A stretch of 64,000 bases of DNA from Kocuria turfanensis (GTDB lineage: Bacteria > Actinomycetota > Actinomycetes > Actinomycetales > Micrococcaceae): contig NZ_CP014480.1 in NCBI RefSeq assembly GCF_001580365.1, positions 2,171,008 through 2,235,007 on the forward strand. Direction: 5' to 3'. The notes under the pieces are model-generated. The model saw nothing but the letters and a program-made list of their open reading frames with translations. It had not been told where the DNA came from and made no database searches. A program made the position numbers and the translations under genes. Shown here piece by piece: positions 1 through 64,000 of this stretch (its first letter is position 1; every line of letters starts with the position of its first letter).

Positions 1-1252
1 TGTCGTGCTCGAGGAAGTCGAGGGCGTTGAGCACGGCCCGGCGCATCGCCACGTCCAGGTCGGAGTTCTGCTCGCCGCCGCCCGCGCCGTCCGGGTCGGA
101 GAGCCCGATGGGGATCCAGTGCTCGGCGGTCTCGGCGAACGGGTAGTGGTGGGCCACGGACGGGGCGTCCCCCTCCCCCGCGCGGCAGACGGTGAGCCGG
201 AAGGTCCCGCGCAGCGAGCCCTCCATCGCGGTGAGCGCCACCTCGCCGTCGCCCATGGCCATGTGCGGATCGCCGACGTAGAACAGGGCGCCGTCGGTCT
301 GCACGGGCAGGTAGAAGGTGGAGCCCACGCCGAGGTGGCGGATGTCGATGTTGCCGCCGCCGAGGGTGGGCGGGATCGAGTTCAGCAGGTCGTCGGTGAG
401 TCCCGCGCCCCGCTGGTGGGCGACGCCCATCATGCCCATGAAGGGGCGCAGCGGGAAGCGCACCGCCCCGCCGGCCATGACGCCCTGGCCGTGCTCGACC
501 GGGGTGAACGTGGAGACGTTGCCGTACTCCTCCGGGTTCCCGGTGGCCCGGCCGTCCGTGCCCACCGCCGGCAGGACGTCCTCCACGAGGAGGTCCGCCA
601 CCGGGCCCCCGCGGGCGGGTCCCGGGAGCGCGCCCTTGCCGTGCCGGCTGGAGACCACCCCGTAGGGCACCCGCAGGTCCGCGCGCAGGGTCTCGATCTT
701 CAGAACGTCACCGGGGCGGGCCTCCTCCACGAACACGGGTCCGGTGACCACGTGCGGGCCGTCGCGGTCGAAGTCCCGCTCGGTGCGGTCGTAGTCGCGG
801 GCGATCTCCACCGCGTCGTCGAGCACCCGGGACCTCGGCACACCCTGCCCGGCGAAGAACTCCACGGGGTCCCGGCCCTGGTCCTCGAGGATCCCCTCGT
901 GGGAGACGGCGTCGATGGTGACCGTCCGCCCCGAGCGCATGCGCAGCGCGGGCTCGGCGTCCACGGACGGCACGTAGCCCCACAGGACGCGGTCCACCTC
1001 GGAGGGCAGGTAGTGGTCGCCGGGGATCGGCCCCCGTCCCGGCTGGAGGATCGTGCCGCGGAAGCCGGGACGCCCGCCGCCCGACGAGGAGGACCGGCCA
1101 CCGGCGCCCGAGGCGGAGGCCACCGCGGCGCCGGCGCCGGTGGTGGTGACGGCACCGGCGGCGGCCACGCCGGCGGCCGCCCGGAAGAAGGTGCGCCGGC
1201 CGAGGCCGCGCTGGAGTTCGTCGGCGGCTCGTCGTGCGAGGTGCTCACGCAT
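1..1252 (-). CDS. fmdA: TAT-exported acetamidase/formamidase, 3' end beyond window
   Basis: Predicted amidase that releases ammonia from short amides such as acetamide or formamide. The frame runs off the left edge after about 417 codons, so the C-terminus is missing. The N-terminus is a twin-arginine signal: RRTFFRA, then an Ala/Val-rich hydrophobic stretch to about residue 40, then a Ser/Gly-rich spacer. Export is therefore likely. The family signature GDPHMAMGDGEV is at about residues 327-338 and FAETAEHWIPIG lies about 40 residues later. The ATG at 1252 has GGGAG 8 nt upstream. The leader contains a GlnR-like box (1312-1350), so control by nitrogen status is inferred. A shorter paralogue lies upstream at 1764-2615. 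Confidence 0.9.
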   Translation of the reverse strand, partial: MREHLARRAADELQRGLGRRTFFRAAAGVAAAGAVTTTGAGAAVASASGAGGRSSSSGGGRPGFRGTILQPGRGPIPGDHYLPSEVDRVLWGYVPSVDAEPALRMRSGRTVTIDAVSHEGILEDQGRDPVEFFAGQGVPRSRVLDDAVEIARDYDRTERDFDRDGPHVVTGPVFVEEARPGDVLKIETLRADLRVPYGVVSSRHGKGALPGPARGGPVADLLVEDVLPAVGTDGRATGNPEEYGNVSTFTPVEHGQGVMAGGAVRFPLRPFMGMMGVAHQRGAGLTDDLLNSIPPTLGGGNIDIRHLGVGSTFYLPVQTDGALFYVGDPHMAMGDGEVALTAMEGSLRGTFRLTVCRAGEGDAPSVAHHYPFAETAEHWIPIGLSDPDGAGGGEQNSDLDVAMRRAVLNALDFLEHD

Positions 1253-1296
1253 GGGTGGTCTCCCGAGGTCGGATGCGGGTTCGTCGAATGACTACG

Positions 1297-1350
1297 ACCC
1301 TAGGGAGACGGTGTTACGGGATCGGCGCCCCCGTGTTTCGGCACCGTGAC
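1297..1350 (-). promoter_or_regulatory. GlnR-like box and -10 element of the exported amidase gene
   Basis: Read toward the gene, GTCAC-N6-GAAAC (1350-1335) is followed 17 nt later by GTAAC (1316-1312), keeping the 11-bp half-site spacing known for actinobacterial GlnR. A TAGGGT -10 (1302-1297) follows, giving a leader of roughly 40 nt. The same elements at the same distances recur at 2655-2708. What is seen is the spacing; GlnR binding is inferred. Confidence 0.65.
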
Positions 1351-1404
1351 GGCGCCGGCAGCTGCCGCCGGGCGGCGCTGGGACGCATCACTGCCGGGCG
1401 GATC

Positions 1405-1541
1405 GGCCGGACAGAGCGGCCGGACAGAGCGGCCGGGGCCCTGCCCGGCAGGGCGCGAACGAGGTCGTGCGGAAGTGGCGGCGCAGGAAGGGAGCCGCAG
1501 GAAGGGAGCCCCGGGAAGGGAGCCGCGGGCAGCAAGCCGCG
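1405..1541. repeat. Two short tandem-repeat patches
   Basis: A 13-bp unit, ggccggacagagc, occurs twice head to tail at 1405-1430. A 14-bp unit, ggaagggagccgca, occurs three times at 1486-1527 with a degenerate fourth copy to 1541. They lie in the 511-bp gap (1253-1763) between the two amidase genes, in which I see no coding potential. Similar arrays occur at convergent junctions elsewhere in the window. Confidence 0.8.
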
Positions 1542-1652
1542 GCGGGAGCGCGGCGCAGGGGGTTGGACAGGTCACCGGGCGCCCCGGCCGTGGTGCTCCG
1601 GCCGGCGGCGGGCAGTCCGACCTCGTCGTCGGAACCGCGCACGGACGCCCGC

Positions 1653-1722
1653 GTGACCTGCGTCACCCAGAGTAGGGGGTCGGAAGTGGTCGTGGTGAAT
1701 GCATGCGCAATATGACCATTGC
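1653..1722. promoter_or_regulatory. GTGAC-N4-GTCAC palindrome and AT-rich inverted repeat
   Basis: GTGAC-ctgc-GTCAC (1653-1666) fits the GTGA-N6-TCAC core of Crp/GlxR-type sites. A small AT-rich island (about 1695-1730) contains GCAAT-N6-ATTGC (1707-1722). Both lie just downstream of the stop at 1764, well upstream of the next gene's own promoter near 1300. What they control is not evident. Confidence 0.3.
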
Positions 1723-1763
1723 AACTGCACACGCCGAGGGGATCGGCGCGTGTTCCGGCGGTC

Positions 1764-2615
1764 TCAGGCGAAGTCGGCCTTGCGGATCCGGCCGTGCGCG
1801 CCGACCGTGCCGTCCCCCAGACGGGTGACGGCGAACTGGGCGGTGGCCGAGAGGTAGGCGTGGGCGATCGGCCGGTCCAGGCCGCGGTCCCGCTGCAGGA
1901 ACTCCACCCCGGCGCTCACCGCCCGGTGCATGGCCGTGGTCATGCAGAAGGACCGCTCGCCGTCCCCGGCTCCGACCTGACCCGCCGGCTCCTCGGGCGC
2001 CTCGACGCGCGAGTGCCCGACGACGATCCAGTGCTCGTCGGTCTCGGCGAACGGGTGCCGGTGCGCCACGGAGGGCAGGTCCTGCGTGCCGGCCGGGCAC
2101 ACGGTGAGACGGAAGGAGCCGCGCGGGTCCTCCTCGGCCGAGCCCAGGGCCCGGCACAGCTCACGGGGGCAGAAGGCCGTGCCCTGCGTGCGGACCGGCA
2201 GGTAGGCGGTGCACCCGGACTCCAGCGGCGCGCTCCCGCCGGCCAGGCCCAGCACCTCGACCCGCAGCACGTCCCCGGGCCGGGCGGCGGCGAGGAACGC
2301 CCGGCCCGTGGCGAGGTGCGGGCCGGCGCCGTCGAGGGCCGGGATGTCCTCCGGGCGCTCCTGCCCCGGATCCGGCACGGTGGCCGACGGGACGTCCGGG
2401 GCCCCGGGAACCGTGGCGGCAGGCTCGGGACGCCGGAACCGGGGCACGCCGATCCCGGAGGACGGGTGGGCGGCGCGCGCGGCGGCGGCGCGGGCCCGCG
2501 CCCGCTCTTCCTCGGTGCCCGCGGGCTCCACCGCGGTGCCGCCCACCACGCGGAGCGCCGGCCGCCGCGCGTGCGGCAGGGAGGGCGCGGGTCCTGGTCC
2601 TGCGTGCTCGGTCAT
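1764..2615 (-). CDS. Short acetamidase/formamidase-like protein without the signature segment
   Basis: 283 residues starting at ATG 2615 with AAGGAG upstream; no signal peptide. It keeps pieces seen in the exported paralogue downstream: ARPGDVLRVEVLGL, the block SFRLTVCPAG then SVAHRHPFAETDEHWIVVG, and a C-terminus ending GRIRKADF. The middle of the family fold, including the GDPHMAMGDGEV segment that supplies metal and active-site residues, is replaced by an unrelated linker with two cysteines. It is far shorter than the roughly 400-residue family. It could be a regulatory pseudo-enzyme or have another activity; catalysis as an amidase is doubtful. Its promoter matches that of the exported amidase, so co-regulation is inferred. 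Confidence 0.75.
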   Translation of the reverse strand: MTEHAGPGPAPSLPHARRPALRVVGGTAVEPAGTEEERARARAAAARAAHPSSGIGVPRFRRPEPAATVPGAPDVPSATVPDPGQERPEDIPALDGAGPHLATGRAFLAAARPGDVLRVEVLGLAGGSAPLESGCTAYLPVRTQGTAFCPRELCRALGSAEEDPRGSFRLTVCPAGTQDLPSVAHRHPFAETDEHWIVVGHSRVEAPEEPAGQVGAGDGERSFCMTTAMHRAVSAGVEFLQRDRGLDRPIAHAYLSATAQFAVTRLGDGTVGAHGRIRKADFA

Positions 2616-2654
2616 GGGTGCTCCTTGGGGGCGGGGCGAGGGATGCTGCTCCGA

Positions 2655-2708
2655 ACTGTAGGAAAGCCGTGTTACTGCACCGGGCACGGCACGTTTCCGC
2701 GACGTGAC
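2655..2708 (-). promoter_or_regulatory. GlnR-like box and -10 element of the short amidase-like gene
   Basis: GTCAC-N6-GAAAC (2708-2693), then 17 nt, then GTAAC (2674-2670), then nine bases to TACAGT (2660-2655) as -10. Every spacing equals that at 1297-1350 although the filler sequence differs, which argues for one regulator. GlnR is the best-known actinobacterial match to this half-site pattern. Confidence 0.65.
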
Positions 2709-2808
2709 GGCGCCCATAACGAGACGAAGCATGCCACGGACCGCCGCACAAGCCCCATACATGACGATTGCGACGAGGACGCGGCCGTTCCGCCGTCGCG
2801 GCACGCCA

Positions 2809-2820
2809 TAGTCTGGCGGG
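2809..2820 (+). promoter_or_regulatory. Leaderless-type promoter of the LysR gene
   Basis: TAGTCT (2809-2814) is followed by six bases and then the ATG at 2821, the usual geometry of a leaderless actinobacterial transcript. No Shine-Dalgarno sequence of the usual kind is present, which supports the start at 2821. Confidence 0.5.
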
Positions 2821-3753
2821 ATGGAAGTCCACAAGGCCCAGGCGTTCCTCGCCGTCGCCGAGGAGCTGCACTTCGGCCGGGCGGCCAAGCGCCTGCACAT
2901 GGCGCAACCACCCCTGAGCCGGCTGATCCGGCAGCTGGAGGCCGAACTGGGCGCCACCCTGTTCGAGCGCAGCACCCGCCACGTGACGCTCACCCCGCAG
3001 GGCGAGGCCCTCCTGGAGCCGGCCCGGGAGCTGGTCATGCTGGCCCGGCGGATCAAGGACGTGGTCCGCAAGTCCCAGCAGGGCGAGATCGGGCGGGCCC
3101 GGCTCGGCTTCGCCGGGGCCTCCGTGAACCAGGCGGTGGGCGAGCTGGCGCGGCAGGTCCGCCGGCTGCGCCCGGGGATCAGCCTGGAGCTCTACAGCTC
3201 GCAGTTCTCCCACCTGGGCCTGCAGAAGGTCCTGGACGACTCCCTCGACCTGGTGATCGGCCGCTGGGACTTCCTGCCCGCGGAGGTCGACTCCCGGCTC
3301 GTCGCCCTCGAGGAGCTGCTCATCGCGCTGCCGGAGAGCCACCCGCTGGCCGACCGCGAGACCCTCGACGTCGAGGACCTGGCCGAGGAGGCCTGGATCG
3401 TCCTGCCCGGCGGGGCCGGGGCCACGCTGCCCAACCGGCTGAACACCCTGGCGATGAACGCCGGCTTCGTCCCGCGGATCGTGCAGGTGGCCCCGGACTC
3501 CTGGACGCTGGTGGTGCTGGTGGGCGCCGGGATGGGGATCTCCCTGATCCTCTCCAGCGTGCGGGACAACGTTCCCTCCCGGGGCGTGGTCTACAAGCCG
3601 CTGACCCGGGAGCAGAAGCCCGTGGAGGTCCGGCTCATCTGGCGCCGGGGAGACCCCAATCCCGCCCTGCAGTCGGTCATCGAGATCTCCGAGACGGTGT
3701 TCCCCGCCCCCGCCGATCCCTCGGTCCCGGAGGACCCGCTCCCGGCTCCGTGA
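2821..3753 (+). CDS. LysR-family transcriptional regulator
   Basis: 310 residues with the standard LysR layout. The N-terminal helix-turn-helix spans about residues 1-65 (FLAVAEELHFGRAAKRLHMA, then QPPLSRLIRQLE and LFERS). An effector-binding domain runs to about residue 295, followed by a Pro-rich tail. It is divergent from the short amidase-like gene and probably controls neighbouring genes, but its effector cannot be read from sequence. The ATG at 2821 follows a leaderless-type -10. Downstream is a repeat-filled convergent junction. Confidence 0.92.
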   Translation: MEVHKAQAFLAVAEELHFGRAAKRLHMAQPPLSRLIRQLEAELGATLFERSTRHVTLTPQGEALLEPARELVMLARRIKDVVRKSQQGEIGRARLGFAGASVNQAVGELARQVRRLRPGISLELYSSQFSHLGLQKVLDDSLDLVIGRWDFLPAEVDSRLVALEELLIALPESHPLADRETLDVEDLAEEAWIVLPGGAGATLPNRLNTLAMNAGFVPRIVQVAPDSWTLVVLVGAGMGISLILSSVRDNVPSRGVVYKPLTREQKPVEVRLIWRRGDPNPALQSVIEISETVFPAPADPSVPEDPLPAP

Positions 3754-3771
3754 CCCCCCGCACGAGGGACG

Positions 3772-3854
3772 CGGCACCGGGGGCGCGGCACGGGGGCCAC
3801 GGCACCGGACCATGGCACCGGGGAACACGGCACCGGGCCACGGCACCGGGCCAC
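3772..3854. repeat. Degenerate 13-15 bp tandem repeat at a convergent junction
   Basis: About six imperfect copies of a unit close to cggcaccgggcca fill most of the gap between the LysR stop (3753) and the acyl-CoA dehydrogenase stop (3896). No convincing stem-loop terminator is visible here. Confidence 0.75.
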
Positions 3855-3895
3855 GTCGTCGGCGATATGGGCGCGGCGGCCCCGTGCCGGGCGGA

Positions 3896-5131
3896 TCAGC
3901 TGAAGGCCGAGATGCCGGTGATGTCCCGGCCCACGAGCAGCGCCTGGATGAAGTCGGTGCCCTCGTAGGTGGAGACGACCTCCATGTCCGTCATGTGCCG
4001 GATGATGTGGTTCTCCAGCAGCAGCCCGTTGCCGGCGAGCAGGTCGCGGGCCTCGTTGCAGATCCACTTGCCCTTCTGCGCGGTGGCCATCTTCACCATC
4101 GAGGCCTGCGCGTTGGACAGCTGCCCCCGGTCGGCGAGCTCGGCCATCCGGTCGCACAGCAGCTGCATGGCGGTGAGCTCGCTGAGCATGTTCGCCAGCC
4201 GGGACTGCACGAGCTGGTAGCTGCCGATCGCGTGGCCGAACTGCTTCCGGCGGGCGGCGTAGTCGGCGGCGATCTCGAACGCGGCCATCGCGTGGCCCAC
4301 GGCCTCCCAGGAGGCCCCGCCGCGGGTGGCCTGCAGCACGCGGGAGACGTCCTTGAAGGACCGGCAGTGCTCCAGCCGGTTGGCCGCAGGCACCCGCAGG
4401 CCCTCCAGCACGATGTCGGCCTGCTGGATCGCCCGCTTTCCCACCTTGCCGGTGATGACCTCGGGCCGGTAGCCGGCAGGGTGCTCGCCGGCGGCGGTCT
4501 TCTCGACGACGAAGGCGTTGACCTTCCCGTCCTCGGTGCTGCGCGCGAACAGCACGACCACGTCGGCCGCGTGCCCGTTGCCGATCCAGCGCTTGTGCCC
4601 GTCGATCACCCAGGAGTCCCCGTCCCGGCGGGCGGTGGTCTCCAGGGCCACCGAGTCGGAGCCGTGCTCGGGCTCGGTGAGGGCGAACGCCCCGGTCTTC
4701 TCCAGCCGGGCCATGGCCGGCAGCCAGCGGTCCTTCTGCTCCTCGGACCCGAGCATGTTCAGCGCGCCCATGCACAGGTTGCCGTGCACGCCCAGGAACG
4801 TGTTGATGCTGCCGTCCACCCGCGCCATCTCGCGGGCGACCATGCCGGCGGCCTTCCGGCTCATCCCGGGGCAGCCGTGGCCCTGGATGGTGGTGCCGAT
4901 GATGCCCAGCTCGGCCAGGCCGGGCAGCAGCTCCCAGGGGAACTCGGCGCGCTCCCAGTAGTCGTTGATCAGGGGCAGCACCTGCTGCTCGGCGAAGGCG
5001 CGCACCCGGTCGCGCACGGCGATCTCCTCGGGGCTGAGGTCGTCGTCGAGCCGGAAGTAGTCGGAGGTCGCGGCGCCGGCGGGAACGGCCTCCGGGGACG
5101 CGGTCGAGGGAGCGCTGGAGGTGGTGGTCAT
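3896..5131 (-). CDS. Acyl-CoA dehydrogenase, glutaryl-CoA dehydrogenase-like clade
   Basis: 411 residues; FAD-dependent alpha,beta-dehydrogenation of an acyl-CoA in the cytosol. Landmarks are EGHGCPGMS-like QGHGCPGMS near residue 85, the FAD/substrate segment FALTEPEHGSDSVALET, RKQFGHAIGSYQLVQ, and the catalytic-base motif TYEGTD with the presumed base at Glu390. It resembles the protein at 60616-61830 more closely than the GcdH at 14384-15562. Start ATG 5131 is preceded by a weak AAGGACC. It is the last gene of the leftward operon, 14 bp after the MFS gene. The substrate is unknown; a short or branched acyl-CoA made by the upstream CoA-transferase is likely. Confidence 0.9.
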   Translation of the reverse strand: MTTTSSAPSTASPEAVPAGAATSDYFRLDDDLSPEEIAVRDRVRAFAEQQVLPLINDYWERAEFPWELLPGLAELGIIGTTIQGHGCPGMSRKAAGMVAREMARVDGSINTFLGVHGNLCMGALNMLGSEEQKDRWLPAMARLEKTGAFALTEPEHGSDSVALETTARRDGDSWVIDGHKRWIGNGHAADVVVLFARSTEDGKVNAFVVEKTAAGEHPAGYRPEVITGKVGKRAIQQADIVLEGLRVPAANRLEHCRSFKDVSRVLQATRGGASWEAVGHAMAAFEIAADYAARRKQFGHAIGSYQLVQSRLANMLSELTAMQLLCDRMAELADRGQLSNAQASMVKMATAQKGKWICNEARDLLAGNGLLLENHIIRHMTDMEVVSTYEGTDFIQALLVGRDITGISAFS

Positions 5132-5145
5132 GGTCGGTCCTTTCG

Positions 5146-6585
5146 TCAGCGGGTCGCAGGACCCGCGGTGGTGGGAAGGGGCGGGGGCGCCGGGGCCGGC
5201 TCAGGGCCCCGGGTGGCCCGCAGCAGCAGGAGCAGGCCCAGGGCGGCCACGGCGAGCGCGGGGAAGACGAGCAGCGAGGCGCCGGTGGCCCAGGCCAGGG
5301 AGACCGCGGAGTAGCCGGCGGCCATGGAGAGGAAGCGGATCATGTTGTGGATGCCCACGGCGGTGCCCGAGCGGCCGGCGGGCGAGAGGAGGAGCTCCGT
5401 GGCCGCCGCGCTCTGGGCGAAGGCGATGCCGATCCCGGCGAGCACGAGCCCCAGCACCACCAGGGACACGACCACCCAGCGGGCCACGCCCAGCCCGGAG
5501 GTCGCCATGGCCACGGTGACCACGGGAGTGGCCAGCACGACCAGCACGACGCCGCGGCTCAGCTGCACCCGGCTGCCCCGCCGCCGGCCGACCCGCGCGG
5601 CGGCGGGGCCGGCGGCCGTCATCGCGAGCGCCAGGGTGAGGACCACGAGGCCGATCTGGGCCGGGCCCAGCCGCAGCTCGGCGCCGAGGAACAGCGGCAC
5701 GGCCACGATCGCCACCGCCAGGGTCCCCATGGCCAGCCCCGCCCCGGCCGCGGCCGTGAGGTAGGCCGGGTCCCGCAGCAGGGCGGGGTCCAGCAGGGGC
5801 CGGGGTGCTGTGCCGTCCGCCGCCGCCCGCCGGGCCCGGCGCCGGGAGAGGTGGGCGAACAGCCACCAGCCGAGCACCGCGCAGGCCGCGAGCAGCGCCA
5901 CCGCGGTCCACGGGCCGGTCTGCCCGGCCAGCAGCACGGCGGTGGCCGTGGAGCCGCCGCCCACCACGAGCCAGGCCATCGCGGCCACGTGCATGGGCGG
6001 GCGCCGCCGTCCGGTCCGGGGCATGGACGCCGCGAGCAGGGCCATCAGCACGAGCACCAGCCCGGCGTGCACCAGGAAGACCCAGCGCCAGCCCAGGGCC
6101 TCGGTGAGGAGCCCGCCGAAGGGCGGCCCCACGGCCTGGCCCACGCCGATGGCCGAGGCCCACGCGCCCATGGTCCGCGCCGTGCGCTCCGGCCAGGTGC
6201 TGACGAGGGCGGCCTGCACGCACGGCGGGATCGCGCTGCACGCCGCGCCCTGCACCGCGCGGGCGGAGACCAGGGTCTCCAGGCCGGTGGCCGAGGCCGC
6301 CGTGAGCTCCGCGAGCACCATCACCCCGAGGGCTGCGATGAGGAAGACCTTCACCCCGAGCCGGTCGCCGAGCCAGCCGGCCAGCGGCACCGCCGTGGCC
6401 ATGGCGATCGTGAAGGCGCTCACGGCCAGGACGGACTGCTGGGCCGTCATGCCCAGGTCGGTGCGGATCACCCACAGCGGCGCGTTGATGACGTTCGAGG
6501 ACATGGTCCCCAGCGCGGTGGTGGCCAGCAGCGCCGGATAGGCGATCCGCCCCACGCCCCGCCCGGGCCCCGCCGTCGCGCTCAT
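5146..6585 (-). CDS. MFS transporter, DHA2-like
   Basis: 479 residues with many hydrophobic segments, compatible with 14 membrane helices. The conserved MFS loop after helix 2 reads GWLGDRLGVKVF, and WRWVFLVHAG matches the motif common in 14-helix drug:H+ antiporters. Its start overlaps the thioesterase stop by 4 bp, so it is translationally coupled within the acyl-CoA operon. It may export a pathway product or toxic acid; a drug-efflux role is less likely in this context but cannot be excluded. Confidence 0.88.
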   Translation of the reverse strand: MSATAGPGRGVGRIAYPALLATTALGTMSSNVINAPLWVIRTDLGMTAQQSVLAVSAFTIAMATAVPLAGWLGDRLGVKVFLIAALGVMVLAELTAASATGLETLVSARAVQGAACSAIPPCVQAALVSTWPERTARTMGAWASAIGVGQAVGPPFGGLLTEALGWRWVFLVHAGLVLVLMALLAASMPRTGRRRPPMHVAAMAWLVVGGGSTATAVLLAGQTGPWTAVALLAACAVLGWWLFAHLSRRRARRAAADGTAPRPLLDPALLRDPAYLTAAAGAGLAMGTLAVAIVAVPLFLGAELRLGPAQIGLVVLTLALAMTAAGPAAARVGRRRGSRVQLSRGVVLVVLATPVVTVAMATSGLGVARWVVVSLVVLGLVLAGIGIAFAQSAAATELLLSPAGRSGTAVGIHNMIRFLSMAAGYSAVSLAWATGASLLVFPALAVAALGLLLLLRATRGPEPAPAPPPLPTTAGPATR

Positions 6586-7010
6586 GCACGTGCGGTCACG
6601 GGGTCCGGGACGACGAGGCCCTCCAGGACCGAGCGCACCCCCTCCGGCAGCGGCACGGACCGGCCGGTGGCCGGGTCCGTCTGCACGAGCACGGTGCGGG
6701 CCCGGGCCGCGGCCCGGCCGTACTGGCGCAGCTCGTAGGCCACGGTGTAGGAGGAGCGGCCGAGGCCGGCCACCCAGACGTGGGCGGTGAGCTCCGGGCC
6801 GTGGTCGATGGGCCGCAGGTAGTCCAGGGACAGGGAGACCACCACCCGGGGGCGGGCGGGGTCCGGGACGCCGTCCTCCCCCAGCCAGGCGGCGACGGCC
6901 GAGAGCCGGGCCTCCTCGATCAGGGTCACCACGCGGGCGTTGTTGACGTGCCGGTTGAGGTCCTGGTCGGACCAGCGCACGGGCAGCACGGTGCGGTGCA
7001 CGGCGCTCAT
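6582..7010 (-). CDS. Acyl-CoA thioesterase, hotdog fold
   Basis: 142 residues, the size of a 4-hydroxybenzoyl-CoA-type thioesterase. The motif RWSDQDLNRHVNNARVVTLIEEAR supplies the Asp and Asn-His features of the active site, and the LDYLRPI strand follows. It would hydrolyse a CoA ester to free acid plus CoA, perhaps as a release valve for the pathway. It overlaps the CoA-transferase stop by 4 bp (7007-7010) and the MFS start by 4 bp. Start ATG 7010. Confidence 0.9.
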   Translation of the reverse strand: MSAVHRTVLPVRWSDQDLNRHVNNARVVTLIEEARLSAVAAWLGEDGVPDPARPRVVVSLSLDYLRPIDHGPELTAHVWVAGLGRSSYTVAYELRQYGRAAARARTVLVQTDPATGRSVPLPEGVRSVLEGLVVPDPVTARA

Positions 7011-8221
7011 GACGCCTTCCGGACCGCGGGCCGCCCGCGCTGGAGCCAGGCCAGGACCCGGTCCCGGTCGCCGTCGAGCCGGGGCGGGGCCTGCGTGTAG
7101 TCGACCGGGGTGCGGCTGAACTCCACCGGGTGGCGGACCGTGGGGATCTCGCGGTCCCCCGACCCGGCGAGGACCACCGGGTCCAGGCCGAGCCCCTCGG
7201 CGAACCGGACGCCCTCGTCGACTCCGAGGATCGGGGCGCAGGGCACCTGCACGGCCTTGAGCTGCTCGAACCAGTCCTCGGCGTCCCGGGCGGCGAGCCG
7301 CTCGATCATCAGCCGGCGCAGCTCCACCCGGTTCGCGTTGCGTGCGGACACCGTGCGGAACCGCTCGTCCTCGGCCAGCTCCGGGGCCCCGAGGCACCGG
7401 CAGAGCCGGGCGAACTGCCCGTTGTTGCCCACGGCGATGACGATGTCCTTGTCCCGGGCGGGGAACGGCTCGTAGGGATAGAGACTGGGGTGCTCGTTGC
7501 CCATCCGGGTGGGCACGCTGCCGCCGGCCACGTAGGCGGCGGACTGGTTGACCAGCCCGGACAGGGCCGAGGTGAGCAGGTTCAGCTCCACGTGCTGGCC
7601 CGCCCCGGAGGCCTGGCGCTCGTGGAAGGCGCCCAGGATCCCGGTGGCCGCGTGCAGGCCGGTGATGACGTCGAAGAGGGCCACGCCGGCCCGGTACGGC
7701 TCGCCGTCCTGGCTGCCGGTGAGGCTCATCATCCCGGAGAGGGCCTGGGCCAGGAGGTCGTAGCCGGGCAGGTCGGCGCCGCCGGCGGTGCCGAAGCCGG
7801 TGATCGAGGCGTAGACGAGGTCCGGGCGCCAGGCGCTGACGCTCTCGTAGTCGAGGCCGTAGCGGGCCAGCCCGCCGGGCTTGAAGTTCTCCACGAGGAT
7901 GTCCGCCCGGGCGACGATCTGCTCCACGACCCGGAGCTGCTCCGGGTCGGCGAAGTCCAGGGCGATCGAGTGCTTGTTCCGGTTGACCGACAGGAAGAAG
8001 GTGCTCTCCCCGTCCCGGTGCGGCGGCACCCACGCGCGGGCGTCGTCCCCGGCGGTGGACTCCACCTTGATCACGGTGGCGCCCATGTCCGCCAGCAGCA
8101 TGGTGCAGTAGGGTCCGGCGAGCACCCGGCTGAGGTCCGCGACCACCACCCCGGCGAGCGGGCCGGTGCCGGGGCGGCCGAAGATCTCCTGCAGGACGCG
8201 CAGGTCCTCGAACTGGCTCAT
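7007..8221 (-). CDS. CaiB/BaiF type III CoA-transferase
   Basis: 404 residues, the family's usual length. The N-terminus has LAGVVVADLSRVLAGPYCTMLLADMGATVIKVE, then NRNKHSIALDF. The catalytic Asp is probably in GYDLLAQALSGMM. It moves CoA between carboxylates. The human succinyl-CoA:glutarate CoA-transferase belongs to this family, and a glutaryl-CoA dehydrogenase lies divergent to this operon, so glutarate activation is an attractive inference. Other carboxylates such as mesaconate or carnitine-like acids remain possible. The ATG at 8221 follows GAGGAGAG. Confidence 0.9.
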   Translation of the reverse strand: MSQFEDLRVLQEIFGRPGTGPLAGVVVADLSRVLAGPYCTMLLADMGATVIKVESTAGDDARAWVPPHRDGESTFFLSVNRNKHSIALDFADPEQLRVVEQIVARADILVENFKPGGLARYGLDYESVSAWRPDLVYASITGFGTAGGADLPGYDLLAQALSGMMSLTGSQDGEPYRAGVALFDVITGLHAATGILGAFHERQASGAGQHVELNLLTSALSGLVNQSAAYVAGGSVPTRMGNEHPSLYPYEPFPARDKDIVIAVGNNGQFARLCRCLGAPELAEDERFRTVSARNANRVELRRLMIERLAARDAEDWFEQLKAVQVPCAPILGVDEGVRFAEGLGLDPVVLAGSGDREIPTVRHPVEFSRTPVDYTQAPPRLDGDRDRVLAWLQRGRPAVRKAS

Positions 8222-8266
8222 GTCGTCTCTCCTCGTGGTTCGGTGGGTGCGGCGCGCGGGTGGCGC

Positions 8267-9148
8267 TCAGCCGGCGTACTCGTACCAGCCGCGGCCGGTC
8301 TTGCGGCCGTAGCGGCCCTGCTCGTAGAGCGTCTGCACGGAGGGGTGCGGCAGGTCCGCGGGGTCCCCGCTCTGCTCGTGCTCGGACAGCCGGATCAGGT
8401 AGGACACGTCGATGCCCACCAGGTCCATGAGCTCGAAGGGGCCCATGGGGTGGCCCAGGGCGGTGCGCGCGGCCACGTCGATGTCCTCGAAGCTGGCCAC
8501 GCCGTCGGCCTCCAGGCGCAGCGCCTCGTCCCGCAGGGCCCCCAGCAGGCGGTTGGCCACGAAACCGGGCACCTCCTGGTTGAGCCGCACCGGCTGCTTG
8601 CCGAGCCGGCGGGCCAGTGCGAGGGTCGTCTCCACGGTCGCGTCCGAGGTCAGCGGGTTGCGCACCACCTCGACGCAGGCCATGACCAGCGCCGGGTTGA
8701 AGAAGTGCATGTTGCAGACCCGGTCCCCGCGCCCGGTGGCGTCCATCAGCAGGGAGGAGGGGATGGTGGAGGAGTTGGTCGCCAGGATCGCGTGCTCGGG
8801 GGCGGCCTCGTCCAGGTCGGCGAACAGCTGCCGCTTGATGTCCAGCCGCTCCACGGCGGCCTCGAGCACGAAGTCGGTGGTGCGGGCGGCCTCGAGCGAG
8901 TCGGTGGTGTAGGCCATCCGGGACAGGGCGGCGTCCACCTCCTCGCGGCTGCGGCTGCCCTTCTCGGCGAGCCGGCCGAGGCGGCGGTGCACCTCGTCCC
9001 GGGACCGCTCCAGGGCGGCGGGGTCGAGGTCGCTGGTGGTGACGGTGTAGCCGGCCAGGGCGAAGACCGCCCCGATCTGGGTGCCCATGGCCCCGGATCC
9101 CACCACGAGGACGTCGTGGACGGCGTCGATGCTCGGCTGGGGGTTCAT
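8267..9148 (-). CDS. 3-hydroxyacyl-CoA dehydrogenase
   Basis: 293 residues, typical of single-domain bacterial 3-hydroxybutyryl-CoA dehydrogenases. The NAD-binding fold begins VLVVGSGAMGTQIG; the substrate region has ATNSSTIPSSLLM and the catalytic His in MHFFNPALVM; the C-terminal helical domain contains GFVANRL and HPMGPFELMDLVG. It oxidises 3-hydroxyacyl-CoA to 3-ketoacyl-CoA. ATG 9148 has a good GAAGGAG. The preceding gene is an enoyl-CoA hydratase, the step before it in beta-oxidation. Confidence 0.93.
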   Translation of the reverse strand: MNPQPSIDAVHDVLVVGSGAMGTQIGAVFALAGYTVTTSDLDPAALERSRDEVHRRLGRLAEKGSRSREEVDAALSRMAYTTDSLEAARTTDFVLEAAVERLDIKRQLFADLDEAAPEHAILATNSSTIPSSLLMDATGRGDRVCNMHFFNPALVMACVEVVRNPLTSDATVETTLALARRLGKQPVRLNQEVPGFVANRLLGALRDEALRLEADGVASFEDIDVAARTALGHPMGPFELMDLVGIDVSYLIRLSEHEQSGDPADLPHPSVQTLYEQGRYGRKTGRGWYEYAG

Positions 9149-9231
9149 GGTGGCTCCTTCGAGAGGCCGCGGGGGCCTCGGGTGGTGGGTCGTGGTCGGT
9201 GGGCCCGGCCGTGGTGCCGGCCGGTGGTGCC

Positions 9232-10188
9232 TCAGGCGTCGCGGAAGTGCGCGGGCCGCTTCTCCAGGAAGGCGCTCGCGCCCTCGGCCTTCTCGTCGGC
9301 GGCGTAGAGCAGGGACTGGGCCAGGCGCTCCAGCAGCAGCCCGGTGCGCTGGTCCGTCTCGGCGCCGCCGCGCACCACGAGCTTGGCCAGGCGCACGGCC
9401 AGCGGCCCCTTGGCCAGGATCGTGCCCGCGGTGCCGAGCGCGGCGTCGAGCAGCTCCTCGGGGGGCACCACGCTGGTGACCAGGCCGATCCGCAGGGCCT
9501 CCTCGGCGTCGATGATCCGGCCGGTGAGGATCATCTCCTGGGCCCGGCCCAGGCCCACGAGCCGGGAGAGCCGCTGGGTGCCGCCGGCGCCCGGGAGGAT
9601 GCCGAGGCCGGCCTCGGGCAGCCCGAACCGGGCGCGGTCGGCGGCGATGCGGATGTCGCAGGACATCGCCAGCTCGTTGCCCCCGCCCAGGGCCACGCCG
9701 TTGACGGCGGCGATCGTGGGCAGCTCGAGGTCCTGGATCCGGTCCCAGAGGCGCTGCATCCGGGCCCGCAGCCCGTCCTGCAGCGTGTAGCCGACCAGCT
9801 GGGAGATGTCCGCGCCGGCCACGAAGGACTTCTCCCCCGCGCCGGTGAAGACGACCGCGTCGACGTCGGCCCGCCGCTCGCACGCGTCGAGGGCGGCCTC
9901 GATCCCGTCCAGCACCCCGACGTTCAGGGCGTTGCGCACCTCGGGCCGGGTCACGGTGACGACGGCGACGCGGCCCCGCAGCTCGACGACGACGGTGCCC
10001 GTCCCCGTCTCGATGGCGGCGTCCGTGCCGGTGCTGGTGTCCGCGCCGGTCGCGCCGGTGCCCGTGGTCGTGTCCGCGGCCGTGTCGGCGCCGGTGGTCG
10101 TGTCGGCGTCCGTGCCGGTGCTGCTGTTCGTGCCGGTGGTCGTGTCCGCGGCCGTGCCGGTGGTCGCGTCCGTGGTGGTCTCGCTCAT
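9232..10188 (-). CDS. Enoyl-CoA hydratase with Thr/Asp/Gly-rich N-terminal extension
   Basis: 318 residues; the crotonase core starts at about residue 66 (VVVELRGRVAVVTVTRP). It contains the oxyanion-hole segment AGADISQL, GVALGGGNELAMSCD and PEAGLGILPGAGGTQRL, whose two Glu (NELAM, PEAG) match the catalytic pair of hydratases. Residues 1-65 are low complexity, almost only T, D, A, G and S in TTTG/TDA repeats. The only in-frame ATG is at 10188, with GGAAGG 8 nt upstream, and no ATG or GTG lies between the extension and the core, so the extension appears to be translated. It acts with the neighbouring 3-hydroxyacyl-CoA dehydrogenase. Confidence 0.9.
   Translation of the reverse strand: MSETTTDATTGTAADTTTGTNSSTGTDADTTTGADTAADTTTGTGATGADTSTGTDAAIETGTGTVVVELRGRVAVVTVTRPEVRNALNVGVLDGIEAALDACERRADVDAVVFTGAGEKSFVAGADISQLVGYTLQDGLRARMQRLWDRIQDLELPTIAAVNGVALGGGNELAMSCDIRIAADRARFGLPEAGLGILPGAGGTQRLSRLVGLGRAQEMILTGRIIDAEEALRIGLVTSVVPPEELLDAALGTAGTILAKGPLAVRLAKLVVRGGAETDQRTGLLLERLAQSLLYAADEKAEGASAFLEKRPAHFRDA
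10020..10188. repeat. Imperfect in-frame repeat coding the hydratase extension
   Basis: Segments such as ccggtggtcgtgtccgcgg recur at multiples of three bases within the first 170 bp of the hydratase gene, encoding the TTTGTDA-like residues. The in-frame copy structure suggests slippage or duplication, with selection to keep the frame. Confidence 0.7.
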
Positions 10189-10203
10189 GGCTGGTCCTTC
10201 CGG

Positions 10204-12201
10204 TCAGGCGTTCGCGGTCACGGGCGCATCGGCCCGGGCCGCAGGGGCGTCGTCGTCGGTGGCCCCGGCCTTCACGGTGAGGAAGGTCAGCAGCACGCTC
10301 CCGGCCACGAGGGCCAGGCCGACGACGGCGGTGAGCGGGGTGGGCAGGAAGAGCAGGAACCCGCCGACGGCCGCGGCGACCCGGAACAGCGCGGGCATCC
10401 GGCGGTCGAAGCCGACCGTCCAGCCCTCGATCGCCGAGGCCAGGGCGTAGACGCCCACGATGCTCAGGGCGAAGGCCAGCAGGATCCGCCCGGGCGAGTC
10501 CTGGGCGACGAGCGCCGGGTTGAGGGCGAAGCCGAACGGGACGATGTACTTCACCGCGCCCAGCTTCATGGCGGCCACGCTGGTGGCCATGGCGGGAGCC
10601 TTGGCCAGGCCCGCCGCGGCGAACGCGGCCAGGCCCACGGGCGGGGTGATGTAGGAGACGGACGCCCAGTAGATGACGAACAGGTGCGCCGCGAGCGGGT
10701 TCACCCCGAGGTCGATCACCGCCGGGACCATGACGATCGCCAGGAACACGTAGGCCGCGGAGATGGTCATGCCCATCCCGAGGATGAAGCAGGTGACCGC
10801 GCCGGCGATGAGGATGAGCACCACGTTGTCGCCGACCAGCGAGACCAGCTCGCGGGCCAGGGACAGGCTCACGCCGGTGGCGGTGAGCCCGCCGACGATC
10901 AGGCCCACGCCGGCGATGATCCCGATGATGTTGCCCAGCGTCCGGCCGGCGTCGACCAGGAAGTCGGTGAACTCCCGCAGGCCGAACGTCTGGCCCGGGC
11001 GCAGGACGGCCACCACGAGCAGCACCAGGATCACCCAGTAGGGCACCTGCGCCTCGGAGCTGGTGAGGAACAGCATCCCGGTGAGCAGGGCCAGCGCCAG
11101 GACGTAGGGCCAGCCCTGCACCAGGGTGGCGAGGGTCCGGGGCAGCATGCTCACGGGCACGCCCTTCAGCCCCTTGCGGGCCGCGTAGCCGTCGACCTGC
11201 AGGTAGATGCCCAGGAAGTACAGGACGGCGGGGATGGTGGCGGCGACCAGGATCTCCGTGTACGGCACCCCCACGAAGGAGACCATCAGGAAGGCCGCGG
11301 TGCCCATGATCGGCGGGGTGATGGACCCGCCGGAGGAGGCCGTGGCCTCGATCCCGCCGGCGTAGGTGGGGCTGAACCCGGAACGCTTCATGGCCGGGAT
11401 GGTCATGGGTCCGGTGGTCAGCACGTTGGAGACCGCGCTGCCGCTCATCATGCCCATCGCGGCGCTGCTGGCCACGGACACCTTGGCGGAGCCGCCGCGG
11501 TAGCGGCCGAAGATCGACATCGACAGGTTGTGGAAGAAGTCCGCGCCGCCGGTGTGCTGCAGGGCCACGCCGAAGACCAGGAAGCCCACGAGGATGGTCG
11601 CCGCGGTCTGGATCGGCAGGCCCAGCACGCCCTCGGCGCCCATGATGTGCACCTGCGCCAGCGTGGGCAGGTCGTAGGTCACGCCCTGCAGCACCCCGAT
11701 CGGCAGGTTCTCGGCCACCAGCGGATAGAGCGAGAAGAGCAGGGCGATCACGGTGACGACCGTCCCGCCGGTGCGGCGCAGGGCCTCCAGGACCACGAGC
11801 CACAGCACGAAGGCGGCCACCGTGGCGGTGGTCGGCGCCATGAACTCCCAGCCGAAGTTCTTGATCCGGGTGCCGTTGACCGCGAAGTACACGCACACCG
11901 CCGCCGAGACCACCATGAGCAGCACGTCGTACCAGCGGACCGGGGACTCCTGCGGCACGGGTGCGTCGTCGTCCCGGCCGGCCCCGACCTTCGCGGCCAG
12001 GGGCACCTTGCGCAGCGGGTTGACGATGAACACGACCGGCAGGAAGGCGGCCAGGATCAGATAGAGGTAGGAGTTGGTGAGCAGGGACAGCCCGCCCACG
12101 TTCCAGAAGAAGACCTGGTTCATGGCCAGCAGCACGCCCAGGACGGTCAGCACGATCACGGCGGCGCGCCACGGGGTCGTCACCCGGGTGTCAGTTCTCA
12201 T
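10204..12201 (-). CDS. TRAP transporter permease, fused small and large subunits
   Basis: 665 residues, the size of TAXI-type fused DctQM permeases. The N-terminal four-helix part starts MNQVFFWNVGGLSLLTNSYL; the large domain carries GLPIQTAATILVGFLVFGVALQ, SNVLTTGPMTIPAMKRSGFSPTYAGGIEATASSGGSITPP and a matching second half with GMGMTISAAYVFLAIVMVP. It takes up a carboxylate driven by an ion gradient together with the binding protein upstream. Its ATG (12201) overlaps that gene's 3' end by 11 bp, so the two are coupled. The C-terminus is Ala/Asp-rich and soluble. Confidence 0.93.
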   Translation of the reverse strand: MRTDTRVTTPWRAAVIVLTVLGVLLAMNQVFFWNVGGLSLLTNSYLYLILAAFLPVVFIVNPLRKVPLAAKVGAGRDDDAPVPQESPVRWYDVLLMVVSAAVCVYFAVNGTRIKNFGWEFMAPTTATVAAFVLWLVVLEALRRTGGTVVTVIALLFSLYPLVAENLPIGVLQGVTYDLPTLAQVHIMGAEGVLGLPIQTAATILVGFLVFGVALQHTGGADFFHNLSMSIFGRYRGGSAKVSVASSAAMGMMSGSAVSNVLTTGPMTIPAMKRSGFSPTYAGGIEATASSGGSITPPIMGTAAFLMVSFVGVPYTEILVAATIPAVLYFLGIYLQVDGYAARKGLKGVPVSMLPRTLATLVQGWPYVLALALLTGMLFLTSSEAQVPYWVILVLLVVAVLRPGQTFGLREFTDFLVDAGRTLGNIIGIIAGVGLIVGGLTATGVSLSLARELVSLVGDNVVLILIAGAVTCFILGMGMTISAAYVFLAIVMVPAVIDLGVNPLAAHLFVIYWASVSYITPPVGLAAFAAAGLAKAPAMATSVAAMKLGAVKYIVPFGFALNPALVAQDSPGRILLAFALSIVGVYALASAIEGWTVGFDRRMPALFRVAAAVGGFLLFLPTPLTAVVGLALVAGSVLLTFLTVKAGATDDDAPAARADAPVTANA

Positions 12202-13363
12202 CGTCGGTCCCCTCGGTTCCCTCGGTCGGCTCGGTGTCCAGCTCGGTCTTCTTCCACTCCGCCCAGTCCTGTGCGAGCGTCTCCTCCGAGGAGGACTCGA
12301 CGACGCCGGGCCACCCCTCCCGCATCCGCTCGCCGCGCTCGACGAGCTCCTGGTTCTTCCGCTCGAGCTCCTCGGTCCACACGCCGCGCTCCTCGAAGTA
12401 GCGGACGGTGCCCTCGTGGAACGGGACCACCAGCGGCTCCTTCAGGACGGCGTCGAAGGAGAACCGGTGGGTGTCCGGGGTGGTGGTCTCGTAGCGCTCG
12501 TAGTGCTCCACCATCGACTTCACGAGGTGGTAGACCTCGTCGGCGTCGCGGGAGGCCAGGGTCGTGAGCGGGATCGTGTACTCGAGCACGCGGGCGCTCT
12601 CGCCCTTCTCCATCCCGGCGCCGTCGGTGACCTCGCCGACCGAGACCATGGGCATGAGCTCGTCCCAGGTCTCGTAGCGGGCCGGGTCCGGGTCGTCGAA
12701 GCCCAGCCACTTCACGTCGTGCTTGGAGGCGAGCTCGTCGATGTTGGAGCCCACCACGTTCTGGTACAGGGCGTCGATCTGCCCGGCCTCCAGAGCGGCG
12801 ATCTGCTCGCCGTAGGAGACGGGGACCTTCTGGACGTCCTCCCCGGTCAGGCCGCCGTAGTTGAGGAAGCCCTCCATCTTGTTGTTGATCGAGGTGTTGG
12901 CGGTCAGCTCCGGGAACCGCTTGCCCTCCAGGTCCGCGAAGGAGTCGATCCCGCTGTCCTCGCGCACCAGCAGGCCGTAGTTGCCCAGCGGCGCCCACAC
13001 CATCCGGAGGTCCTGGGGGCCCCACTCCGGGCTGGCGTACTCGTAGTCGCCCTCGAAGGCGTAGTAGTACTCGTCCCCGGCCCGGGAGTAGTCCACGGTG
13101 CCGTTGACCAGCGGGGCCAGCCGGCCGATGCCGGTGTCCGCGGTCATCAGGCGCACCTGCACACCCTCCTCGTTGGTGAGCGTGTTCGCGATCGCGGCGA
13201 GGTCGTTGTACGTGCCGGTGCCCACGTTGTAGGTGGACCACACCAGCTGCTGCGGCAGCCCGTTGGGGCCCACCGGCTCCTCTCCGACGGCGGCGCTGCA
13301 CCCGGTCAGGCCCAGCAGGGCGATGGCGCCCAGGGCGGCGAACCGTGTTCTCGTTGTCCTCAT
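12191..13363 (-). CDS. TAXI-family TRAP transporter solute-binding lipoprotein
   Basis: 390 residues. A signal peptide ends in the lipobox LGLTGC, giving lipidated Cys22, so the protein sits on the outer face of the membrane. The family pattern is clear: STYNVGTGTYNDLAAIANTL, VRLMTADTGIGRLAPLVNGTVDY, YGLLVREDSGIDSFADLEGKR, and EQIAALEAGQIDALYQNVVGS. The C-terminal 60 residues are unusually acidic and charged (ending TEPTEGTEGTDDEN). The substrate is unknown; TAXI relatives bind small carboxylates such as glutamate or ketoacids. It is located ahead of the fused permease and downstream of a hydratase gene. Confidence 0.92.
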   Translation of the reverse strand: MRTTRTRFAALGAIALLGLTGCSAAVGEEPVGPNGLPQQLVWSTYNVGTGTYNDLAAIANTLTNEEGVQVRLMTADTGIGRLAPLVNGTVDYSRAGDEYYYAFEGDYEYASPEWGPQDLRMVWAPLGNYGLLVREDSGIDSFADLEGKRFPELTANTSINNKMEGFLNYGGLTGEDVQKVPVSYGEQIAALEAGQIDALYQNVVGSNIDELASKHDVKWLGFDDPDPARYETWDELMPMVSVGEVTDGAGMEKGESARVLEYTIPLTTLASRDADEVYHLVKSMVEHYERYETTTPDTHRFSFDAVLKEPLVVPFHEGTVRYFEERGVWTEELERKNQELVERGERMREGWPGVVESSSEETLAQDWAEWKKTELDTEPTEGTEGTDDEN

Positions 13364-13392
13364 GACGGCCTTTCGTCGTGCGGTGGGGGCGC

Positions 13393-14196
13393 TCAGCGCC
13401 CGGAGAAGGAGGGCTCGCGCCGCTCGAGGAAGGCGTGCTTGCCCTCCCGGAAGTCGGCGGTCCCGAAGAGCGCGGGCTGGTGCTCCCGCTCGAAGGCGAG
13501 GGCGTCCCCGAGGGAGCCGGAGGACTCGCGCAGGCCCCGCTTGAGCGTGGCGACCGCCAGCGGCGCCCGCTGCGCGAGGTCCTGGGCGCCGGCGATCGCG
13601 GCGTCCAGCACGTCGGCATCCGCCACCACGCGGTCGGCGAGCCCGGCGGCCAGGGCGGCCCGCGCGTCCACCGGCGCGCCCTCGAGCAGGATCGCCCGGG
13701 CCCGGCCGGGACCCACGCGCTGGCCCAGCGAGTGCACCAGGCCCCCGTCGGGGACCAGCCCGAGGCGGGTGAAGGGGAACAGGAAGCGGGCGGACTCCCC
13801 GGCCACCACGACGTCGCAGAGGCAGACGAGGCCGACGGCCACACCGGCGGCGGGCCCGCTCACCGCGGCGACGACGGGCTTCTCCAGCGCGGCGAGCTGC
13901 TGCACCAGGCCCGCGATCTCCGTCATCCGGTCGGCCGACGCCGCGGCGCCGGCCGGGGGCATCGAGGCGAGGTCCCCGCCGCCGCTGAAGCAGTCGCCCG
14001 CGCCGGTGAGCACCACGGCGCCCACCGCGGGGTCCGCCGCGAGCTCCGCCAGGACGGCGCGCAGCCGGTCGCGCAGCTCGGCGCCGAGCACGTTGCGGCG
14101 GCGCTCGTCGTCCAGGATCACGACGGCCACGGCGCCGGCGCGCTCGACGCGCACCTGCGGCGGGGCCTCGAGGGCGGTGGGGTGCGGCTCCGGCAC
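13393..14196 (-). CDS. Enoyl-CoA hydratase/isomerase family protein
   Basis: 267 residues from the GTG at 14196, which has an ideal GGAGG seven bases upstream; ATGs at 14229-14232 would add 11-12 residues but lack such a site. The crotonase fold is seen in ALEKPVVAAVSGPAAGVAVGLVCLCDVVVAG and RLGLVPDGGLVHSLGQRVG. The oxyanion motif reads SGGGDLASM. The first catalytic Glu of hydratases is not at the usual place (VGLVCLCD), while PDGG replaces PEAG, so isomerase, thioesterase or other crotonase chemistry is possible. First gene of the leftward operon, divergent from gcdH. Confidence 0.85.
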   Translation of the reverse strand: MPEPHPTALEAPPQVRVERAGAVAVVILDDERRRNVLGAELRDRLRAVLAELAADPAVGAVVLTGAGDCFSGGGDLASMPPAGAAASADRMTEIAGLVQQLAALEKPVVAAVSGPAAGVAVGLVCLCDVVVAGESARFLFPFTRLGLVPDGGLVHSLGQRVGPGRARAILLEGAPVDARAALAAGLADRVVADADVLDAAIAGAQDLAQRAPLAVATLKRGLRESSGSLGDALAFEREHQPALFGTADFREGKHAFLERREPSFSGR

Positions 14197-14383
14197 GGGG
14201 TCCTCCGAACGTCGGGATGTAGTGCACATCACATTCGCACGACCGACTGTGAAACCTCAAATACCTAATGTGCGCTCCAGTGATACCCATAAAGGAAATA
14301 TCGCGGGCCGGGTGTTGTCCGGGTCACACCTGCGACATCCTCGACAGAGGCACCCGCCCCACACCCGTTCCCCAGGAGGACCC
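14197..14383. promoter_or_regulatory. Divergent promoter region of the acyl-CoA operon and gcdH
   Basis: An AT-richer stretch (14238-14305) lies between the divergent starts and is the obvious place for both promoters. Candidate -10 elements include TAATGT or CATAAA rightward and TAGGTA leftward. No clear palindromic operator stands out and no regulator gene is adjacent. The gcdH ATG has AGGAGG seven bases upstream. Confidence 0.45.
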
Positions 14384-15562
14384 ATGACCGCCGCCGCGAC
14401 CGATCTGCTCAACGTCGACGCGGACCTCGGCCCCGAGGAGCTCGAGACCCGCGACAGCGTCCGCGAGTTCGTGGACCGCCGGATCCGCCCCAACATCGCC
14501 GGGTGGTACGCCGACGCCGTCTTCCCGCAGGAGATCGTGCCCGAGATGGCGCAGCTGGGTCTGCTGGGCATGCACATCCAGGGCTACGGGTGCGCCGGGA
14601 AGTCCGCGGTGCAGTACGGCATCGCGATGCAGGAGCTCGAGGCCGGGGACTCCGGGCTGCGCACGTTCGTCTCCGTGCAGGGCTCGCTCGCGATGTCCGC
14701 GATCGCCAAGCACGGCTCCGAGGAGCAGAAGCAGCGCTGGCTGCCCGGCATGGCCGCCGGCGAGATCATCGGCTGCTTCGGGCTCACCGAGCCCACCGCC
14801 GGCTCCGACCCCTCCACGATGGCGACCACCGCGGTGCGCGAGGGCGACGAGTGGGTGCTCAACGGCGCCAAGCGCTGGATCGGCCTGGCCTCGATCGCCC
14901 ACGTGGCCGTGATCTGGGCCAAGACCGTGGACGAGAGCGGCAAGGCGCGGGTCCGGGGCTTCCTGGTGCCCACCGGCACCCCCGGGTTCACGGCCACCCC
15001 GATCGAGCCGAAGCTGTCGATGCGCGCCTCCATCCAGTGCGACATCACCCTCCAGGACGTGCGGCTCCCGGCCGATGCGCTCCTGCCGGAGAACCCCGGG
15101 CTGCGGGGCCCGTTCTCCTGTCTCAACGAGGCCCGCTACGGCATCGTGTGGGGCGCCCTGGGCGCCGCGCGCGACAGCTTCGAGGCCGCCCTGGCCTACT
15201 CGCAGCAGCGCATCCAGTTCGACAAGCCCCTGGCGGCCTACCAGCTCTCCCAGCAGAAGCTGGTGAACATGGCCCTGGAGATCCAGAAGGGGCAGCTGCT
15301 GGCCCTGCGCATCGGACGGCTCAAGGACGAGGGCCGGCTGGAGAACCACATGATCTCCGTGGGCAAGCTCAACAACTGCCGGGTGGCGATCGAGGTGTGC
15401 CGGGAGGCCCGGACGATGCTCGGCGGCAACGGGGTCACCCTCGACCACTCCCCGCTGCGGCACGCCAACAACCTGGAGTCCGTGCGCACCTACGAGGGCA
15501 CCGACGAGGTGCACACGCTGATCCTGGGCCAGCACCTGACCGGGCACGCGGCCTTCCGCTGA
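14384..15562 (+). CDS. gcdH: Glutaryl-CoA dehydrogenase
   Basis: 392 residues; oxidises and decarboxylates glutaryl-CoA to crotonyl-CoA plus CO2 using FAD. It can be followed along the human enzyme: the Arg before SVQGSLAM (LRTFVSVQGSLAM) matches the residue that binds the gamma-carboxylate, FGLTEPTAGSDPSTM is the flavin loop, KLSMRASIQCDI and GPFSCLNEARYGIVWGALGA follow, and the catalytic base is Glu371 in TYEGTDEVH. ATG 14384 has AGGAGG. Monocistronic and divergent from an operon that holds hydratase and hydroxyacyl-CoA dehydrogenase genes able to process crotonyl-CoA. Confidence 0.93.
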   Translation: MTAAATDLLNVDADLGPEELETRDSVREFVDRRIRPNIAGWYADAVFPQEIVPEMAQLGLLGMHIQGYGCAGKSAVQYGIAMQELEAGDSGLRTFVSVQGSLAMSAIAKHGSEEQKQRWLPGMAAGEIIGCFGLTEPTAGSDPSTMATTAVREGDEWVLNGAKRWIGLASIAHVAVIWAKTVDESGKARVRGFLVPTGTPGFTATPIEPKLSMRASIQCDITLQDVRLPADALLPENPGLRGPFSCLNEARYGIVWGALGAARDSFEAALAYSQQRIQFDKPLAAYQLSQQKLVNMALEIQKGQLLALRIGRLKDEGRLENHMISVGKLNNCRVAIEVCREARTMLGGNGVTLDHSPLRHANNLESVRTYEGTDEVHTLILGQHLTGHAAFR

Positions 15563-15633
15563 GCACCCGCCGGCGCCGGGCGGACTGACGAAGATCACAC
15601 CGGGAGACCTGGGAGGCCCCGGGGACGCACGCG

Positions 15634-15639
15634 TAGCAT
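15634..15639 (+). promoter_or_regulatory. Putative -10 of the MFS gene
   Basis: TAGCAT lies about 75 nt ahead of the GTG at 15716. A Crp-like sequence, TGACGAAGATCACA, lies about 35 bp further upstream; its left half deviates from consensus. Tentative. Confidence 0.3.
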
Positions 15640-15715
15640 CAGGAGTTCCGCCACTCCGTCGCGGGCTCGATGACGCGCTCGTCGCCCCAACCGCCGCCCT
15701 CCGGAAGGTCCCGCC

Positions 15716-16933
15716 GTGTCCGCACCCCGCACCGCTCTGCTCCAGGTGGTCAACGCCCCCGGCCCCGCCGGCACCCGTCTCGCGCTCTTCGCCCTGGCCA
15801 TGGGCGGGTTCGGCGTGGGCACCACCGAGTTCGCCTCGATGGGCCTGCTGCCCTTCATCGCCGAGGACCTCGGCGCCTCGATCCCGGCCGTGGGCCAGTC
15901 CATCTCGCTCTACGCGCTGGGCGTGGTGGTGGGCGCGCCGCTGATCACGGCGCTCGCCGCCCGGGTGGAGCGCAAGACGCTGCTGCTGGGGCTGATGCTC
16001 ACGTTCGTCGTGGGCAACGGGCTCTCGGCGGCCGCGCCCTCGCTCGAGTGGCTGTTCGTGGCCCGGTTCCTCTCCGGGCTGCCGCACGGGGCCTATTTCG
16101 GGGTGGCCGCGGTGGTGGCCTCCTCCCTCGTGCCCCGCGAGCGGCGCGGCACCGCGGTGGCCCGGGTCATGCTCGGGCTGACGATCGCCAACATCGTGGG
16201 CGTGCCGTTCGCGGCGGCCCTCGGCGGGGCCCTGGGCTGGCGCTCCGCCTACCTGCTGGTGGTGCTGCTGGGCGCCCTGACCATCGCGGCGCTGGCCCTC
16301 TGGGTCCCGCGCACGCGCAACGAGGGCATGGCCTCCCCGACCCAGGAGATCCGCGCCCTGGCCCGCCCGCAGGTGGTCCTGACGCTGCTGGCCGGCTCCG
16401 TGGGCTTCGGCGGGATGTTCGCGGTCTACACCTACATCTCCCCCACCCTGACCGAGCTCTCCGGCCTGGACATCGGCACCGTCCCGTGGGTGCTGGCCGT
16501 GTTCGGCGTGGGCATGACCGTGGGCTCCCTGCTGGCCGGTCCGCTGGTGGACCGCTCGATCGAGAGGACCGCCCTGGGCGCCGGCGCCGTCTCGGGGCTC
16601 GCCCTGGCCTTCTTCGCGCTGTTCGTCCACGTCCCGGCGGCGGCCGTGATCGGCGCACTGTGGATCGGGATCATGGGCTCGATCTTCACGACCTCCCTGC
16701 AGGTGCGCCTGCTGCGCGAGGCCAAGGACGCCCCCTCCCTCACCGCGGCCATGAACCACGCCGCGTTCAACCTGGCCAACGCGATGGGCGCCTTCCTGGG
16801 CGGGGCCGTGATCTCCGCCGGATGGGGCTACCGCGCCCCGGCCTGGGTGGGCGTGGGCCTGGCGCTGGCCGGGCTGCTCATCCTGACCTACGCCGTCCAG
16901 CGGCGCCGGCAGCAGTCGCTCTCGGCGGGCTGA
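15716..16933 (+). CDS. MFS transporter, DHA1 / AraJ-like
   Basis: 405 residues, twelve predicted membrane helices. Typical features of this sugar-efflux/drug-efflux subfamily are GGFGVGTTEFASMGLLPFIAEDL in helix 1, RFLSGLPHGAYFGVAAVVA, and AAMNHAAFNLANAMGAFLGG near the C-terminus. The GTG start at 15716 has GGAAGG 7-8 nt upstream. It stands alone between gcdH and the two-component system. The cargo cannot be inferred; relatives export sugars, purines or drugs. Confidence 0.9.
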   Translation: MSAPRTALLQVVNAPGPAGTRLALFALAMGGFGVGTTEFASMGLLPFIAEDLGASIPAVGQSISLYALGVVVGAPLITALAARVERKTLLLGLMLTFVVGNGLSAAAPSLEWLFVARFLSGLPHGAYFGVAAVVASSLVPRERRGTAVARVMLGLTIANIVGVPFAAALGGALGWRSAYLLVVLLGALTIAALALWVPRTRNEGMASPTQEIRALARPQVVLTLLAGSVGFGGMFAVYTYISPTLTELSGLDIGTVPWVLAVFGVGMTVGSLLAGPLVDRSIERTALGAGAVSGLALAFFALFVHVPAAAVIGALWIGIMGSIFTTSLQVRLLREAKDAPSLTAAMNHAAFNLANAMGAFLGGAVISAGWGYRAPAWVGVGLALAGLLILTYAVQRRRQQSLSAG

Positions 16934-17047
16934 GCCCCGCGCCCTGCCCCCGGGGAGCCCGCTCCCTCCGCCCTGCATGGGCGCGGGCGTCTCCGTGGAC
17001 GGCGCCGGGCCCGCCGCGACGAGGCAGCCGGGACCGGGCGCACCACG

Positions 17048-17089
17048 ACACAGCTGGAACACAGCTTCCACAGGAGCTGCGCCTACCCT
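17048..17089 (+). promoter_or_regulatory. 11-bp spaced direct repeats and -10 of the response-regulator operon
   Basis: ACACAGCT occurs at 17048-17055 and again at 17059-17066, exactly 11 bp apart, and a third related AGCT-containing element follows. A TACCCT -10 sits at 17084-17089, so the repeats cover the -35 position. OmpR/PhoB-type regulators bind direct repeats with this period, so autoregulation by the downstream gene is inferred. Confidence 0.5.
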
Positions 17090-17142
17090 GATCGCGCAGA
17101 GTGGTCCTGTCACCGCCGTCCGCCCGGAACCGGGAGCCCGCC

Positions 17143-17892
17143 ATGTCCTACGCCTCCAGCTTCACCGTCCTCACCGAGGTCCTGCCCCGCCTGACCCACC
17201 CGGACGGCTCGCCCATCCGCGCCCTGGTCGTGGACGACGAGCCCGCCCTGGCCGACCTCGTGGCCATGGGCGTGGGCATGTGCGGCTGGGAGGCGAGGAT
17301 CGCCCACGAGGGCTACGACGCCGTGACCCAGGCCCGGGAGTTCGCCCCGGACGTGCTGGTGCTGGACCGGATGTTGCCGGGACTGGACGGGCTGCAGGTC
17401 CTGTCCAGGATCCGCCAGTCCTTCCCGGAGGTGCCCGTGCTGTTCCTCACGGCCAAGGACACCGTCGAGGACCGGATCGAGGGCCTGGCCTCGGGCGGGG
17501 ACGACTACGTGACCAAGCCCTTCTCCATCGAGGAGGTGCTGATCCGGCTGCACCGGCTGGTCCAGCGCTCCGGCGCCGCCGCCCAGGACAGCGCCACCCT
17601 GGTGGTGGGCGACCTCGTGCTGAACATCGACAGCCGCGAGGTCACCCGGGCCGGTGCGCCGATCGAGCTGACGGCCACGCAGTTCGAGCTGCTGCGCTAC
17701 CTGATGGAGAACCCGCGCCGGGTGCTGTCCAAGGCGCAGATCCTGGACGCGGTCTGGCACTACGACTTCTCGGGCCAGGCCAACATCGTGGAGCTCTACA
17801 TCTCCTACCTGCGCAAGCGGATCGACGCCGGCCGCGCCCCGATGATCCACACCGTGCGCGGGGCCGGCTACGTCATCAAGCCCGCCCCCTGA
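17143..17892 (+). CDS. OmpR-family response regulator
   Basis: 249 residues from ATG 17143; an in-frame GTG at 17101, close to the predicted transcript start, would add 14 residues. The receiver domain (about residues 25-140) has the acidic pair VVDDE, phospho-acceptor Asp75 in LVLDRMLPG, and TKPF. The winged-helix DNA-binding domain follows, with LTATQFELLRYLMENPRRVLSK and HTVRGAGYVIKP. The stop overlaps the kinase start by one base (TGATG), so the pair is coupled. It resembles TrcR/PrrA-type actinobacterial regulators; the regulon is unknown. Confidence 0.93.
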   Translation: MSYASSFTVLTEVLPRLTHPDGSPIRALVVDDEPALADLVAMGVGMCGWEARIAHEGYDAVTQAREFAPDVLVLDRMLPGLDGLQVLSRIRQSFPEVPVLFLTAKDTVEDRIEGLASGGDDYVTKPFSIEEVLIRLHRLVQRSGAAAQDSATLVVGDLVLNIDSREVTRAGAPIELTATQFELLRYLMENPRRVLSKAQILDAVWHYDFSGQANIVELYISYLRKRIDAGRAPMIHTVRGAGYVIKPAP

Positions 17893-19421
17893 TGGCGGCC
17901 GGCCACCGCACCGCACCGGCCCTCCGGCGCCGCCGGCGCCTGGCCACCCGGCTGATCGCCGGCGTCCTCACGATCCTGGCCGTGGTGCTGCTCGTGCTCG
18001 GCGCGACCATCGTCGAGCTGACCCGCCAGGACCTCGCCGAGCGGCTCGACGGGTCCCTGCGCCAGGCCACCGGCCGCGCCATCACCTTCACCGGCCCCGA
18101 CGGGCCCCAGGCCCGGGACCCGCTCGACGCCCCCGGCCAGCCGGTGGGCGTCCTGGTGGTGGCCACGCAGGAGGGCGAGGTGAGCACGGCCTCCTACCGG
18201 GCCGAGTCCGGGGAGGCCGAGCCGCTGCCCGAGGAGGACGTCGAGGCCCTGCGGACGGCGGGCGCCTTCGAGGCCGAGACCCCGGACGAGCGCGGCTTCG
18301 GGGACCGCCGCCGCTCCGTGGGCACGGAGCAGGGCCGGCTGACCACGGTGGAGCTGTCGGTGGGCGAGTACCGGGTGGAGTCGGTCGCCCGGGCGCGCGA
18401 GGACACCGAACGGGTGCTCGTGGTCGGGCTGCCCACCACCTCCGTGGACGAGACCGTCGGAGAGCTGGTGGCCACCATGGCCGGCGGCAGCGTCCTGGCG
18501 CTGCTGACCACGGCGGTGGCCGGCACGGTGGTGGTGCGTCGGTCGCTGCGGCCGCTGGAGCAGGTCTCGGCCGCGGCCGCCCGCGTCGCCCGCCTGCCCC
18601 TGGCCTCCGGGGAGGTGTCGCTGGCCGACCAGCAGGTGCCGGGGGACCTGGCCGAGCCCGGCACCGAGGTCGGGGAGGTCGGCCACGCCCTGAACTCCCT
18701 GCTGGACAACGTCGACTCCGCCCTGGCCGCCCGCCAGCACTCCGAGACCCGGCTGCGCCAGTTCGTCGCCGACGCCTCCCACGAGCTGCGCACGCCCCTG
18801 GCCGCGGTGCGCGGCTACACCGACATGCTCCAGCTGACCGAACCGCTCACCGAGCACGGCCGGGCGTCCCTGACCCGGGTCGAGCAGCAGACCCTGCGGA
18901 TGACCGCCCTGGTGGAGGACCTGCTGCTGCTCGCCCGCCTGGACGAGGGCCGCGCCCCGCAGCTGCGCGAGACCGACCTGGCCGAGCTCATGGCCGAGGC
19001 CCTCACCGACGCCTCCGCCGCCGGCCCCGACCACCGCTGGTCCCTGGACGTCCCCGAGAGCCCCGTGCCGGTGCGCGCCGACGCCGCCCAGCTGGGCCAG
19101 GTGCTGGCCAACCTGCTCTCCAACGCCCGCAAGCACACCCCGGCCGGCACCGCGGTCACCGCCGCGATCACCAGCACCGAGGACGGGTGGGCCCAGGCCA
19201 GCGTGCTCGACGAGGGCCCGGGCATCCCGGCGGCGTTCCAGGACCAGCTCTTCGAGCGCTTCAGCCGCCTGGACACCTCCCGCACCTCCCGGGAGGGCAG
19301 CACCGGACTGGGCCTGTCCATCGTCCGCTCCGTGGTCACCGCCCACGGCGGGGACGTCACCGTCGACTCCCGCCCCGGCCGCACCCTCTTCACCGTCCGC
19401 CTGCCGCTGCACACCGCCTGA
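17892..19421 (+). CDS. Sensor histidine kinase
   Basis: 509 residues. An Arg-rich start leads into a first membrane helix (about residues 18-42), an extracytoplasmic domain of about 150 residues, a second helix and a HAMP linker. The phospho-acceptor is His297 in DASHELRTPLAAVRGY. The ATPase part has the N-box NLLSNARKHTPAG, G1 DEGPGIP, the F-box FERFSRLDTSR and G2 GSTGLGLSIV. It phosphorylates the regulator encoded immediately upstream. The stimulus is unknown; the external domain has no cysteine and is rich in acidic residues. Confidence 0.93.
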   Translation: MAAGHRTAPALRRRRRLATRLIAGVLTILAVVLLVLGATIVELTRQDLAERLDGSLRQATGRAITFTGPDGPQARDPLDAPGQPVGVLVVATQEGEVSTASYRAESGEAEPLPEEDVEALRTAGAFEAETPDERGFGDRRRSVGTEQGRLTTVELSVGEYRVESVARAREDTERVLVVGLPTTSVDETVGELVATMAGGSVLALLTTAVAGTVVVRRSLRPLEQVSAAAARVARLPLASGEVSLADQQVPGDLAEPGTEVGEVGHALNSLLDNVDSALAARQHSETRLRQFVADASHELRTPLAAVRGYTDMLQLTEPLTEHGRASLTRVEQQTLRMTALVEDLLLLARLDEGRAPQLRETDLAELMAEALTDASAAGPDHRWSLDVPESPVPVRADAAQLGQVLANLLSNARKHTPAGTAVTAAITSTEDGWAQASVLDEGPGIPAAFQDQLFERFSRLDTSRTSREGSTGLGLSIVRSVVTAHGGDVTVDSRPGRTLFTVRLPLHTA

Positions 19422-19458
19422 CTCGCGGGCGCCGGTCGACGTCGTCGACGTGCTCGCC

Positions 19459-19513
19459 GATCCGGCGGCCGGGCCGGCACTGTCCGCCGAGAACGGCCCG
19501 GCGCCGGCGGATC
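19459..19513. terminator. Imperfect inverted repeat between convergent genes
   Basis: GATCCGGCGGCCGGGCC (19459-19475) pairs imperfectly with the segment 19495-19513 across a 19-nt loop. It lies between the convergent kinase and acyltransferase-like genes and may end both transcripts; there is no T tract. Confidence 0.35.
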
Positions 19514-19581
19514 CGGGTGGGGACGGCCGATGGGCGCCCCGCCGTGACCGGCCGACCCCGCCTCCACCGCCCGGGCCCGGC

Positions 19582-20826
19582 TCACCGCCCGGCGCGGACC
19601 CGGCGCCCGGGGGCCAGGACGCGGCCACGCGCGGCGCCGGCCACCCGGGTGACGACGCGCTCGAGCGGACCCCGCCCGTAGGCCCGCTGCCACGCCACCG
19701 CGAACAGGGCGGCGACGCCGGCGTGGATGAGGAACCACAGCAGGGGCACCTCGTAGTGCAGCATGGCGGCCAGGGCCAGCAGGTGCGCGGTGTAGAGGGT
19801 CAGGGTCATGGAGCCCATGGCGCTCAGGGGCAGCAGCCACGCGCCGACGACCCGCGCGAGCAGGAGGAGGGCACCCAGCACGGCCGCGCCGGAGCCGAGG
19901 TCGGAAAGGAGGGCCACCGGGGTGTTCGTGTGCGGGCCGGGGATCAGCAGCCACCACCACGACGTGTCGGGCAGGACGGGATCGGGGCCCCACACGATGA
20001 TTTCGTCGATCTGCTCCTCGCTCAGCCAGGGGGTGGAGCTCATCAGCCGGTCGTAGCCGCCGGACCGGAGGATCAGCACCCAGTAGACCAACCACGCCCC
20101 CACGGTCAGGACCAGCCCCGCCCCGAGCAGGCGGGCCTGGACGTGCAGCGACCGCAGGTTGAGCCGGCCGATGCCCATTCCCGCGAGCAGATAGGTGAGA
20201 TACGGGACCGCGGGGTAGGTGCCGGTGAGCAGCACCTGGGAGAGCACGGTCCCAGGGTCGGACAGCACCCCGGTGAGGGTGGGGTTGTAGGTCTCCAGCG
20301 CGGGCAGCATGCCCCGCAGCGCCTGCATCAGCACGGGTCCGGCCACGGCGGTCACCCCGGCGAGGACGAACAGGGTCCGGGCGGGCAGGTGCAGGAAGGG
20401 GACGGCCAGCAGGAAGAACATCCCGTAGTACAGCAGGATGTCGTAGGCGGGCGGGTCCTCCGGCATCACCTGGTTGACGAGCAGCCCGAGCGCGGTGACG
20501 AGCACGGCACGGACGAGCAGCCCCACGCGGTCGCCGGTCATCGTCCGGCCCCGGTGGGGCGTGCGCCCGCCGGAGGAGAACCCCAGGCCCACCCCGGCCA
20601 GCAGGGCGAACAGGGCGGCGGCCCGGCCGGCGAACAGCTGCCACTGGAGGGTGGGCTCGTAGGTCTCGGGGTTCCAGGTGGGCAGGATGTGGATCGACAT
20701 CATCCCGACCAGGGCCAGACCCCGCGCGGCGTCCACCCCCACGAGCCGGGGCTTCCGGAGCACGGGCAGCCCCGGGCCCTCTGCTGACGGCGGCGCCCCG
20801 GGGGCGGGGTGGTGGACGTTGACCAT
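19582..20826 (-). CDS. DUF418/HGSNAT-type membrane protein
   Basis: 414 residues with about ten hydrophobic segments. The first helix holds the family hallmark VDAARGLALVGMMSIHIL, where the His is the presumed acyl-transfer residue of heparan-alpha-glucosaminide N-acetyltransferase-type proteins. Others in this broad family are annotated only as DUF418/DUF1624. The C-terminus is basic (RVLAPGRRVRAGR). A role in acylating a cell-envelope glycan is possible but not shown. Start ATG 20826 has GAAGG about 11 nt upstream. It is separated by 163 bp from the MFS gene transcribed toward it. Confidence 0.8.
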   Translation of the reverse strand: MVNVHHPAPGAPPSAEGPGLPVLRKPRLVGVDAARGLALVGMMSIHILPTWNPETYEPTLQWQLFAGRAAALFALLAGVGLGFSSGGRTPHRGRTMTGDRVGLLVRAVLVTALGLLVNQVMPEDPPAYDILLYYGMFFLLAVPFLHLPARTLFVLAGVTAVAGPVLMQALRGMLPALETYNPTLTGVLSDPGTVLSQVLLTGTYPAVPYLTYLLAGMGIGRLNLRSLHVQARLLGAGLVLTVGAWLVYWVLILRSGGYDRLMSSTPWLSEEQIDEIIVWGPDPVLPDTSWWWLLIPGPHTNTPVALLSDLGSGAAVLGALLLLARVVGAWLLPLSAMGSMTLTLYTAHLLALAAMLHYEVPLLWFLIHAGVAALFAVAWQRAYGRGPLERVVTRVAGAARGRVLAPGRRVRAGR

Positions 20827-20989
20827 GCTGGTGCGTTCCTTCGGTCGGACGTACCGGCGGGTGCGGCCCGCCGGCCCGGGCCCTCGGGGCCCTCGTCCTC
20901 CATCCGACCAGGCACGATTGTGCCGCCGTTGTGGCGATCCTGTGCCGCGGCTGTCGAAGCGGCCCGCCGGGACGGGCCGGTGCGCCGGC

Positions 20990-22240
20990 CTACCGCCGCA
21001 CCGACTTCTCCAGCCCGCTGGCCAGCAGCACCGCGCACGTGGACCAGATGGCTCCGGCCGGGCCCAGCGGCGCCGCGACCAGCCCGGCCAGCAGGGGCAT
21101 GGCCACCTGCCCGGCCCTGTTGCCGACGAGCCGGACCGCCAGGGCCGAGCCCCGCCACGCGGACGGCACCGCGGTGGACACCAGTGTCATGGTGATCGGC
21201 TGGCCCAGGCCCAGGCAGAACCCGCCCACGAACAGGCACAGCGCCGCCGGCCACGGCACGGTGATCACCAGGGGCGGCGCGGCCAGCGCCAGCCCCGCGC
21301 CGTAGAGGCTCACCAGCAGCAGGGCCCTCCGGGACATGCGGTGGGCGAGCCACGGCAGCAGCACGCGGGAGAGGATCGACGCGCCGCCGCGCACGGCCAG
21401 CAGCACGCCCACCCACGCCGGGGAGACCCCCGCCCGCTCCCCCACCAGCGGCAGGAACGCGGTGAGGATGTCGAGCATCGCCAGCAGGGCCAGCGAGGCC
21501 AGCATGTGGGACGGGATCCCCGGGACCCGCAGGATCCGCGCCATCGAGGCCCGCGGCACCGGGTCCTGGACCACCTCCAGCTCCCCGGTGGCGGGACCGG
21601 GCACGGCGTCGTCGGCCCGGGTACGGCCGCGCTCCGCGCCCGTCGCGCGCAGGCGGAGGAGCATCAGCGGCACCACGAGCAGGGACAGGGCGGCCCCGAT
21701 CCACAGCGACAGGGTGATGTCGGCGACCCGCTCGGGGGAGGCGACGTCGCTGCCCGTGCCCAGCAGCAGGCCGACCAGCAGCGGCCCCAGCAGCTGCCCG
21801 GCGGAGAACGCGGCGGTGAACCAGCCGAAGCCCTTGTCGAGCTGGTCCTCCGGGGAGAACCGGGCGACCGCGGACTGCCCGGCGATGGTGAACAGCAGGT
21901 GCCCCATCCCCAGCAGGGCGCTCGCCGCGGCGATCAGGGCCACCGTGGGGGCCACCGCCAGGCCCATGGCCCCGAGGGCCAGGACCAGGGCGCCGGCGAC
22001 CACCATGGTCCGCAGGTCCCGCACCCGGTCGGTCATCCGCCCCAGCCACATCGCGGTGACCAGGGGCAGCACCGCGTAGGCGGCCGTGACCAGGCCGACC
22101 GTCACCGAGTCGGCGTCCAGGGAGAGCAGCTTGTAGGTGGTGACGGGCCGGACCAGGTTCAGTGCGGTCTGCGTCAGCAGCGCACCGGCCACGAGGAACC
22201 ACAGCCAGGCCCCGGAGCGCGGCCCCGAGGACGCCGGCAT
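20990..22240 (-). CDS. MFS transporter
   Basis: 416 residues with twelve probable membrane helices. LGRMTDRVRDLRTMVVAGAL is the conserved loop between helices 2 and 3, and TVTVGLVTAAYAVLPLVTAMW lies in the first helices. GQPITMTLVSTAVPSAWRGSALAVRLVGNRAGQ is a long conserved block in the second half. It starts three bases after the stop of the universal-stress-protein gene, so the two are co-transcribed. Substrate unknown. Confidence 0.88.
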   Translation of the reverse strand: MPASSGPRSGAWLWFLVAGALLTQTALNLVRPVTTYKLLSLDADSVTVGLVTAAYAVLPLVTAMWLGRMTDRVRDLRTMVVAGALVLALGAMGLAVAPTVALIAAASALLGMGHLLFTIAGQSAVARFSPEDQLDKGFGWFTAAFSAGQLLGPLLVGLLLGTGSDVASPERVADITLSLWIGAALSLLVVPLMLLRLRATGAERGRTRADDAVPGPATGELEVVQDPVPRASMARILRVPGIPSHMLASLALLAMLDILTAFLPLVGERAGVSPAWVGVLLAVRGGASILSRVLLPWLAHRMSRRALLLVSLYGAGLALAAPPLVITVPWPAALCLFVGGFCLGLGQPITMTLVSTAVPSAWRGSALAVRLVGNRAGQVAMPLLAGLVAAPLGPAGAIWSTCAVLLASGLEKSVRR

Positions 22241-22243
22241 CCC

Positions 22244-22603
22244 TCAGTCGCGCCGGGGCTTGACCGCGATCACCGGGGCGTTGGCCTCGAGCAGGATCTG
22301 CTGGGCGGCGCTGCCGAGCAGCAGCTTGCCCACGGGGCTGCGGTGCTTCACGCCGATCACCACGGCGGAGGCGTCCACCTGCTCGGCGGCGTCGAGCAGC
22401 TCGCCCACGGCGTCCCGGTTGCGGGCGTCGGGCGTGCGGAAGGTGACGGGCACGCCGTCGAGCTCGCTGCCCTCGGGGTCGAGCTGGGCGCCCTCGAGGT
22501 TGAAGACCAGCAGGTCCTCCTGACGGCGCCGGGCCTCCTCGATCGAGGCCGCGAGCGCGGCCCCGCCCTCGGGGGTGCTGGTACGGGCAACGACGACGGT
22601 CAT
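22244..22603 (-). CDS. Universal stress protein (UspA family)
   Basis: 119 residues from ATG 22603, which has GGAGG; longer upstream frames lack a ribosome site. The C-terminal signature VVIGVKHRSPVGKLLLGSAAQQILLEANAPVIAVKP is the nucleotide-binding G-x2-G-x9-G(S) type region. It is shorter than most UspA domains (about 140). First gene of a two-gene unit with the MFS transporter and divergent from tctCBA, where small USPs are often found in actinobacteria. Role inferred from family only. Confidence 0.87.
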   Translation of the reverse strand: MTVVVARTSTPEGGAALAASIEEARRRQEDLLVFNLEGAQLDPEGSELDGVPVTFRTPDARNRDAVGELLDAAEQVDASAVVIGVKHRSPVGKLLLGSAAQQILLEANAPVIAVKPRRD

Positions 22604-22751
22604 GGGGGCCTCCGTGGTGGGTGGGGTGGACGGACAGAGCGAGGTCCACCCTACGGCCGAACCTGTGACGCGCATCTCTCCGGGCGTGAGCAGAATGCGC
22701 AGAACCTGCACAACGATCAGTACGCACGAAAGCGCGATCAACGCCGGTCAC

Positions 22752-22772
22752 GTGACGGGGGTCACTTAGGGT
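22752..22772 (+). promoter_or_regulatory. GTGAC-N4-GTCAC site and -10 of tctCBA
   Basis: GTGAC-gggg-GTCAC (22752-22765), a perfect inverted repeat with the GTGA-N6-TCAC core of Crp/GlxR sites, abuts a TAGGGT -10 (22767-22772). A protein bound there would cover the promoter, so repression is more likely than activation. The same arm and spacer pattern occurs at 1653-1666. Confidence 0.45.
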
Positions 22773-22833
22773 CTGTGCAGCGGCTCACTCCGAGCCCAGC
22801 ATTCCTCTTCCTCGACCAAGGACAGTTGATCCC

Positions 22834-23847
22834 GTGAGTTCACCACCAGATCAGACCCGGTCCGGCACCCGCCGCAAGCACCCGGTCGTCATGGCCGTCT
22901 ACGGCATCGTGGCCACCGCAGTGATCGGCCTGGCCGCCTTCTTCTCGTTCCAGTCCGCGACCGCGGGCTCGGACATCCGCGCGAACCTGACGCTCATCGC
23001 CCCGGCCGGTGCCGGCGGCGGCTGGGACACGTTCATGCGGGAGCAGCAGCAGGCGATGCGGGCCAACAGCCTGGTGAACAACACCCAGGTGGTCAACATC
23101 CCGGGCGCGGCGGGCACCATCGGCCTGGGCCAGCTCTCCACCATGGAGGGCCAGGCGAACACCCTGATGGTCACCGGCGCCGGACTGGTCGCCGGCGTGG
23201 CGCAGCTGGACTCCGCCGTGACGCACGACGACGTGCGCCCGATCGCCCGGGTGGTCGAGGAGTACGACGTCGTCGTGGTCCCCGCCGACTCGCCCTACGA
23301 GACGATCGACGACCTCGTGCGGGCCTGGCGGGCGAACCCGGCCGAGGTGGCCTGGACCGGTGGCGGCACCTTCGACCAGCTCGTGATGACCGAGCTCGCG
23401 CTCGCGACCGGCATCGAGCCGTCCGAGACCACCTACATCCCCAAGTCCGGCGGCGGCGAGGCCACCCAGGCGCTGATCACCGGCACCGCGGACGCGGCGA
23501 CCTCCGGCTACATGGACGTCGCGGACCAGATCGAGGCGGGTCGTCTGAAGGCCCTGGGCATGGCCGCCCCGCAGCGCCTGGACGGCGTCGAGATCCCGAC
23601 CCTCACCGAGCAGGGCTACGAGGTGGACCTGGCGAACTGGCGGGCTGTGCTCGCCCCGCCGGGGATCACCGACGAGGAGTTCGCCGAGCTGCGCACGCTG
23701 CTCGAGGAGTCCGTGGCCACCCCGGAGTGGCAGGAGGCCGTCGAGCGCAACAAGTGGACCGAGGTGTATCTCGCGGGCGAGGAGTTCGACGAGTTCATGG
23801 CCTCGGAGCAGGAGCGCATCGCCATGCTGGTAGAGGAGATTTCCTGA
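22834..23847 (+). CDS. tctC: Tripartite tricarboxylate transporter binding protein
   Basis: 337 residues, Bug family. An N-terminal membrane/signal segment (VVMAVYGIVATAVIGLAAFFSF) is followed by the ligand-binding fold: LTLIAPAGAGGGWDTFMREQQQ, VVNIPGAAGTIGLGQL and GGEATQALITGTADAATSGYMDV. It captures a carboxylate outside the cell for TctAB. GTG 22834 is the first codon; there is no lipobox. The stop overlaps tctB by one base (TGATG). The specific ligand (citrate, tricarballylate, glutarate or another) is unknown. Confidence 0.92.
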   Translation: MSSPPDQTRSGTRRKHPVVMAVYGIVATAVIGLAAFFSFQSATAGSDIRANLTLIAPAGAGGGWDTFMREQQQAMRANSLVNNTQVVNIPGAAGTIGLGQLSTMEGQANTLMVTGAGLVAGVAQLDSAVTHDDVRPIARVVEEYDVVVVPADSPYETIDDLVRAWRANPAEVAWTGGGTFDQLVMTELALATGIEPSETTYIPKSGGGEATQALITGTADAATSGYMDVADQIEAGRLKALGMAAPQRLDGVEIPTLTEQGYEVDLANWRAVLAPPGITDEEFAELRTLLEESVATPEWQEAVERNKWTEVYLAGEEFDEFMASEQERIAMLVEEIS

Positions 23848-24419
23848 TGAGCACCCCCACGTCCTCGTACACCGCCGCGGCGGGAGAGCACGAGACCGGC
23901 ACGCAGGCCCCGTGGGCCGGGCCGGAGACGCAGAAGTCCTGGTGGAGCGGGCGCAGCGGCCTCGTGGTGCCCGCGGTGGTGGCCGCGTTCAGCACCTACC
24001 TGCTGGTCGGCACCCTGACCATGGAGATCCCGGAGGGCACGGACTTCCCCGGCCCCACGTTCTACCCGCTGATCCTGGTGGTCGCCGGCTACGTGCTGTC
24101 CGCGCTGCTGGTGCTCCACTACCTGCGCCACCCCGAGCACCCGGAGGAGCTCTCGCAGCGCACCTGGCGGACCCACTCGGACTGGTCCGCGGTGCTCTGG
24201 TGCGCGGGCGGCTTCCTGGCCTTCGCGCTCACCATCGAGCTGCTCGGCTGGATCCTCGCCGCCGCGCTGCTCTTCTGGGCCGTGGCCCGTGGCTTCGGCA
24301 GCCGCCGGCCCCTCTTCGACATCTCGCTCGCCCTGCTCGTGAGCAGCGCGATCTACCTGGCATTCACGGTCGGTCTGGGACTGAACCTCCCGTCCGGCCT
24401 CCTGGGAGGCGGTTTCTGA
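23847..24419 (+). CDS. tctB: Tripartite tricarboxylate transporter small membrane subunit
   Basis: 190 residues with four hydrophobic segments after a polar N-terminus of about 35 residues. The conserved start of the domain is GPTFYPLILVVAGYVLSALLVL, and the last helix pair is IELLGWILAAALLFWAVARGFG. ATG 23847 overlaps the tctC stop; tctA begins one base after its stop, so the three genes are one operon. Confidence 0.9.
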   Translation: MSTPTSSYTAAAGEHETGTQAPWAGPETQKSWWSGRSGLVVPAVVAAFSTYLLVGTLTMEIPEGTDFPGPTFYPLILVVAGYVLSALLVLHYLRHPEHPEELSQRTWRTHSDWSAVLWCAGGFLAFALTIELLGWILAAALLFWAVARGFGSRRPLFDISLALLVSSAIYLAFTVGLGLNLPSGLLGGGF

Positions 24420-24420
24420 C

Positions 24421-25926
24421 ATGGACGCACTCAACCTGTTGATGGACGGGTTCGCCGGCGCGCTGACGCCGATGAACCTCCTGTGGGTCGTGGTGGGCTG
24501 TCTGCTCGGCACCGCGGTGGGCGTGCTGCCCGGCCTGGGCTCCTCGATGGCCGTGGCCCTGCTGCTGCCCATGACGTTCGCGCTGGACCCCACCGCGGCG
24601 TTCATCCTCTTCGCCGGCGTCTACTTCGGCGGCCTGTTCGGCGACTCGACCATGGCCATCCTGATGAACACCCCGGGTCAGGGCTCCGCGATCGCCTCCA
24701 CCTTCGAGGGCCACAAGATGGCCAAGGACGGCCGGGCCCCGCAGGCCCTGGCCACCGCAGCGATCGGCGCCTTCATCGGCGGCATGGTCGCCTCCGTGGT
24801 CGTGGTCTTCCTGGCGCCCCGGCTCGCCGACTTCTCCGCGAACTTCGGCCCGGCCGAGTACTTCGCCCTGGCCCTGTTCGCCTTCGTCGCGACCTCCTCG
24901 GTGGTCTCCGACTCCGTGCCCAAGGGCCTGGCGTCCCTGGTGCTGGGCCTGGGCATCGCCACGGTGGGCATCGACGCGATCTCCGGCTCGGAGCGCTTCA
25001 CCTACGGCTCCCCGAACCTGTTCGACGGGATCTCCCTGGTCACCGTCTCCGTGGCCGTGCTGGCCCTGGGCGAGGTCCTGCACGTGGCCTCCCGGATCCG
25101 GCGCGACCCCGCGGCCCACCAGATGAAGTTCAGCGGGCGCCCGTTCCTGTCCCGCGCCGAGCTGAAGGAGGCCGCCCCGGCCTGGGCCCGCGGCACCGCC
25201 ATCGGCCTGCCCTTCGGCGTCATCCCGGTGGGCGGCGCGGAGGTCCCGACCTTCATGTCCTACGACCTCGAGCGGCGCATCGACCGCCGCCGCCCGAACC
25301 CGATGTTCGGCAAGGGCGCCATCCGCGGCCTGGCCGCCCCGGAGGCCGCCGGCAACGCCACCACCGGCACCGCCATGGGGGCGCTGCTGGCGCTGGGCCT
25401 GCCGGTTTCGGCGACCGCGGCGATCATGCTCGCGGCGTTCCAGCAGTACGGCCTGCAGCCGGGCCCGCTGCTCTTCGACCGCGCTCCCGAGCTCGTCTGG
25501 GCCCTGCTGGCCAGCTTCTTCATCGCCATGGTCGTGCTGCTGATCATCAACCTGCCCTTCGCCCGGTACTGGGCCAAGCTGCTGCTGATCCCCAGCCAGT
25601 ACCTGTACGCGGGCATCATGGTGTTCTGCGGCCTGGGCATCTACGCGACCTCGGGCGCGATCTTCGACCTGCTGCTGCTGCTGGGCCTGGGCCTGCTGGG
25701 CTTCATCATGCGCCGCCACGGCGTGCCGGTGGCCCCGCTGCTGATCGGCATGGTCCTGGGGCCGCTGGCCGAGACCAGCATGCGCGACGCCCTGCTGTCC
25801 TCCAACGGCGACTACTCGGTCTTCGTGACCGGGCCCATCCCGCTGGTGCTCTACGGCCTGCTGTTCGTCGTGCTGGCGCTGACCGTGCGCTCCAAGATCG
25901 TGAACCGGTCCCGCCGGGACGTGTGA
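24421..25926 (+). CDS. tctA: Tripartite tricarboxylate transporter large membrane subunit
   Basis: 501 residues, the usual length. The two conserved loops are present: GVLPGLGSSMAVALLLPMTF with GDSTMAILMNTPGQGSAIASTFEGHKMAKDG in the first half, and GVIPVGGAEVPTFMSYDLERRIDRRR with APEAAGNATTGTAMGALLALGLP in the second. It forms the transport path with TctB. A strong hairpin ends the operon 20 bases later. Confidence 0.93.
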   Translation: MDALNLLMDGFAGALTPMNLLWVVVGCLLGTAVGVLPGLGSSMAVALLLPMTFALDPTAAFILFAGVYFGGLFGDSTMAILMNTPGQGSAIASTFEGHKMAKDGRAPQALATAAIGAFIGGMVASVVVVFLAPRLADFSANFGPAEYFALALFAFVATSSVVSDSVPKGLASLVLGLGIATVGIDAISGSERFTYGSPNLFDGISLVTVSVAVLALGEVLHVASRIRRDPAAHQMKFSGRPFLSRAELKEAAPAWARGTAIGLPFGVIPVGGAEVPTFMSYDLERRIDRRRPNPMFGKGAIRGLAAPEAAGNATTGTAMGALLALGLPVSATAAIMLAAFQQYGLQPGPLLFDRAPELVWALLASFFIAMVVLLIINLPFARYWAKLLLIPSQYLYAGIMVFCGLGIYATSGAIFDLLLLLGLGLLGFIMRRHGVPVAPLLIGMVLGPLAETSMRDALLSSNGDYSVFVTGPIPLVLYGLLFVVLALTVRSKIVNRSRRDV

Positions 25927-25945
25927 CCGCCTCAGCGCCCATCCC

Positions 25946-25982
25946 CACCGCCGCCCGCGTGCCTCGCACGCGGGCGGCGGTG
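25946..25982 (+). terminator. Terminator hairpin of tctCBA
   Basis: A perfect 17-bp stem (25946-25962 with 25966-25982) closes on a three-base loop, CTC. There is no T tract, as is common for high-GC actinobacterial terminators. Confidence 0.8.
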
Positions 25983-26089
25983 CGCTGTGCGGCACCGGCG
26001 GTGCCCCCACAACGGCGTCTGGCAACCGGAGCCACGGGCGGGGCAGGCTGGAGGGCGGTCATTCCGCCCTCCAGGATCGGAGCTCGCCC

Positions 26090-26962
26090 GTGTCCGACCG
26101 ACGACGCCCGAGCACGCCTCTCCCGCCCCGAGGGCTCACCACGGGAGCGGCGGCGCTGACCGCACTGCTCCTGCTCACCGGATGCACCGCGGAACCGGGG
26201 GCCGGCACATCGGCGACCGCCGGGGCGGCCGCGGCGGAGCCCGTGCTCGCCGACGACCTCGAGCAGCTCGCCGTCGGGGTGCCCGGCGAGTTCGGCCTCG
26301 TCCTGCTGGGCCCGGACGGGGACGAACTGGCGTCCCGTGCCGCCGACCGCCCGTTCACGAGCGCCAGCTTCTACAAGCTCTTCGTCGCCCACGCCGTGCT
26401 CGAGCGCGTCGACCGGGGCGAGCTCGCCCTCGACGACCCGGTGCCGGGCAGCGCGCTGACCGTGGGGCACGCGCTGGCCGCGACGATGAGCTGGTCGGAC
26501 AACCCCTCGGGCGCCGCCCTGGGCCGGTGGCTCGGCTGGGCCGAGCTGGAGGAGTTCGCGCACGGGCACGGCTTCTCGGCGACGACCTTCGACCCGGACG
26601 CCGGGGACGCGGACCGGGTGGCCATGACGACCACCCCGGCCGACGTCGCGGCCCTGCTGGAGCATCTGCGCCGCGGTGAGCTGCTGTCCCCCGCCTCCAC
26701 CGCCCTCTTCCGGCAGCTGCTGGAGGACCAGCAGCTGGACTACGCCCTGCCCTCCGGGTTCTCGCCGGGCACGGCCTTCGCGCACAAGACCGGGCTGCTC
26801 GAGGACGTCTCCCACGACGCGGGTCTGCTCACCCTGGACGGTCGGGAGCACGTCGTCGTCGTGATGACGGACGGCTGGGCCGGTTACGAGGACTCCCGGC
26901 CCTGGTACCGGGACACGGGCGCCGCCCTCGAGGCGTGGCTCCTGGACCCCGCCCGTACCTGA
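26090..26962 (+). CDS. Beta-lactamase-fold serine hydrolase lipoprotein
   Basis: 290 residues. A signal peptide ends at LLLLTGC, so the mature protein is lipidated and extracytoplasmic. The three motifs of penicillin-interacting enzymes are present: SFYK (nucleophile Ser and Lys), SDN in MSWSDNPS, and KTG in HKTGLLEDVSHD. The omega-loop motif ExxLN that carries the deacylating Glu of class A beta-lactamases is not recognisable; the corresponding part reads TTFDPDAGDADRVAMTTTP. It may be a poor beta-lactamase, a peptidase or an esterase. GTG start at 26090. Stands alone between tctA and the symporter. Confidence 0.87.
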   Translation: MSDRRRPSTPLPPRGLTTGAAALTALLLLTGCTAEPGAGTSATAGAAAAEPVLADDLEQLAVGVPGEFGLVLLGPDGDELASRAADRPFTSASFYKLFVAHAVLERVDRGELALDDPVPGSALTVGHALAATMSWSDNPSGAALGRWLGWAELEEFAHGHGFSATTFDPDAGDADRVAMTTTPADVAALLEHLRRGELLSPASTALFRQLLEDQQLDYALPSGFSPGTAFAHKTGLLEDVSHDAGLLTLDGREHVVVVMTDGWAGYEDSRPWYRDTGAALEAWLLDPART

Positions 26963-27052
26963 CCGCCCCCGGCGCCGGTACCCTGCGGGCCGCCGCGCCG
27001 GACGGCCGGGCACACCGGCCCGCTGGACGCCCTCGGACGGTTAAACACGACC

Positions 27053-27068
27053 GTTACGGAAGGGAAAC
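27053..27068 (+). promoter_or_regulatory. GlnR-like box ahead of the symporter
   Basis: GTTAC-ggaagg-GAAAC matches the GTNAC-N6-GAAAC half-site pair exactly. It lies about 100 bp upstream of the symporter start, upstream of the presumed -10 near 27094-27099. Confidence 0.6.
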
Positions 27069-27093
27069 TCCGGCGCCGCACCCCGCCGACATG

Positions 27094-27116
27094 CTTTACC
27101 TGTCAGTTGACAGAAA
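27094..27116 (+). promoter_or_regulatory. -10 plus palindrome shared with the carboxylase operon
   Basis: CTTTAC (27094-27099) as presumed -10 is followed directly by the palindrome CTGTCAGTTGACAG (27100-27113) and then AAA. The leftward carboxylase operon promoter has TAATAC, then CTGTC-N4-GACAG, then AAAA in the same register (47121-47098). This is a candidate operator, probably for the TetR protein encoded at 47230. Confidence 0.6.
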
Positions 27117-27151
27117 CTCCGCTCGGGCGGGGTCCAGGCGGGGAGAAGCAC

Positions 27152-28738
27152 ATGATCATTCTCGGGGTCGGCACCACCGTCCTGGCGGTGCTCGTCATCG
27201 GCGTGCTGGTGGCGCGCAAGGTCGACGGGGACAGCACCAACTATCTCGTGGCGGGACGCCAGCTGGGCATGCCGCTGGTCGCGGTCTCGCTCACCGCCGC
27301 GGCGGTGGACTCGAACGCCACCGTGGGCAACACGGACCTCACCTCCGGCTACGGCTTCTGGGCCGGGGCGTCCCTGGCCCTGGGCCTGGCGGTGTGCCTC
27401 CTGCTGGCCGGGCTCTTCCTGGCCAAGCCCATGAACCGGATGCGGCTGCTCACCCTCGGGGACTTCTTCCGGATCCGCTACGGCCGGCGCACGGAGACCC
27501 TGGCGTCCCTCATCATGATCTTCGCCTTCACGTTCCTGCTGGCCGGCAACCTCGTGGCCTGCGGGTTCCTGCTCGAGTACTTCGCGCACGTGCCCTACGC
27601 GGCCGGAGTGGTGGTGGCCAGCGCCCTGGTGCTCAGCTACACCCTGGCGGGCGGGCTGTTCTCCGACGCCTACACCGCGGTGCTGCAGACCGTGATCACC
27701 GTGGTGGCCGCCGTGGCGCTCATCGTGTGGGTGGCGCTCACCTACGGCATCGTGGTGCCGGAGGGCATGGGCCCGTTCGACCTGGAGCAGCTCACCAGCT
27801 CGGAGGCCGGCGCCCCGGTCAACTGGGCCACGCTGGTCGCCCTCGGCATCGGCGACCTCGTGGCGATCGACTTCATGCAGCGGATCTTCGGCGCGAAGAG
27901 CCCGCGGGTGGCGCAGCGCTCCTGCTTCCTGGCGGCCGGCACCACCGCCGTGATCGGCACGATCTTCGCCCTCGTGGCCCTCACCGCCTCCTCCGTGCTC
28001 GGGCTCTCCGCCGCGGACGGGCCGATCCTCTACGCCCTGCTGGGCGAGTACGCGCCTCCACTGCTTGCGGTGCTGGTGCTGTCCGGCATCGTGGCGGCGT
28101 CCTTCTCCACGGCCTCCGGCGCGATCCTGGCCACCTCGGCCGTGACCGTGCGCAACGTCTTCAACGTGCGGCGCACCGAGATCTCCGGCGCCCACGACCC
28201 GCTGCTGCGCTGGACGCGGCTGGCCATGCTCCCGGTGGTGCTCATCGGGATCCTGCTGGCCGTGCGGGTCAGCCAGACCGGGATCCTGCTGACCCTGGCC
28301 TTCGACCTGATGCTGGCGAGCCTGTCGGCGTCCTTCATCCTGGGCGCCTTCTGGAAGCGGCCCGGCGCCCGCGCCGCCCTGGCCGCGGCGGGCGTCGGCC
28401 TGACCAGCCGGCTGGTGTTCCTCGCGCTGACGCCCACGATCTACGGCGCCCCCAACGAGCTCTTCCACCTCGAGAGCACCCTCGTCACCAGCGCCTTCGA
28501 CGGCTGGGCCACCCTGCTGGCCGGCGCCCTGGGCTGGCTGACCTACGTGCTCGTGGGTCTCACCGCCGCCCGGCCCCAGGCCGAGACGGACACGCAGCGG
28601 CTGGAGCTGTACCGCCTCTACCGCGAGCAGACGCCCTCGGGCTTCACCCCGCGCGTGCGCGCGGGCGCGGCGGCCGAGCGCGCTGCCGCACCCGACGTCG
28701 AACCCGCCGTCGATCCGCAGGTCCCGGCGCGCGTCTGA
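27152..28738 (+). CDS. Sodium:solute symporter family transporter
   Basis: 528 residues from ATG 27152, which follows GGGGAGAAG; an in-frame TTG at 27107 is a poorer start inside the operator. Around 13 membrane helices. SSS-family features are NYLVAGRQLGMPLVAVSLTAAAVDSNATVGNTDLTSGYGFW in the first helices, DFFRIRYGRR, and SGIVAASFSTASGAILATSAVTVRNV. The C-terminal 50 residues are soluble. Promoter elements shared with the urea/guanidine carboxylase operon suggest it imports that operon's substrate or another nitrogen compound. A bidirectional terminator separates it from rhaB. Confidence 0.88.
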   Translation: MIILGVGTTVLAVLVIGVLVARKVDGDSTNYLVAGRQLGMPLVAVSLTAAAVDSNATVGNTDLTSGYGFWAGASLALGLAVCLLLAGLFLAKPMNRMRLLTLGDFFRIRYGRRTETLASLIMIFAFTFLLAGNLVACGFLLEYFAHVPYAAGVVVASALVLSYTLAGGLFSDAYTAVLQTVITVVAAVALIVWVALTYGIVVPEGMGPFDLEQLTSSEAGAPVNWATLVALGIGDLVAIDFMQRIFGAKSPRVAQRSCFLAAGTTAVIGTIFALVALTASSVLGLSAADGPILYALLGEYAPPLLAVLVLSGIVAASFSTASGAILATSAVTVRNVFNVRRTEISGAHDPLLRWTRLAMLPVVLIGILLAVRVSQTGILLTLAFDLMLASLSASFILGAFWKRPGARAALAAAGVGLTSRLVFLALTPTIYGAPNELFHLESTLVTSAFDGWATLLAGALGWLTYVLVGLTAARPQAETDTQRLELYRLYREQTPSGFTPRVRAGAAAERAAAPDVEPAVDPQVPARV

Positions 28739-28748
28739 GTGCTCGGGA

Positions 28749-28794
28749 CCCGCGCTGCGGGGCCGGTCCGGCGGGGCCGGCCCCACAGCGCGGG
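28749..28794. terminator. Bidirectional terminator between symporter and rhaB
   Basis: An 18-bp stem with one mismatch (28749-28766 with 28777-28794) and a ten-base loop fills the gap between the two convergent stop codons. It can end both transcripts. Confidence 0.8.
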
Positions 28795-28798
28795 ATGC

Positions 28799-30262
28799 TC
28801 AGCGCGCGGTGTCCGTCACGGTCCGCGGCTGGTAGCGGACGGGCTCGAAGGTGGTGGCCACGATGCCGCGCAGCGCCTCGAGGTCGCCCGTCACCAGGCC
28901 CGCGGCGCGGGCCTGGACCAGGACGTTGCCCACGGCGGTGGCCTCCACGGGGCCGGCGGCGACGGTGCGGCCGGTGCGGTCGGCGGTGAGCTGGCACAGC
29001 AGGGCGTTCTGGGACCCGCCGCCGACGACGTGGATCGTGCGGATGCGCTTGCCCGACAGGTGCTCGGCCTGCTCGATCGTGGTGGCGTAGGCGGCCGCCA
29101 GCGACTCCAGGATGCAGCGCACCACCTCGGCGCGGGTGCGCGGGGGCTCCAGGCCCCGCTCCTCGCACCAGGCCACGACCCGGGCGGGCATGTCCCCGGG
29201 GGCGGTGAAGCGCTCGTCGGTGGCGTCGACGACGGACACGGGCCGGGTCACCGCGGCGGCCTCGGCCAGCAGCGCCGCGAGGTCGCTGCTGCGCTGGGCG
29301 TCGCTGGCGCCGGGGCCGTCCCAGGTGCGGATCGACTCGGAGAGCAGCCACAGCCCCGAGACGTTCTTCAGGAAGCGCACCCGGCCGTCGAGTCCCCCCT
29401 CGTTGGTGAAGTTGGCGGCACGGCTCTCCGGGGTCAGGACCGGGGCGTCCAGCTCGATCCCGACCAGCGACCACGTGCCCGAGGAGATGAACGCCGCGGC
29501 GTCGTCGGTCGTCGGGACTGCGACCACGGCCGAGGCGGTGTCGTGGGAGCCCACGGCGGTGACCGCGAGCCCCGGGGCCGCACCCAGCTCGGCGGCGACG
29601 TCCGGCAGCAGCTCCCCGATCCTGGTGCCGGGGGTGACGACGGGGGCGAAGAGCTCGCGCGGGTAGCCGAGCCGGTCCATCAACCCGGTGTCCCACTGCC
29701 GGGTGCGGGCGTCGAGCAGCCCGGTGGTGGAGGCGTTGGTGGCCTCGGCGACCTGCCGGCCGGTGAGCCAGTAGCCGATCAGGTCCGGGACCAGGAGCAT
29801 CCGGTCGGCCAGGTCCAGGTCGCCGCGGACCCGGTCGACGGCCAGCTGGTAGACCGTGTTGAAGGGCAGGTGCTGCAGACCGGTGCGGGCGTGGAGCTCC
29901 TCCGGGGACACCCGTCCGTGCACGGCCTCCACCCCGACGGCGGTCCGCTCGTCGCGGTAGGAGTAGGGCGCCCCGAGCATCCGGCCGTCCCGCAGCAGGG
30001 CGTAGTCGACGGCCCAGGAGTCGATCCCGATCGAGACGACGAGCTCGCCCTGCCGCAGGGCCTGGGCCAGCCCGGCGGTCAGGGACCGGTGGAGCTCGGT
30101 GATGTTCCAGTGCAGCCCGGTCCGCCCGCCCTCGTGCAGGCGCACCGGCTGGTTGGGGAAGCGGGCGAGGTGGCGCAGCCGGAGCCGCCCGTCCTCGATC
30201 CCGCCCAGGATCACCCGTCCGCTGGTGGCGCCCAGGTCCACCGCCGCCACGGTTCTCGTCAT
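28799..30262 (-). CDS. rhaB: Rhamnulokinase
   Basis: 487 residues; FGGY-family kinase phosphorylating L-rhamnulose to L-rhamnulose 1-phosphate. The N-terminus VAAVDLGATSGRVILG is the phosphate-binding loop; SIGIDSWAVDYALL and GSHDTASAVVAVP are family motifs; IRTIHVVGGGSQNALLCQLTAD near the C-terminus binds the adenosine. Last gene of the leftward rhaI-rhaEW-rhaB operon, 28 bp after rhaEW. Confidence 0.95.
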   Translation of the reverse strand: MTRTVAAVDLGATSGRVILGGIEDGRLRLRHLARFPNQPVRLHEGGRTGLHWNITELHRSLTAGLAQALRQGELVVSIGIDSWAVDYALLRDGRMLGAPYSYRDERTAVGVEAVHGRVSPEELHARTGLQHLPFNTVYQLAVDRVRGDLDLADRMLLVPDLIGYWLTGRQVAEATNASTTGLLDARTRQWDTGLMDRLGYPRELFAPVVTPGTRIGELLPDVAAELGAAPGLAVTAVGSHDTASAVVAVPTTDDAAAFISSGTWSLVGIELDAPVLTPESRAANFTNEGGLDGRVRFLKNVSGLWLLSESIRTWDGPGASDAQRSSDLAALLAEAAAVTRPVSVVDATDERFTAPGDMPARVVAWCEERGLEPPRTRAEVVRCILESLAAAYATTIEQAEHLSGKRIRTIHVVGGGSQNALLCQLTADRTGRTVAAGPVEATAVGNVLVQARAAGLVTGDLEALRGIVATTFEPVRYQPRTVTDTAR

Positions 30263-30290
30263 GGTCGTCGCCTCCGCTGCCGAGCGCGCA

Positions 30291-32336
30291 TCAGCGCAGG
30301 AACGCGGCGGCCACGCCGGCGTCGACGGGCACGTGCAGGCCGGTGGTGTGCGAGAGGTCCCCGGCGGTGAGGGCGAACACCGCGTTGGCGACGTGCTCGG
30401 GCAGCACCTCGCGCTTGAGCAGGGTGCGCTGGGCGTAGAACTTGCCCAGCTCCTCCTCCGGCACCCCGTAGACCGCCGCGCGCTTGGCGCCCCAGCCGCC
30501 GGCGAAGATCCCCGAGCCGCGGACCACCCCGTCGGGGTTGATCCCGTTGACCCGGATCTGGTGCTCGCCCAGCTCGGCGGCCAGCAGCCGGACCTGGTGG
30601 GCCTGGTCGGCCTTGGTGGCGGAGTAGGCGATGTTGTTCGGCCCGGCGAAGACCGAGTTCTTCGAGGAGATGTAGACGATGTCCCCGCCCATGTCCTGGG
30701 CGATGAGCACCCGGGCGGCGTTCTTGGAGACCAGGAACGAGCCCTTGGCCATGACGTCGTGCTGGAGGTCCCAGTCGGCCTCGGTGGTCTCCAGCAGCGG
30801 CTTGGACAGCGAGAGCCCGGCGTTGTTGACCACCAGGTCCAGCCCGCCGAAGCCCAGCACCGCCGCGTCGATCGCCGCCTGCACGGCGGCCTCGTCGGCG
30901 ACGTTCACGGCCACGCCCACGGCCACGTCCGGGCCGCCGAGCTCGGCGGCGGCCGCGCGCGCCTTCTCGAGGTCGAGGTCGGCGATCACCACGCAGGCGC
31001 CCTCGGCGGCCAGGCGAGCGGCGATGGCCTTGCCGATGCCCGAGGCGGCGCCGGTGACCAGGGCGATGCGGGTGGCCAGCGGCTTGGGCTTCGGCATGCG
31101 GGCCAGCTTGGCCTCCTCCAGCGCCCAGTACTCGATGCGGAACTTCTCGGCCTCGTCGATGGGCGCGTAGGAGGAGATGCCCTCCGCCCCGCGCATGACG
31201 TTGATCGCGTTGAGGTAGAACTCCCCGGCCACCCGCGCGGTCTGCTTGTCCTTGCCGAAGGAGAACATCCCCACCCCGGGCACGAGCACGATCGCCGGGT
31301 CCGCGCCGCGGATGGCCGGCGAGTCCGGGCCGGCGTGGCGGTCGTAGTAGGCCTGGTAGTCGGCGCGGTAGGCCTCGTGCAGCTCCTGCAGCCGGCTCAC
31401 GCACTCCTGAACCGGGGCGTCGGCCGACAGGTCGAGGACCAGGGGCTTGACCTTGGTGCGCAGGAAGTGGTCCGGGCAGGAGGTCCCAAGGGCGGCCAGG
31501 CGGGGGTGCTCGGCGGCGGCCAGGAACTCCAGCACCCGGGCGTCGTCGGTGAAGTGGCCCACCTGCGGGCGGTCGTGACCGGCCAGCCCGCGGATCACCG
31601 GGGCCAGGGCCGCGGCCTTCGCCCGGCGCTCCGCCTCGGGCAAGGCCTCGTAGCCGTCCAGGACCGGGCCGAATGGCTCGTCCGGGGAGTGCTGGTCGAT
31701 GTAGGCCTCGGCGGTGTCGATGATCCACCGGGAGTTCGTCTCGGCCTCCTCGGAGGTCTCGCCCCAGGCGGTGATCCCGTGGCCGCCCAGGATGCAGCCG
31801 ATCGCCTCCGGGTGGGCCTCCTTGACCGCCGCGATGTCCAGGCCCAGCTGGAAACCGGGACGGCGCCAGGGCACCCACACGACCCTGTCCCCGAAGATCT
31901 CGGCGGTCAGCCGCTGCCCGTCGGCGGCGGTGGCGACCGCGATGCCGGAGTCCGGGTGCAGGTGGTCCACGTGGGCGGCGTCGACCAGGCCGTGCATGGC
32001 CGTGTCGATGGACGGGGCGGCCCCGCCCTTGCCGTGCAGGCAGTAGTCGAAGGCGGCGACCATCTCGTCCTCGCGCTCGACACCGGGGTAGACCTCCACC
32101 AGGGCCCGCAGGCGGTCCAGGCGCAGCGTGGCCAGGCCCTGCTCGGTGAGCGTGCCCAGGTCCCCGCCGGAGCCCTTGACCCACAGCAGCTCGACGTCCT
32201 CGCCGGTCACCGGGTCCGTGGCGGGGCCCTGGGCAGAGGTGTTCCCGCCGGCGTAGTTGGTGTTCTTCGGATCCGCGCCCAGCCGGTTGGAGCGTTCGAT
32301 GAGGGCTTCGACGACGGAGTGCGTGGTGGTGTGCAT
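30291..32336 (-). CDS. rhaEW: Bifunctional rhamnulose-1-phosphate aldolase / lactaldehyde dehydrogenase
   Basis: 681 residues, the full length of the RhaEW fusion. Residues 1 to about 400 form a class II aldolase/adducin domain with NYAGGNTSAQG, VDAAHVDHLHPDSGIAVATAAD (zinc-binding His pair) and LGGHGITAWGE. Residues about 420-681 are a short-chain dehydrogenase with ALVTGAASGIGKAIAARLA, a VVNNAGLSL region and YSATKADQAHQVRLLAAELG. It splits rhamnulose 1-phosphate to DHAP and L-lactaldehyde and oxidises the latter. It lies 156 bp downstream of rhaI. Confidence 0.95.
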   Translation of the reverse strand: MHTTTHSVVEALIERSNRLGADPKNTNYAGGNTSAQGPATDPVTGEDVELLWVKGSGGDLGTLTEQGLATLRLDRLRALVEVYPGVEREDEMVAAFDYCLHGKGGAAPSIDTAMHGLVDAAHVDHLHPDSGIAVATAADGQRLTAEIFGDRVVWVPWRRPGFQLGLDIAAVKEAHPEAIGCILGGHGITAWGETSEEAETNSRWIIDTAEAYIDQHSPDEPFGPVLDGYEALPEAERRAKAAALAPVIRGLAGHDRPQVGHFTDDARVLEFLAAAEHPRLAALGTSCPDHFLRTKVKPLVLDLSADAPVQECVSRLQELHEAYRADYQAYYDRHAGPDSPAIRGADPAIVLVPGVGMFSFGKDKQTARVAGEFYLNAINVMRGAEGISSYAPIDEAEKFRIEYWALEEAKLARMPKPKPLATRIALVTGAASGIGKAIAARLAAEGACVVIADLDLEKARAAAAELGGPDVAVGVAVNVADEAAVQAAIDAAVLGFGGLDLVVNNAGLSLSKPLLETTEADWDLQHDVMAKGSFLVSKNAARVLIAQDMGGDIVYISSKNSVFAGPNNIAYSATKADQAHQVRLLAAELGEHQIRVNGINPDGVVRGSGIFAGGWGAKRAAVYGVPEEELGKFYAQRTLLKREVLPEHVANAVFALTAGDLSHTTGLHVPVDAGVAAAFLR

Positions 32337-32492
32337 GATCAGGTGTCTCTCTCAGGGTCGAGGTCGAGAAAAGCGGAAGGAGAACAGGTCAGCCGGCCCA
32401 GCAGAGCCGGGATCCTGCCAACCCAAGGCGGCCAGTGGTCCACGTGCGGGTTGCAGGACTCCCGCCACGCAGCGAGGGACGCGGAAAGCGGG

Positions 32493-33659
32493 TCAGGAGG
32501 CCCAGGAGGCCTGGGTGCCACCGACACGCTCGGCATTGATCCGCTGCTGGTACCCGGAGTCGGCGAAGGCGGCCATCGGGTTGGCAGGCAGTCCACGCGA
32601 CTCCCGCCAGGCGGCCAGGGCGGGCCGGACGTCGGTGTAGAAGGCGTCCATCAGGATCTGGTGGGCCCCCAGCACGTCCCCGGCCTCCTGGGCGGCCGTC
32701 AGCGAGGCCCGGTCCAGCAGCAGCGCCCGGGCGGTCATCTCCTGGACGTTGAGCACCGAGCGGATCTGCCCGGGGATCTTCTCCTCGACGTTGTGGCACT
32801 GGTCGAGCATGAAAGCCACGCCCGAGGCCGGGTCCAGGCCCCAGCCGCGGACGACCTCCACCATGATGCGGAACAGCTGGAACGGGTCCGCGGCACCGAC
32901 GATGAGGTCGTCGTCGGCGTAGTTGCGGGAGTTGAAGTCGAAGGACCCGAGCTTGCCCAGCCGCAGCAGCTGCATCACGATGAACTCGATGTTGGTGCCG
33001 GGGGCGTGGTGGCCGGTGTCGAGGCAGACCACGGCCCGCTCCCCCAGGGCGGCGACCTGGGCGTAGGCGGTGCCCCAGTCCGGCACGTCGGTGTGGTAGA
33101 ACGCCGGCTCGAAGAACTTGTACTCCAGCACCAGCCGCTGCTCCGCCCCGACCTGGGCGTAGATCTCCGCCAGCGACTCGGCCAGCCGGTCCTGGCGGCC
33201 CCGCATGTCCTGCTGGCCGGCGTAGTTGGTGCCGTCGGCCAGCCAGATCTTCAGGTCCCGCGAGCCCGTGGCGTCCATGACCTCCAGGCACTCGAGGTGG
33301 TGCTCGATCGCCTTCCGCCGTACCGCGGGGTCGGTGTGGGTGAGGGAGCCGAACTTGTAGACGTCGTCCTGGAAGGTGTTGGAGTTGATCGTCCCGATGG
33401 CCACCCCCTGGTCGGCGGCGTAGCGGGCCAGGCCCGCGTAGTCGTCGACCCGGTCCCACGGGATGTGCAGCGCCACGGACGGAGCGAGCCCGGTCAGCCG
33501 GTGCACCATGGCGGCGTCGGCGATCTTCTCCTCCACCGTGCGTGGCGTCCCGGGCGTGGGAAACACCTTGAACCGGGTCCCGGAGTTGCCGAACGCCCAG
33601 GAGGGCAGCTCGATGGCCTGGGTGGCCAGCTGTGGCGCGATGTCGTCGAATGCAGTCAT
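32493..33659 (-). CDS. rhaI: L-rhamnose isomerase
   Basis: 388 residues from ATG 33659; upstream in-frame ATGs near 33734 lie inside the promoter and operator. TIM-barrel isomerase of the Pseudomonas stutzeri RhaI type rather than E. coli RhaA. Metal-site segments are LVLEYKFFEPAFYHTD, VVCLDTGHHAPGTNIEFIV and GSFDFNSRNYADDDLIVG. It converts L-rhamnose to L-rhamnulose. First gene of the leftward operon, repressed (inferred) through the operator at 33719-33730. Confidence 0.93.
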   Translation of the reverse strand: MTAFDDIAPQLATQAIELPSWAFGNSGTRFKVFPTPGTPRTVEEKIADAAMVHRLTGLAPSVALHIPWDRVDDYAGLARYAADQGVAIGTINSNTFQDDVYKFGSLTHTDPAVRRKAIEHHLECLEVMDATGSRDLKIWLADGTNYAGQQDMRGRQDRLAESLAEIYAQVGAEQRLVLEYKFFEPAFYHTDVPDWGTAYAQVAALGERAVVCLDTGHHAPGTNIEFIVMQLLRLGKLGSFDFNSRNYADDDLIVGAADPFQLFRIMVEVVRGWGLDPASGVAFMLDQCHNVEEKIPGQIRSVLNVQEMTARALLLDRASLTAAQEAGDVLGAHQILMDAFYTDVRPALAAWRESRGLPANPMAAFADSGYQQRINAERVGGTQASWAS

Positions 33660-33718
33660 GACCTTCACGTCTTCCGTGCGGGAGGCGGGGCGCGACCGGC
33701 TGGGCCGCGATATGCGTA

Positions 33719-33761
33719 TGAATCGTTTCATCACGGTAAGCGGTGAGGTGGATCACGTCAA
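33719..33761 (-). promoter_or_regulatory. rhaI promoter with LacI-type operator
   Basis: Leftward, TTGACG (33761-33756) and TACCGT (33738-33733) are spaced by 17 bp. Just downstream, at the expected start of transcription, is TGAAACGATTCA (33730-33719), a near-perfect palindrome with the CG centre typical of LacI/GalR operators. The regulator is encoded at 35863-36888. Confidence 0.75.
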
Positions 33762-33777
33762 GACACGAAGTCTTGAC
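33757..33777. repeat. Perfect 8-bp inverted repeat in the rha intergenic region
   Basis: GTCAAGAC and GTCTTGAC flank a five-base spacer and overlap the rhaI -35 element. It could be a second regulator site (catabolite control) or part of a hairpin; unassigned. The remaining parts of the 327-bp rhaI-rhaM gap hold no coding sequence that I can see. Confidence 0.5.
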
Positions 33778-33837
33778 CGTCGGCGCGCGACAACGGCAAG
33801 TCGCGGCACGCCGCGCGAGGGAAATCATGTCGAGCTA

Positions 33838-33865
33838 TTGAAACGTCTCAAAAAATCGCTACGAT
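33838..33865 (+). promoter_or_regulatory. rhaM promoter with LacI-type operator over the -35
   Basis: TTGAAA (33838-33843) and TACGAT (33860-33865) are spaced by 16 bp. The palindromic TTGAAACGTCTCAA (33838-33851), again centred on CG, covers the -35, so bound regulator would block polymerase. Confidence 0.75.
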
Positions 33866-33986
33866 AGCGGCGTAGTGAGAGGCAGCTCACACGTCGCGGG
33901 TCACGCGATGCCCGGTTTGCCGGCGAGCGCCACCGCCTTCCCTGCCGTCCCGGCCCGTCCGGCCGTCCACCACGAAGGAGTCCTGC

Positions 33987-34355
33987 ATGGGCACCCACGC
34001 CTCTTCTGCGGAGCTGCAGGAACTGATCCGGCTGCCCGAGGAGACCACACGCACCCGCCGGTGCTTCCTGCTCCACATCCGGCCCGAGAAGCTGGCCGAG
34101 TACGTGGAGGTGCACCAGCGGGTCTGGCCCGAGATGCTCGCCGCGCTGCACGAGACGGGCTGGCGGAACTACTCCCTGTTCCTGCGCCCCGAGGACGGGC
34201 TGGTGGTCGGCTGCTTCGAGGCCGAGGACACCGCCGCGACCGAGCAGCGCATGGCCGAGCATCCCGTCAACACGCGCTGGCAGGCCGAGATGGCCCAGTA
34301 CTTCGTCGAGGGCTCGCGCCCCGAGCCGCTGCTGCAGTACTTCCACCTCGCCTGA
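33987..34355 (+). CDS. rhaM: L-rhamnose mutarotase
   Basis: 122 residues, slightly longer than the usual 104 because of a polar N-terminal 20 residues. The domain reads RCFLLHIRPEKLAEYVEVHQRVWPEMLAALHETGWRNYSLFL, with the catalytic His in LHIRPE, and ends at MAEHPVNTRWQAEMAQYF. It interconverts the anomers of L-rhamnose to feed RhaI. First gene of the rightward rha unit, about 120 bp downstream of its promoter. Confidence 0.93.
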   Translation: MGTHASSAELQELIRLPEETTRTRRCFLLHIRPEKLAEYVEVHQRVWPEMLAALHETGWRNYSLFLRPEDGLVVGCFEAEDTAATEQRMAEHPVNTRWQAEMAQYFVEGSRPEPLLQYFHLA

Positions 34356-34412
34356 CCCGGCCCCCGTCGTGCGCTCCGCGCCACCACCGTCACCGTCGTC
34401 GAAGGATCACCC

Positions 34413-35711
34413 ATGACCACCACCAAGCTCGGAGGCTGGAAGGCCACCATCGCGGTCTCCATGTCCAACTACATCGAAGCGGGGTCCATCATCGCCCTGG
34501 CCACCAGCCTCGGGCTGTGGCAGGAGTACTTCGGCTTCACCAACCTCGCCGTCGGCCTCGTGGCCGCGCTCAGCGCCAACGCCTTCGGCGCGGCCCTGGG
34601 CGCGATGATCGGCGGCCCGCTCGGCGACCGGTACGGACGCAAGTTCATCTACACCTACGACCTGATCCTCTACATGATCGGCACCGCGTTCGTGATCTTC
34701 GCCGTCGCCCCGTGGATGCTGGTGCTCGGGGTGATCCTGACCGGCATCGCCGTGGGCGCGGGCGTGCCGGTGGCCTGGACCTACATCGCCGAGGAGGCGC
34801 CGTCGGAGGACCGTGCGAAGCACGTGGGCACCGCCCAGTTCGCGTGGTCGCTGGCTCCGGCGCTGGTGTTCCTGTTCGCCACCTTCGTGGTCCCGCTGGG
34901 GCTGCTGGGGAGCCGCATCGTCTTCGCCCACCTGTTCGTCGTCGCCTTCATCACCTGGTGGGTCCGCCGAGGGCTCTCCGAGTCCCACACCTGGAAGAAG
35001 TCGGACGAGGAGCGGCGCGCCTCGGAGGCCACCGGGATCAAGCGGCGCAACTACCGCGAGCTGCTCACCAGCTCGACCAATCTCAAGGCCCTGTTCTTCC
35101 TCATCGGCGTCTACGCCCTGTGGAACCTCGTCGCCGGTCAGATGGGCATCTTCATGCCGCGGGTGTACGAGACCGCCGGTGTGGAGTCGGCCACCCAGCA
35201 GAACCTGCTCCAGGTGCTCCTGTGGAGCTTCACGGTGCTGGCCACCTGGTTCGGCTTCATGCGCTACGGCGACCGCGTCGACCGCCGCCTGCTCTACGGC
35301 ATCGGCGCCGTACTGGGCATCGTCGCCTGGCTCCTGCTCGTCTTCGCCCACGTCACCATGCCGGTGCTGATCCTCTTCGCCGTCCTCTGGGGCGTCTCCG
35401 CCGGCATCGGCGCCCAGGCGTTCTACGCCCTCTGGGCCGCGGAGATGTTCGCGACCCGCTACCGGGCCAGCGCGCAGGGCGTGCTCTTCTTCGTCGCACG
35501 CATCGTCGTGGGTCTGCTCAGCTACTGGTTCCCCACCCTGCTCGCCGAGCACGGCGTGCCGTTCGTGGGCATGATCATGATCGGCGCTCTCGTGGCCGCG
35601 CTGCTCATCGGTGTGGTCGGAGCCCCGGACACCCGGGGCAAGAGCCTGGAGCAGATCGAGGAGGAGCGCTACGGCAAACCGGTTCCCCGGCCTGCCCGGA
35701 CGACGGTCTGA
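34413..35711 (+). CDS. MFS transporter, probable L-rhamnose permease
   Basis: 432 residues, twelve helices, metabolite:H+ symporter/sugar-porter type. GGPLGDRYGRKFIYTYDL is the helix 2-3 loop motif, PVAWTYIAEEAPSEDRAKHVGT the PESPR-like motif after helix 6, and AEMFATRYRASAQGVLFFVAR the matching motif in the second half. It is unlike the proton symporter RhaT. Rhamnose as cargo is inferred from its place 57 bp after rhaM in the rhamnose cluster. A strong terminator follows. Confidence 0.88.
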   Translation: MTTTKLGGWKATIAVSMSNYIEAGSIIALATSLGLWQEYFGFTNLAVGLVAALSANAFGAALGAMIGGPLGDRYGRKFIYTYDLILYMIGTAFVIFAVAPWMLVLGVILTGIAVGAGVPVAWTYIAEEAPSEDRAKHVGTAQFAWSLAPALVFLFATFVVPLGLLGSRIVFAHLFVVAFITWWVRRGLSESHTWKKSDEERRASEATGIKRRNYRELLTSSTNLKALFFLIGVYALWNLVAGQMGIFMPRVYETAGVESATQQNLLQVLLWSFTVLATWFGFMRYGDRVDRRLLYGIGAVLGIVAWLLLVFAHVTMPVLILFAVLWGVSAGIGAQAFYALWAAEMFATRYRASAQGVLFFVARIVVGLLSYWFPTLLAEHGVPFVGMIMIGALVAALLIGVVGAPDTRGKSLEQIEEERYGKPVPRPARTTV

Positions 35712-35731
35712 ACCGGCGCGGTGGGGACAAG

Positions 35732-35774
35732 GGGCTCCGGCCCATCGGCGGGACGCGGATGGGCCGGAGCCCCG
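35732..35774 (+). terminator. Terminator after the rhamnose transporter
   Basis: A perfect 16-bp stem (35732-35747 with 35759-35774) and an 11-base loop; the flanks ggggac and gtccc can extend it with a bulge. It separates the transporter from the regulator gene. Confidence 0.8.
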
Positions 35775-35821
35775 TCCCGCGCGGCGAGGCGGAACGCCCC
35801 CTCCCTCCGCGCCGTGCTCGC

Positions 35822-35827
35822 TAGAAT
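35822..35827 (+). promoter_or_regulatory. Putative -10 of the LacI-type regulator gene
   Basis: TAGAAT, 35 nt ahead of the GTG at 35863. No copy of the rha operator is visible here, so the regulator is probably not autoregulated by the same sequence. Confidence 0.45.
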
Positions 35828-35862
35828 CGAGGCTCCGCACGTACCCGAGGGAAAGTGACGAC

Positions 35863-36888
35863 GTGGCTCCTGAGCGACCGACGGTGAGCATCAAGGATGT
35901 CGCCCGGGAGGCAGGGGTCTCCATCGGCACCGTGTCCAACGTCCTCAACCGCCCGGAGGCCGTCTCCGCCGATCGTCGGCGTCGGGTGCTCCAGGTGATC
36001 GACGACCTGGGGTACGTCCGCAACGACGTCGCCCGGCAGCTCAAGGCCGGCCGCTCGCGCACCGTGGGACTCGTGGTGCAGGACTCGGCGAACCCCTTCT
36101 ACAACGAGATCGCCCTGGGTGCGGAGACGGCCGCCGAGAAACTGGGGCAGGCCGTGATCATGGGCAACGCCGGGCAGTCCCCGGACCGGGAGAACCTCTA
36201 CCTGGACCTGTTCGAGGAACAGCGGGTGCGCGGCGTGCTCGTCACCCCGCAGACCCCGGAGCGGTCACGGATCGAGACCCTGCGTGCTCGGGGCATCCCC
36301 GTGGTGCTCGTGGACGAGCACGCGCCCCCGTCCCGCTACTGCTCGCTGGCCGTGGACGACGTCGAGGGCGGGCGCATGGCCGTCGAGCACCTGCTGGCCG
36401 GGGGAGCCCGCCGGATCGCCTTCGTGGGCGGCCCCGCCACGCTGCACCAGGTCGTGGACCGGCACGCGGGAGCCGAGCAGGCCGTGGCGCAGGTGCCCGG
36501 AGCGTCGCTCGAGGTCGTACCGACCGACGCCCTCACCGTGCTGGAGGGCCGGCGGGCCGGGGCGGCGATGCTTTCCCGCCCCGCGGCACGCCGGCCCGAG
36601 GCGGTGTTCGCGGCCAACGACCTGCTGGGCCTAGGCCTGCTCCAGGCCTTTGTGTTCACCCACAGCCTCCGGGTGCCCGAGGACGTCGCGCTCATCGGCT
36701 ACGACGACATCGACTTCGCCACCTCGGCCGTCGTCCCCCTGTCCTCGATCCGCCAACCGAGCCGGCTCATGGGCCGCACGGCCGTGGAGCTGCTCGAGGA
36801 CGAGGTTGCCGACCCCGAGCACCGGCACCGCCACGTCAGCTTCCCGCCGGAACTCGTCGTCCGAGAATCCACGCGGCTTCCCACCTGA
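35863..36888 (+). CDS. LacI-family repressor of the rhamnose genes
   Basis: 341 residues from GTG 35863, with GAGGGAAAG upstream. The LacI helix-turn-helix is textbook: VSIKDVAREAGVSIGTVSNVLNRPEAVS, then the hinge DVARQLKAGRSRTVGLVV. The periplasmic-binding-protein-like effector domain has VFAANDLLGLGLLQAF and EDVALIGYDDIDFA. It probably responds to rhamnose or rhamnulose and binds the two CG-centred palindromes at 33719 and 33838. Transcribed separately from the transporter. Confidence 0.93.
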   Translation: MAPERPTVSIKDVAREAGVSIGTVSNVLNRPEAVSADRRRRVLQVIDDLGYVRNDVARQLKAGRSRTVGLVVQDSANPFYNEIALGAETAAEKLGQAVIMGNAGQSPDRENLYLDLFEEQRVRGVLVTPQTPERSRIETLRARGIPVVLVDEHAPPSRYCSLAVDDVEGGRMAVEHLLAGGARRIAFVGGPATLHQVVDRHAGAEQAVAQVPGASLEVVPTDALTVLEGRRAGAAMLSRPAARRPEAVFAANDLLGLGLLQAFVFTHSLRVPEDVALIGYDDIDFATSAVVPLSSIRQPSRLMGRTAVELLEDEVADPEHRHRHVSFPPELVVRESTRLPT

Positions 36889-37045
36889 CACGGCGCGGAG
36901 AATCCGTGGGACGGACCGCACACCCACCGGCCCGTTCGTGGCGGGTCCACAGCACCGCGCCCGATCCCCGGACACACTTGTCGTGACCCGCGCGGAATGA
37001 TTCACGCTTCGGTCTCACGTTCCGGCCCCCTCGGACGTCTACGGG

Positions 37046-37549
37046 GTGATGACGACGAAACAGCCTTTCGAGACGCTGGTGACCCAGCACGGTCCGGTCG
37101 TGTGGCGGGTCTGCCGGGCGGTCCTGAGCATTCCTGCGGACGCCGAGGACGCGTGGTCGGAGACGTTCGTGGCCGCGATGCGCGCCTATCCCGGCCTCCC
37201 GGACACGGCCAACGTGCAGGCGTGGCTGGTCACCATCGCCCACCGCAAGGCGGTGGACGTGGTCCGGGCCCGGGCGAGGGCGGCGGTGCCGGTGGCGGTC
37301 CTGCCGGAACCGCCCGCGCACCGGGACGCGACACCCGAGCACGACTCCCCGGTGTGGGCGGCGGTGGCCGCCCTGCCGCCCCGGCAGCGCCACGTCGTGG
37401 CCTACCGCTATCTGGGCGGGCTGCCCTACCGGCAGATCGCCGAGCTGCTGGGCGGCACCCCGGAGGCCGCCCGCCGGGCCGCCGCCGACGGCCTCGCCGC
37501 CCTGCGCCGGGCCCTGACCACGACCGATCTCGAAGGAGAGGACCGATGA
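37046..37549 (+). CDS. ECF-type RNA polymerase sigma factor
   Basis: 167 residues, compact even for an ECF factor. Region 2 covers VWRVCRAVLSIPADAEDAWSETFVAAMRAYP and NVQAWLVTIAHRKAVDVVRAR; region 4 has LPPRQRHVVAYRYLGGLPYRQIAELLGGTPEAARRAAADGLAALRR. GTG 37046 and ATG 37049 are both possible starts; no Shine-Dalgarno is clear. Its stop overlaps the Ogt start by 4 bp. No anti-sigma gene is adjacent. It may control its own unit in response to alkylation damage, but this is inference. Confidence 0.87.
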   Translation: MMTTKQPFETLVTQHGPVVWRVCRAVLSIPADAEDAWSETFVAAMRAYPGLPDTANVQAWLVTIAHRKAVDVVRARARAAVPVAVLPEPPAHRDATPEHDSPVWAAVAALPPRQRHVVAYRYLGGLPYRQIAELLGGTPEAARRAAADGLAALRRALTTTDLEGEDR

Positions 37550-38166
37550 GCACCGACCAGCACACCCCGCGGCCGGAAGCCCTCCTGACATCCGTCCCCG
37601 TGCCGGGCAGCACCCTCGAGCGTCTGCACCGGCGGCTGGAGGACGCCGCCGCAGCCGTGGGAGTCCTCGACGTCGCGTACACCACGCTCGAGACCCCGGT
37701 GGGGACGCTGCTGCTCGCCGCCACGGAGCGGGGTCTGGTGCGGGTCGCCTACGCCCGGGAGGACCACGAGAAGGTCCTGGCGGACCTGGCCGACCGGCTC
37801 GGTCCGCGGATCCTGCACGCCCCGGCCCGGCTGGAGCCGGCGGTGGAGCAGCTGCGGGAGTACTTCGCCGGGACCCGCACCCGCTTCGACCTCCCCCTGG
37901 ACCGCTCGCTCTCGCGGGGTTTCCGCCGCCTGGTCCAGGAGCACCTGCCGGGCATCGACTACGGCAGCACGCAGTCGTACAGCGCGGTGGCCCGGTCGGT
38001 CGGGCGTCCGCAGGCGGTGCGGGCGGTGGGCACGGCCTGCGCCACGAATCCGCTGCCGGTGGTCGTCCCCTGCCACCGTGTGCTGCGCGGCGACGGCGGC
38101 CTGGGCGGGTACATCGGCGGGCTGGAGGCGAAGTCGGTGCTGCTCGAGCTGGAGGCCGCCGCCTGA
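37546..38166 (+). CDS. ogt: Methylated-DNA--protein-cysteine methyltransferase
   Basis: 206 residues; removes alkyl groups from O6-alkylguanine by irreversible transfer to Cys176 in the motif PVVVPCHRV, followed by GGYIGGLEAK. The DNA-binding helix region reads SYSAVARSVGRPQAVRAVGTACATNPLP. The N-terminal part has about 40 extra residues before DVAYTTLETPVGTLLLAATERGLVRV. AAGGAG precedes the ATG. Coupled to the sigma-factor gene by ATGA overlap. Confidence 0.94.
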   Translation: MSTDQHTPRPEALLTSVPVPGSTLERLHRRLEDAAAAVGVLDVAYTTLETPVGTLLLAATERGLVRVAYAREDHEKVLADLADRLGPRILHAPARLEPAVEQLREYFAGTRTRFDLPLDRSLSRGFRRLVQEHLPGIDYGSTQSYSAVARSVGRPQAVRAVGTACATNPLPVVVPCHRVLRGDGGLGGYIGGLEAKSVLLELEAAA

Positions 38167-38201
38167 GACCTGCCTGCGCCGTGCCCGTTGTCCAGGAGCA
38201 C

Positions 38202-38264
38202 GGCGCAGGAGCCCCGACCCGGACGTTCCGGCGCAGGAGCCCCGACCCGGACGTTCCGGCGCAG
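38202..38264. repeat. 28-bp tandem duplication at a convergent junction
   Basis: Two identical 28-bp copies (38202-38229 and 38230-38257), starting ggcgcaggagcc, are followed by seven bases of a third. They lie between the ogt stop and the amidase stop. Exact identity suggests a recent duplication. Confidence 0.9.
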
Positions 38265-38316
38265 CCGGTCCGGCCCGGGAGTCAGGACGCGGCGGAACCG
38301 GCTCGAGCCGCCCCGT

Positions 38317-39768
38317 TCAGATCCTCGGCGCGATCTCCGCGTGCCGCGTGGCCCGGTCGTAGGCGCGGGCCGTCCGCAGCAGCTCGACGTCGCGGCCGTG
38401 CGCGGCGACCAGCTGCAGACCCACCGGCAGACCGCCGCCGGTGAAGCCACCCGGGACCGAGACGGCCGGGCACCCGGTGGCCGAGATCAGGCTGGCCGAG
38501 CGCATCCACTCGACATATGTCTGCATCGGCATACCAGCGACCGTGCGGGGCCAGCGCTCCTCGGAGGGGAACGGCAGCACCTGGGAGGTGGGCGTCAGCA
38601 GCACGTCCCACCGGTCGAAGAACGCGCGCACCGCCTCGTGCAGGCGGGTGCGCGCCAGGGCGGCGTCCATGAGCTGCTCGGCGGTGAGCGCGAGTCCCTT
38701 CTCCACGTTCCAGACGATCTCCGGCTTCACGAGCTCCCGGTGCTCGGCGACCACGGTGCGCAGGTTTCCGGCCATGTCGAAGGCCCGGGTCGTGTCGAAG
38801 ACCTCGTCGGCGTCGCGCAGGTCGGGCACGGCCTCCTCGACCACGGCCCCGAGCTCCTCGAACACCCGCGCCTGGTCCCTCAGGACCTCGACGATCCCCG
38901 GTTCCACCGGGACGCCGAGGCCGAAGTCCGTGCTCAGCCCGATCCGGACGCCGGCGAGGGGACGGGCATCCGGGTCGGCGGGGGCCTCGGCCGCCAGCGC
39001 CCGGAATCCGGCCCGGTCCGCCGGGCAGGCCAGGGGGATCCGAGGGTCCGGTCCGGCCAGCACGGACATCGCCAGGGCGAGGTCGTCCACGCTGCGGGCG
39101 AGGGGGCCGGACCGGCCCAGCCACGCCCAGGCGTTGCCGGCCGGCGTCGAGGGCACGACGCCTGCGGAGGGGCGGAATCCGGTGATGTTGCAGAACGCGG
39201 CCGGGTTGCGCAGGGACCCGCCCATGTCGGAGCCGTCGCCCAGGGGCTGGATGCGGGAGGCGATCGCCGCGGCCGCCCCGCCGCTGGAGCCGCCGGCGCT
39301 GCGGGTGCGGTCGTAGGGGTTGTGCGTGGTGCCGAAGAGCTCGTTGAAGCTGTGCGAGCCGGCGGCGAACTCGGGCACGTTGTTCTTGCCGGTGCTGATC
39401 ACCCCGGCCGCCCGGAAGCGGGCCACGATCAGGTCGTCGTGGTCGGGCACGTGCTCGGCGAACACCGGGGAGCCCAGGGTGGTGCGGATCCCGGCGGTGG
39501 CGTGGGTGTCCTTGTGGGTCATCGGCACCCCGTGCAGGGGCGGCAGCTCGTCCGCCGGGGTGACGGCGGTGCGCTCGTCGGCTCGCGCGGCCGCCGCGTA
39601 GGCCTCTTCCCGGACCTGGGTGACCACGGCGTTGACGGCCGGGTTCACGGCGTCGATCCGGGCGAAGTGGGCGTCGAGCACCTCCCGCGCGGACACGGTC
39701 CGGGAACGGACGGCCGCGGCGAGGTCCCGGGCAGACAGCAGGCAGAGGTCGGTGGTGTTCGTGCTCAT
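38317..39768 (-). CDS. Amidase-signature family hydrolase
   Basis: 483 residues from ATG 39768. Amidase signature parts are the catalytic Lys in MTHKDTHATAG, the Gly/Ser segment SAGGSSGGAAAAIASRIQPLGDGSDMGGSLRNPAAFCNITGFRPS with cis-Ser and nucleophile Ser, and the C-terminal PAVSVPGGFTGGGLPVGLQLV. It hydrolyses a C-N amide bond, substrate unknown. It is the last gene of the leftward carboxylase operon, 55 bp after the allophanate hydrolase C-terminal gene, so a role in the same nitrogen pathway is likely. Confidence 0.88.
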   Translation of the reverse strand: MSTNTTDLCLLSARDLAAAVRSRTVSAREVLDAHFARIDAVNPAVNAVVTQVREEAYAAAARADERTAVTPADELPPLHGVPMTHKDTHATAGIRTTLGSPVFAEHVPDHDDLIVARFRAAGVISTGKNNVPEFAAGSHSFNELFGTTHNPYDRTRSAGGSSGGAAAAIASRIQPLGDGSDMGGSLRNPAAFCNITGFRPSAGVVPSTPAGNAWAWLGRSGPLARSVDDLALAMSVLAGPDPRIPLACPADRAGFRALAAEAPADPDARPLAGVRIGLSTDFGLGVPVEPGIVEVLRDQARVFEELGAVVEEAVPDLRDADEVFDTTRAFDMAGNLRTVVAEHRELVKPEIVWNVEKGLALTAEQLMDAALARTRLHEAVRAFFDRWDVLLTPTSQVLPFPSEERWPRTVAGMPMQTYVEWMRSASLISATGCPAVSVPGGFTGGGLPVGLQLVAAHGRDVELLRTARAYDRATRHAEIAPRI

Positions 39769-39823
39769 GCTCGCCACCGTACGGCCCATGAGCCGTGAGC
39801 CGGCGGAGGCGGTCCCGCGCCGG

Positions 39824-40357
39824 TCAGGCGGACGCCTCGCGGTAGGCGACCCAGCCGCCGTGGGCCGTGATGTCCTGCGCGCCCTCGAGCGCGCACGGCT
39901 CCACGAGGAACCCGGGCAGCTCCCGGCCGTCGGCGAGGCGGACCCGGCCGATGGCCATGGGCGCGGACAGCCCGGCCACGAAGGTGCCGAACGCCGCGGC
40001 GCCCAGCGCCCAGACCTCCACGGCCAGGGCGGCCCCGCCGTCCGGGACGCGGAGCACCCCTGGCTTGGCCGGCACGGTGTCCAGGGCGAACATCCGGTAC
40101 TCGGGGGCCGTGGTGGTGGCCTCCACGAACCGGGCGGAGCGCTCGGCCAGCTGGTGGTGCAGCGGCTGGCCGCGCAGGTGCGCTCCCGCGACCACGAGCA
40201 GCAGCTCCGGGGCGCCGGGACCGGCGACCGCGGAGGCGGCACCCGAGGGCGCACCGTCCGCAGCCGCACCGTCCGCAGCCGCACCGTCTGCAGCCGCACT
40301 GGCCGAGCACGCATCCGCCGTGCGCACGGCGGGCGAGGACGCGGTCTCAGCAGCCAC
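39824..40357 (-). CDS. Allophanate hydrolase C-terminal domain as a separate gene
   Basis: 177 residues from GTG 40357. After an Ala/Asp/Gly-rich linker of about 45 residues with GAAADGAAADGAAADG repeats, the domain reads ELLLVVAGAHLRGQPLHHQL, YRMFALDTVPAKPGVLRV, AVEVWALGAAAFGTFVAGLSAPMAIGRVRLADG and EGAQDITAHGGWVAYRE. This is the C-terminal domain of AtzF-type allophanate hydrolases, which converts N-carboxycarbamate to ammonia and CO2. Normally it is fused to the amidase domain. Here it overlaps the amidase gene's end by 11 bp in another frame, with GGGAGAG upstream of its GTG. Confidence 0.85.
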   Translation of the reverse strand: MAAETASSPAVRTADACSASAAADGAAADGAAADGAPSGAASAVAGPGAPELLLVVAGAHLRGQPLHHQLAERSARFVEATTTAPEYRMFALDTVPAKPGVLRVPDGGAALAVEVWALGAAAFGTFVAGLSAPMAIGRVRLADGRELPGFLVEPCALEGAQDITAHGGWVAYREASA

Positions 40358-41684
40358 CGAAGCCGCTCTCCCGGGCCACGTCCACGAGCCGGGCGTCCTC
40401 GAAGGTGTCCCCCACCAGCTGCACGCCGAACGGCAGGCCGTCCACCCGGCCCGCCGGCACCGCGAGCGCGGCGAGGTCGAGCAGGTTGGCGAAGTTCGTG
40501 AAGCGGCCCATCCGGCTGTTGGCGCCCACGGGGTCGGCCTCGAGCTCGGCGAGGGTGGGGTGGAAGGTGGTGGTGGGCAGCACGAGGGCGTCGATCGCAC
40601 CGAACACCCGGCGGGCCGTGCGGGCGCAGCCGTCCAGGAACTCCTGGTCGGCGAAGACCCGGTGGGCCGGGATCCGCCCGGCCGCGGCGATGATCCGCCC
40701 CACCGTCGGGTCGACCTCCCCGGGGCGGGCCTCCACGAAGGCGCCCACGGCCGTCCAGCGCTCGGCGACGAACGCGCCGTCGTAGAGCAGAGCCGCGGCG
40801 TCGAGGAACGGCTCGACGTCGACCGGCTCGGTGCGGAACCCGCGGTCCTCGAACTGCCGCACCGCGGCGTCGTAGGCCTCGGCCCAGCCGGGGGCGAGCT
40901 CGCCCAGCTGCTCGGGCACGGCGTACCCGATGACGCGCTCGAGCCCGGCTGCGCGCCGCGGGACGCAGGCGCGGGAGCGGGCGTCGCCGTCGTCGACGCC
41001 GGCCATGACGTCCGCCGCGAGCCGGGCCAGGCGGAGCTCGCGGGCCATGGTGGTCACCACGTCCTGGCTGCGGCAGGCCGGCACCACCCCGCTGGCGGGC
41101 ACCACGCCCTTGGTGGGCTTGACGCCGTAGAGCCCATGCAGGGCGGCGGGCACCCGGCCGGAGCCGGCGGTGTCCGTGCCGAGGGCGAAGTCGGCGAACC
41201 CGAGGGCCACGGCCACGCCGGAACCGCTGCTGGACCCGCCGGAGATCCGCGTGGGGTCCTCGGCGTGCCGCACGGCGCCGTACGGGCTGCGGGTGCCGAC
41301 GAGCCCGGTCGCGAACTGGTCGAGGTTGGTGCTGCCGAGCACCACGGCGCCGGCGTCCTTGAGCCGGCGCACCACCGTGGCGTCGGCCGCGGGCTCGTAG
41401 GCGAAGGCGGGACAGGCCGCCGTGGTCGGCAGCCCGGCCACGTCGATGTTGTTTTTCACCGCGAACAGCGTGCCGGCGAGCGGCAGGTGCTCGCCCGCCG
41501 CGCGGGCGGCCAGGGCCCGGGCGACGTCCGCGGCCACGTCGGCCTCCGGGCGCAGGCCGATCCAGACCTCGGGCCGGTCCGCCTCCTCGATCAGCCGGTA
41601 GCGCTGCGCCACGAGATCGTGGGCGGCGCGCTCCGCCGGTGCGGGCCCGTTCATGGTGGGGGCGGCCGTGGTGGTGGTCGTCAT
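40347..41684 (-). CDS. atzF: Allophanate hydrolase, amidase domain
   Basis: 445 residues; hydrolyses allophanate, the product of urea carboxylation or carboxyguanidine deimination. Amidase-signature motifs: Lys in GTLFAVKNNIDVAGLPTTAACPAFAY, GSTNLDQFATGLVGTRSPYGAVR, SGGSSSGSGVAVALG with nucleophile region GTDTAGSGRVPAALHGLYGVKPTKG, and PTTTFHPTLAELEADPVGANSRMGRFTNFANLLDLAALAVPAG, which is specific to allophanate hydrolases. The usual C-terminal domain is encoded by the next, overlapping gene; together they make 622 residues, the normal enzyme length. GAGGAGG precedes ATG 41684. Confidence 0.92.
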   Translation of the reverse strand: MTTTTTAAPTMNGPAPAERAAHDLVAQRYRLIEEADRPEVWIGLRPEADVAADVARALAARAAGEHLPLAGTLFAVKNNIDVAGLPTTAACPAFAYEPAADATVVRRLKDAGAVVLGSTNLDQFATGLVGTRSPYGAVRHAEDPTRISGGSSSGSGVAVALGFADFALGTDTAGSGRVPAALHGLYGVKPTKGVVPASGVVPACRSQDVVTTMARELRLARLAADVMAGVDDGDARSRACVPRRAAGLERVIGYAVPEQLGELAPGWAEAYDAAVRQFEDRGFRTEPVDVEPFLDAAALLYDGAFVAERWTAVGAFVEARPGEVDPTVGRIIAAAGRIPAHRVFADQEFLDGCARTARRVFGAIDALVLPTTTFHPTLAELEADPVGANSRMGRFTNFANLLDLAALAVPAGRVDGLPFGVQLVGDTFEDARLVDVARESGFGGC

Positions 41685-41720
41685 CTCTGTCCTCCTCGTT
41701 CTCGGGATCCGCGCCGCGGC

Positions 41721-45482
<3,762 letters not shown>

Positions 45483-45484
45483 GC

Positions 45485-46192
45485 TCACGCCTCCTGACCG
45501 GTCGGAGCCACCGTGCCGGCGGAGACGATCATCTCGGCGCGGGAGGGGTCGAAGCCGTTGCACGGGTTGTTGACCTGCGGGCAGTTGGAGACCACCACCA
45601 GCACGTCCCGCTCCGCCCGCAGGCTCACCGACAGCCCGGGGGCGGAGATGCCGTCCACGATGCCGAGGGCGCCGTCCGGGTCCACCGGGACGTTCATGAA
45701 CCAGTTGACGTTGGAGACCTGGTCCCGCTTGCCCATGCCGTACGTGGAGAGCTCCGCCAGGAAGTTGTCCGCGCACCCGTGCTGGGACCACGTGTGGTGG
45801 CCGTAGCGCAGGGTGTTGGACTCCTTGGAGCAGGCCCCGCCGAGGGTGTCGTGGCGCTCGACGTCCGTGCCGACAACGGTCAGCAGCGGGTCGTGCTCGT
45901 TGCTGCGCAGGACCGACCCGTCGCTCAGGTAGACGCTGTCCTGGCCCTGCAGGGTGGCCTGCGCACTGTAGGCGCGGGCGGTGTCCGCGGCGTCGTAGAC
46001 GAGGAAGTCGACGGCCTGGTTGCCGTCCACGTCCACGATGGTGAGCACCTGGCCGGCCCGCAGGACGGTGGACCAGGGGGCGAGCGGGGCCACGGTCTCG
46101 CGGCGCAGCTCGGGGCCGAACCGGGACGCGAGGTCCGCCGCGCGGTCGGCGGGGATCGTGGCGGGGACCGGGGTGGTGGTGGGAGCAGTCAT
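45485..46192 (-). CDS. DUF1989 urea-carboxylase-associated protein, possible carboxyguanidine deiminase subunit
   Basis: 235 residues. Family motifs include LRAGQVLTIVDVDGNQAVDFLVYDA, DTLGGACSKESNTLRYGHHTWSQHGCADNFL and VNWFMNVPVDPDGALGIVDGISAPG, with conserved Cys and His residues fit for metal binding. Pairs of DUF1989 proteins beside such carboxylases act in some bacteria as carboxyguanidine deiminase (CgdAB), making allophanate and ammonia. This is the second of the pair here. GAAAGGA-type site upstream of ATG 46192. Confidence 0.88.
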   Translation of the reverse strand: MTAPTTTPVPATIPADRAADLASRFGPELRRETVAPLAPWSTVLRAGQVLTIVDVDGNQAVDFLVYDAADTARAYSAQATLQGQDSVYLSDGSVLRSNEHDPLLTVVGTDVERHDTLGGACSKESNTLRYGHHTWSQHGCADNFLAELSTYGMGKRDQVSNVNWFMNVPVDPDGALGIVDGISAPGLSVSLRAERDVLVVVSNCPQVNNPCNGFDPSRAEMIVSAGTVAPTGQEA

Positions 46193-46223
46193 GGTGGGTT
46201 CCTTTCCTCGTCGCTGGAGGGGC

Positions 46224-47075
46224 TCAGGCCAGGCCGCGGGCGCGGAGGTACTCGGCGGTGTTCTGGTAGGCGCGGCGGCGTTCGGGCGCCGAGTTCCAGG
46301 CGGGGGTCTCGGGGGCGGTCGCCCGGGCGCGCCAGGCGACGACGTCGAGCGGAGTGCTCACGTACTCCTCGCGCGGGTCCAGGGGGTGGGCGGCATTGGC
46401 GAGCAGCAGCACGCACGGCATCTCGGTGACCAGGGTCAGCGAGGCGCCCGCCCCGGCGGAGCCCGTGAACACCGGCCGGCCGGAGGGACCGACCTCCACG
46501 CCCTGGAAGAACGAGACGCAGGGCGGGACGTCGCGCCGGGAGAGCCCGTGCTTGGCGCCCGCCAGGACGAGCAGCTCGCGCCCGGCCGGGCTGGGGCCCT
46601 GGGGCTGCCCGTCCCCGTAGCGCTCCTCGTTGCGGGCCCGGGAGCTGGCGCCGTAGAGGGCGTCGTGGTGGCCCGAGCTGTCCTCCACCACGGTGGCCAG
46701 CGCACGGCCCTGGTCGGAGAGCAGCACCTGGCCGGCGCCGGTGCGGACCTGCCACTGGATCTTCATCGTGTCCGCCACGTTGAGCCGTTCGAACGGCTCC
46801 GCGGCGTTGTAGAGCAGCACCGAGGCGCAGGCGTCGCCGGCCACGTCCGTGAGCCGGACGGCGGTGCCGCGGGCCAGGACCTTGTGCGTGTAGTTGCCGC
46901 CCGCCACGCGCTCGGCCCACACGATGTCCTCCGGCGCCACCCGCGCCGGGGCGTCCCCGTAGGTCGTGGCGGGCACGGTGGGGCTGCACTCGACGACGGT
47001 GCCCTCCTGGGCGCGGGCGTGGGCCCGGGCCCCGGCGGTCGTCCCGGTGGTGGACGTGGTCTCGGTGACGGTCAT
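46224..47075 (-). CDS. DUF1989 urea-carboxylase-associated protein, possible carboxyguanidine deiminase subunit
   Basis: 283 residues from ATG 47075 with GAAGGAG. The core has VAGGNYTHKVLARGTAVRLTDVAGDACASVLLYNAAEPFERLNVADTMKIQWQ, GAKHGLSRRDVPPCVSFFQGVEVG and LLLANAAHPLDPREEYVSTPLDVVAW, a DUF1989 pattern with conserved Asn, Cys and His. First gene of the leftward operon; 31 bp before its partner. The N-terminal 20 residues are Thr-rich, as in several proteins of this window. Function inferred from the operon type. Confidence 0.88.
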   Translation of the reverse strand: MTVTETTSTTGTTAGARAHARAQEGTVVECSPTVPATTYGDAPARVAPEDIVWAERVAGGNYTHKVLARGTAVRLTDVAGDACASVLLYNAAEPFERLNVADTMKIQWQVRTGAGQVLLSDQGRALATVVEDSSGHHDALYGASSRARNEERYGDGQPQGPSPAGRELLVLAGAKHGLSRRDVPPCVSFFQGVEVGPSGRPVFTGSAGAGASLTLVTEMPCVLLLANAAHPLDPREEYVSTPLDVVAWRARATAPETPAWNSAPERRRAYQNTAEYLRARGLA

Positions 47076-47097
47076 GGCCGGCTCCTTCTCGGACGGA

Positions 47098-47121
47098 TTT
47101 TCTGTCGCTTGACAGGTATTA
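47098..47121 (-). promoter_or_regulatory. -10 and palindromic operator of the carboxylase operon
   Basis: Leftward, TAATAC (47121-47116) is followed directly by CTGTC-aagc-GACAG (47115-47102) and AAAA. The start point would fall inside the palindrome and the leader would be about 35 nt, too short for a guanidine riboswitch. The same arrangement stands before the symporter at 27094-27116. Confidence 0.7.
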
Positions 47122-47133
47122 GAGCAGGGCCGG

Positions 47134-47171
47134 ATTTCCCCCGGGTCAGGCGGGCGTTTCGGGGAGGTAAC
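47134..47171 (-). promoter_or_regulatory. Double GlnR box of the carboxylase operon
   Basis: Leftward: GTTAC, six bases, GAAAC, six bases, CTGAC, six bases, GAAAT. All four half-sites keep the 11-bp period of GlnR sites in Streptomyces and Mycobacterium. It lies 12 bp upstream of the -10, a usual place for activation under nitrogen limitation. Confidence 0.75.
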
Positions 47172-47216
47172 TCCGCGGTCCGTCCGGACGCCCCACCGGG
47201 TGGCGGACGGGATTGG

Positions 47217-47229
47217 TAGGTTCTGTCCC
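47217..47229 (+). promoter_or_regulatory. Leaderless-type promoter of the TetR gene
   Basis: TAGGTT (47217-47222) is followed by seven bases and GTG 47230. No Shine-Dalgarno sequence stands at the usual distance. It supports the GTG at 47230 as start rather than the in-frame GTG at 47200. Confidence 0.5.
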
Positions 47230-47919
47230 GTGACGAAGAGCCGAGGACGCCCGCGCAAGAATCCCGCCTCCCCCACGGGGCGCGGGGCCGAGCAGGACGT
47301 CCTCCACGCCGCCGGGGGCCTGTTCGTGCGCCGCGGCTTCGCCCGGACGAGCACCCGCGCGATCGCGGAGGCGGCGGGCCTGCAGCAGGCGAGCGTCTAC
47401 CACTGGTTCCGCTCCAAGGAGGAGGTCCTGCTGCGCCTGGTGCTCGGCACGGTGGTGCCCTCGCGCCGCCTCGCCGAGCGGCTGCTGGCCGCCGACGCCC
47501 CCGGGCACGTGCTGCTGTGGGCCCTGTGCTTCGCGGACACCCGGCTGCTGCTCGAGGACCCGCAGAACCTCGGGGCGCTCTACTTCGCCCCGGAGCTGCG
47601 GGGCGAGGGGTTCGAGGAGTTCCACGAGAACCGGGACGCGCTGGAGCGGATCTACGGAACGCTGCTGGAGCGCACCAGCGGGCGCCCGGCGACACCGTTC
47701 GACGCGGCCGTGCTCATGGGGCTCGTGGAGAACGTGATCCTGCAGCGCCAGCGCAGAGCGCCGCGCCTGCCCGACGACGCGGCGCACCGCATCGCGGACA
47801 CGGCCCTGCGGGTCGCGGGCACCCCCGAGCACGTCACCGGACCGACCCGGGACCGTGCACTGGAGCTGGTGGACGGTCTCGCGGAGGACACCGACCGCCG
47901 ACCCGCACCCAGCGCCTAG
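47230..47919 (+). CDS. TetR-family regulator divergent from the carboxylase operon
   Basis: 229 residues. A basic AT-hook-like KSRGRPRKNP precedes the TetR DNA-binding helices: VLHAAGGLFVRRGFARTSTRAIAEAAGLQQASVYHWFRSKEEVLLRLV. The C-terminal ligand domain is not informative. By position it should bind the CTGTC-N4-GACAG palindrome at 47102-47115 and, by sequence match, the one at 27100-27113. The effector may be the pathway substrate. Its stop codon TAG is part of the -10 of the following leader ORF. Confidence 0.9.
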   Translation: MTKSRGRPRKNPASPTGRGAEQDVLHAAGGLFVRRGFARTSTRAIAEAAGLQQASVYHWFRSKEEVLLRLVLGTVVPSRRLAERLLAADAPGHVLLWALCFADTRLLLEDPQNLGALYFAPELRGEGFEEFHENRDALERIYGTLLERTSGRPATPFDAAVLMGLVENVILQRQRRAPRLPDDAAHRIADTALRVAGTPEHVTGPTRDRALELVDGLAEDTDRRPAPSA

Positions 47920-47928
47920 ACTGGGAGG
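47917..47928 (+). promoter_or_regulatory. Leaderless-type promoter ahead of the leader ORF
   Basis: TAGACT (47917-47922) is followed by six bases and ATG 47929. The same 6-base spacing is seen at the LysR gene and at 56122-56133. The TetR stop codon overlaps the -10. Confidence 0.45.
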
Positions 47929-47994
47929 ATGCTCTCCCGCCACGACTCGTCCCGCCCGACCAGTTCCTGGACCTGCGGCGGAGGTGAGCGCTGA
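47929..47994 (+). CDS. Possible 21-residue leader peptide of the amidotransferase gene
   Basis: A small frame beginning MLSRHDSSRP and ending CGGGER is positioned at a leaderless-type transcript start. Its TGA overlaps the amidotransferase ATG (TGATG), so translation could be coupled. It is Ser- and Arg-rich with one Cys and one Trp; no known leader family is recognised. The amidotransferase start is fixed by its catalytic Cys2, so these 65 bases must be leader if the promoter call is right. Confidence 0.35.
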   Translation: MLSRHDSSRPTSSWTCGGGER

Positions 47995-49778
47995 TGTGCG
48001 GCATCGCCGGTGAGGTCCGGTTCGACGGCGCGACCGCGGACCCGGGCACGATCCACCGCATGACCTGCGCCCAGTCCGGCCGCGGACCGGACGGATCGGG
48101 CGCCTGGGCCCAGGGCCCGGTGGCCATGGGCCACTGCCGGCTGAAGATCGTGGACCTCAGCCCCTCGGGCGGGCAGCCGATGGTGGACTCGCGCCTGGGC
48201 CTGTCGATCGTGTTCAACGGCATGATCTACAACTACCGGCAGCTGCGCGAGGAGCTGCGCGGCATGGGCTACGAGTTCTTCTCCACCTCGGACACCGAGG
48301 TCGCCCTGAAGGCCTACCACCGCTGGGGCCGGGAGTGCGTCTACCACTTCCACGGCATGTTCGCCTTCGCGATCACCGAGCACACGAGCGGGCGCACGGT
48401 CCTCGCCCGGGACCGGCTGGGGATCAAGCCCCTCTACGTGGACCACACGGGGGCCCGGCTGCGGTTCGCCTCCACGGTGCAGGCGCTGCTCGCGGCCGGC
48501 GACGTCGACACCTCGATCGACCGCACCGCCCTGTCCTACTACCTCACCTTCCACTCGGTGGTCCCGGCCCCGCGCACCATCCTCAAGGGCGTGCGCAAGA
48601 TGCCGCCGGCGACCGTGCGCACGGTCGAGCCGGACGGGTCGGCCTCCGACCACGAGTACTGGAACCCGCAGTTCACCCGGGACGAGGACCGCTCGGACTG
48701 GTCGGCGCAGGACTGGCAGGACGGCCTCGTCGAGAAGCTGCGCACCGCGGTGAAGCGGCGCATGGTGGCGGACGTGCCGGTGGGCGTGCTGCTGTCCGGC
48801 GGGATCGACTCCAGCCTCGTGGTGGCCCTGCTCGCGGAGAGCGGGCAGGATGACCTGCAGACGTTCAGCATCGGCTTCGAGTCCCGGGGCGAGGAGTCCG
48901 GGGACGAGTTCGAGTTCTCCTCCCGGGTCGCCCGCCGCTTCGGCACCGACCATCACCAGATCGCGATCGACGACGCCCGGCTGGTCCCGGCGATCGACCG
49001 GACCGTGGCCGCGATGAGCGAGCCGATGATCAGCCACGACTGCGTGGCCTTCTACCTGCTCAGCGAGGAGGTCTCGAAGCACGTCAAGGTCGTCCAGTCC
49101 GGGCAGGGCGCCGACGAGGTGCTGGGCGGCTACCACTGGTACCCGCCGCTGGCCGACGTCGCGCGCGACGACGCGCGCCAGACCTACTCGGAGGCGTTCT
49201 TCGACCGCCCGTGGTCGCGGCTGGCCAAGGTGCTGTCCCCGGAGTGGATGGCGACCCACGACGCGCCCACGGCGTTCATCGAGCGCCACTTCGGCCGCCC
49301 GGGGGCCGAGACGGCCGTCGACGCCGCGCTGCGCACCGACTCCACGGTGATGCTCGTGGACGACCCGGTGAAGCGGGTGGACAACATGACCATGGCCTGG
49401 GGCCTCGAGGCCCGGGTGCCGTTCCTGGACCACGAGCTCGTGGAGTTCGCCGGGCGCATCCCGCCGGAGCTCAAGCTCGCCGACGGCGGCAAGGGCGTGC
49501 TCAAGCGCGCCGCGCGCGGGATCGTCCCGGACGAGGTCATCGACCGGAAGAAGGGCTACTTCCCGGTCCCGGCGATCCGCACCCTGGAGGGCGGGACCCT
49601 GGACCGGGTCGAGGCGGCGCTGACCGACCCGGCGGCGGTGCGGCGCGGGCTCTACAACTCCGAGGTGGTGGAGTCCCTGCTGGCGGACCCCAACCGGCAC
49701 CACACGCCGCTGCGCTCCAACGTGCTGTGGCAGCTGGGGCTGCTCGAGATGTGGCTGCAGGAGAACGGCATCTCCTGA
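47994..49778 (+). CDS. Asparagine-synthase-family amidotransferase (AsnO / N-acetylglutaminylglutamine type)
   Basis: 594 residues. Catalytic Cys2 in MCGIAGEVRF, then RGPDGSGAW, FNGMIYNYRQLREEL and RDRLGIKPLY form the glutaminase domain. The synthetase domain has the PP-loop LSGGIDSSLVVALLAESG at residues 267-284 and GQGADEVLGGYHWYPPLADV. The pattern matches the amidotransferase of N-acetylglutaminylglutamine amide osmolyte synthesis. The usual partner, an ATP-grasp/GNAT dipeptide synthetase, is not adjacent, so the exact product is uncertain. GGAGG lies upstream of ATG 47994, within the leader ORF. Confidence 0.9.
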   Translation: MCGIAGEVRFDGATADPGTIHRMTCAQSGRGPDGSGAWAQGPVAMGHCRLKIVDLSPSGGQPMVDSRLGLSIVFNGMIYNYRQLREELRGMGYEFFSTSDTEVALKAYHRWGRECVYHFHGMFAFAITEHTSGRTVLARDRLGIKPLYVDHTGARLRFASTVQALLAAGDVDTSIDRTALSYYLTFHSVVPAPRTILKGVRKMPPATVRTVEPDGSASDHEYWNPQFTRDEDRSDWSAQDWQDGLVEKLRTAVKRRMVADVPVGVLLSGGIDSSLVVALLAESGQDDLQTFSIGFESRGEESGDEFEFSSRVARRFGTDHHQIAIDDARLVPAIDRTVAAMSEPMISHDCVAFYLLSEEVSKHVKVVQSGQGADEVLGGYHWYPPLADVARDDARQTYSEAFFDRPWSRLAKVLSPEWMATHDAPTAFIERHFGRPGAETAVDAALRTDSTVMLVDDPVKRVDNMTMAWGLEARVPFLDHELVEFAGRIPPELKLADGGKGVLKRAARGIVPDEVIDRKKGYFPVPAIRTLEGGTLDRVEAALTDPAAVRRGLYNSEVVESLLADPNRHHTPLRSNVLWQLGLLEMWLQENGIS

Positions 49779-49830
49779 CCGGGGCTCGGGCACGGGCGGA
49801 CGTGGGCGCTCGCCCGGTGCGCCCACCCTG

Positions 49831-49909
49831 TACTGTGTCTCGGAGCACAGCGACTCCGGTGCGGACGTCGGTACCGCAGCGCCTTCGCCGGCCGGTTCCG
49901 CCACGGAAC
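49831..49909 (+). promoter_or_regulatory. Promoter and hairpin-rich leader of the Nramp-type gene
   Basis: TACTGT (49831-49836) is a likely -10, giving a leader of about 97 nt. The leader has three small stems: CGGAG/CTCCG (49841-49858), GCGG/CCGC (49861-49877) and GTTCCG-cca-CGGAAC (49895-49909). It could be a metal-responsive element, but I cannot match it to a known riboswitch. Confidence 0.35.
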
Positions 49910-49939
49910 GCGCACCGGACGGAACGACGAGGACACGCA

Positions 49940-51241
49940 TTGCGCACAGAGAACGACCACGACTTCGGGGCGCACGCCGCCCGCACGGACGACGACGGCG
50001 GGGCCCCCGCCAAGTGGAAGATCGTGGGCCCGGGACTGGTGGTCGCGGCCACCGGTGTGGGCGCCGCGGACATGGTCGCCACCCTGGTGGCCGGATCCCG
50101 CTACGGCTACGGGCTGCTGTGGGCCGTGGTCCTCGGCGTGATCCTGAAGATCATCCTGGTGGAGGGCGCCGGGCGCTTCACGCTCGCCACGGGACGCACC
50201 ATCTTCGAGGGCTGGCGCTCCCTGGGCCGCTGGACCACGTGGTACTTCGGGCCGTACATCATGATCTGGGGCTTCGTCTACGGCGCCACCGCGATGTCCT
50301 CCGCCGCGCTGCCGCTGGCCGCGGTCTTCCCCGTCCTGCCCCTGTGGGCCTGGGCGATCATCATGGGGCTGCTCGGGTTCGTCATGGTGTGGTTCGGCAG
50401 GTACGCCACCTTCGAGAAGATCACCGCCGCGCTGGTCGGCCTGATGTTCGTCACCGTGGTGGGGCTGGCGGTCATCGCCACCCCCAACGTCCCCGAGATG
50501 ATCGGGGGCCTCGTGCCGGTCATCCCGGAGGGCGGGGTGCTCTACACGCTGGCCCTCGCCGGTGGGGTCGGCGGCACCATCACGCTGGCCGCCTACGGCT
50601 ACTGGCTGCGGGAGAAGGGCTGGTACACGCCCAAGTGGATGCGCGTCATGCGGATCGACAACTCCGTGGCCTACGTGGTCACAGGCATCTTCGTCATCGC
50701 CATGCTGATCGTCGGCGCCGAGGTGGTCCGCTCCGCGGGCGTGGCGCTCAGCTCCGGGGACGAGGGCCTGCTGGACCTCTACGCCGTGCTCCGCGCGGAG
50801 TACGGCGACGTGGTCGGCACCGGCTTCCTCGTGGGATTCTGGGCCGCCTCCTTCTCCTCGATCATCGGCGTGTGGAACGGCGTGTCCCTGATGTTCGCCG
50901 ACTTCTGGGGGAACATCCGCGGCAAGGAGTCCGGCCACCCCGACACCCGGGTCGGCGGCAAGTACTTCCGCTTCTACGTGCTCTGGCTGACGTTCCCGCC
51001 CATGCTCCTCTTCGCCCTGGGCCAGCCCATCGGCCTGATCCTCGCCTACGGCGTCCTGGGCTCCCTGTTCATGCCCTTCCTGGCGCTCACCCTGCTGGGC
51101 CTGCTCAACGGCCGCCGGATCCCCAAGGAGTGGGCCAACAGGTGGCACACCAACACCGCGCTGGGGATCACCGCCCTGCTCTTCGGCGTCCTGGGCGCCC
51201 AGCAGCTGGTGAAGGCCGTCGCACCGCTCGTCGGCGGCTGA
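49940..51241 (+). CDS. Nramp-superfamily transporter lacking the canonical metal-binding motifs
   Basis: 433 residues, about 11 helices, starting at TTG 49940 with GAGGA upstream. WKIVGPGLVVAATGVGAADMVATLVAGSRYGYGLLWAVVLGVILKIILVEGAGRF aligns with the start of Nramp/MntH. The metal-binding DPGN of helix 1 is replaced by GVGAAD, and the helix 6 Met-Pro-His motif by GGVGGTITLAAYGYW. Transport of manganese or iron by the usual mechanism is therefore doubtful; another ion or small solute is possible. It is alone, with a structured leader, and ends 13 bp from a convergent gene. Confidence 0.85.
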   Translation: MRTENDHDFGAHAARTDDDGGAPAKWKIVGPGLVVAATGVGAADMVATLVAGSRYGYGLLWAVVLGVILKIILVEGAGRFTLATGRTIFEGWRSLGRWTTWYFGPYIMIWGFVYGATAMSSAALPLAAVFPVLPLWAWAIIMGLLGFVMVWFGRYATFEKITAALVGLMFVTVVGLAVIATPNVPEMIGGLVPVIPEGGVLYTLALAGGVGGTITLAAYGYWLREKGWYTPKWMRVMRIDNSVAYVVTGIFVIAMLIVGAEVVRSAGVALSSGDEGLLDLYAVLRAEYGDVVGTGFLVGFWAASFSSIIGVWNGVSLMFADFWGNIRGKESGHPDTRVGGKYFRFYVLWLTFPPMLLFALGQPIGLILAYGVLGSLFMPFLALTLLGLLNGRRIPKEWANRWHTNTALGITALLFGVLGAQQLVKAVAPLVGG

Positions 51242-51254
51242 CGGCCCCACCGGG

Positions 51255-52331
51255 TCAGGGGATGACGCGCTCGGCCCGGTAGCGCTCGAACAGGCGGGTG
51301 AAGCAGTCCTCGGTGCGGCGGTACCCCGTGAACCCGGCCAGCCGGCTCTTGGACATGTCGGCGACGACCTCGATCGGCCGGCCCAGGTCCGCGTCCGTGT
51401 GCCACCACGAGGCCACGCGCGCGAGGTCGGGCTCGACCAGCCCGTGCCGCTCGACGATCCGCGCCCAGACGTCCTCGGTGCCGCGCATCTGCTCCTCCAG
51501 GGGCCGAGGGGCGTCCTGGTAGCCCTCCCACTCCAGCCCGAACCACGCCGCCAGCGCCGGCCACATCCTCCGCCACCGGAAGACGTCTCCGTTGACCACG
51601 TTGTACGCCTCATTCCCGGCGGCCTCCTCGGTGGCGGCCCAGACCATGTGCTCGGCCAGCAGGCCGGCGTCGGTCATGTCGGTCAGGCTGTTCCACTGCG
51701 TCTCGGAGCCGGGGAACACGAAGGGCCGGCCGGTCTCCCGGCAGATCGCGGCCTGGGCGGCGAGGGTGAGCCCCATGTTCATGGCGTTGCCCACCGCGTG
51801 GCCGATCACCGTGTGGGCCCGGTGCACGGACCAGCGGAAGCCCTGGCGCCCGGCGGCGGCCCACAGCTCGTCCTCCTGCGCGTAGTAGAAGTTGTCCACC
51901 GGCAGGCGGGGCTCCTCCTCGCGGAAGGGGGTGTCCGGCATGGTGCCCCGCCCGTAGGCCTCGAAGGGGCCGAGGTAGTGCTTCAGCCCGGTCATCAGCG
52001 CCACGTGCTCCACCGGGGCGTGGGCCAGGGCGGCCAGGAGGTTGCGGGCCATGCCCGCGTTGACCTCGATGTTCTCCTTCTCGGTGGCCTGGCGGGACCA
52101 CGCGGTGAAGAACACGTGCGTGGGCCGCTCCTCGGCCAGCGCCGCCGCGAGGCTCTCCGGGGAGCGCAGGTCGGCGCTCAGGTGGCGGGCGGTGCTGCCC
52201 GGCACGGGGGTGCGGGACAGGGCGAGCACGTCCCAGTCCTGGCCGGTGAGCTGCTCCACGAGCGCGGAGCCGGTGATGCCGCTGGCGCCGACGACCAGCG
52301 CGGTGCGGGCGGAGGGGTGAGCTGTGTCCAT
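51255..52331 (-). CDS. PRISE-type SDR reductase (progesterone 5-beta-reductase/iridoid-synthase-like)
   Basis: 358 residues from ATG 52331; a GTG three codons upstream (52340) is an alternative. NADP-binding start ALVVGASGITGSALVEQL. The extended-SDR family with unusual active site is recognised by TGLKHYLGPFEAYGRG, with the family Lys, and NFYYAQEDELW, with the family Tyr, in place of YxxxK. The C-terminal part has NVVNGDVFRWRRMWPALAAWFG. It probably reduces an enone C=C with NADPH; the natural substrate in bacteria is unknown. Convergent with the Nramp-type gene. Confidence 0.88.
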   Translation of the reverse strand: MDTAHPSARTALVVGASGITGSALVEQLTGQDWDVLALSRTPVPGSTARHLSADLRSPESLAAALAEERPTHVFFTAWSRQATEKENIEVNAGMARNLLAALAHAPVEHVALMTGLKHYLGPFEAYGRGTMPDTPFREEEPRLPVDNFYYAQEDELWAAAGRQGFRWSVHRAHTVIGHAVGNAMNMGLTLAAQAAICRETGRPFVFPGSETQWNSLTDMTDAGLLAEHMVWAATEEAAGNEAYNVVNGDVFRWRRMWPALAAWFGLEWEGYQDAPRPLEEQMRGTEDVWARIVERHGLVEPDLARVASWWHTDADLGRPIEVVADMSKSRLAGFTGYRRTEDCFTRLFERYRAERVIP

Positions 52332-52563
52332 GGGCCCCACTGTGGCACCGACACCGTGGGCACCGCCGCCCCGGCGGGTGCTGTCCGCTGCGGGGGAAAT
52401 CCGTGGCGGGGGGCCTGCACGACGAGGATGCGAGGCCCCGCCCGGGCGGGCGCGTCAGCCGGCAACCGCCCTGCGCTGTGGGTCAGGACCGGCCCCCGCG
52501 CGCCCGGTCGCATAGCGTGGACCGCGGAACGGACCAGCGACGAGAACGGGACAGGCGGGCGGC

Positions 52564-53313
52564 GTGACGAGATCCGAGGACGAGGACCGGGGACCCGGGG
52601 CCGGCTCGACCGGTGCGGCTGAGCGGGAGGCCGAGCAGCTGGGTCTGGCCGAGGGGCTCGCCCGCCGGCTCGACCGGCCGATGGGCATCCTGGGGGTGCT
52701 CTTCCTGTTCGTGGTGCTGGGCCAGCTCCTCGCGGAGGACCCCGGCCTGCTGGCCTTCCTCAACGTGGTCGGGTGGCTGTTCTGGGCCGTCTTCGTGAGC
52801 GAGTTCCTGCTGCGCGCCTACGTCGCGCGGTTCTCGGCGGCGTTCTGGAAGCGCAACTGGTGGCAGGTGCTCTTCCTCCTGCTGCCCTTCCTGCGCTTCT
52901 TCCGGGCGCTGCAGGCGGCCCGCCTGATCCGGCTCACCCGCCTGTCCCGGGCCGGGAGCGTGCTCTCGGCCGGGGTCCGGGGCTCCCGCTCCGCCGGGCG
53001 GCTGCTGTCCAGCAGGATCGGCTGGCTCGCGGCGCTGACCGGCGTCGTCGTCCTGGTGTCGAGCCAGCTGCTCTACGTCCTGGGCGCCTACCCGGACTAC
53101 GGGCCGGCGCTCTCCGACGCCGCGATGTCCACGATCACGGGACGGGAGCTCGGGGCGCCGGGCGGGTTCCCCCGGGTCCTGGAGGTCGTGCTGGCGGTGT
53201 ACTCGGTGGGCGTCTTCGCGACCCTGGCCGGGTCCGTGGGGGCCTACTTCCTCCGGGACGGGGACACCCCCCGGCAGGCCGCGGCCTTTTCCCGGGACGA
53301 GCCCGGCGGGTAG
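52564..53313 (+). CDS. Ion-channel-like membrane protein with degenerate filter
   Basis: 249 residues. After an acidic N-terminus come helices resembling a voltage-gated channel subunit: PMGILGVLFLFVVLGQLL, LFWAVFVSEFLLRAYVA, a basic S4-like segment FFRALQAARLIRLTRLSRAG, then a pore-type helix pair. Where K+ channels have TVGYG the sequence reads MSTITGRELG, followed by RVLEVVLAVYSVGVFATLAGSVGAYFL, which aligns with the last channel helix. Selectivity for K+ is therefore doubtful. GTG start at 52564. Its TAG stop forms part of the next gene's -10. Confidence 0.8.
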   Translation: MTRSEDEDRGPGAGSTGAAEREAEQLGLAEGLARRLDRPMGILGVLFLFVVLGQLLAEDPGLLAFLNVVGWLFWAVFVSEFLLRAYVARFSAAFWKRNWWQVLFLLLPFLRFFRALQAARLIRLTRLSRAGSVLSAGVRGSRSAGRLLSSRIGWLAALTGVVVLVSSQLLYVLGAYPDYGPALSDAAMSTITGRELGAPGGFPRVLEVVLAVYSVGVFATLAGSVGAYFLRDGDTPRQAAAFSRDEPGG

Positions 53314-53328
53314 GATCGGTCCCGACCG
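53311..53328 (+). promoter_or_regulatory. -10 and palindrome of the alcohol dehydrogenase gene
   Basis: TAGGAT (53311-53316) is a probable -10. The overlapping TCGGT-cccg-ACCGA palindrome (53315-53328) lies at the expected start point and could be an operator. A small TCAGC/GCTGA stem follows at 53335-53346. Confidence 0.35.
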
Positions 53329-53391
53329 AACAGATCAGCAGGCTGACGGTTCCGTCGACGGCGGCGACCCCGGCCCTGAGAAGGAGGATCG

Positions 53392-54567
53392 ATGAAGGCT
53401 CTGACATGGCAGGGAAAGCGCGCGGTGAGCGTGGAGGAGGTTCCGGACCCGAGGATCCAGGAGCCCACGGACGCGATCGTGCGGATCACCTCGTCGGGCA
53501 TCTGCGGCTCGGACCTGCACCTGTACGAGGTGCTGGGCCCGTTCATGGACAAGGGCGACGTGGTCGGCCACGAGCCCATGGGCATCGTGGAGGAGGTCGG
53601 GCCCGCCGTCACGAACCTCAAGCCCGGGGACCGCGTGGTGGTCCCGTTCAACATCTCCTGCGGGCACTGCTTCATGTGCCGGCAGGGCCTGCAGTCCCAG
53701 TGCGAGACCACCCAGGTCCGCGAGTACAACAGCGGGTGCGCCATCTACGGCTACTCGCGCATGTACGGGTCCGTGCCCGGCGGCCAGGCGGAGTACCTGC
53801 GGGTGCCGCACGCCGACTACGGGCCCATCAAGGTCCCGGACACCGGTGAGGACGAGCGCTACCTGTACCTCTCCGACGTGGTGCCCACCGCGTGGCAGGC
53901 CGTGAAGTACGCCGCGCCCCCGGAGGGCGGCTCACTGGCCGTGCTCGGGCTGGGCCCGATCGGCCAGATGTCCGCGCGGATCGGCCGGCACCTGGGCTAC
54001 CGCGTGATCGCGGTGGACCCCGTCGCGGAGCGCCGCGCCATGGCCGAGCGCCACGGGGTGGAGACGCTGGACCTGCACTCGGGCGTGGCCGACGAGCTGC
54101 GCGAGAGCACGGACGGCCGCGGACCCGACGCCGTGGTGGATGCGGTCGGCATGGAGGCCCACGGCTCGCCCGTGGCGGGCGTGGCGCAGCAGGCCGTGGG
54201 GCTGCTGCCGGACGCACTGGCCCGCAAGGCCATGGAGACCGCCGGCAGCGACCGGCTCAACGCCGTCTACACCGCGATCGACGCGGTCCGCCGCGGCGGG
54301 ACGATCTCGCTCAGCGGCGTGTACGGCGGCTCGAAGAGCCCGCTGCCGCTGCTGACCATGTTCGACAAGCAGCTCCAGTTCCGCATGGGCCAGTGCAACG
54401 TGAAGCGGTGGATCGACGACCTGCTCCCGCTGGTGGACGACCCCTCGGACCCGCTGGGCGTCCTGGATCTGAAGACCCACACGGCCTCCTTGGACCAGGC
54501 GCCGGAGATGTACGAGAAGTTCCAGAAGAAGCAGGACGGGTGCATCAAGGTGGTGCTCAAGCCGTAG
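53392..54567 (+). CDS. Zinc-dependent alcohol dehydrogenase
   Basis: 391 residues of the formaldehyde-dehydrogenase-like medium-chain family. Catalytic zinc ligands are Cys38 (SSGICGSDLHLYE) and His60-Glu61 (VVGHEPMG). The structural zinc is held by Cys90, Cys93, Cys96 and Cys104 in ISCGHCFMCRQGLQSQC. The NAD-binding turn is VLGLGPIGQMSARIG. Long insertions around residues 110-160 and 250-280 (HGSPVAGVAQQAVGLL) are typical of glutathione-independent formaldehyde dehydrogenase relatives. Substrate not resolved. GAAGGAGG precedes the ATG. A strong terminator follows. Confidence 0.93.
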   Translation: MKALTWQGKRAVSVEEVPDPRIQEPTDAIVRITSSGICGSDLHLYEVLGPFMDKGDVVGHEPMGIVEEVGPAVTNLKPGDRVVVPFNISCGHCFMCRQGLQSQCETTQVREYNSGCAIYGYSRMYGSVPGGQAEYLRVPHADYGPIKVPDTGEDERYLYLSDVVPTAWQAVKYAAPPEGGSLAVLGLGPIGQMSARIGRHLGYRVIAVDPVAERRAMAERHGVETLDLHSGVADELRESTDGRGPDAVVDAVGMEAHGSPVAGVAQQAVGLLPDALARKAMETAGSDRLNAVYTAIDAVRRGGTISLSGVYGGSKSPLPLLTMFDKQLQFRMGQCNVKRWIDDLLPLVDDPSDPLGVLDLKTHTASLDQAPEMYEKFQKKQDGCIKVVLKP

Positions 54568-54585
54568 CGCCCCGCGCGGTGTCCC

Positions 54586-54624
54586 GGGGAGCCCCGGCCC
54601 TTGTCGCGAGGGCCGGGGCTCCCC
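54586..54624 (+). terminator. Terminator of the alcohol dehydrogenase gene
   Basis: A perfect 16-bp stem (54586-54601 with 54609-54624) and a seven-base loop, tgtcgcg, starting about 20 bp after the stop codon. Confidence 0.85.
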
Positions 54625-54719
54625 GCGCGCCCGGACAGTACCGTGCGCTCCGCCCGGCCGCTCCTGCCCGGCACCCCGCCGACCCGGTGCGCCCTGCCCG
54701 ACGCCTCCTGTCGGGCCCG

Positions 54720-54831
54720 CTCTGCCCAGCCGGCCCTGCCCAGCCGGCCCTGCCCAGCCGGCCCTGCCCAGCCGGCCCTGCCCAGCCGGCCCTGCCCAGC
54801 CGGTCCTGCCCAGCCGGTCCTGCCCGGCCCG
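54720..54831. repeat. 14-bp tandem repeat array at a convergent junction
   Basis: About eight copies of ccctgcccagccgg run head to tail; five central copies (54734-54803) are identical and those at the right end vary by one or more bases. The array stops a few bases before the stop codon of the leftward reductase gene (54838). Confidence 0.9.
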
Positions 54832-54837
54832 CCCTGC

Positions 54838-56121
54838 TCAGCCGACCGTGGTGCGCACCCGGGCCGGCAGCAGCGCGTCGAGGTCCCCGTCCAGGGCGAG
54901 GGCCGGGGTGGAGGAGCCGAGCGCGGCCTCCGGGACGCCGCGCACCGCCATCCGCAGGGCCAGCTCCGTGGTCAGCCAGGGGGTGGTGCCGTAGCCGGGG
55001 TTGCCCTGCGCCTCCAGCACCGCGGGGAAGGTACTCCCCTGGTGGGTGGTGAAGACGCCGCGGGTCGTCCAGGACCAGCCGGTGAGGACGTCCCCCGTCG
55101 GGCCGGTGCCCGCCTGCGGCAGCCGCGCCGCGAGGACGTCGGCGAGGCGGGCGCGCACCGGGTGCGGCAGGCGGCCGGCGAGCCCGACCAGGAACTGGAC
55201 GACGGCCACCGCCGTGGCCGCGGCGAACCGCCCGGCGCCCGGGAGCCCTCCCGACCGGCCCAGGTCCGCGGCCTCCCGGAACGCGAGGGGGTGCGCGGCG
55301 GCCCCCGGCACGGGGCTGAGGGCCTGGGTGCGGTGGACCACCGGCGGGTTGATCGCCGCGAGCGGGCTCATGGGGGCCAGCACCCGGCCGCCGGCGGTCC
55401 GGGCGCGCAGGCGCAGCGGGCTGGTGCGGCGCACCGCACCGGGGTCGGCGGCGGTGCCGGTGCCGGGTGCCGGCGCGGGAAGGCGTGCGGCCACGTCCCC
55501 CATCCGGGCGGGGTCGGGATCCCGCAGGACCTCGACGAGGCTCTGCAGGGTCCCACCTGAGGCCGACTCCGAGAACCCGGTCCCCGGCGGGGTGCGCACG
55601 GAGGTCACGAGGTCCGCGGTGCGCAGGGTCTCGCCGCGGGCGGCGGCGTGCCGGCGGGCGGCGTCCACGAGCACGTCGGCGGGCAGGGCCTCGAAGCCGG
55701 CCGTGTGCACCAGGGCCACCCCGACGGCCCGCGCGGGGGTGTCCAGGTCCCGGTCGGTGCGGTGGGCCAGCTGCGACTCGCCGGTCAGGTCCAGGTAGTG
55801 GGCGCCCTCCGCGACGCACGCGGCCAGCACCGGCGGGGCCAGCCTGGTGTAGGGGCCGGCCAGGTTGACCAGGACGTCGGTCCGCCGCACGAACGCGCGC
55901 AGGGACCCGGGGTCCGTCACGTCGGCGGGCACGATCTCGGGCACGGGGATCCCGCGCTCGGCGCACAGGGCGCGCACGCGCTCGGGGTCCCGGGCGCCGA
56001 CGACGACGTCGACTCCCGCCTCGGGCGCCCGCGCCACGAGGTGGGCCAGCGCCACGCGCCCGGTGATGCCGGTGGCCCCGAGCAGGCCCACGACGGGCCC
56101 GGGGTTCTGGGTGGAGTCCAT
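54838..56121 (-). CDS. Saccharopine-dehydrogenase-like / trans-acting enoyl reductase family protein
   Basis: 427 residues. The N-terminal Rossmann fold begins VVGLLGATGITGRVALAHLVARAPEAGVDVVVGARDPERV, and VLVNLAGPYTRLAPPVLAACVAEGAHYLDLTGE is the family signature. The remainder follows mycobacterial-type trans-acting enoyl reductases (Rv2449c/Rv2953-like) rather than lysine-pathway enzymes. It may act on a lipid or polyketide intermediate, but no such genes are nearby. ATG 56121 is preceded by a leaderless-type -10. Confidence 0.85.
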   Translation of the reverse strand: MDSTQNPGPVVGLLGATGITGRVALAHLVARAPEAGVDVVVGARDPERVRALCAERGIPVPEIVPADVTDPGSLRAFVRRTDVLVNLAGPYTRLAPPVLAACVAEGAHYLDLTGESQLAHRTDRDLDTPARAVGVALVHTAGFEALPADVLVDAARRHAAARGETLRTADLVTSVRTPPGTGFSESASGGTLQSLVEVLRDPDPARMGDVAARLPAPAPGTGTAADPGAVRRTSPLRLRARTAGGRVLAPMSPLAAINPPVVHRTQALSPVPGAAAHPLAFREAADLGRSGGLPGAGRFAAATAVAVVQFLVGLAGRLPHPVRARLADVLAARLPQAGTGPTGDVLTGWSWTTRGVFTTHQGSTFPAVLEAQGNPGYGTTPWLTTELALRMAVRGVPEAALGSSTPALALDGDLDALLPARVRTTVG

Positions 56122-56133
56122 CCGGTCACTCTA
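56122..56133 (-). promoter_or_regulatory. Leaderless-type promoter of the reductase gene
   Basis: Leftward, TAGAGT (56133-56128), six bases, then ATG 56121. No Shine-Dalgarno is present at the usual distance. Confidence 0.5.
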
Positions 56134-56230
56134 GGCGACCGTCCCGGTCAGGCCTTTTCCGAAGCCGGCTCCCAGGTCCGTCCCCTACCGTGGTGGGCAA
56201 GGATCCGCGCCCTTCGAGAAAGGTCCTCCC

Positions 56231-57115
56231 GTGAGCACCTCCCCCGTCCGCGCCCCTGCCGGACCCGCCCGGCCGACCGCCGGGGATCGCACCCGCCAGG
56301 TCGTGGTCACGGTCAACGAGATCGCGTGCGTGCTGGGCACCCTGGTGGGGATCGGACTGTTCGGCACCCGGGTCGAGGAGTCCTCCGGCGGCAGCCTCGC
56401 CGCGGACGCCACCCTGCTCGCCCCGGCGGGCACGGCGTTCTCCATCTGGTCGGTGATCTACCTGGGCCTGTTCGCGTACACCGTCTGGCAGTGGCTGCCC
56501 TCGCGCGCCGCCGACCCACGTGCCCGCGCCACCGGCTGGCTCGCCGCGGTCTCCATGCTCCTCAACGCCGGCTGGCTGCTGGTCACCCAGCAGGGGTGGA
56601 TCTGGGTCAGCGTCGGCGTCATCGTCGTCCTGGTCCTCGTCCTGGGCCTGCTGGTGCAGCGCCTGGCCGAGCTGCCGGACCCGGGCACCCGCCTGGACCA
56701 GCTCGTGGTGGACGGCACGTTCGGGCTGTACCTGGGCTGGGTCGCCGTCGCGACGGCGGCCAACGTCGCGGCCGCCCTCGTCGCCTCGGGCGTGCGCCAG
56801 GAGGGGCCGGGCGCGGAGTGGATCGGCGTGGCCGTGGTGCTCGTGCTGGCCGCGGTGCTGGCGTGGATCCAGCACCGGGTCGGCGGGCGCTGGGCCGTGG
56901 CCGCCGCCTCGGCGTGGGGCCTGTCCTGGATCGCGGTCGGCCGGGCCCTGGACGAGCCGCAGTCGCTGACCCTGGCCTACGGCGCGGCCCTCGCCGCCGT
57001 GCTGGTGGTGGTCGCCACGGCGCTCGCGCGCGGGCGCGCCCCGGCGCCCGGGGCGGCCCCGCACGCGGCGGGGCGCTCGGACCGCGGTGCGCAGACGGTG
57101 ACCGCGCGGAACTAG
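56231..57115 (+). CDS. TspO/MBR-related membrane protein
   Basis: 294 residues, about eight hydrophobic segments, longer than the 160-residue TspO core. PAGTAFSIWSVIYLGLFAYTVWQWLP and SMLLNAGWLLVTQQGW match TspO helix motifs (the P-x2-FGx-W-x2-LY and LNxxW regions in altered form). It may bind tetrapyrroles or other hydrophobic ligands, but function is unknown for this long form. GTG start at 56231, with GAAAGG-type site upstream. The last residues and stop are encoded by the first unit of the repeat array at 57102. Confidence 0.8.
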   Translation: MSTSPVRAPAGPARPTAGDRTRQVVVTVNEIACVLGTLVGIGLFGTRVEESSGGSLAADATLLAPAGTAFSIWSVIYLGLFAYTVWQWLPSRAADPRARATGWLAAVSMLLNAGWLLVTQQGWIWVSVGVIVVLVLVLGLLVQRLAELPDPGTRLDQLVVDGTFGLYLGWVAVATAANVAAALVASGVRQEGPGAEWIGVAVVLVLAAVLAWIQHRVGGRWAVAAASAWGLSWIAVGRALDEPQSLTLAYGAALAAVLVVVATALARGRAPAPGAAPHAAGRSDRGAQTVTARN

Positions 57116-57280
57116 GACGCCGGCCGCACGACGCCAGGACGGCAACCGCACGGCGCCAGAACGTCAACTGCGCAGGACCAGGACACCGACCGCACGAACC
57201 CAGGACAGTGACCGCACGGAACTAGGACAGCGACCGCACGAGGTCAGGACACCGCCGACCGCACAGGGCTAGGACACCGA
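57102..57280. repeat. 22-bp tandem repeat array holding both convergent stop codons
   Basis: Eight units, seven of 22 bp and one of 25 bp, each close to ccgcacg, then about five variable bases, then aggacac and cga. Unit 1 (57102-57123) ends the TspO-like gene and unit 8 (57259-57280) ends the GH15 gene; in both the stop is the TAG of the palindrome CTAG at the eleventh base of the unit. The array fills the whole junction. Copies are too diverged and unspaced to be a CRISPR. Confidence 0.9.
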
Positions 57281-59197
57281 CCGCTCCTCGAGGTCCTCCC
57301 CGGCCCGCGCCCGCACCACGGCGTCCACGGCGCGGATGAAGCCCAGGTGGCTGAACGCCTGCGGGAAGTTCCCGGCCAGCCGCCCGGTGCCGGGGTCGAA
57401 CTCCTCGGCGTAGAGGCCCAGGTCGTTGGCGTAGCCGGCCAGCTGCTCCAGCAGCGCCCCGGCGTCGTCCACCCTCCCGCTGCGCGCGTACTGCTCGACG
57501 AGCCAGAACGTGCAGATGAGGAACGGGTACTCCCCGCCCTCCAGCCCGTCCAGCCCGGAGGCCGTCCGGTACCGGTGCACCAGCCCGTGCTGGCCGCGCA
57601 GATCGGCCTCGATCCGGGCGACGGTGCCGAGCATCCGAGGGTCGTCGTAGGCCACGAACCCGGTGTGCGGCAGCTGGAGCAGGGAGGCGTCGACCTCGGT
57701 GCTGCCGTAGGTCTGGGTGAAGGTGTTCAGCTGCTCGTCGAAGCCGCGCTCCATGATCTCGGTGCACAGCCGCTCCCGCAGCTCGCGCCACCGCTGCACC
57801 GGCCCGCCGAGACCGTGCTCCTCCACCGCACGGATGCCCTGGTCGAAGGCCGCCCACATCATGGCCCGCCCGTGCACGAAGAACGCCGGGTCCCCGCGCA
57901 TCTCCCAGATGCCGTGGCCGGGACGGTCGTAGTGGTGCTCGCAGAAGCGCAGCAGGTTCTTCTGCAGCTCCCACGAGGAGGTGTCCTCCTCGATCCCGGC
58001 GTCGCGCAGGGCGGCCAGCGCCAGCATGACCTCCCCCACGACGTCGGCCTGGTACTGGCCCACGGCCCCGTTGCCGATCCGCACCGGGGCGGAGTCCTCG
58101 TACCCGGCGAGGTGGCTCAGCTCGGTCTCGGCCAGCCGCCGCTCCCCCGCCAGGCCGTACATGATCTGCACCTGGTCGGGGTCCCCGGCCACGGCCCGCA
58201 GCAGCCAGTTGCGCCAGTGCAGGGCGCCGTCGGTGAAGTCGTGGGCGACGAGCACCTCGATGGTCAGGGCCGCGTCGCGCAGCCAGGTGTAGCGGTAGTC
58301 CCAGTTGCGCACTCCCCCGAACTCCTCCGGCAGGGAGGTGGTGGGGGCGGCCACGATCCCGCCGGTGCCGCGGTGGGTGAGCGCGCGCAGCACGAGCAGG
58401 GAGCGCAGCACGGCCTGCTCATGGCGTTTGTGCGTGCTCACGTGCGAGGACCACTCGGTCCAGAACCTGACCGCCTGGTCCAGGGCCCGGGCGGGGTCCA
58501 CCGGCCGGGGCAGCGGGTGATGGGACTCGTGCCAGGTCAGGGCCCAGTCCAGGGACTCCCCGGCGGAGAGCGCGAACCGCCCGGTCAGCCGGTCGGAGAC
58601 CCCGCCGGCGTCGTCGTCGGGCCGGCCGGGCTCCTCCGGCGCCGCGCCCCGGGGCGGCTCGGCCGGCGCGGCCCCGTGGGCGTGCAGCATGGGCCCGGTC
58701 AGCAGCAGGGCGTCGGGGCCGGCGATCGAGAGCAGCCCGCAGGTGCCGTCCGCGTCCACCTCGACCCGCCGGGTCCAGGGCAGGGCGCGGTTGTAGTCGA
58801 AGCGGATCCGCAGGTCGTGCTCCACCTCCACCGTTCCGGCGGTGCACTCCACCCGGCGCACCAGGTCGGCGTGGTCGGGGTGGCCCTCCGGCCCGCCCGG
58901 GGGCAGGAAGTCGGTGACCACGGCGGTGCCGGTGGGGGTGCGCCACGTGGTCTCGAGCACGAACGTGCGGGGCAGGTAGCGGCGGGAGGCGACCTCGCCG
59001 CCGACGGCGGAGAGCTTCCAGCGCCCGTCCTCGGGGCCGCCGAGCAGGGCGGCGAAGACCGACGGGGAGTCGAACCGGGGGAAGCACAGCCAGTCGATGC
59101 TGCCCTCCCGGGACACGAGCGGTCCGGTGTGCAGGTCGGAGAGGAGGGCGTAGTCCTCCAGGGGCGTGGACGGGGGCCGCGGGGGTTCGTCGCTCAT
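57269..59197 (-). CDS. Glycoside hydrolase family 15 (trehalase/glucoamylase type)
   Basis: 642 residues from ATG 59197. The family pattern is complete: PLEDYALLSDLHTGPLVSREGSIDWLCFPRFDSPSVFAALLG at the N-terminus, GGVRNWDYRYTWLRDAALTIEVL (catalytic-region Asp/Trp), NGAVGQYQADVVGEVMLAL, GIWEMRGDPAFFVHGRAMMW with the general-acid Glu, and GEYPFLICTFWLVEQYA. Actinobacterial members of this length are often trehalases, but glucoamylase or isomaltase activity is possible. Cytosolic. It lies 8 bp downstream of the PucR-type gene and is probably co-transcribed. Confidence 0.92.
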   Translation of the reverse strand: MSDEPPRPPSTPLEDYALLSDLHTGPLVSREGSIDWLCFPRFDSPSVFAALLGGPEDGRWKLSAVGGEVASRRYLPRTFVLETTWRTPTGTAVVTDFLPPGGPEGHPDHADLVRRVECTAGTVEVEHDLRIRFDYNRALPWTRRVEVDADGTCGLLSIAGPDALLLTGPMLHAHGAAPAEPPRGAAPEEPGRPDDDAGGVSDRLTGRFALSAGESLDWALTWHESHHPLPRPVDPARALDQAVRFWTEWSSHVSTHKRHEQAVLRSLLVLRALTHRGTGGIVAAPTTSLPEEFGGVRNWDYRYTWLRDAALTIEVLVAHDFTDGALHWRNWLLRAVAGDPDQVQIMYGLAGERRLAETELSHLAGYEDSAPVRIGNGAVGQYQADVVGEVMLALAALRDAGIEEDTSSWELQKNLLRFCEHHYDRPGHGIWEMRGDPAFFVHGRAMMWAAFDQGIRAVEEHGLGGPVQRWRELRERLCTEIMERGFDEQLNTFTQTYGSTEVDASLLQLPHTGFVAYDDPRMLGTVARIEADLRGQHGLVHRYRTASGLDGLEGGEYPFLICTFWLVEQYARSGRVDDAGALLEQLAGYANDLGLYAEEFDPGTGRLAGNFPQAFSHLGFIRAVDAVVRARAGEDLEERSVS

Positions 59198-59205
59198 GGG
59201 CCCAT

Positions 59206-60465
59206 TCAACCAGCCGGGGTGCTCCGGCCCCCGGACACGGCCAGGTCGTGGGCGAGGACGGCGAGCTCGAGCAGCAGCCGGCCCCGCGGTTCCTGCGGGC
59301 TGCACCCGGTCAGCTCCACGAGCCGGCGGCTGCGGTAGATCACGGTGTTGCGGTGGCAGAACAGCTCCTCCGCCGCGGACGTCGGCGAGCCGCTGTGCCG
59401 CAGGAGCGCCCGCAGCGTGTCCAGCAGCGTGGTGCGCTGGTGGGCCGGCAGGGCGAGCACCGGGGCCAGGACCTGCTCGACGATCATCGAGCCCACCTCC
59501 GGGCTCGTCTCGAGCAGCAGCTCCGGCAGGCGGGCCGAGGCCCACACGAGCCGCCGCGCCCCCACCGGCAGGGTCGCGGCGGCCCGGGCGGCCAGCCGGA
59601 AGGCGGCCGCGGTGTCCGCCATGCCCTGCCGGGCCAGGGCCACCCCCACCCGGCCCTCGACGGCCGGGCGCAGCAGGTCGCTCAGCCACGCCTCGTCGGC
59701 GCCCTGCATGGCGACCACCCCGTAGAGGGCGCCGTCGCGCACGCCCCAGCGGGAGGTCCCGCCCATCCGTTCCACCCGGTCCTCGGGGTGGTGCAGGGGC
59801 TCGCTGTGCGGGTCCTCCACGACGGCGACGACGCAGGCCACCGGGGCGTCGGCGCGGATCCCGAGGATCTGCTCGGCCTGGGCGGCGAACTCGGGGTCGG
59901 CGGCCCGGCCCTCGAGCAGGCCCGCCAGGTAGTTCTCCTGCCGGCGCAGGTCCCGCAGCTCCTGCCGGGCGGTCTCCCGCCGGTAGGCCTCGCTCATGAC
60001 CTCGCTCTGCACCCCCAGGTCGTGCCACAGCCGGCGGCCGGCGGTGACGAGCTCCTCGGCGGTGATCTCGGCCCGGCCGTCCCGCACCCGCTCGGTCATC
60101 GCCTCCCAGAGCAGCAGGTTCCCGGTGGTGTAGGCGGACAGCACCGCCTCCAGCGGGACGCCCTGGCGGGCCCGCTCGATGCCCGTGTCCCGCCACACGT
60201 CGACCGCGCGGGCCGCGCCGCCGTCGTCGTCCGCGCGCCCGGCGAGGATGCGCAGGCCCCGGCCGACGTGCTCGCGGGTGCTCCGGCGCAGCAGCGCCCG
60301 CAGCTCCGGGGTGGACCAGCCGCCGCCGGCCGGGTCCTTCGCGAGCAGCACCGCGGTGATCCCGTCGGCGATCCGGTCCGCGTCCGCCAGCATCCCGGTC
60401 CAGGCGCGGCGGAGCCGGTCCTGCCCGCCGGGCTGCGCCGCGTCCTGTGCCTCGCTGTGCTCCAT
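59206..60465 (-). CDS. PucR-type transcriptional regulator
   Basis: 419 residues. The N-terminal helical sensor domain (about 20-160) has ARQGVPLEAVLSAYTTGNLLLWEAM; a central GGDEF-like PucR region follows. The C-terminal helix-turn-helix is LLDTLRALLRHSGSPTSAAEELFCHRNTVIYRSRRLVELTG, the HTH_30 signature, near residues 355-395. Divergent from the acyl-CoA dehydrogenase operon at 60616 and a likely regulator of it. ATG 60465 with TGGAG upstream. The effector is unknown. Confidence 0.9.
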   Translation of the reverse strand: MEHSEAQDAAQPGGQDRLRRAWTGMLADADRIADGITAVLLAKDPAGGGWSTPELRALLRRSTREHVGRGLRILAGRADDDGGAARAVDVWRDTGIERARQGVPLEAVLSAYTTGNLLLWEAMTERVRDGRAEITAEELVTAGRRLWHDLGVQSEVMSEAYRRETARQELRDLRRQENYLAGLLEGRAADPEFAAQAEQILGIRADAPVACVVAVVEDPHSEPLHHPEDRVERMGGTSRWGVRDGALYGVVAMQGADEAWLSDLLRPAVEGRVGVALARQGMADTAAAFRLAARAAATLPVGARRLVWASARLPELLLETSPEVGSMIVEQVLAPVLALPAHQRTTLLDTLRALLRHSGSPTSAAEELFCHRNTVIYRSRRLVELTGCSPQEPRGRLLLELAVLAHDLAVSGGRSTPAG

Positions 60466-60615
60466 CGCTCCACGATCGCACGCACTGCACAGTCCGGACC
60501 ACTGAAGGGCCACGGCTGCACAAGGATCTTCGTGCACCGCGCCCATGTACCGGCTGTGATGCGGAGCACAGGATGGTGGCGAGCGCCCATGCCCGCCCGA
60601 GCCCAGGAGCACCCC

Positions 60616-61830
60616 ATGACCCAGACCGTGACCGCGCCCCGGACCTCCGTGCTGGAGGACCACGACATCTACCGGCTCGACGCCCGCCTCACCGACGCGG
60701 AGCGCGCGGTCCGCGACAAGGTGCGCGCCTTCGTCGACGCGGAGGTCCGCCCCGTCATCAACGACTACTGGGAGCGCGCCGAGTTCCCCTTCGAGCTGGT
60801 CCCGAAGCTCGCCGAGCTCGGCGTGGCCGGCACGGCCATCGAGGGCCACGGCTGCCCGGGGATGAGCCGGATGGCCGGGGCCCAGGTGTCCCTGGAGCTG
60901 GCCCGCGGGGACGGCTCGATCAACACGTTCTTCGGGGTGCACTCCGGCCTGGCCATGGGCTCGATCAACGCTCTCGGCTCGGAGGAGCAGAAGCAGCGGT
61001 GGCTGCCGGCCATGGCCCGCCTCGAGCGGATCGGCGCGTTCGCGCTCACCGAGCCCGAGCACGGCTCGGACTCCGTGGCCCTGGAGACCAGCGCCCGGCG
61101 CGAGGGCGACACCTGGGTGCTCGACGGCGCGAAGCGCTGGATCGGCAACGCCTCCTACGCCCACGTCGTGATCATCTACGCCCGGGACGTCGCGGACGGC
61201 CAGGTCAAGGCCTTCGTGCTCGAGCGCGAACCGGACGCGGAGTTCCCCGCCGGGTTCCGGCCCACCGTGATCACCGGCAAGATCGGCAAGCGCGCGATCC
61301 TGCAGCCGGACATCGTCATCGAGGACCTGCGCATCCCCGAGGCGAACCGCCTGCAGCGCTGCGACTCCTTCAAGGACGTCAACAAGGTCCTCAACGCCAC
61401 CCGCGGCGGGGTGGCGTGGGAGGCCCTCGGCCACGCGATCGCCGCCTACGAGATCGCCGTCCGCTACGCCGGCGAGCGCAAGCAGTTCGGCCGGTCGATC
61501 GGCAGCTACCAGCTCGTGCAGAACAACCTGGCCAACATGCTCGCCGAGACCACGGCGATCAAGCTGATCTGCTTCCGGCTCGTCGAGCTCCAGGACGAGG
61601 GCGCCCTCACCGGCCCCATGGCCTCCCTGGCCAAGCTCACGGCGGCCAAGAAGGCCCGCTGGGTCGTCTCCACCGCCCGCGACGTCCTGGGCGGCAACGG
61701 GCTCCTGCTCGAGCACGACGTCGCCCGCCACCTCACCGACATGGAGGTGGTCTACACCTACGAGGGCACCGACTCCATGCAGTCCCTCATCGTCGGCCGC
61801 GCGATCACCGGCGTCTCGGCCTTCGCCTGA
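60616..61830 (+). CDS. Acyl-CoA dehydrogenase, glutaryl-CoA dehydrogenase-like clade
   Basis: 404 residues from ATG 60616 with AGGAG upstream. Motifs: NDYWERAEFPFELVPKLAELG, EGHGCPGMSRMAGAQVSLEL, FALTEPEHGSDSVALETSAR, GKRAILQPDIVIEDLRIPEANRL, RKQFGRSIGSYQLVQNNLANML and YTYEGTDSMQ with presumed catalytic Glu383. It is a close paralogue of 3896-5131. It oxidises an acyl-CoA; the thiolase and SDR downstream suggest a beta-oxidation-type route, but a hydratase is missing from this operon. Confidence 0.92.
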   Translation: MTQTVTAPRTSVLEDHDIYRLDARLTDAERAVRDKVRAFVDAEVRPVINDYWERAEFPFELVPKLAELGVAGTAIEGHGCPGMSRMAGAQVSLELARGDGSINTFFGVHSGLAMGSINALGSEEQKQRWLPAMARLERIGAFALTEPEHGSDSVALETSARREGDTWVLDGAKRWIGNASYAHVVIIYARDVADGQVKAFVLEREPDAEFPAGFRPTVITGKIGKRAILQPDIVIEDLRIPEANRLQRCDSFKDVNKVLNATRGGVAWEALGHAIAAYEIAVRYAGERKQFGRSIGSYQLVQNNLANMLAETTAIKLICFRLVELQDEGALTGPMASLAKLTAAKKARWVVSTARDVLGGNGLLLEHDVARHLTDMEVVYTYEGTDSMQSLIVGRAITGVSAFA

Positions 61831-61871
61831 GCGCCGCCCGGCCCCCCGCTCACCCCACCGGAAGGAACCCC

Positions 61872-63086
61872 GTGCCCGAAGCAGTCATCGTCTCCGCCGT
61901 CCGCTCCCCCATCGGCCGCGCCCGCAAGGGCTCCCTGCGCGAGATGCGCGCCGACGACATGGCGGCCCAGATGGTCCGCGCCGCCCTCGCCGAGGTCCCC
62001 GAGCTCGACCCCTCGGAGATCGACGACCTGATCCTGGGCTGCGGCGTCCCCGAGGCGGAGTCCGGACAGAACCTCGGCCGTCTCGTGGCCGTCCGCGCCG
62101 GCCTCGACGACGTCCCGGGGACCACGATCACCCGGTTCTGCTCGTCCAGCCTGCAGACCACCCGCATGGCCATGCACGCGATCCGGGCCGGTGAGGGCAG
62201 CGTGTTCCTCTCGGCCGGGGTGGAGGCCACGAGCCGCCTCGGCCGGGGCCGCTCGGACGAGGACACCCGCAACCCGTACTTCCGGCAGGCGTGGGAGCGC
62301 TCGGACCGGCGTGCCGCGGGCGGCGCCGGGACGTGGCAGGACCCCCGGGACGACGGCGGGGTCCCGGACATCTACATCGCCATGGGCCAGACCGCGGAGA
62401 ACGTCGCCCAGCTGCGCGGCGTGTCCCGGGAGGCGCAGGACGCCTACGCGGTGCGCTCGCAGAACCGCGCGGAGCAGGCCCAGGCCAGCGGCTTCTGGGA
62501 CCGGGAGATCGCCCCGCTCACCCTGCCGGACGGCACGCTCGTGACGCGCGACGACAGCCCCCGCGCCGGCACCACGCTCGAGGCGGTCGCCCAGCTGAAC
62601 CCGGTGTTCCGGCCCGACGGGACGGTCACCGCCGGCAACGCGTGCCCCATGAACGACGGCGCCGCCGCGCTGGTGATCATGAGTGACACCCGGGCCAAGG
62701 AGCTGGGGCTCACTCCGCTCGCCCGCATCGTCTCGACGGGGCTGTCCGCCCTCTCGCCCGAGATCATGGGCCTGGGCCCGGTCGAGGCGTCCCGGCAGGC
62801 GCTGGCCCGGGCGGGGATGAGCATCGACGACGTGGACCTCGTGGAGCTCAACGAGGCCTTCGCGGCCCAGGTGCTGCCCTCCGCCGAGGACCTGGGCGTC
62901 CCCGAGGACAAGCTCAACGTCAACGGCGGGGCCATCGCGCTGGGCCACCCGTGGGGCATGACCGGCGCCCGGATCACCACCACCCTGCTGAACGGGCTGC
63001 GCCAGCACGACCGGCAGATCGGCCTGGAGACGATGTGCGTGGGCGGTGGCCAGGGCATGGCGATGATCGTGGAGCGTCTCTCGTGA
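61872..63086 (+). CDS. Acetyl-CoA acetyltransferase (thiolase)
   Basis: 404 residues from GTG 61872 with GAAGGA. The acyl-accepting nucleophile is Cys90 in TRFCSSSLQTTRMAMHA; the His of ALGHPWGMTGAR and the Cys of METMCVGGGQGMAM-type CVGGGQGM complete the active site; NEAFAAQVLP is also conserved. It cleaves 3-ketoacyl-CoA to acetyl-CoA. Second gene of the operon, 41 bp after the dehydrogenase; its stop overlaps the SDR start by 4 bp. Confidence 0.95.
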   Translation: MPEAVIVSAVRSPIGRARKGSLREMRADDMAAQMVRAALAEVPELDPSEIDDLILGCGVPEAESGQNLGRLVAVRAGLDDVPGTTITRFCSSSLQTTRMAMHAIRAGEGSVFLSAGVEATSRLGRGRSDEDTRNPYFRQAWERSDRRAAGGAGTWQDPRDDGGVPDIYIAMGQTAENVAQLRGVSREAQDAYAVRSQNRAEQAQASGFWDREIAPLTLPDGTLVTRDDSPRAGTTLEAVAQLNPVFRPDGTVTAGNACPMNDGAAALVIMSDTRAKELGLTPLARIVSTGLSALSPEIMGLGPVEASRQALARAGMSIDDVDLVELNEAFAAQVLPSAEDLGVPEDKLNVNGGAIALGHPWGMTGARITTTLLNGLRQHDRQIGLETMCVGGGQGMAMIVERLS

Positions 63087-63856
63087 GCGGGGCCACCGGC
63101 TCCCGCTGCCGGCGCTTCGAGGACCGGGTCGCCGTGGTCACCGGCGCGAGCCGGGGCATCGGCCTCGGCATCGCCGAGCGGCTCGTGGCCGAGGGGGCCC
63201 AGGTCTGCCTGACGGCCCGGAAGCCCGAGGCGCTGGAGGCCGCCGTGGAGTCCCTCGGCGGGCCCGGGCGGGCGATCGCGGTGCCCGGCCAGGGCAGCGA
63301 CCCCGACCACCACGCGGAGGTCGTCGAGCGCACCCTGGAGGCCTTCGGCCGGCTCGACCATCTCGTGAACAACACGGGGATCAACCCCGTGTACGGCACC
63401 CTCGACGAGCTCGACCACGCGGCGGCGCGCAAGATCCTCGAGGTCAACGTGCTCGGCACGCTCTCGATGACCCGCACCGCTGTGCGCGCGGGACTCGGCG
63501 CCCACGGCTCGGTGGTCAACGTCGCCTCCGTGGCGGGCACGCGCCCGGCCCCGGGCATCGCGTTCTACGGGGCCACCAAGGCCGCCGTGCTGCACCTCAC
63601 CGAGGAGCTGGCCCTCGAGCTGGCCCCGCAGGTGCGGGTCAACGCGGTGGCCCCGGCGATCGTGCGCACCCGGTTCGCGGCGGCGCTGCTGGCCGAGGGC
63701 GAGGAGCAGGTCGCCGCGGGCTATCCGCTCGGCCGGATCGGCACCCCCGCCGACGTCGCCGCCGCCACCGCCTTCCTGCTCTCCGAGGACGCGTCCTGGA
63801 TCACCGGGCGCACCCTCGTGCTCGACGGCGGATCGGGCCTCAACGGTCCGCTCTGA
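63083..63856 (+). CDS. Short-chain dehydrogenase/reductase
   Basis: 257 residues from GTG 63083. Classic SDR: cofactor turn VTGASRGIGLGIAERL, HLVNNTGINP, active-site Tyr-Lys in FYGATKAAVLHLTEELALEL and C-terminal TGRTLVLDGGSGLNGPL. Probably oxidises or reduces a 3-hydroxy/3-keto intermediate in step with the thiolase. The GTG overlaps the thiolase stop. The 120 bp that follow contain several cggaatcaccc-like repeats before the next start. Confidence 0.92.
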   Translation: MSGATGSRCRRFEDRVAVVTGASRGIGLGIAERLVAEGAQVCLTARKPEALEAAVESLGGPGRAIAVPGQGSDPDHHAEVVERTLEAFGRLDHLVNNTGINPVYGTLDELDHAAARKILEVNVLGTLSMTRTAVRAGLGAHGSVVNVASVAGTRPAPGIAFYGATKAAVLHLTEELALELAPQVRVNAVAPAIVRTRFAAALLAEGEEQVAAGYPLGRIGTPADVAAATAFLLSEDASWITGRTLVLDGGSGLNGPL

Positions 63857-63979
63857 GCGCCCACATCCCGCGGATCGACCACCGCGGTCCGCCCGGCGGA
63901 ATCACCCACCGGACCCACCCACCGGAAGCACCAGCCGGAATCACCCGACCGGCACGCCCGGCCGACTCCAGGAGGACCC

Positions 63980-64000
63980 ATGACCACGCACCAGCGCACC
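63980..64000 (+). CDS. Start of a gene cut by the window end
   Basis: ATG 63980 lies seven bases after a strong AGGAGG and opens MTTHQRT before the sequence ends. Same direction as the acyl-CoA genes, so probably part of that operon. Product unknown. Confidence 0.6.

Follow-up and report, generated by a model that had tools for sequence, protein, structure and literature searches.

We analysed a stretch of 64,000 nucleotides from Kocuria turfanensis, referred to here as the window. A gene for a sodium:solute symporter lies about 20 kb from a carboxylase operon, which is itself adjoined by a gene for a TetR-family protein. The features of these two loci are as follows.

27053..27068, plus strand: GlnR-type box preceding the symporter, GTTAC-GGAAGG-GAAAC (box pattern)
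27092..27099, plus strand: symporter -10 region, poor match to the consensus (judged by eye)
27100..27113, plus strand: predicted AmtR-type operator, palindrome CTGTCAGTTGACAG (pattern searches, conservation in relatives)
27152..28738, plus strand: sodium:solute symporter of the SSS family with 528 aa, suggested to import guanidine (PF00474, synteny, riboswitch association of relatives)
38317..39774, minus strand: second amidase, downstream of the cluster, start uncertain (profile match to PF01425)
40347..41684, minus strand: allophanate hydrolase of 445 aa with no domain other than the amidase (NF006043, PF01425)
41721..45491, minus strand: biotin-dependent carboxylase, annotated as urea carboxylase, with guanidine-carboxylase signature (TIGR02712, 1725.7 bits)
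45485..46192, minus strand: UAAP2, DUF1989, proposed carboxyguanidine deiminase subunit (TIGR03424 over its cut-off, PF09347)
46224..47075, minus strand: UAAP1, DUF1989, 283 aa, first gene of the operon, proposed carboxyguanidine deiminase subunit (translation, PF09347)
47102..47115, minus strand: predicted AmtR-type operator CTGTCAAGCGACAG, palindromic, over the expected transcription start (pattern searches, conservation)
47118..47126, minus strand: operon extended -10, TGC-TCTAAT, convincing (by eye)
47156..47171, minus strand: GlnR-type box preceding the operon, GTTAC-CTCCCC-GAAAC (box pattern)
47230..47919, plus strand: AmtR-subfamily member of the TetR repressors, 229 aa (family profile, PDB matches)

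Promoter layout and the palindrome

The preliminary description had placed one palindrome in the same register at 27094-27116 and 47121-47098, and reading both stretches confirmed this. The symporter promoter reads rightward as TACCTGTCAGTTGACAGAAACTCCG, with the palindrome at 27100-27113, and the operon promoter reads on the minus strand as TACCTGTCAAGCGACAGAAAATCCG, with the palindrome at 47115-47102. In one register, both promoters have the common string TACCTGTCA-N3-GACAGAAA-N-TCCG. A -10 element had also been claimed directly before each palindrome. On the one hand, this is convincing at the operon promoter, and CTCTAATACCTGTCAAGCGACAG of its -10 is also present in a Microbacterium locus (L050). 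On the other hand, the -10 element is weak at the symporter promoter.

The exact form CTGTC-N4-GACAG occurs in the window only at the two promoters. When up to two mismatches were allowed, the window gave 27 matches, fewer than the mean of 44 in shuffled sequences, indicating that only the exact form of the palindrome carries information. In the 4.16-Mb genome there were six exact copies, compared with two for a reversed control pattern, so that the many copies at unrelated genes that had been named beforehand as a sign against shared regulation were not found. A genome search with ACCTGTC-N4-GACAG at up to two mismatches was uninformative (181 forward and 197 reverse matches versus 266 and 235 for the control), and the genome list at up to two mismatches omitted both exact sites and was not used as evidence. 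One of the remaining four exact copies lies, judged by eye, upstream of an apparent ftsH gene; this copy is kept in another Kocuria genome, and a link with guanidine is not evident.

In relatives, the palindrome was exact in 32 of 80 symporter promoters and had one mismatch in 23, and the other 25 showed no palindrome even with one mismatch allowed. For the UAAP1 promoters (n=66), the corresponding numbers of exact and one-mismatch sites were 24 and 14. Of the 68 cluster-bearing loci, 10 lacked the palindrome at both promoters. Within 1,544,357 bp, 54 of the 55 exact palindromes fell in the 47,760 bp of symporter and operon promoter windows. Two functionless palindromes might lie near promoters by chance, and half of the six genome copies do look, by eye, like coding sequence. 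However, members of different families keep the site at these same two promoters, and because the exact copies in relatives are concentrated there, we give chance virtually no weight and count it as already refuted. The AmtR motif of M. smegmatis, as a 2016 abstract by Petridis is said to give it, is CTGTC-N4-GACAG, identical to the Kocuria palindrome.

The AmtR-type protein and the GlnR-type boxes

The TetR protein had six best PDB matches with E values from 9e-32 to 1e-24, and the next match had 4e-8. Three of the six chains are named AmtR; the other three are named only as TetR family, and their aligned sequence is nearly identical to that of the named chain 5mqq. Residues 4-198, 16-198, 17-213 or 22-201 align to the AmtR-type chains, whereas the next match spans residues 20-81. 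The similarity covers most of the protein, beyond the DNA-binding domain, which places it in the AmtR subfamily. Passages of the work on C. glutamicum AmtR give Gln53, Ser55 and Tyr57 as tight operator contacts and tttCTAT-N6-AtAGat/aA as its box (PMC2723105). In our alignment these three residues are kept in the TetR protein, and Tyr58 and His59 are not. Written as CTGT-N6-ACAG, the palindrome has the operator form CTNT-N6-ANAG. We infer that the TetR protein binds the palindromes and represses both promoters.

Considering that TetR proteins need not control their neighbours and that their binding is here a prediction, the palindrome could instead be bound by another regulator, or GlnR could act on its own, with the TetR protein controlling something else. 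However, in a separately drawn class-wide set, all 12 operons adjoined by a TetR gene have the palindrome at most 90 bp upstream of their first gene, compared with 2 of 11 operons that lack such a neighbour. In addition, the C. glutamicum box is equal in length and register, and this protein is the only close AmtR relative in the genome. We consider control by a different regulator improbable.

GlnR-type boxes at both promoters had been missed by the preliminary description. Using a consensus taken from part of PMC10704036, we found gTnAC-n6-GaAAC at both promoters; the genome also encodes GlnR (G000:C1:1283720; PDB 8hig, E 1e-73; 4o1h, named GlnR, E 2e-24). An extra half-site, tAAAC, stands 6 nt before the symporter box, whose half-sites also occur in three Kocuria relatives (L037-L039), and the operon box is conserved in two Kocuria genomes (G008 and G016). 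Strict boxes were present in 11 of 80 symporter promoters and 16 of 66 UAAP1 promoters, the overall rate being 0.004 per 300 bp. In the class-wide set, 8 of the 12 TetR-adjacent operons have such a box 54 bp upstream of the palindrome. At the genome's own amtB promoter, which served as positive control, no strict box was found; a looser pattern gave GAAAC-n6-GCAAC and one poorer match. The boxes at both promoters point to dual AmtR/GlnR control as a prediction.

The carboxylase operon and the symporter family

Two PF09347 subunits adjoin the carboxylase, as expected of CgdA/CgdB, which PMC11410670 recognises by their clades in a PF09347 tree; both are putative deiminase subunits here. The frames 46189-46989 and 46189-47076 were tried for UAAP1 and had no family match, the correct frame being 46224-47075. 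The allophanate hydrolase scored 558.7 bits with NF006043, above the cut-off of 487, and 507.5 bits with TIGR02713, just below the cut-off of 511.05. A residue criterion that separates guanidine from urea carboxylases at K. lactis positions 1330 and 1584 is given in passages of PMC11410670. Besides its TIGR02712 match, the Kocuria carboxylase has Asp702 at the 1330 position and Asp also at 1584, and all 65 aligned relatives have Asp at both. It therefore reads as a putative guanidine carboxylase, although annotated as a urea carboxylase, a signature that the preliminary description had also missed.

The transporter matches PF00474 with 99.5 bits against a cut-off of 22.8 and is thus an SSS protein, in neither the ABC nor the APC family of the known guanidine importers. 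Its closest SSS proteins with a solved structure are choline transporters. Asp53 and Asp62 are specific to its subfamily, whereas all 7 other SSS proteins compared have Gly there; the subfamily's own tree node has low support (0.35). The symporter, the TetR gene and the cluster occur together in 62 of 80 loci with a symporter relative, and the symporter and cluster in 6 more, giving 68 with the cluster inside the fetched flanks. In most of the 80 relatives symporter and operon are less than 10 kb apart, indicating that the 20-kb separation is a Kocuria arrangement. This synteny and the operator conserved at both promoters bear out the proposed link between symporter and carboxylase. The further claim, that the symporter is the uptake route for the carboxylase pathway, gains support from this link, but the pathway needs to be specified as that of guanidine.

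In 6 of the 80 loci, the symporter relative adjoins a guanidinase instead of the carboxylase cluster. At the published numbers in chain 9fek numbering, the guanidinase residues are Gly, Arg and Thr; a uniform two-residue shift at all three places gives the guanidinase signature Thr, His, Trp, which is supporting and not decisive. At four of these six loci Rfam detects a guanidine-I riboswitch, which precedes either the symporter gene or the pair of guanidinase and symporter; in L108 and L116 it lies directly in the symporter leader. The other two have no guanidine riboswitch at the Rfam threshold, and the contig of L088 begins inside the guanidinase gene. The Rfam scans covered 7 of the 68 loci with the carboxylase cluster and 9 of the 12 remaining ones. 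An Rfam scan of the window showed no riboswitch, and no guanidine-riboswitch leader was seen at the symporter and operon. No guanidine-I or -III riboswitch was found in the whole genome, where one search scored just 150 of 1886 first-look candidates. A riboswitch model (R1) run on the 80 loci and the window matched only its four building sequences, so that its failure to match elsewhere argues only weakly for absence.

A proposed guanidine-assimilation regulon

Operators, GlnR-type boxes, gene families, signature residues, synteny and the riboswitch association in relatives were read from the sequence. On this basis we consider it highly probable that the two loci form one guanidine-assimilation regulon controlled by AmtR and GlnR, with the SSS symporter as the guanidine importer and guanidine serving as a nitrogen source. 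In the following scheme, binding of the proteins to DNA, their activating and repressing effects, the inducer and the transport of guanidine are inferred. Under nitrogen limitation, GlnR bound to its box ahead of the -10 would activate transcription, and the AmtR-type protein would sit on CTGTC-N4-GACAG over the -10 and start of both promoters and block it. The signal that releases the repressor would most simply be guanidine or one of its metabolites. The induced symporter would then bring in guanidinium with sodium, the carboxylase would convert guanidine to carboxyguanidine, the two DUF1989 proteins would convert carboxyguanidine to allophanate, and the allophanate hydrolase would release ammonia and CO2.

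The same genes could be read as a urea regulon, in which a urea carboxylase pathway is fed by a Dur3-like SSS urea symporter. UreA/Dur3-type urea transporters of fungi and plants belong to the SSS family. The database names (urea carboxylase, urea amidolyase associated proteins) fit such a regulon, and the M. smegmatis work, in the passages considered, describes the process as urea metabolism (PMC4222082). However, the invariant Asp residues of the carboxylase, the guanidinases and guanidine-I riboswitches adjoining symporter relatives, and the separate urease of the genome argue against urea, for which the DUF1989 pair would also be superfluous; we give this explanation little credence. It is also conceivable that the substrate is a related guanidino compound such as methylguanidine or creatine, or that the symporter takes several cations, guanidine among them. 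The choline transporters among the nearest solved structures would agree with this, as would the control of creatine genes by AmtR in a C. glutamicum strain, according to part of a publication. Nevertheless, all recognised neighbourhood pathways are for free guanidine (68 carboxylase and 6 guanidinase loci of 80), and the riboswitch family found at relatives is Guanidine-I. We consider a broader or different substrate unlikely, and prefer guanidine.

The following comparisons draw on parts of the cited papers. As in M. smegmatis, where AmtR and GlnR control a "urea carboxylase" operon and AmtR is not released by urea or amino acids (PMC4222082), an AmtR repressor and GlnR activation, here predicted, accompany two unknown ORFs, a carboxylase and an amidase. 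The M. smegmatis system has an amino-acid permease and amtR elsewhere, whereas here an SSS symporter lies 20 kb away and the reading is guanidine. The pathway resembles that of Pseudomonas syringae, Raoultella and Vreelandella, with carboxylase, two deiminase subunits and allophanate hydrolase (PMC11410670, PMC12186494, PMC12508155), but there control is by guanidine riboswitches and import by ABC transporters, where Kocuria has sites of the AmtR and GlnR types and an SSS symporter. Among the six relatives of the guanidinase type, four resemble the Nitrospira inopinata comammox locus in combining riboswitch, guanidinase and secondary transporter, the latter being a predicted APC permease in comammox and an SSS symporter in the actinobacterial relatives (PMC11410670). 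The C. glutamicum AmtR regulon shares the repressor subfamily and the operator length and register, but its operator core is CTAT, it comprises more than 30 nitrogen genes, the PII protein releases the repressor, and GlnR plays no part in nitrogen regulation there (PMC2723105, PMC4617892, PMC10704036). In our literature search, covering titles, abstract openings and some passages, we came across no description of guanidine import by an SSS protein. Searching for the motif string CTGTC-N4-GACAG gave nothing relevant; guanidine with AmtR gave only unrelated work, and none of the papers listed combined carboxyguanidine deiminase with AmtR. AmtR-GlnR control of such an operon is already known from M. 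smegmatis, and the SSS guanidine importer would be the new part.

It is possible, although we lean somewhat towards doubt, that AmtR outside Corynebacterium is a guanidine-responsive repressor interchangeable with guanidine riboswitches, the SSS symporter staying constant as the importer. If so, one symporter subfamily would be accompanied by AmtR operators where the pathway is that of the carboxylase and by guanidine-I riboswitches where it is that of guanidinase, and the mycobacterial AmtR "urea" regulon would be a guanidine regulon too.

The SSS subfamily, present in several actinobacterial families, is a strong candidate for a guanidine importer and would add a new transporter family to those known. 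A small AmtR regulon that has been described as urea metabolism would be recast as guanidine assimilation, and the guanidine reading bears on what may release AmtR in those bacteria in which it is subordinate to GlnR.

Two promoters with a common palindrome

We re-read the window sequence and found both palindromes, in the same register, that the preliminary description had assigned to a promoter module of a symporter and a distant carboxylase operon, with a TetR protein as repressor. Both promoters also carry a GlnR-type box, which that description lacked.

27053-27068: GlnR-type box GTTAC-GGAAGG-GAAAC, symporter promoter
27100..27113, plus strand: palindrome CTGTC-N4-GACAG, candidate AmtR operator
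27152..28738, plus strand: SSS-family symporter gene
40347-41684, leftward operon: allophanate hydrolase
41721-45491, leftward operon: carboxylase, named urea carboxylase (TIGR02712)
45485-46192, leftward operon: UAAP2 (TIGR03424; DUF1989, PF09347)
46224-47075, leftward operon: UAAP1 (DUF1989, PF09347)
47102..47115, minus strand: palindrome CTGTC-N4-GACAG, candidate AmtR operator
47171-47156, minus strand: GlnR-type box GTTAC-CTCCCC-GAAAC, operon promoter
47230..47919, plus strand: AmtR-type TetR gene

Each on its own strand, the sites read TACCTGTCA-N3-GACAGAAA-N-TCCG, and thus the similarity reaches past the palindrome at either side. The 4.16-Mb genome, in which the window is G000:C1:2171008-2235007, holds six exact copies against two for the reversed control. 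By eye, three of the other four copies look like coding sequence and one lies upstream of an ftsH-like gene. The ftsH-side palindrome, CTGTCCGCTGACAG (L006:1501-1514; G000:C1:3091942), stands in an intergenic block kept in the compared genome G016 (L177); the same 14-mer is also present in genomes G008 and G013, and its flanks are unlike those of the AmtR-type sites.

All six of the best solved-structure matches of the TetR protein are AmtR-type. Three of these chains carry the name AmtR; the other three, labelled only as TetR family, are nearly identical in sequence to the named AmtR 5mqq in alignments. The next structure family trails even the weakest of the six by 16 orders of magnitude. 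We take 5e57 to be the AmtR of M. smegmatis and the other AmtR-type chains to be from C. glutamicum. The motif of M. smegmatis AmtR is reportedly given as CTGTC-N4-GACAG in the abstract of Petridis 2016. The protein is the only close AmtR-type one in the genome (next match E 6.9e-6), and it keeps Gln53, Ser55 and Tyr57, which contact the operator core tightly in C. glutamicum AmtR (PMC2723105), while Tyr58 and His59 are changed in the alignment. The C. glutamicum box, tttCTAT-N6-AtAGat/aA, equals in length and register the TTTCTGT-N6-ACAGAAA of many relatives here. An N-acetylglutaminylglutamine amidotransferase gene (TIGR03104, 47994-49778) adjoins the TetR gene.

GlnR consensus boxes are given in the cited passages of PMC10704036, and the genome encodes a GlnR relative. 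Among the promoters of related loci, 11 of the 80 for the symporter and 16 of the 66 for UAAP1 contain a strict box, versus an overall frequency of 0.0044 per 300 bp in the 80 symporter loci. No strict box stands in the promoter of this genome's amtB, which served as a positive control. In M. smegmatis, the corresponding operon no longer responded to nitrogen when glnR was mutated and was more strongly expressed when amtR was mutated; the region upstream of its first gene is bound by AmtR (PMC4222082).

Conservation of the arrangement in relatives

A genome-contig scan with the symporter gave 106 relatives, of which the best 80 loci were compared by tblastn with flanks of up to 10 kb; the symporter gene's nearest named relatives are from Kocuria (89-93%), marking the window as DNA of a Kocuria-like actinobacterium. 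The proposed link between symporter and carboxylase operon is borne out here, as 62 loci have the cluster and the TetR gene in their flanks and six more have the cluster without TetR. The remaining 12 comprise six with a guanidinase, three with TetR only and three with none of these; two of the loci in the last two groups (L037, L086) are short contigs. In 35 of the 80, the TetR gene sits between a leftward cluster and a rightward symporter, and UAAP1 begins within 300 bp after the symporter in 19, mostly in Nocardia and Glycomyces. The palindromes are 14.8 kb apart in G008 and 16.0 kb apart in G016, both of which retain both palindromes and both GlnR-type boxes. Considering these spacings and the close arrangements in other relatives, the separation in the window is a Kocuria arrangement. 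In the window, symporter and operon are separated by a rhamnose-type catabolic cluster (28799-36888: rhamnulokinase, rhamnulose-phosphate aldolase/dehydrogenase, MFS carrier, LacI-type regulator). A class A beta-lactamase-like protein is encoded upstream of the symporter (26090-26962); it scores far under the cut-off for each NCBI beta-lactamase family listed.

With at most one mismatch allowed, 55 of the 80 symporter promoters (32 of them exactly) and 38 of the 66 UAAP1 promoters (24 exactly) contain the palindrome; UAAP1 is not the first gene wherever a symporter precedes it. In random 300-bp stretches drawn from these loci, the corresponding figure is 509/20,000, real sites included. Of the 55 exact palindromes in 1,544,357 bp, 54 fall in 47,760 bp of promoter windows; the 55th adjoins the TetR gene of L062. 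In this Nocardioides mangrovi locus (L062:5250-6896), the AmtR-type TetR gene directly adjoins a glutamine-synthetase-family gene near the symporter, and the fetched flanks hold no carboxylase cluster. Counting against the link, 10 of 68 cluster loci have no palindrome with at most one mismatch at the symporter or UAAP1 promoter.

A second sample took 246 genomes spread evenly over the class; 24 of them, our own included, have UAAP1 at E 1e-30 or better. Of the 23 others, L212 is L101 of the first set, with no further overlap at 97% identity. A TetR relative lies in the 1.5-kb flank in 12. Each of these has a palindrome no more than 90 bp ahead of UAAP1 (nine exact, three with one mismatch), and eight also have a GlnR-type box exactly 54 bp upstream of that palindrome. 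The 11 loci without an adjacent TetR gene have an exact palindrome upstream of UAAP1 in two (L200, L208) and none in nine. L208 has three further palindromes towards a divergent symporter, making four in all between that gene and UAAP1. Three of the four are exact and one has a single mismatch; three lie in tandem, 22 bp apart. Directly upstream of UAAP1, an APC amino-acid permease stands in all three loci checked by Pfam (L201, L204, L209), as in the arrangement described for M. smegmatis, and by eye in L202 and L206; an SSS symporter occupies this position in L212. Based on this common place, the APC and SSS carriers appear to be alternative occupants of one slot.

Guanidine as the probable substrate

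Guanidine carboxylase needs Asp at K. lactis position 1584, and Asp at 1330 sets it apart from urea carboxylase (PMC11410670). In the alignment to K. lactis chain 5i8i, whose positions, counted by hand, are taken as K. lactis numbers, Asp702 of the window carboxylase lies opposite yeast Asn1330 and the GLGD Asp at 1584 is retained. Both Asp residues occur in 65/65 relatives alignable there. UAAP1 and UAAP2 both belong to PF09347, the family holding carboxyguanidine deiminases (PMC11410670). From the Asp signature and these families, the pathway is read as guanidine assimilation. A second amidase (38317-39774) lies directly downstream of allophanate hydrolase, and the genome also encodes a urease.

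The symporters of the six guanidinase loci (L088, L104, L108, L111, L114, L116) are 51-60% identical to that of the window, with an arginase-family gene beside them and no carboxylase cluster (L108 by Pfam, the others by tblastn). The L108 protein matched 9fek with 705 bits and 7esr/7oi1 with 567 bits; these entries bear the names putative or probable agmatinase 2. Other ureohydrolases reached 185 bits at most, far less; 7oi1 is presumably the Synechocystis guanidine hydrolase. The guanidinase signature Thr/His/Trp (PMC11410670) fits five of the six only with chain numbers shifted by two (unshifted: Gly, Arg, Thr), the sixth sequence being cut off before the Thr position. Rfam placed a guanidine-I riboswitch in four of the six:

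L108, 5373-5492: just upstream of the symporter gene at 5544
L116, 9856-9973: just upstream of the symporter gene at 10001
L104 and L111: upstream of the guanidinase-symporter pair

No such riboswitch was found in the seven of 68 carboxylase loci examined or in the window. None of the six guanidinase loci carries a palindrome with at most one mismatch in front of its symporter. A symporter tree was built from the window and 79 of the 80 loci (L107 dropped by length). Its smallest clade with the guanidinase-linked symporters also takes in Nocardia symporters from loci that have the carboxylase cluster (support 0.74; whole subfamily node 0.35). Asp53 and Asp62 each occur in 97% or more of the 80 tree sequences, with Gly in 7/7 other SSS proteins; such charged residues would suit a cation substrate.

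Proposed control and transport

What the sequences themselves show are the sites, the gene families, the signature residues, the synteny and the association with riboswitches; for binding, activation, repression, inducer and transport, we infer the following. GlnR would activate both promoters, and the AmtR-type protein would repress them through its site over the -10/start region. The symporter would import guanidine, driven by sodium, which would then pass through carboxylase, deiminase and allophanate hydrolase. SSS carriers are import carriers; because of this family and the co-control with nitrogen-limitation boxes, we favor import rather than export.

Both AmtR-GlnR control of such operons and the guanidine carboxylase pathway have been described before, separately. 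Our search turned up no paper that connects AmtR with guanidine or identifies an importer of guanidine in the SSS family, but its thin coverage of subscription papers keeps this from being proof. The guanidine carriers named in the cited passages are ABC and APC (PMC12186494, PMC11410670), and a 2025 paper states, in the part cited, that no studies had addressed potential guanidine importers (PMC12508155). M. smegmatis AmtR was not released by urea or amino acids, and guanidine is not among the compounds listed as tested in the cited part of PMC4222082. In a bolder reading, AmtR would be a protein guanidine sensor. Based on the mixed clade, the guanidinase and carboxylase pathways appear to share a single carrier subfamily, under two different controls.
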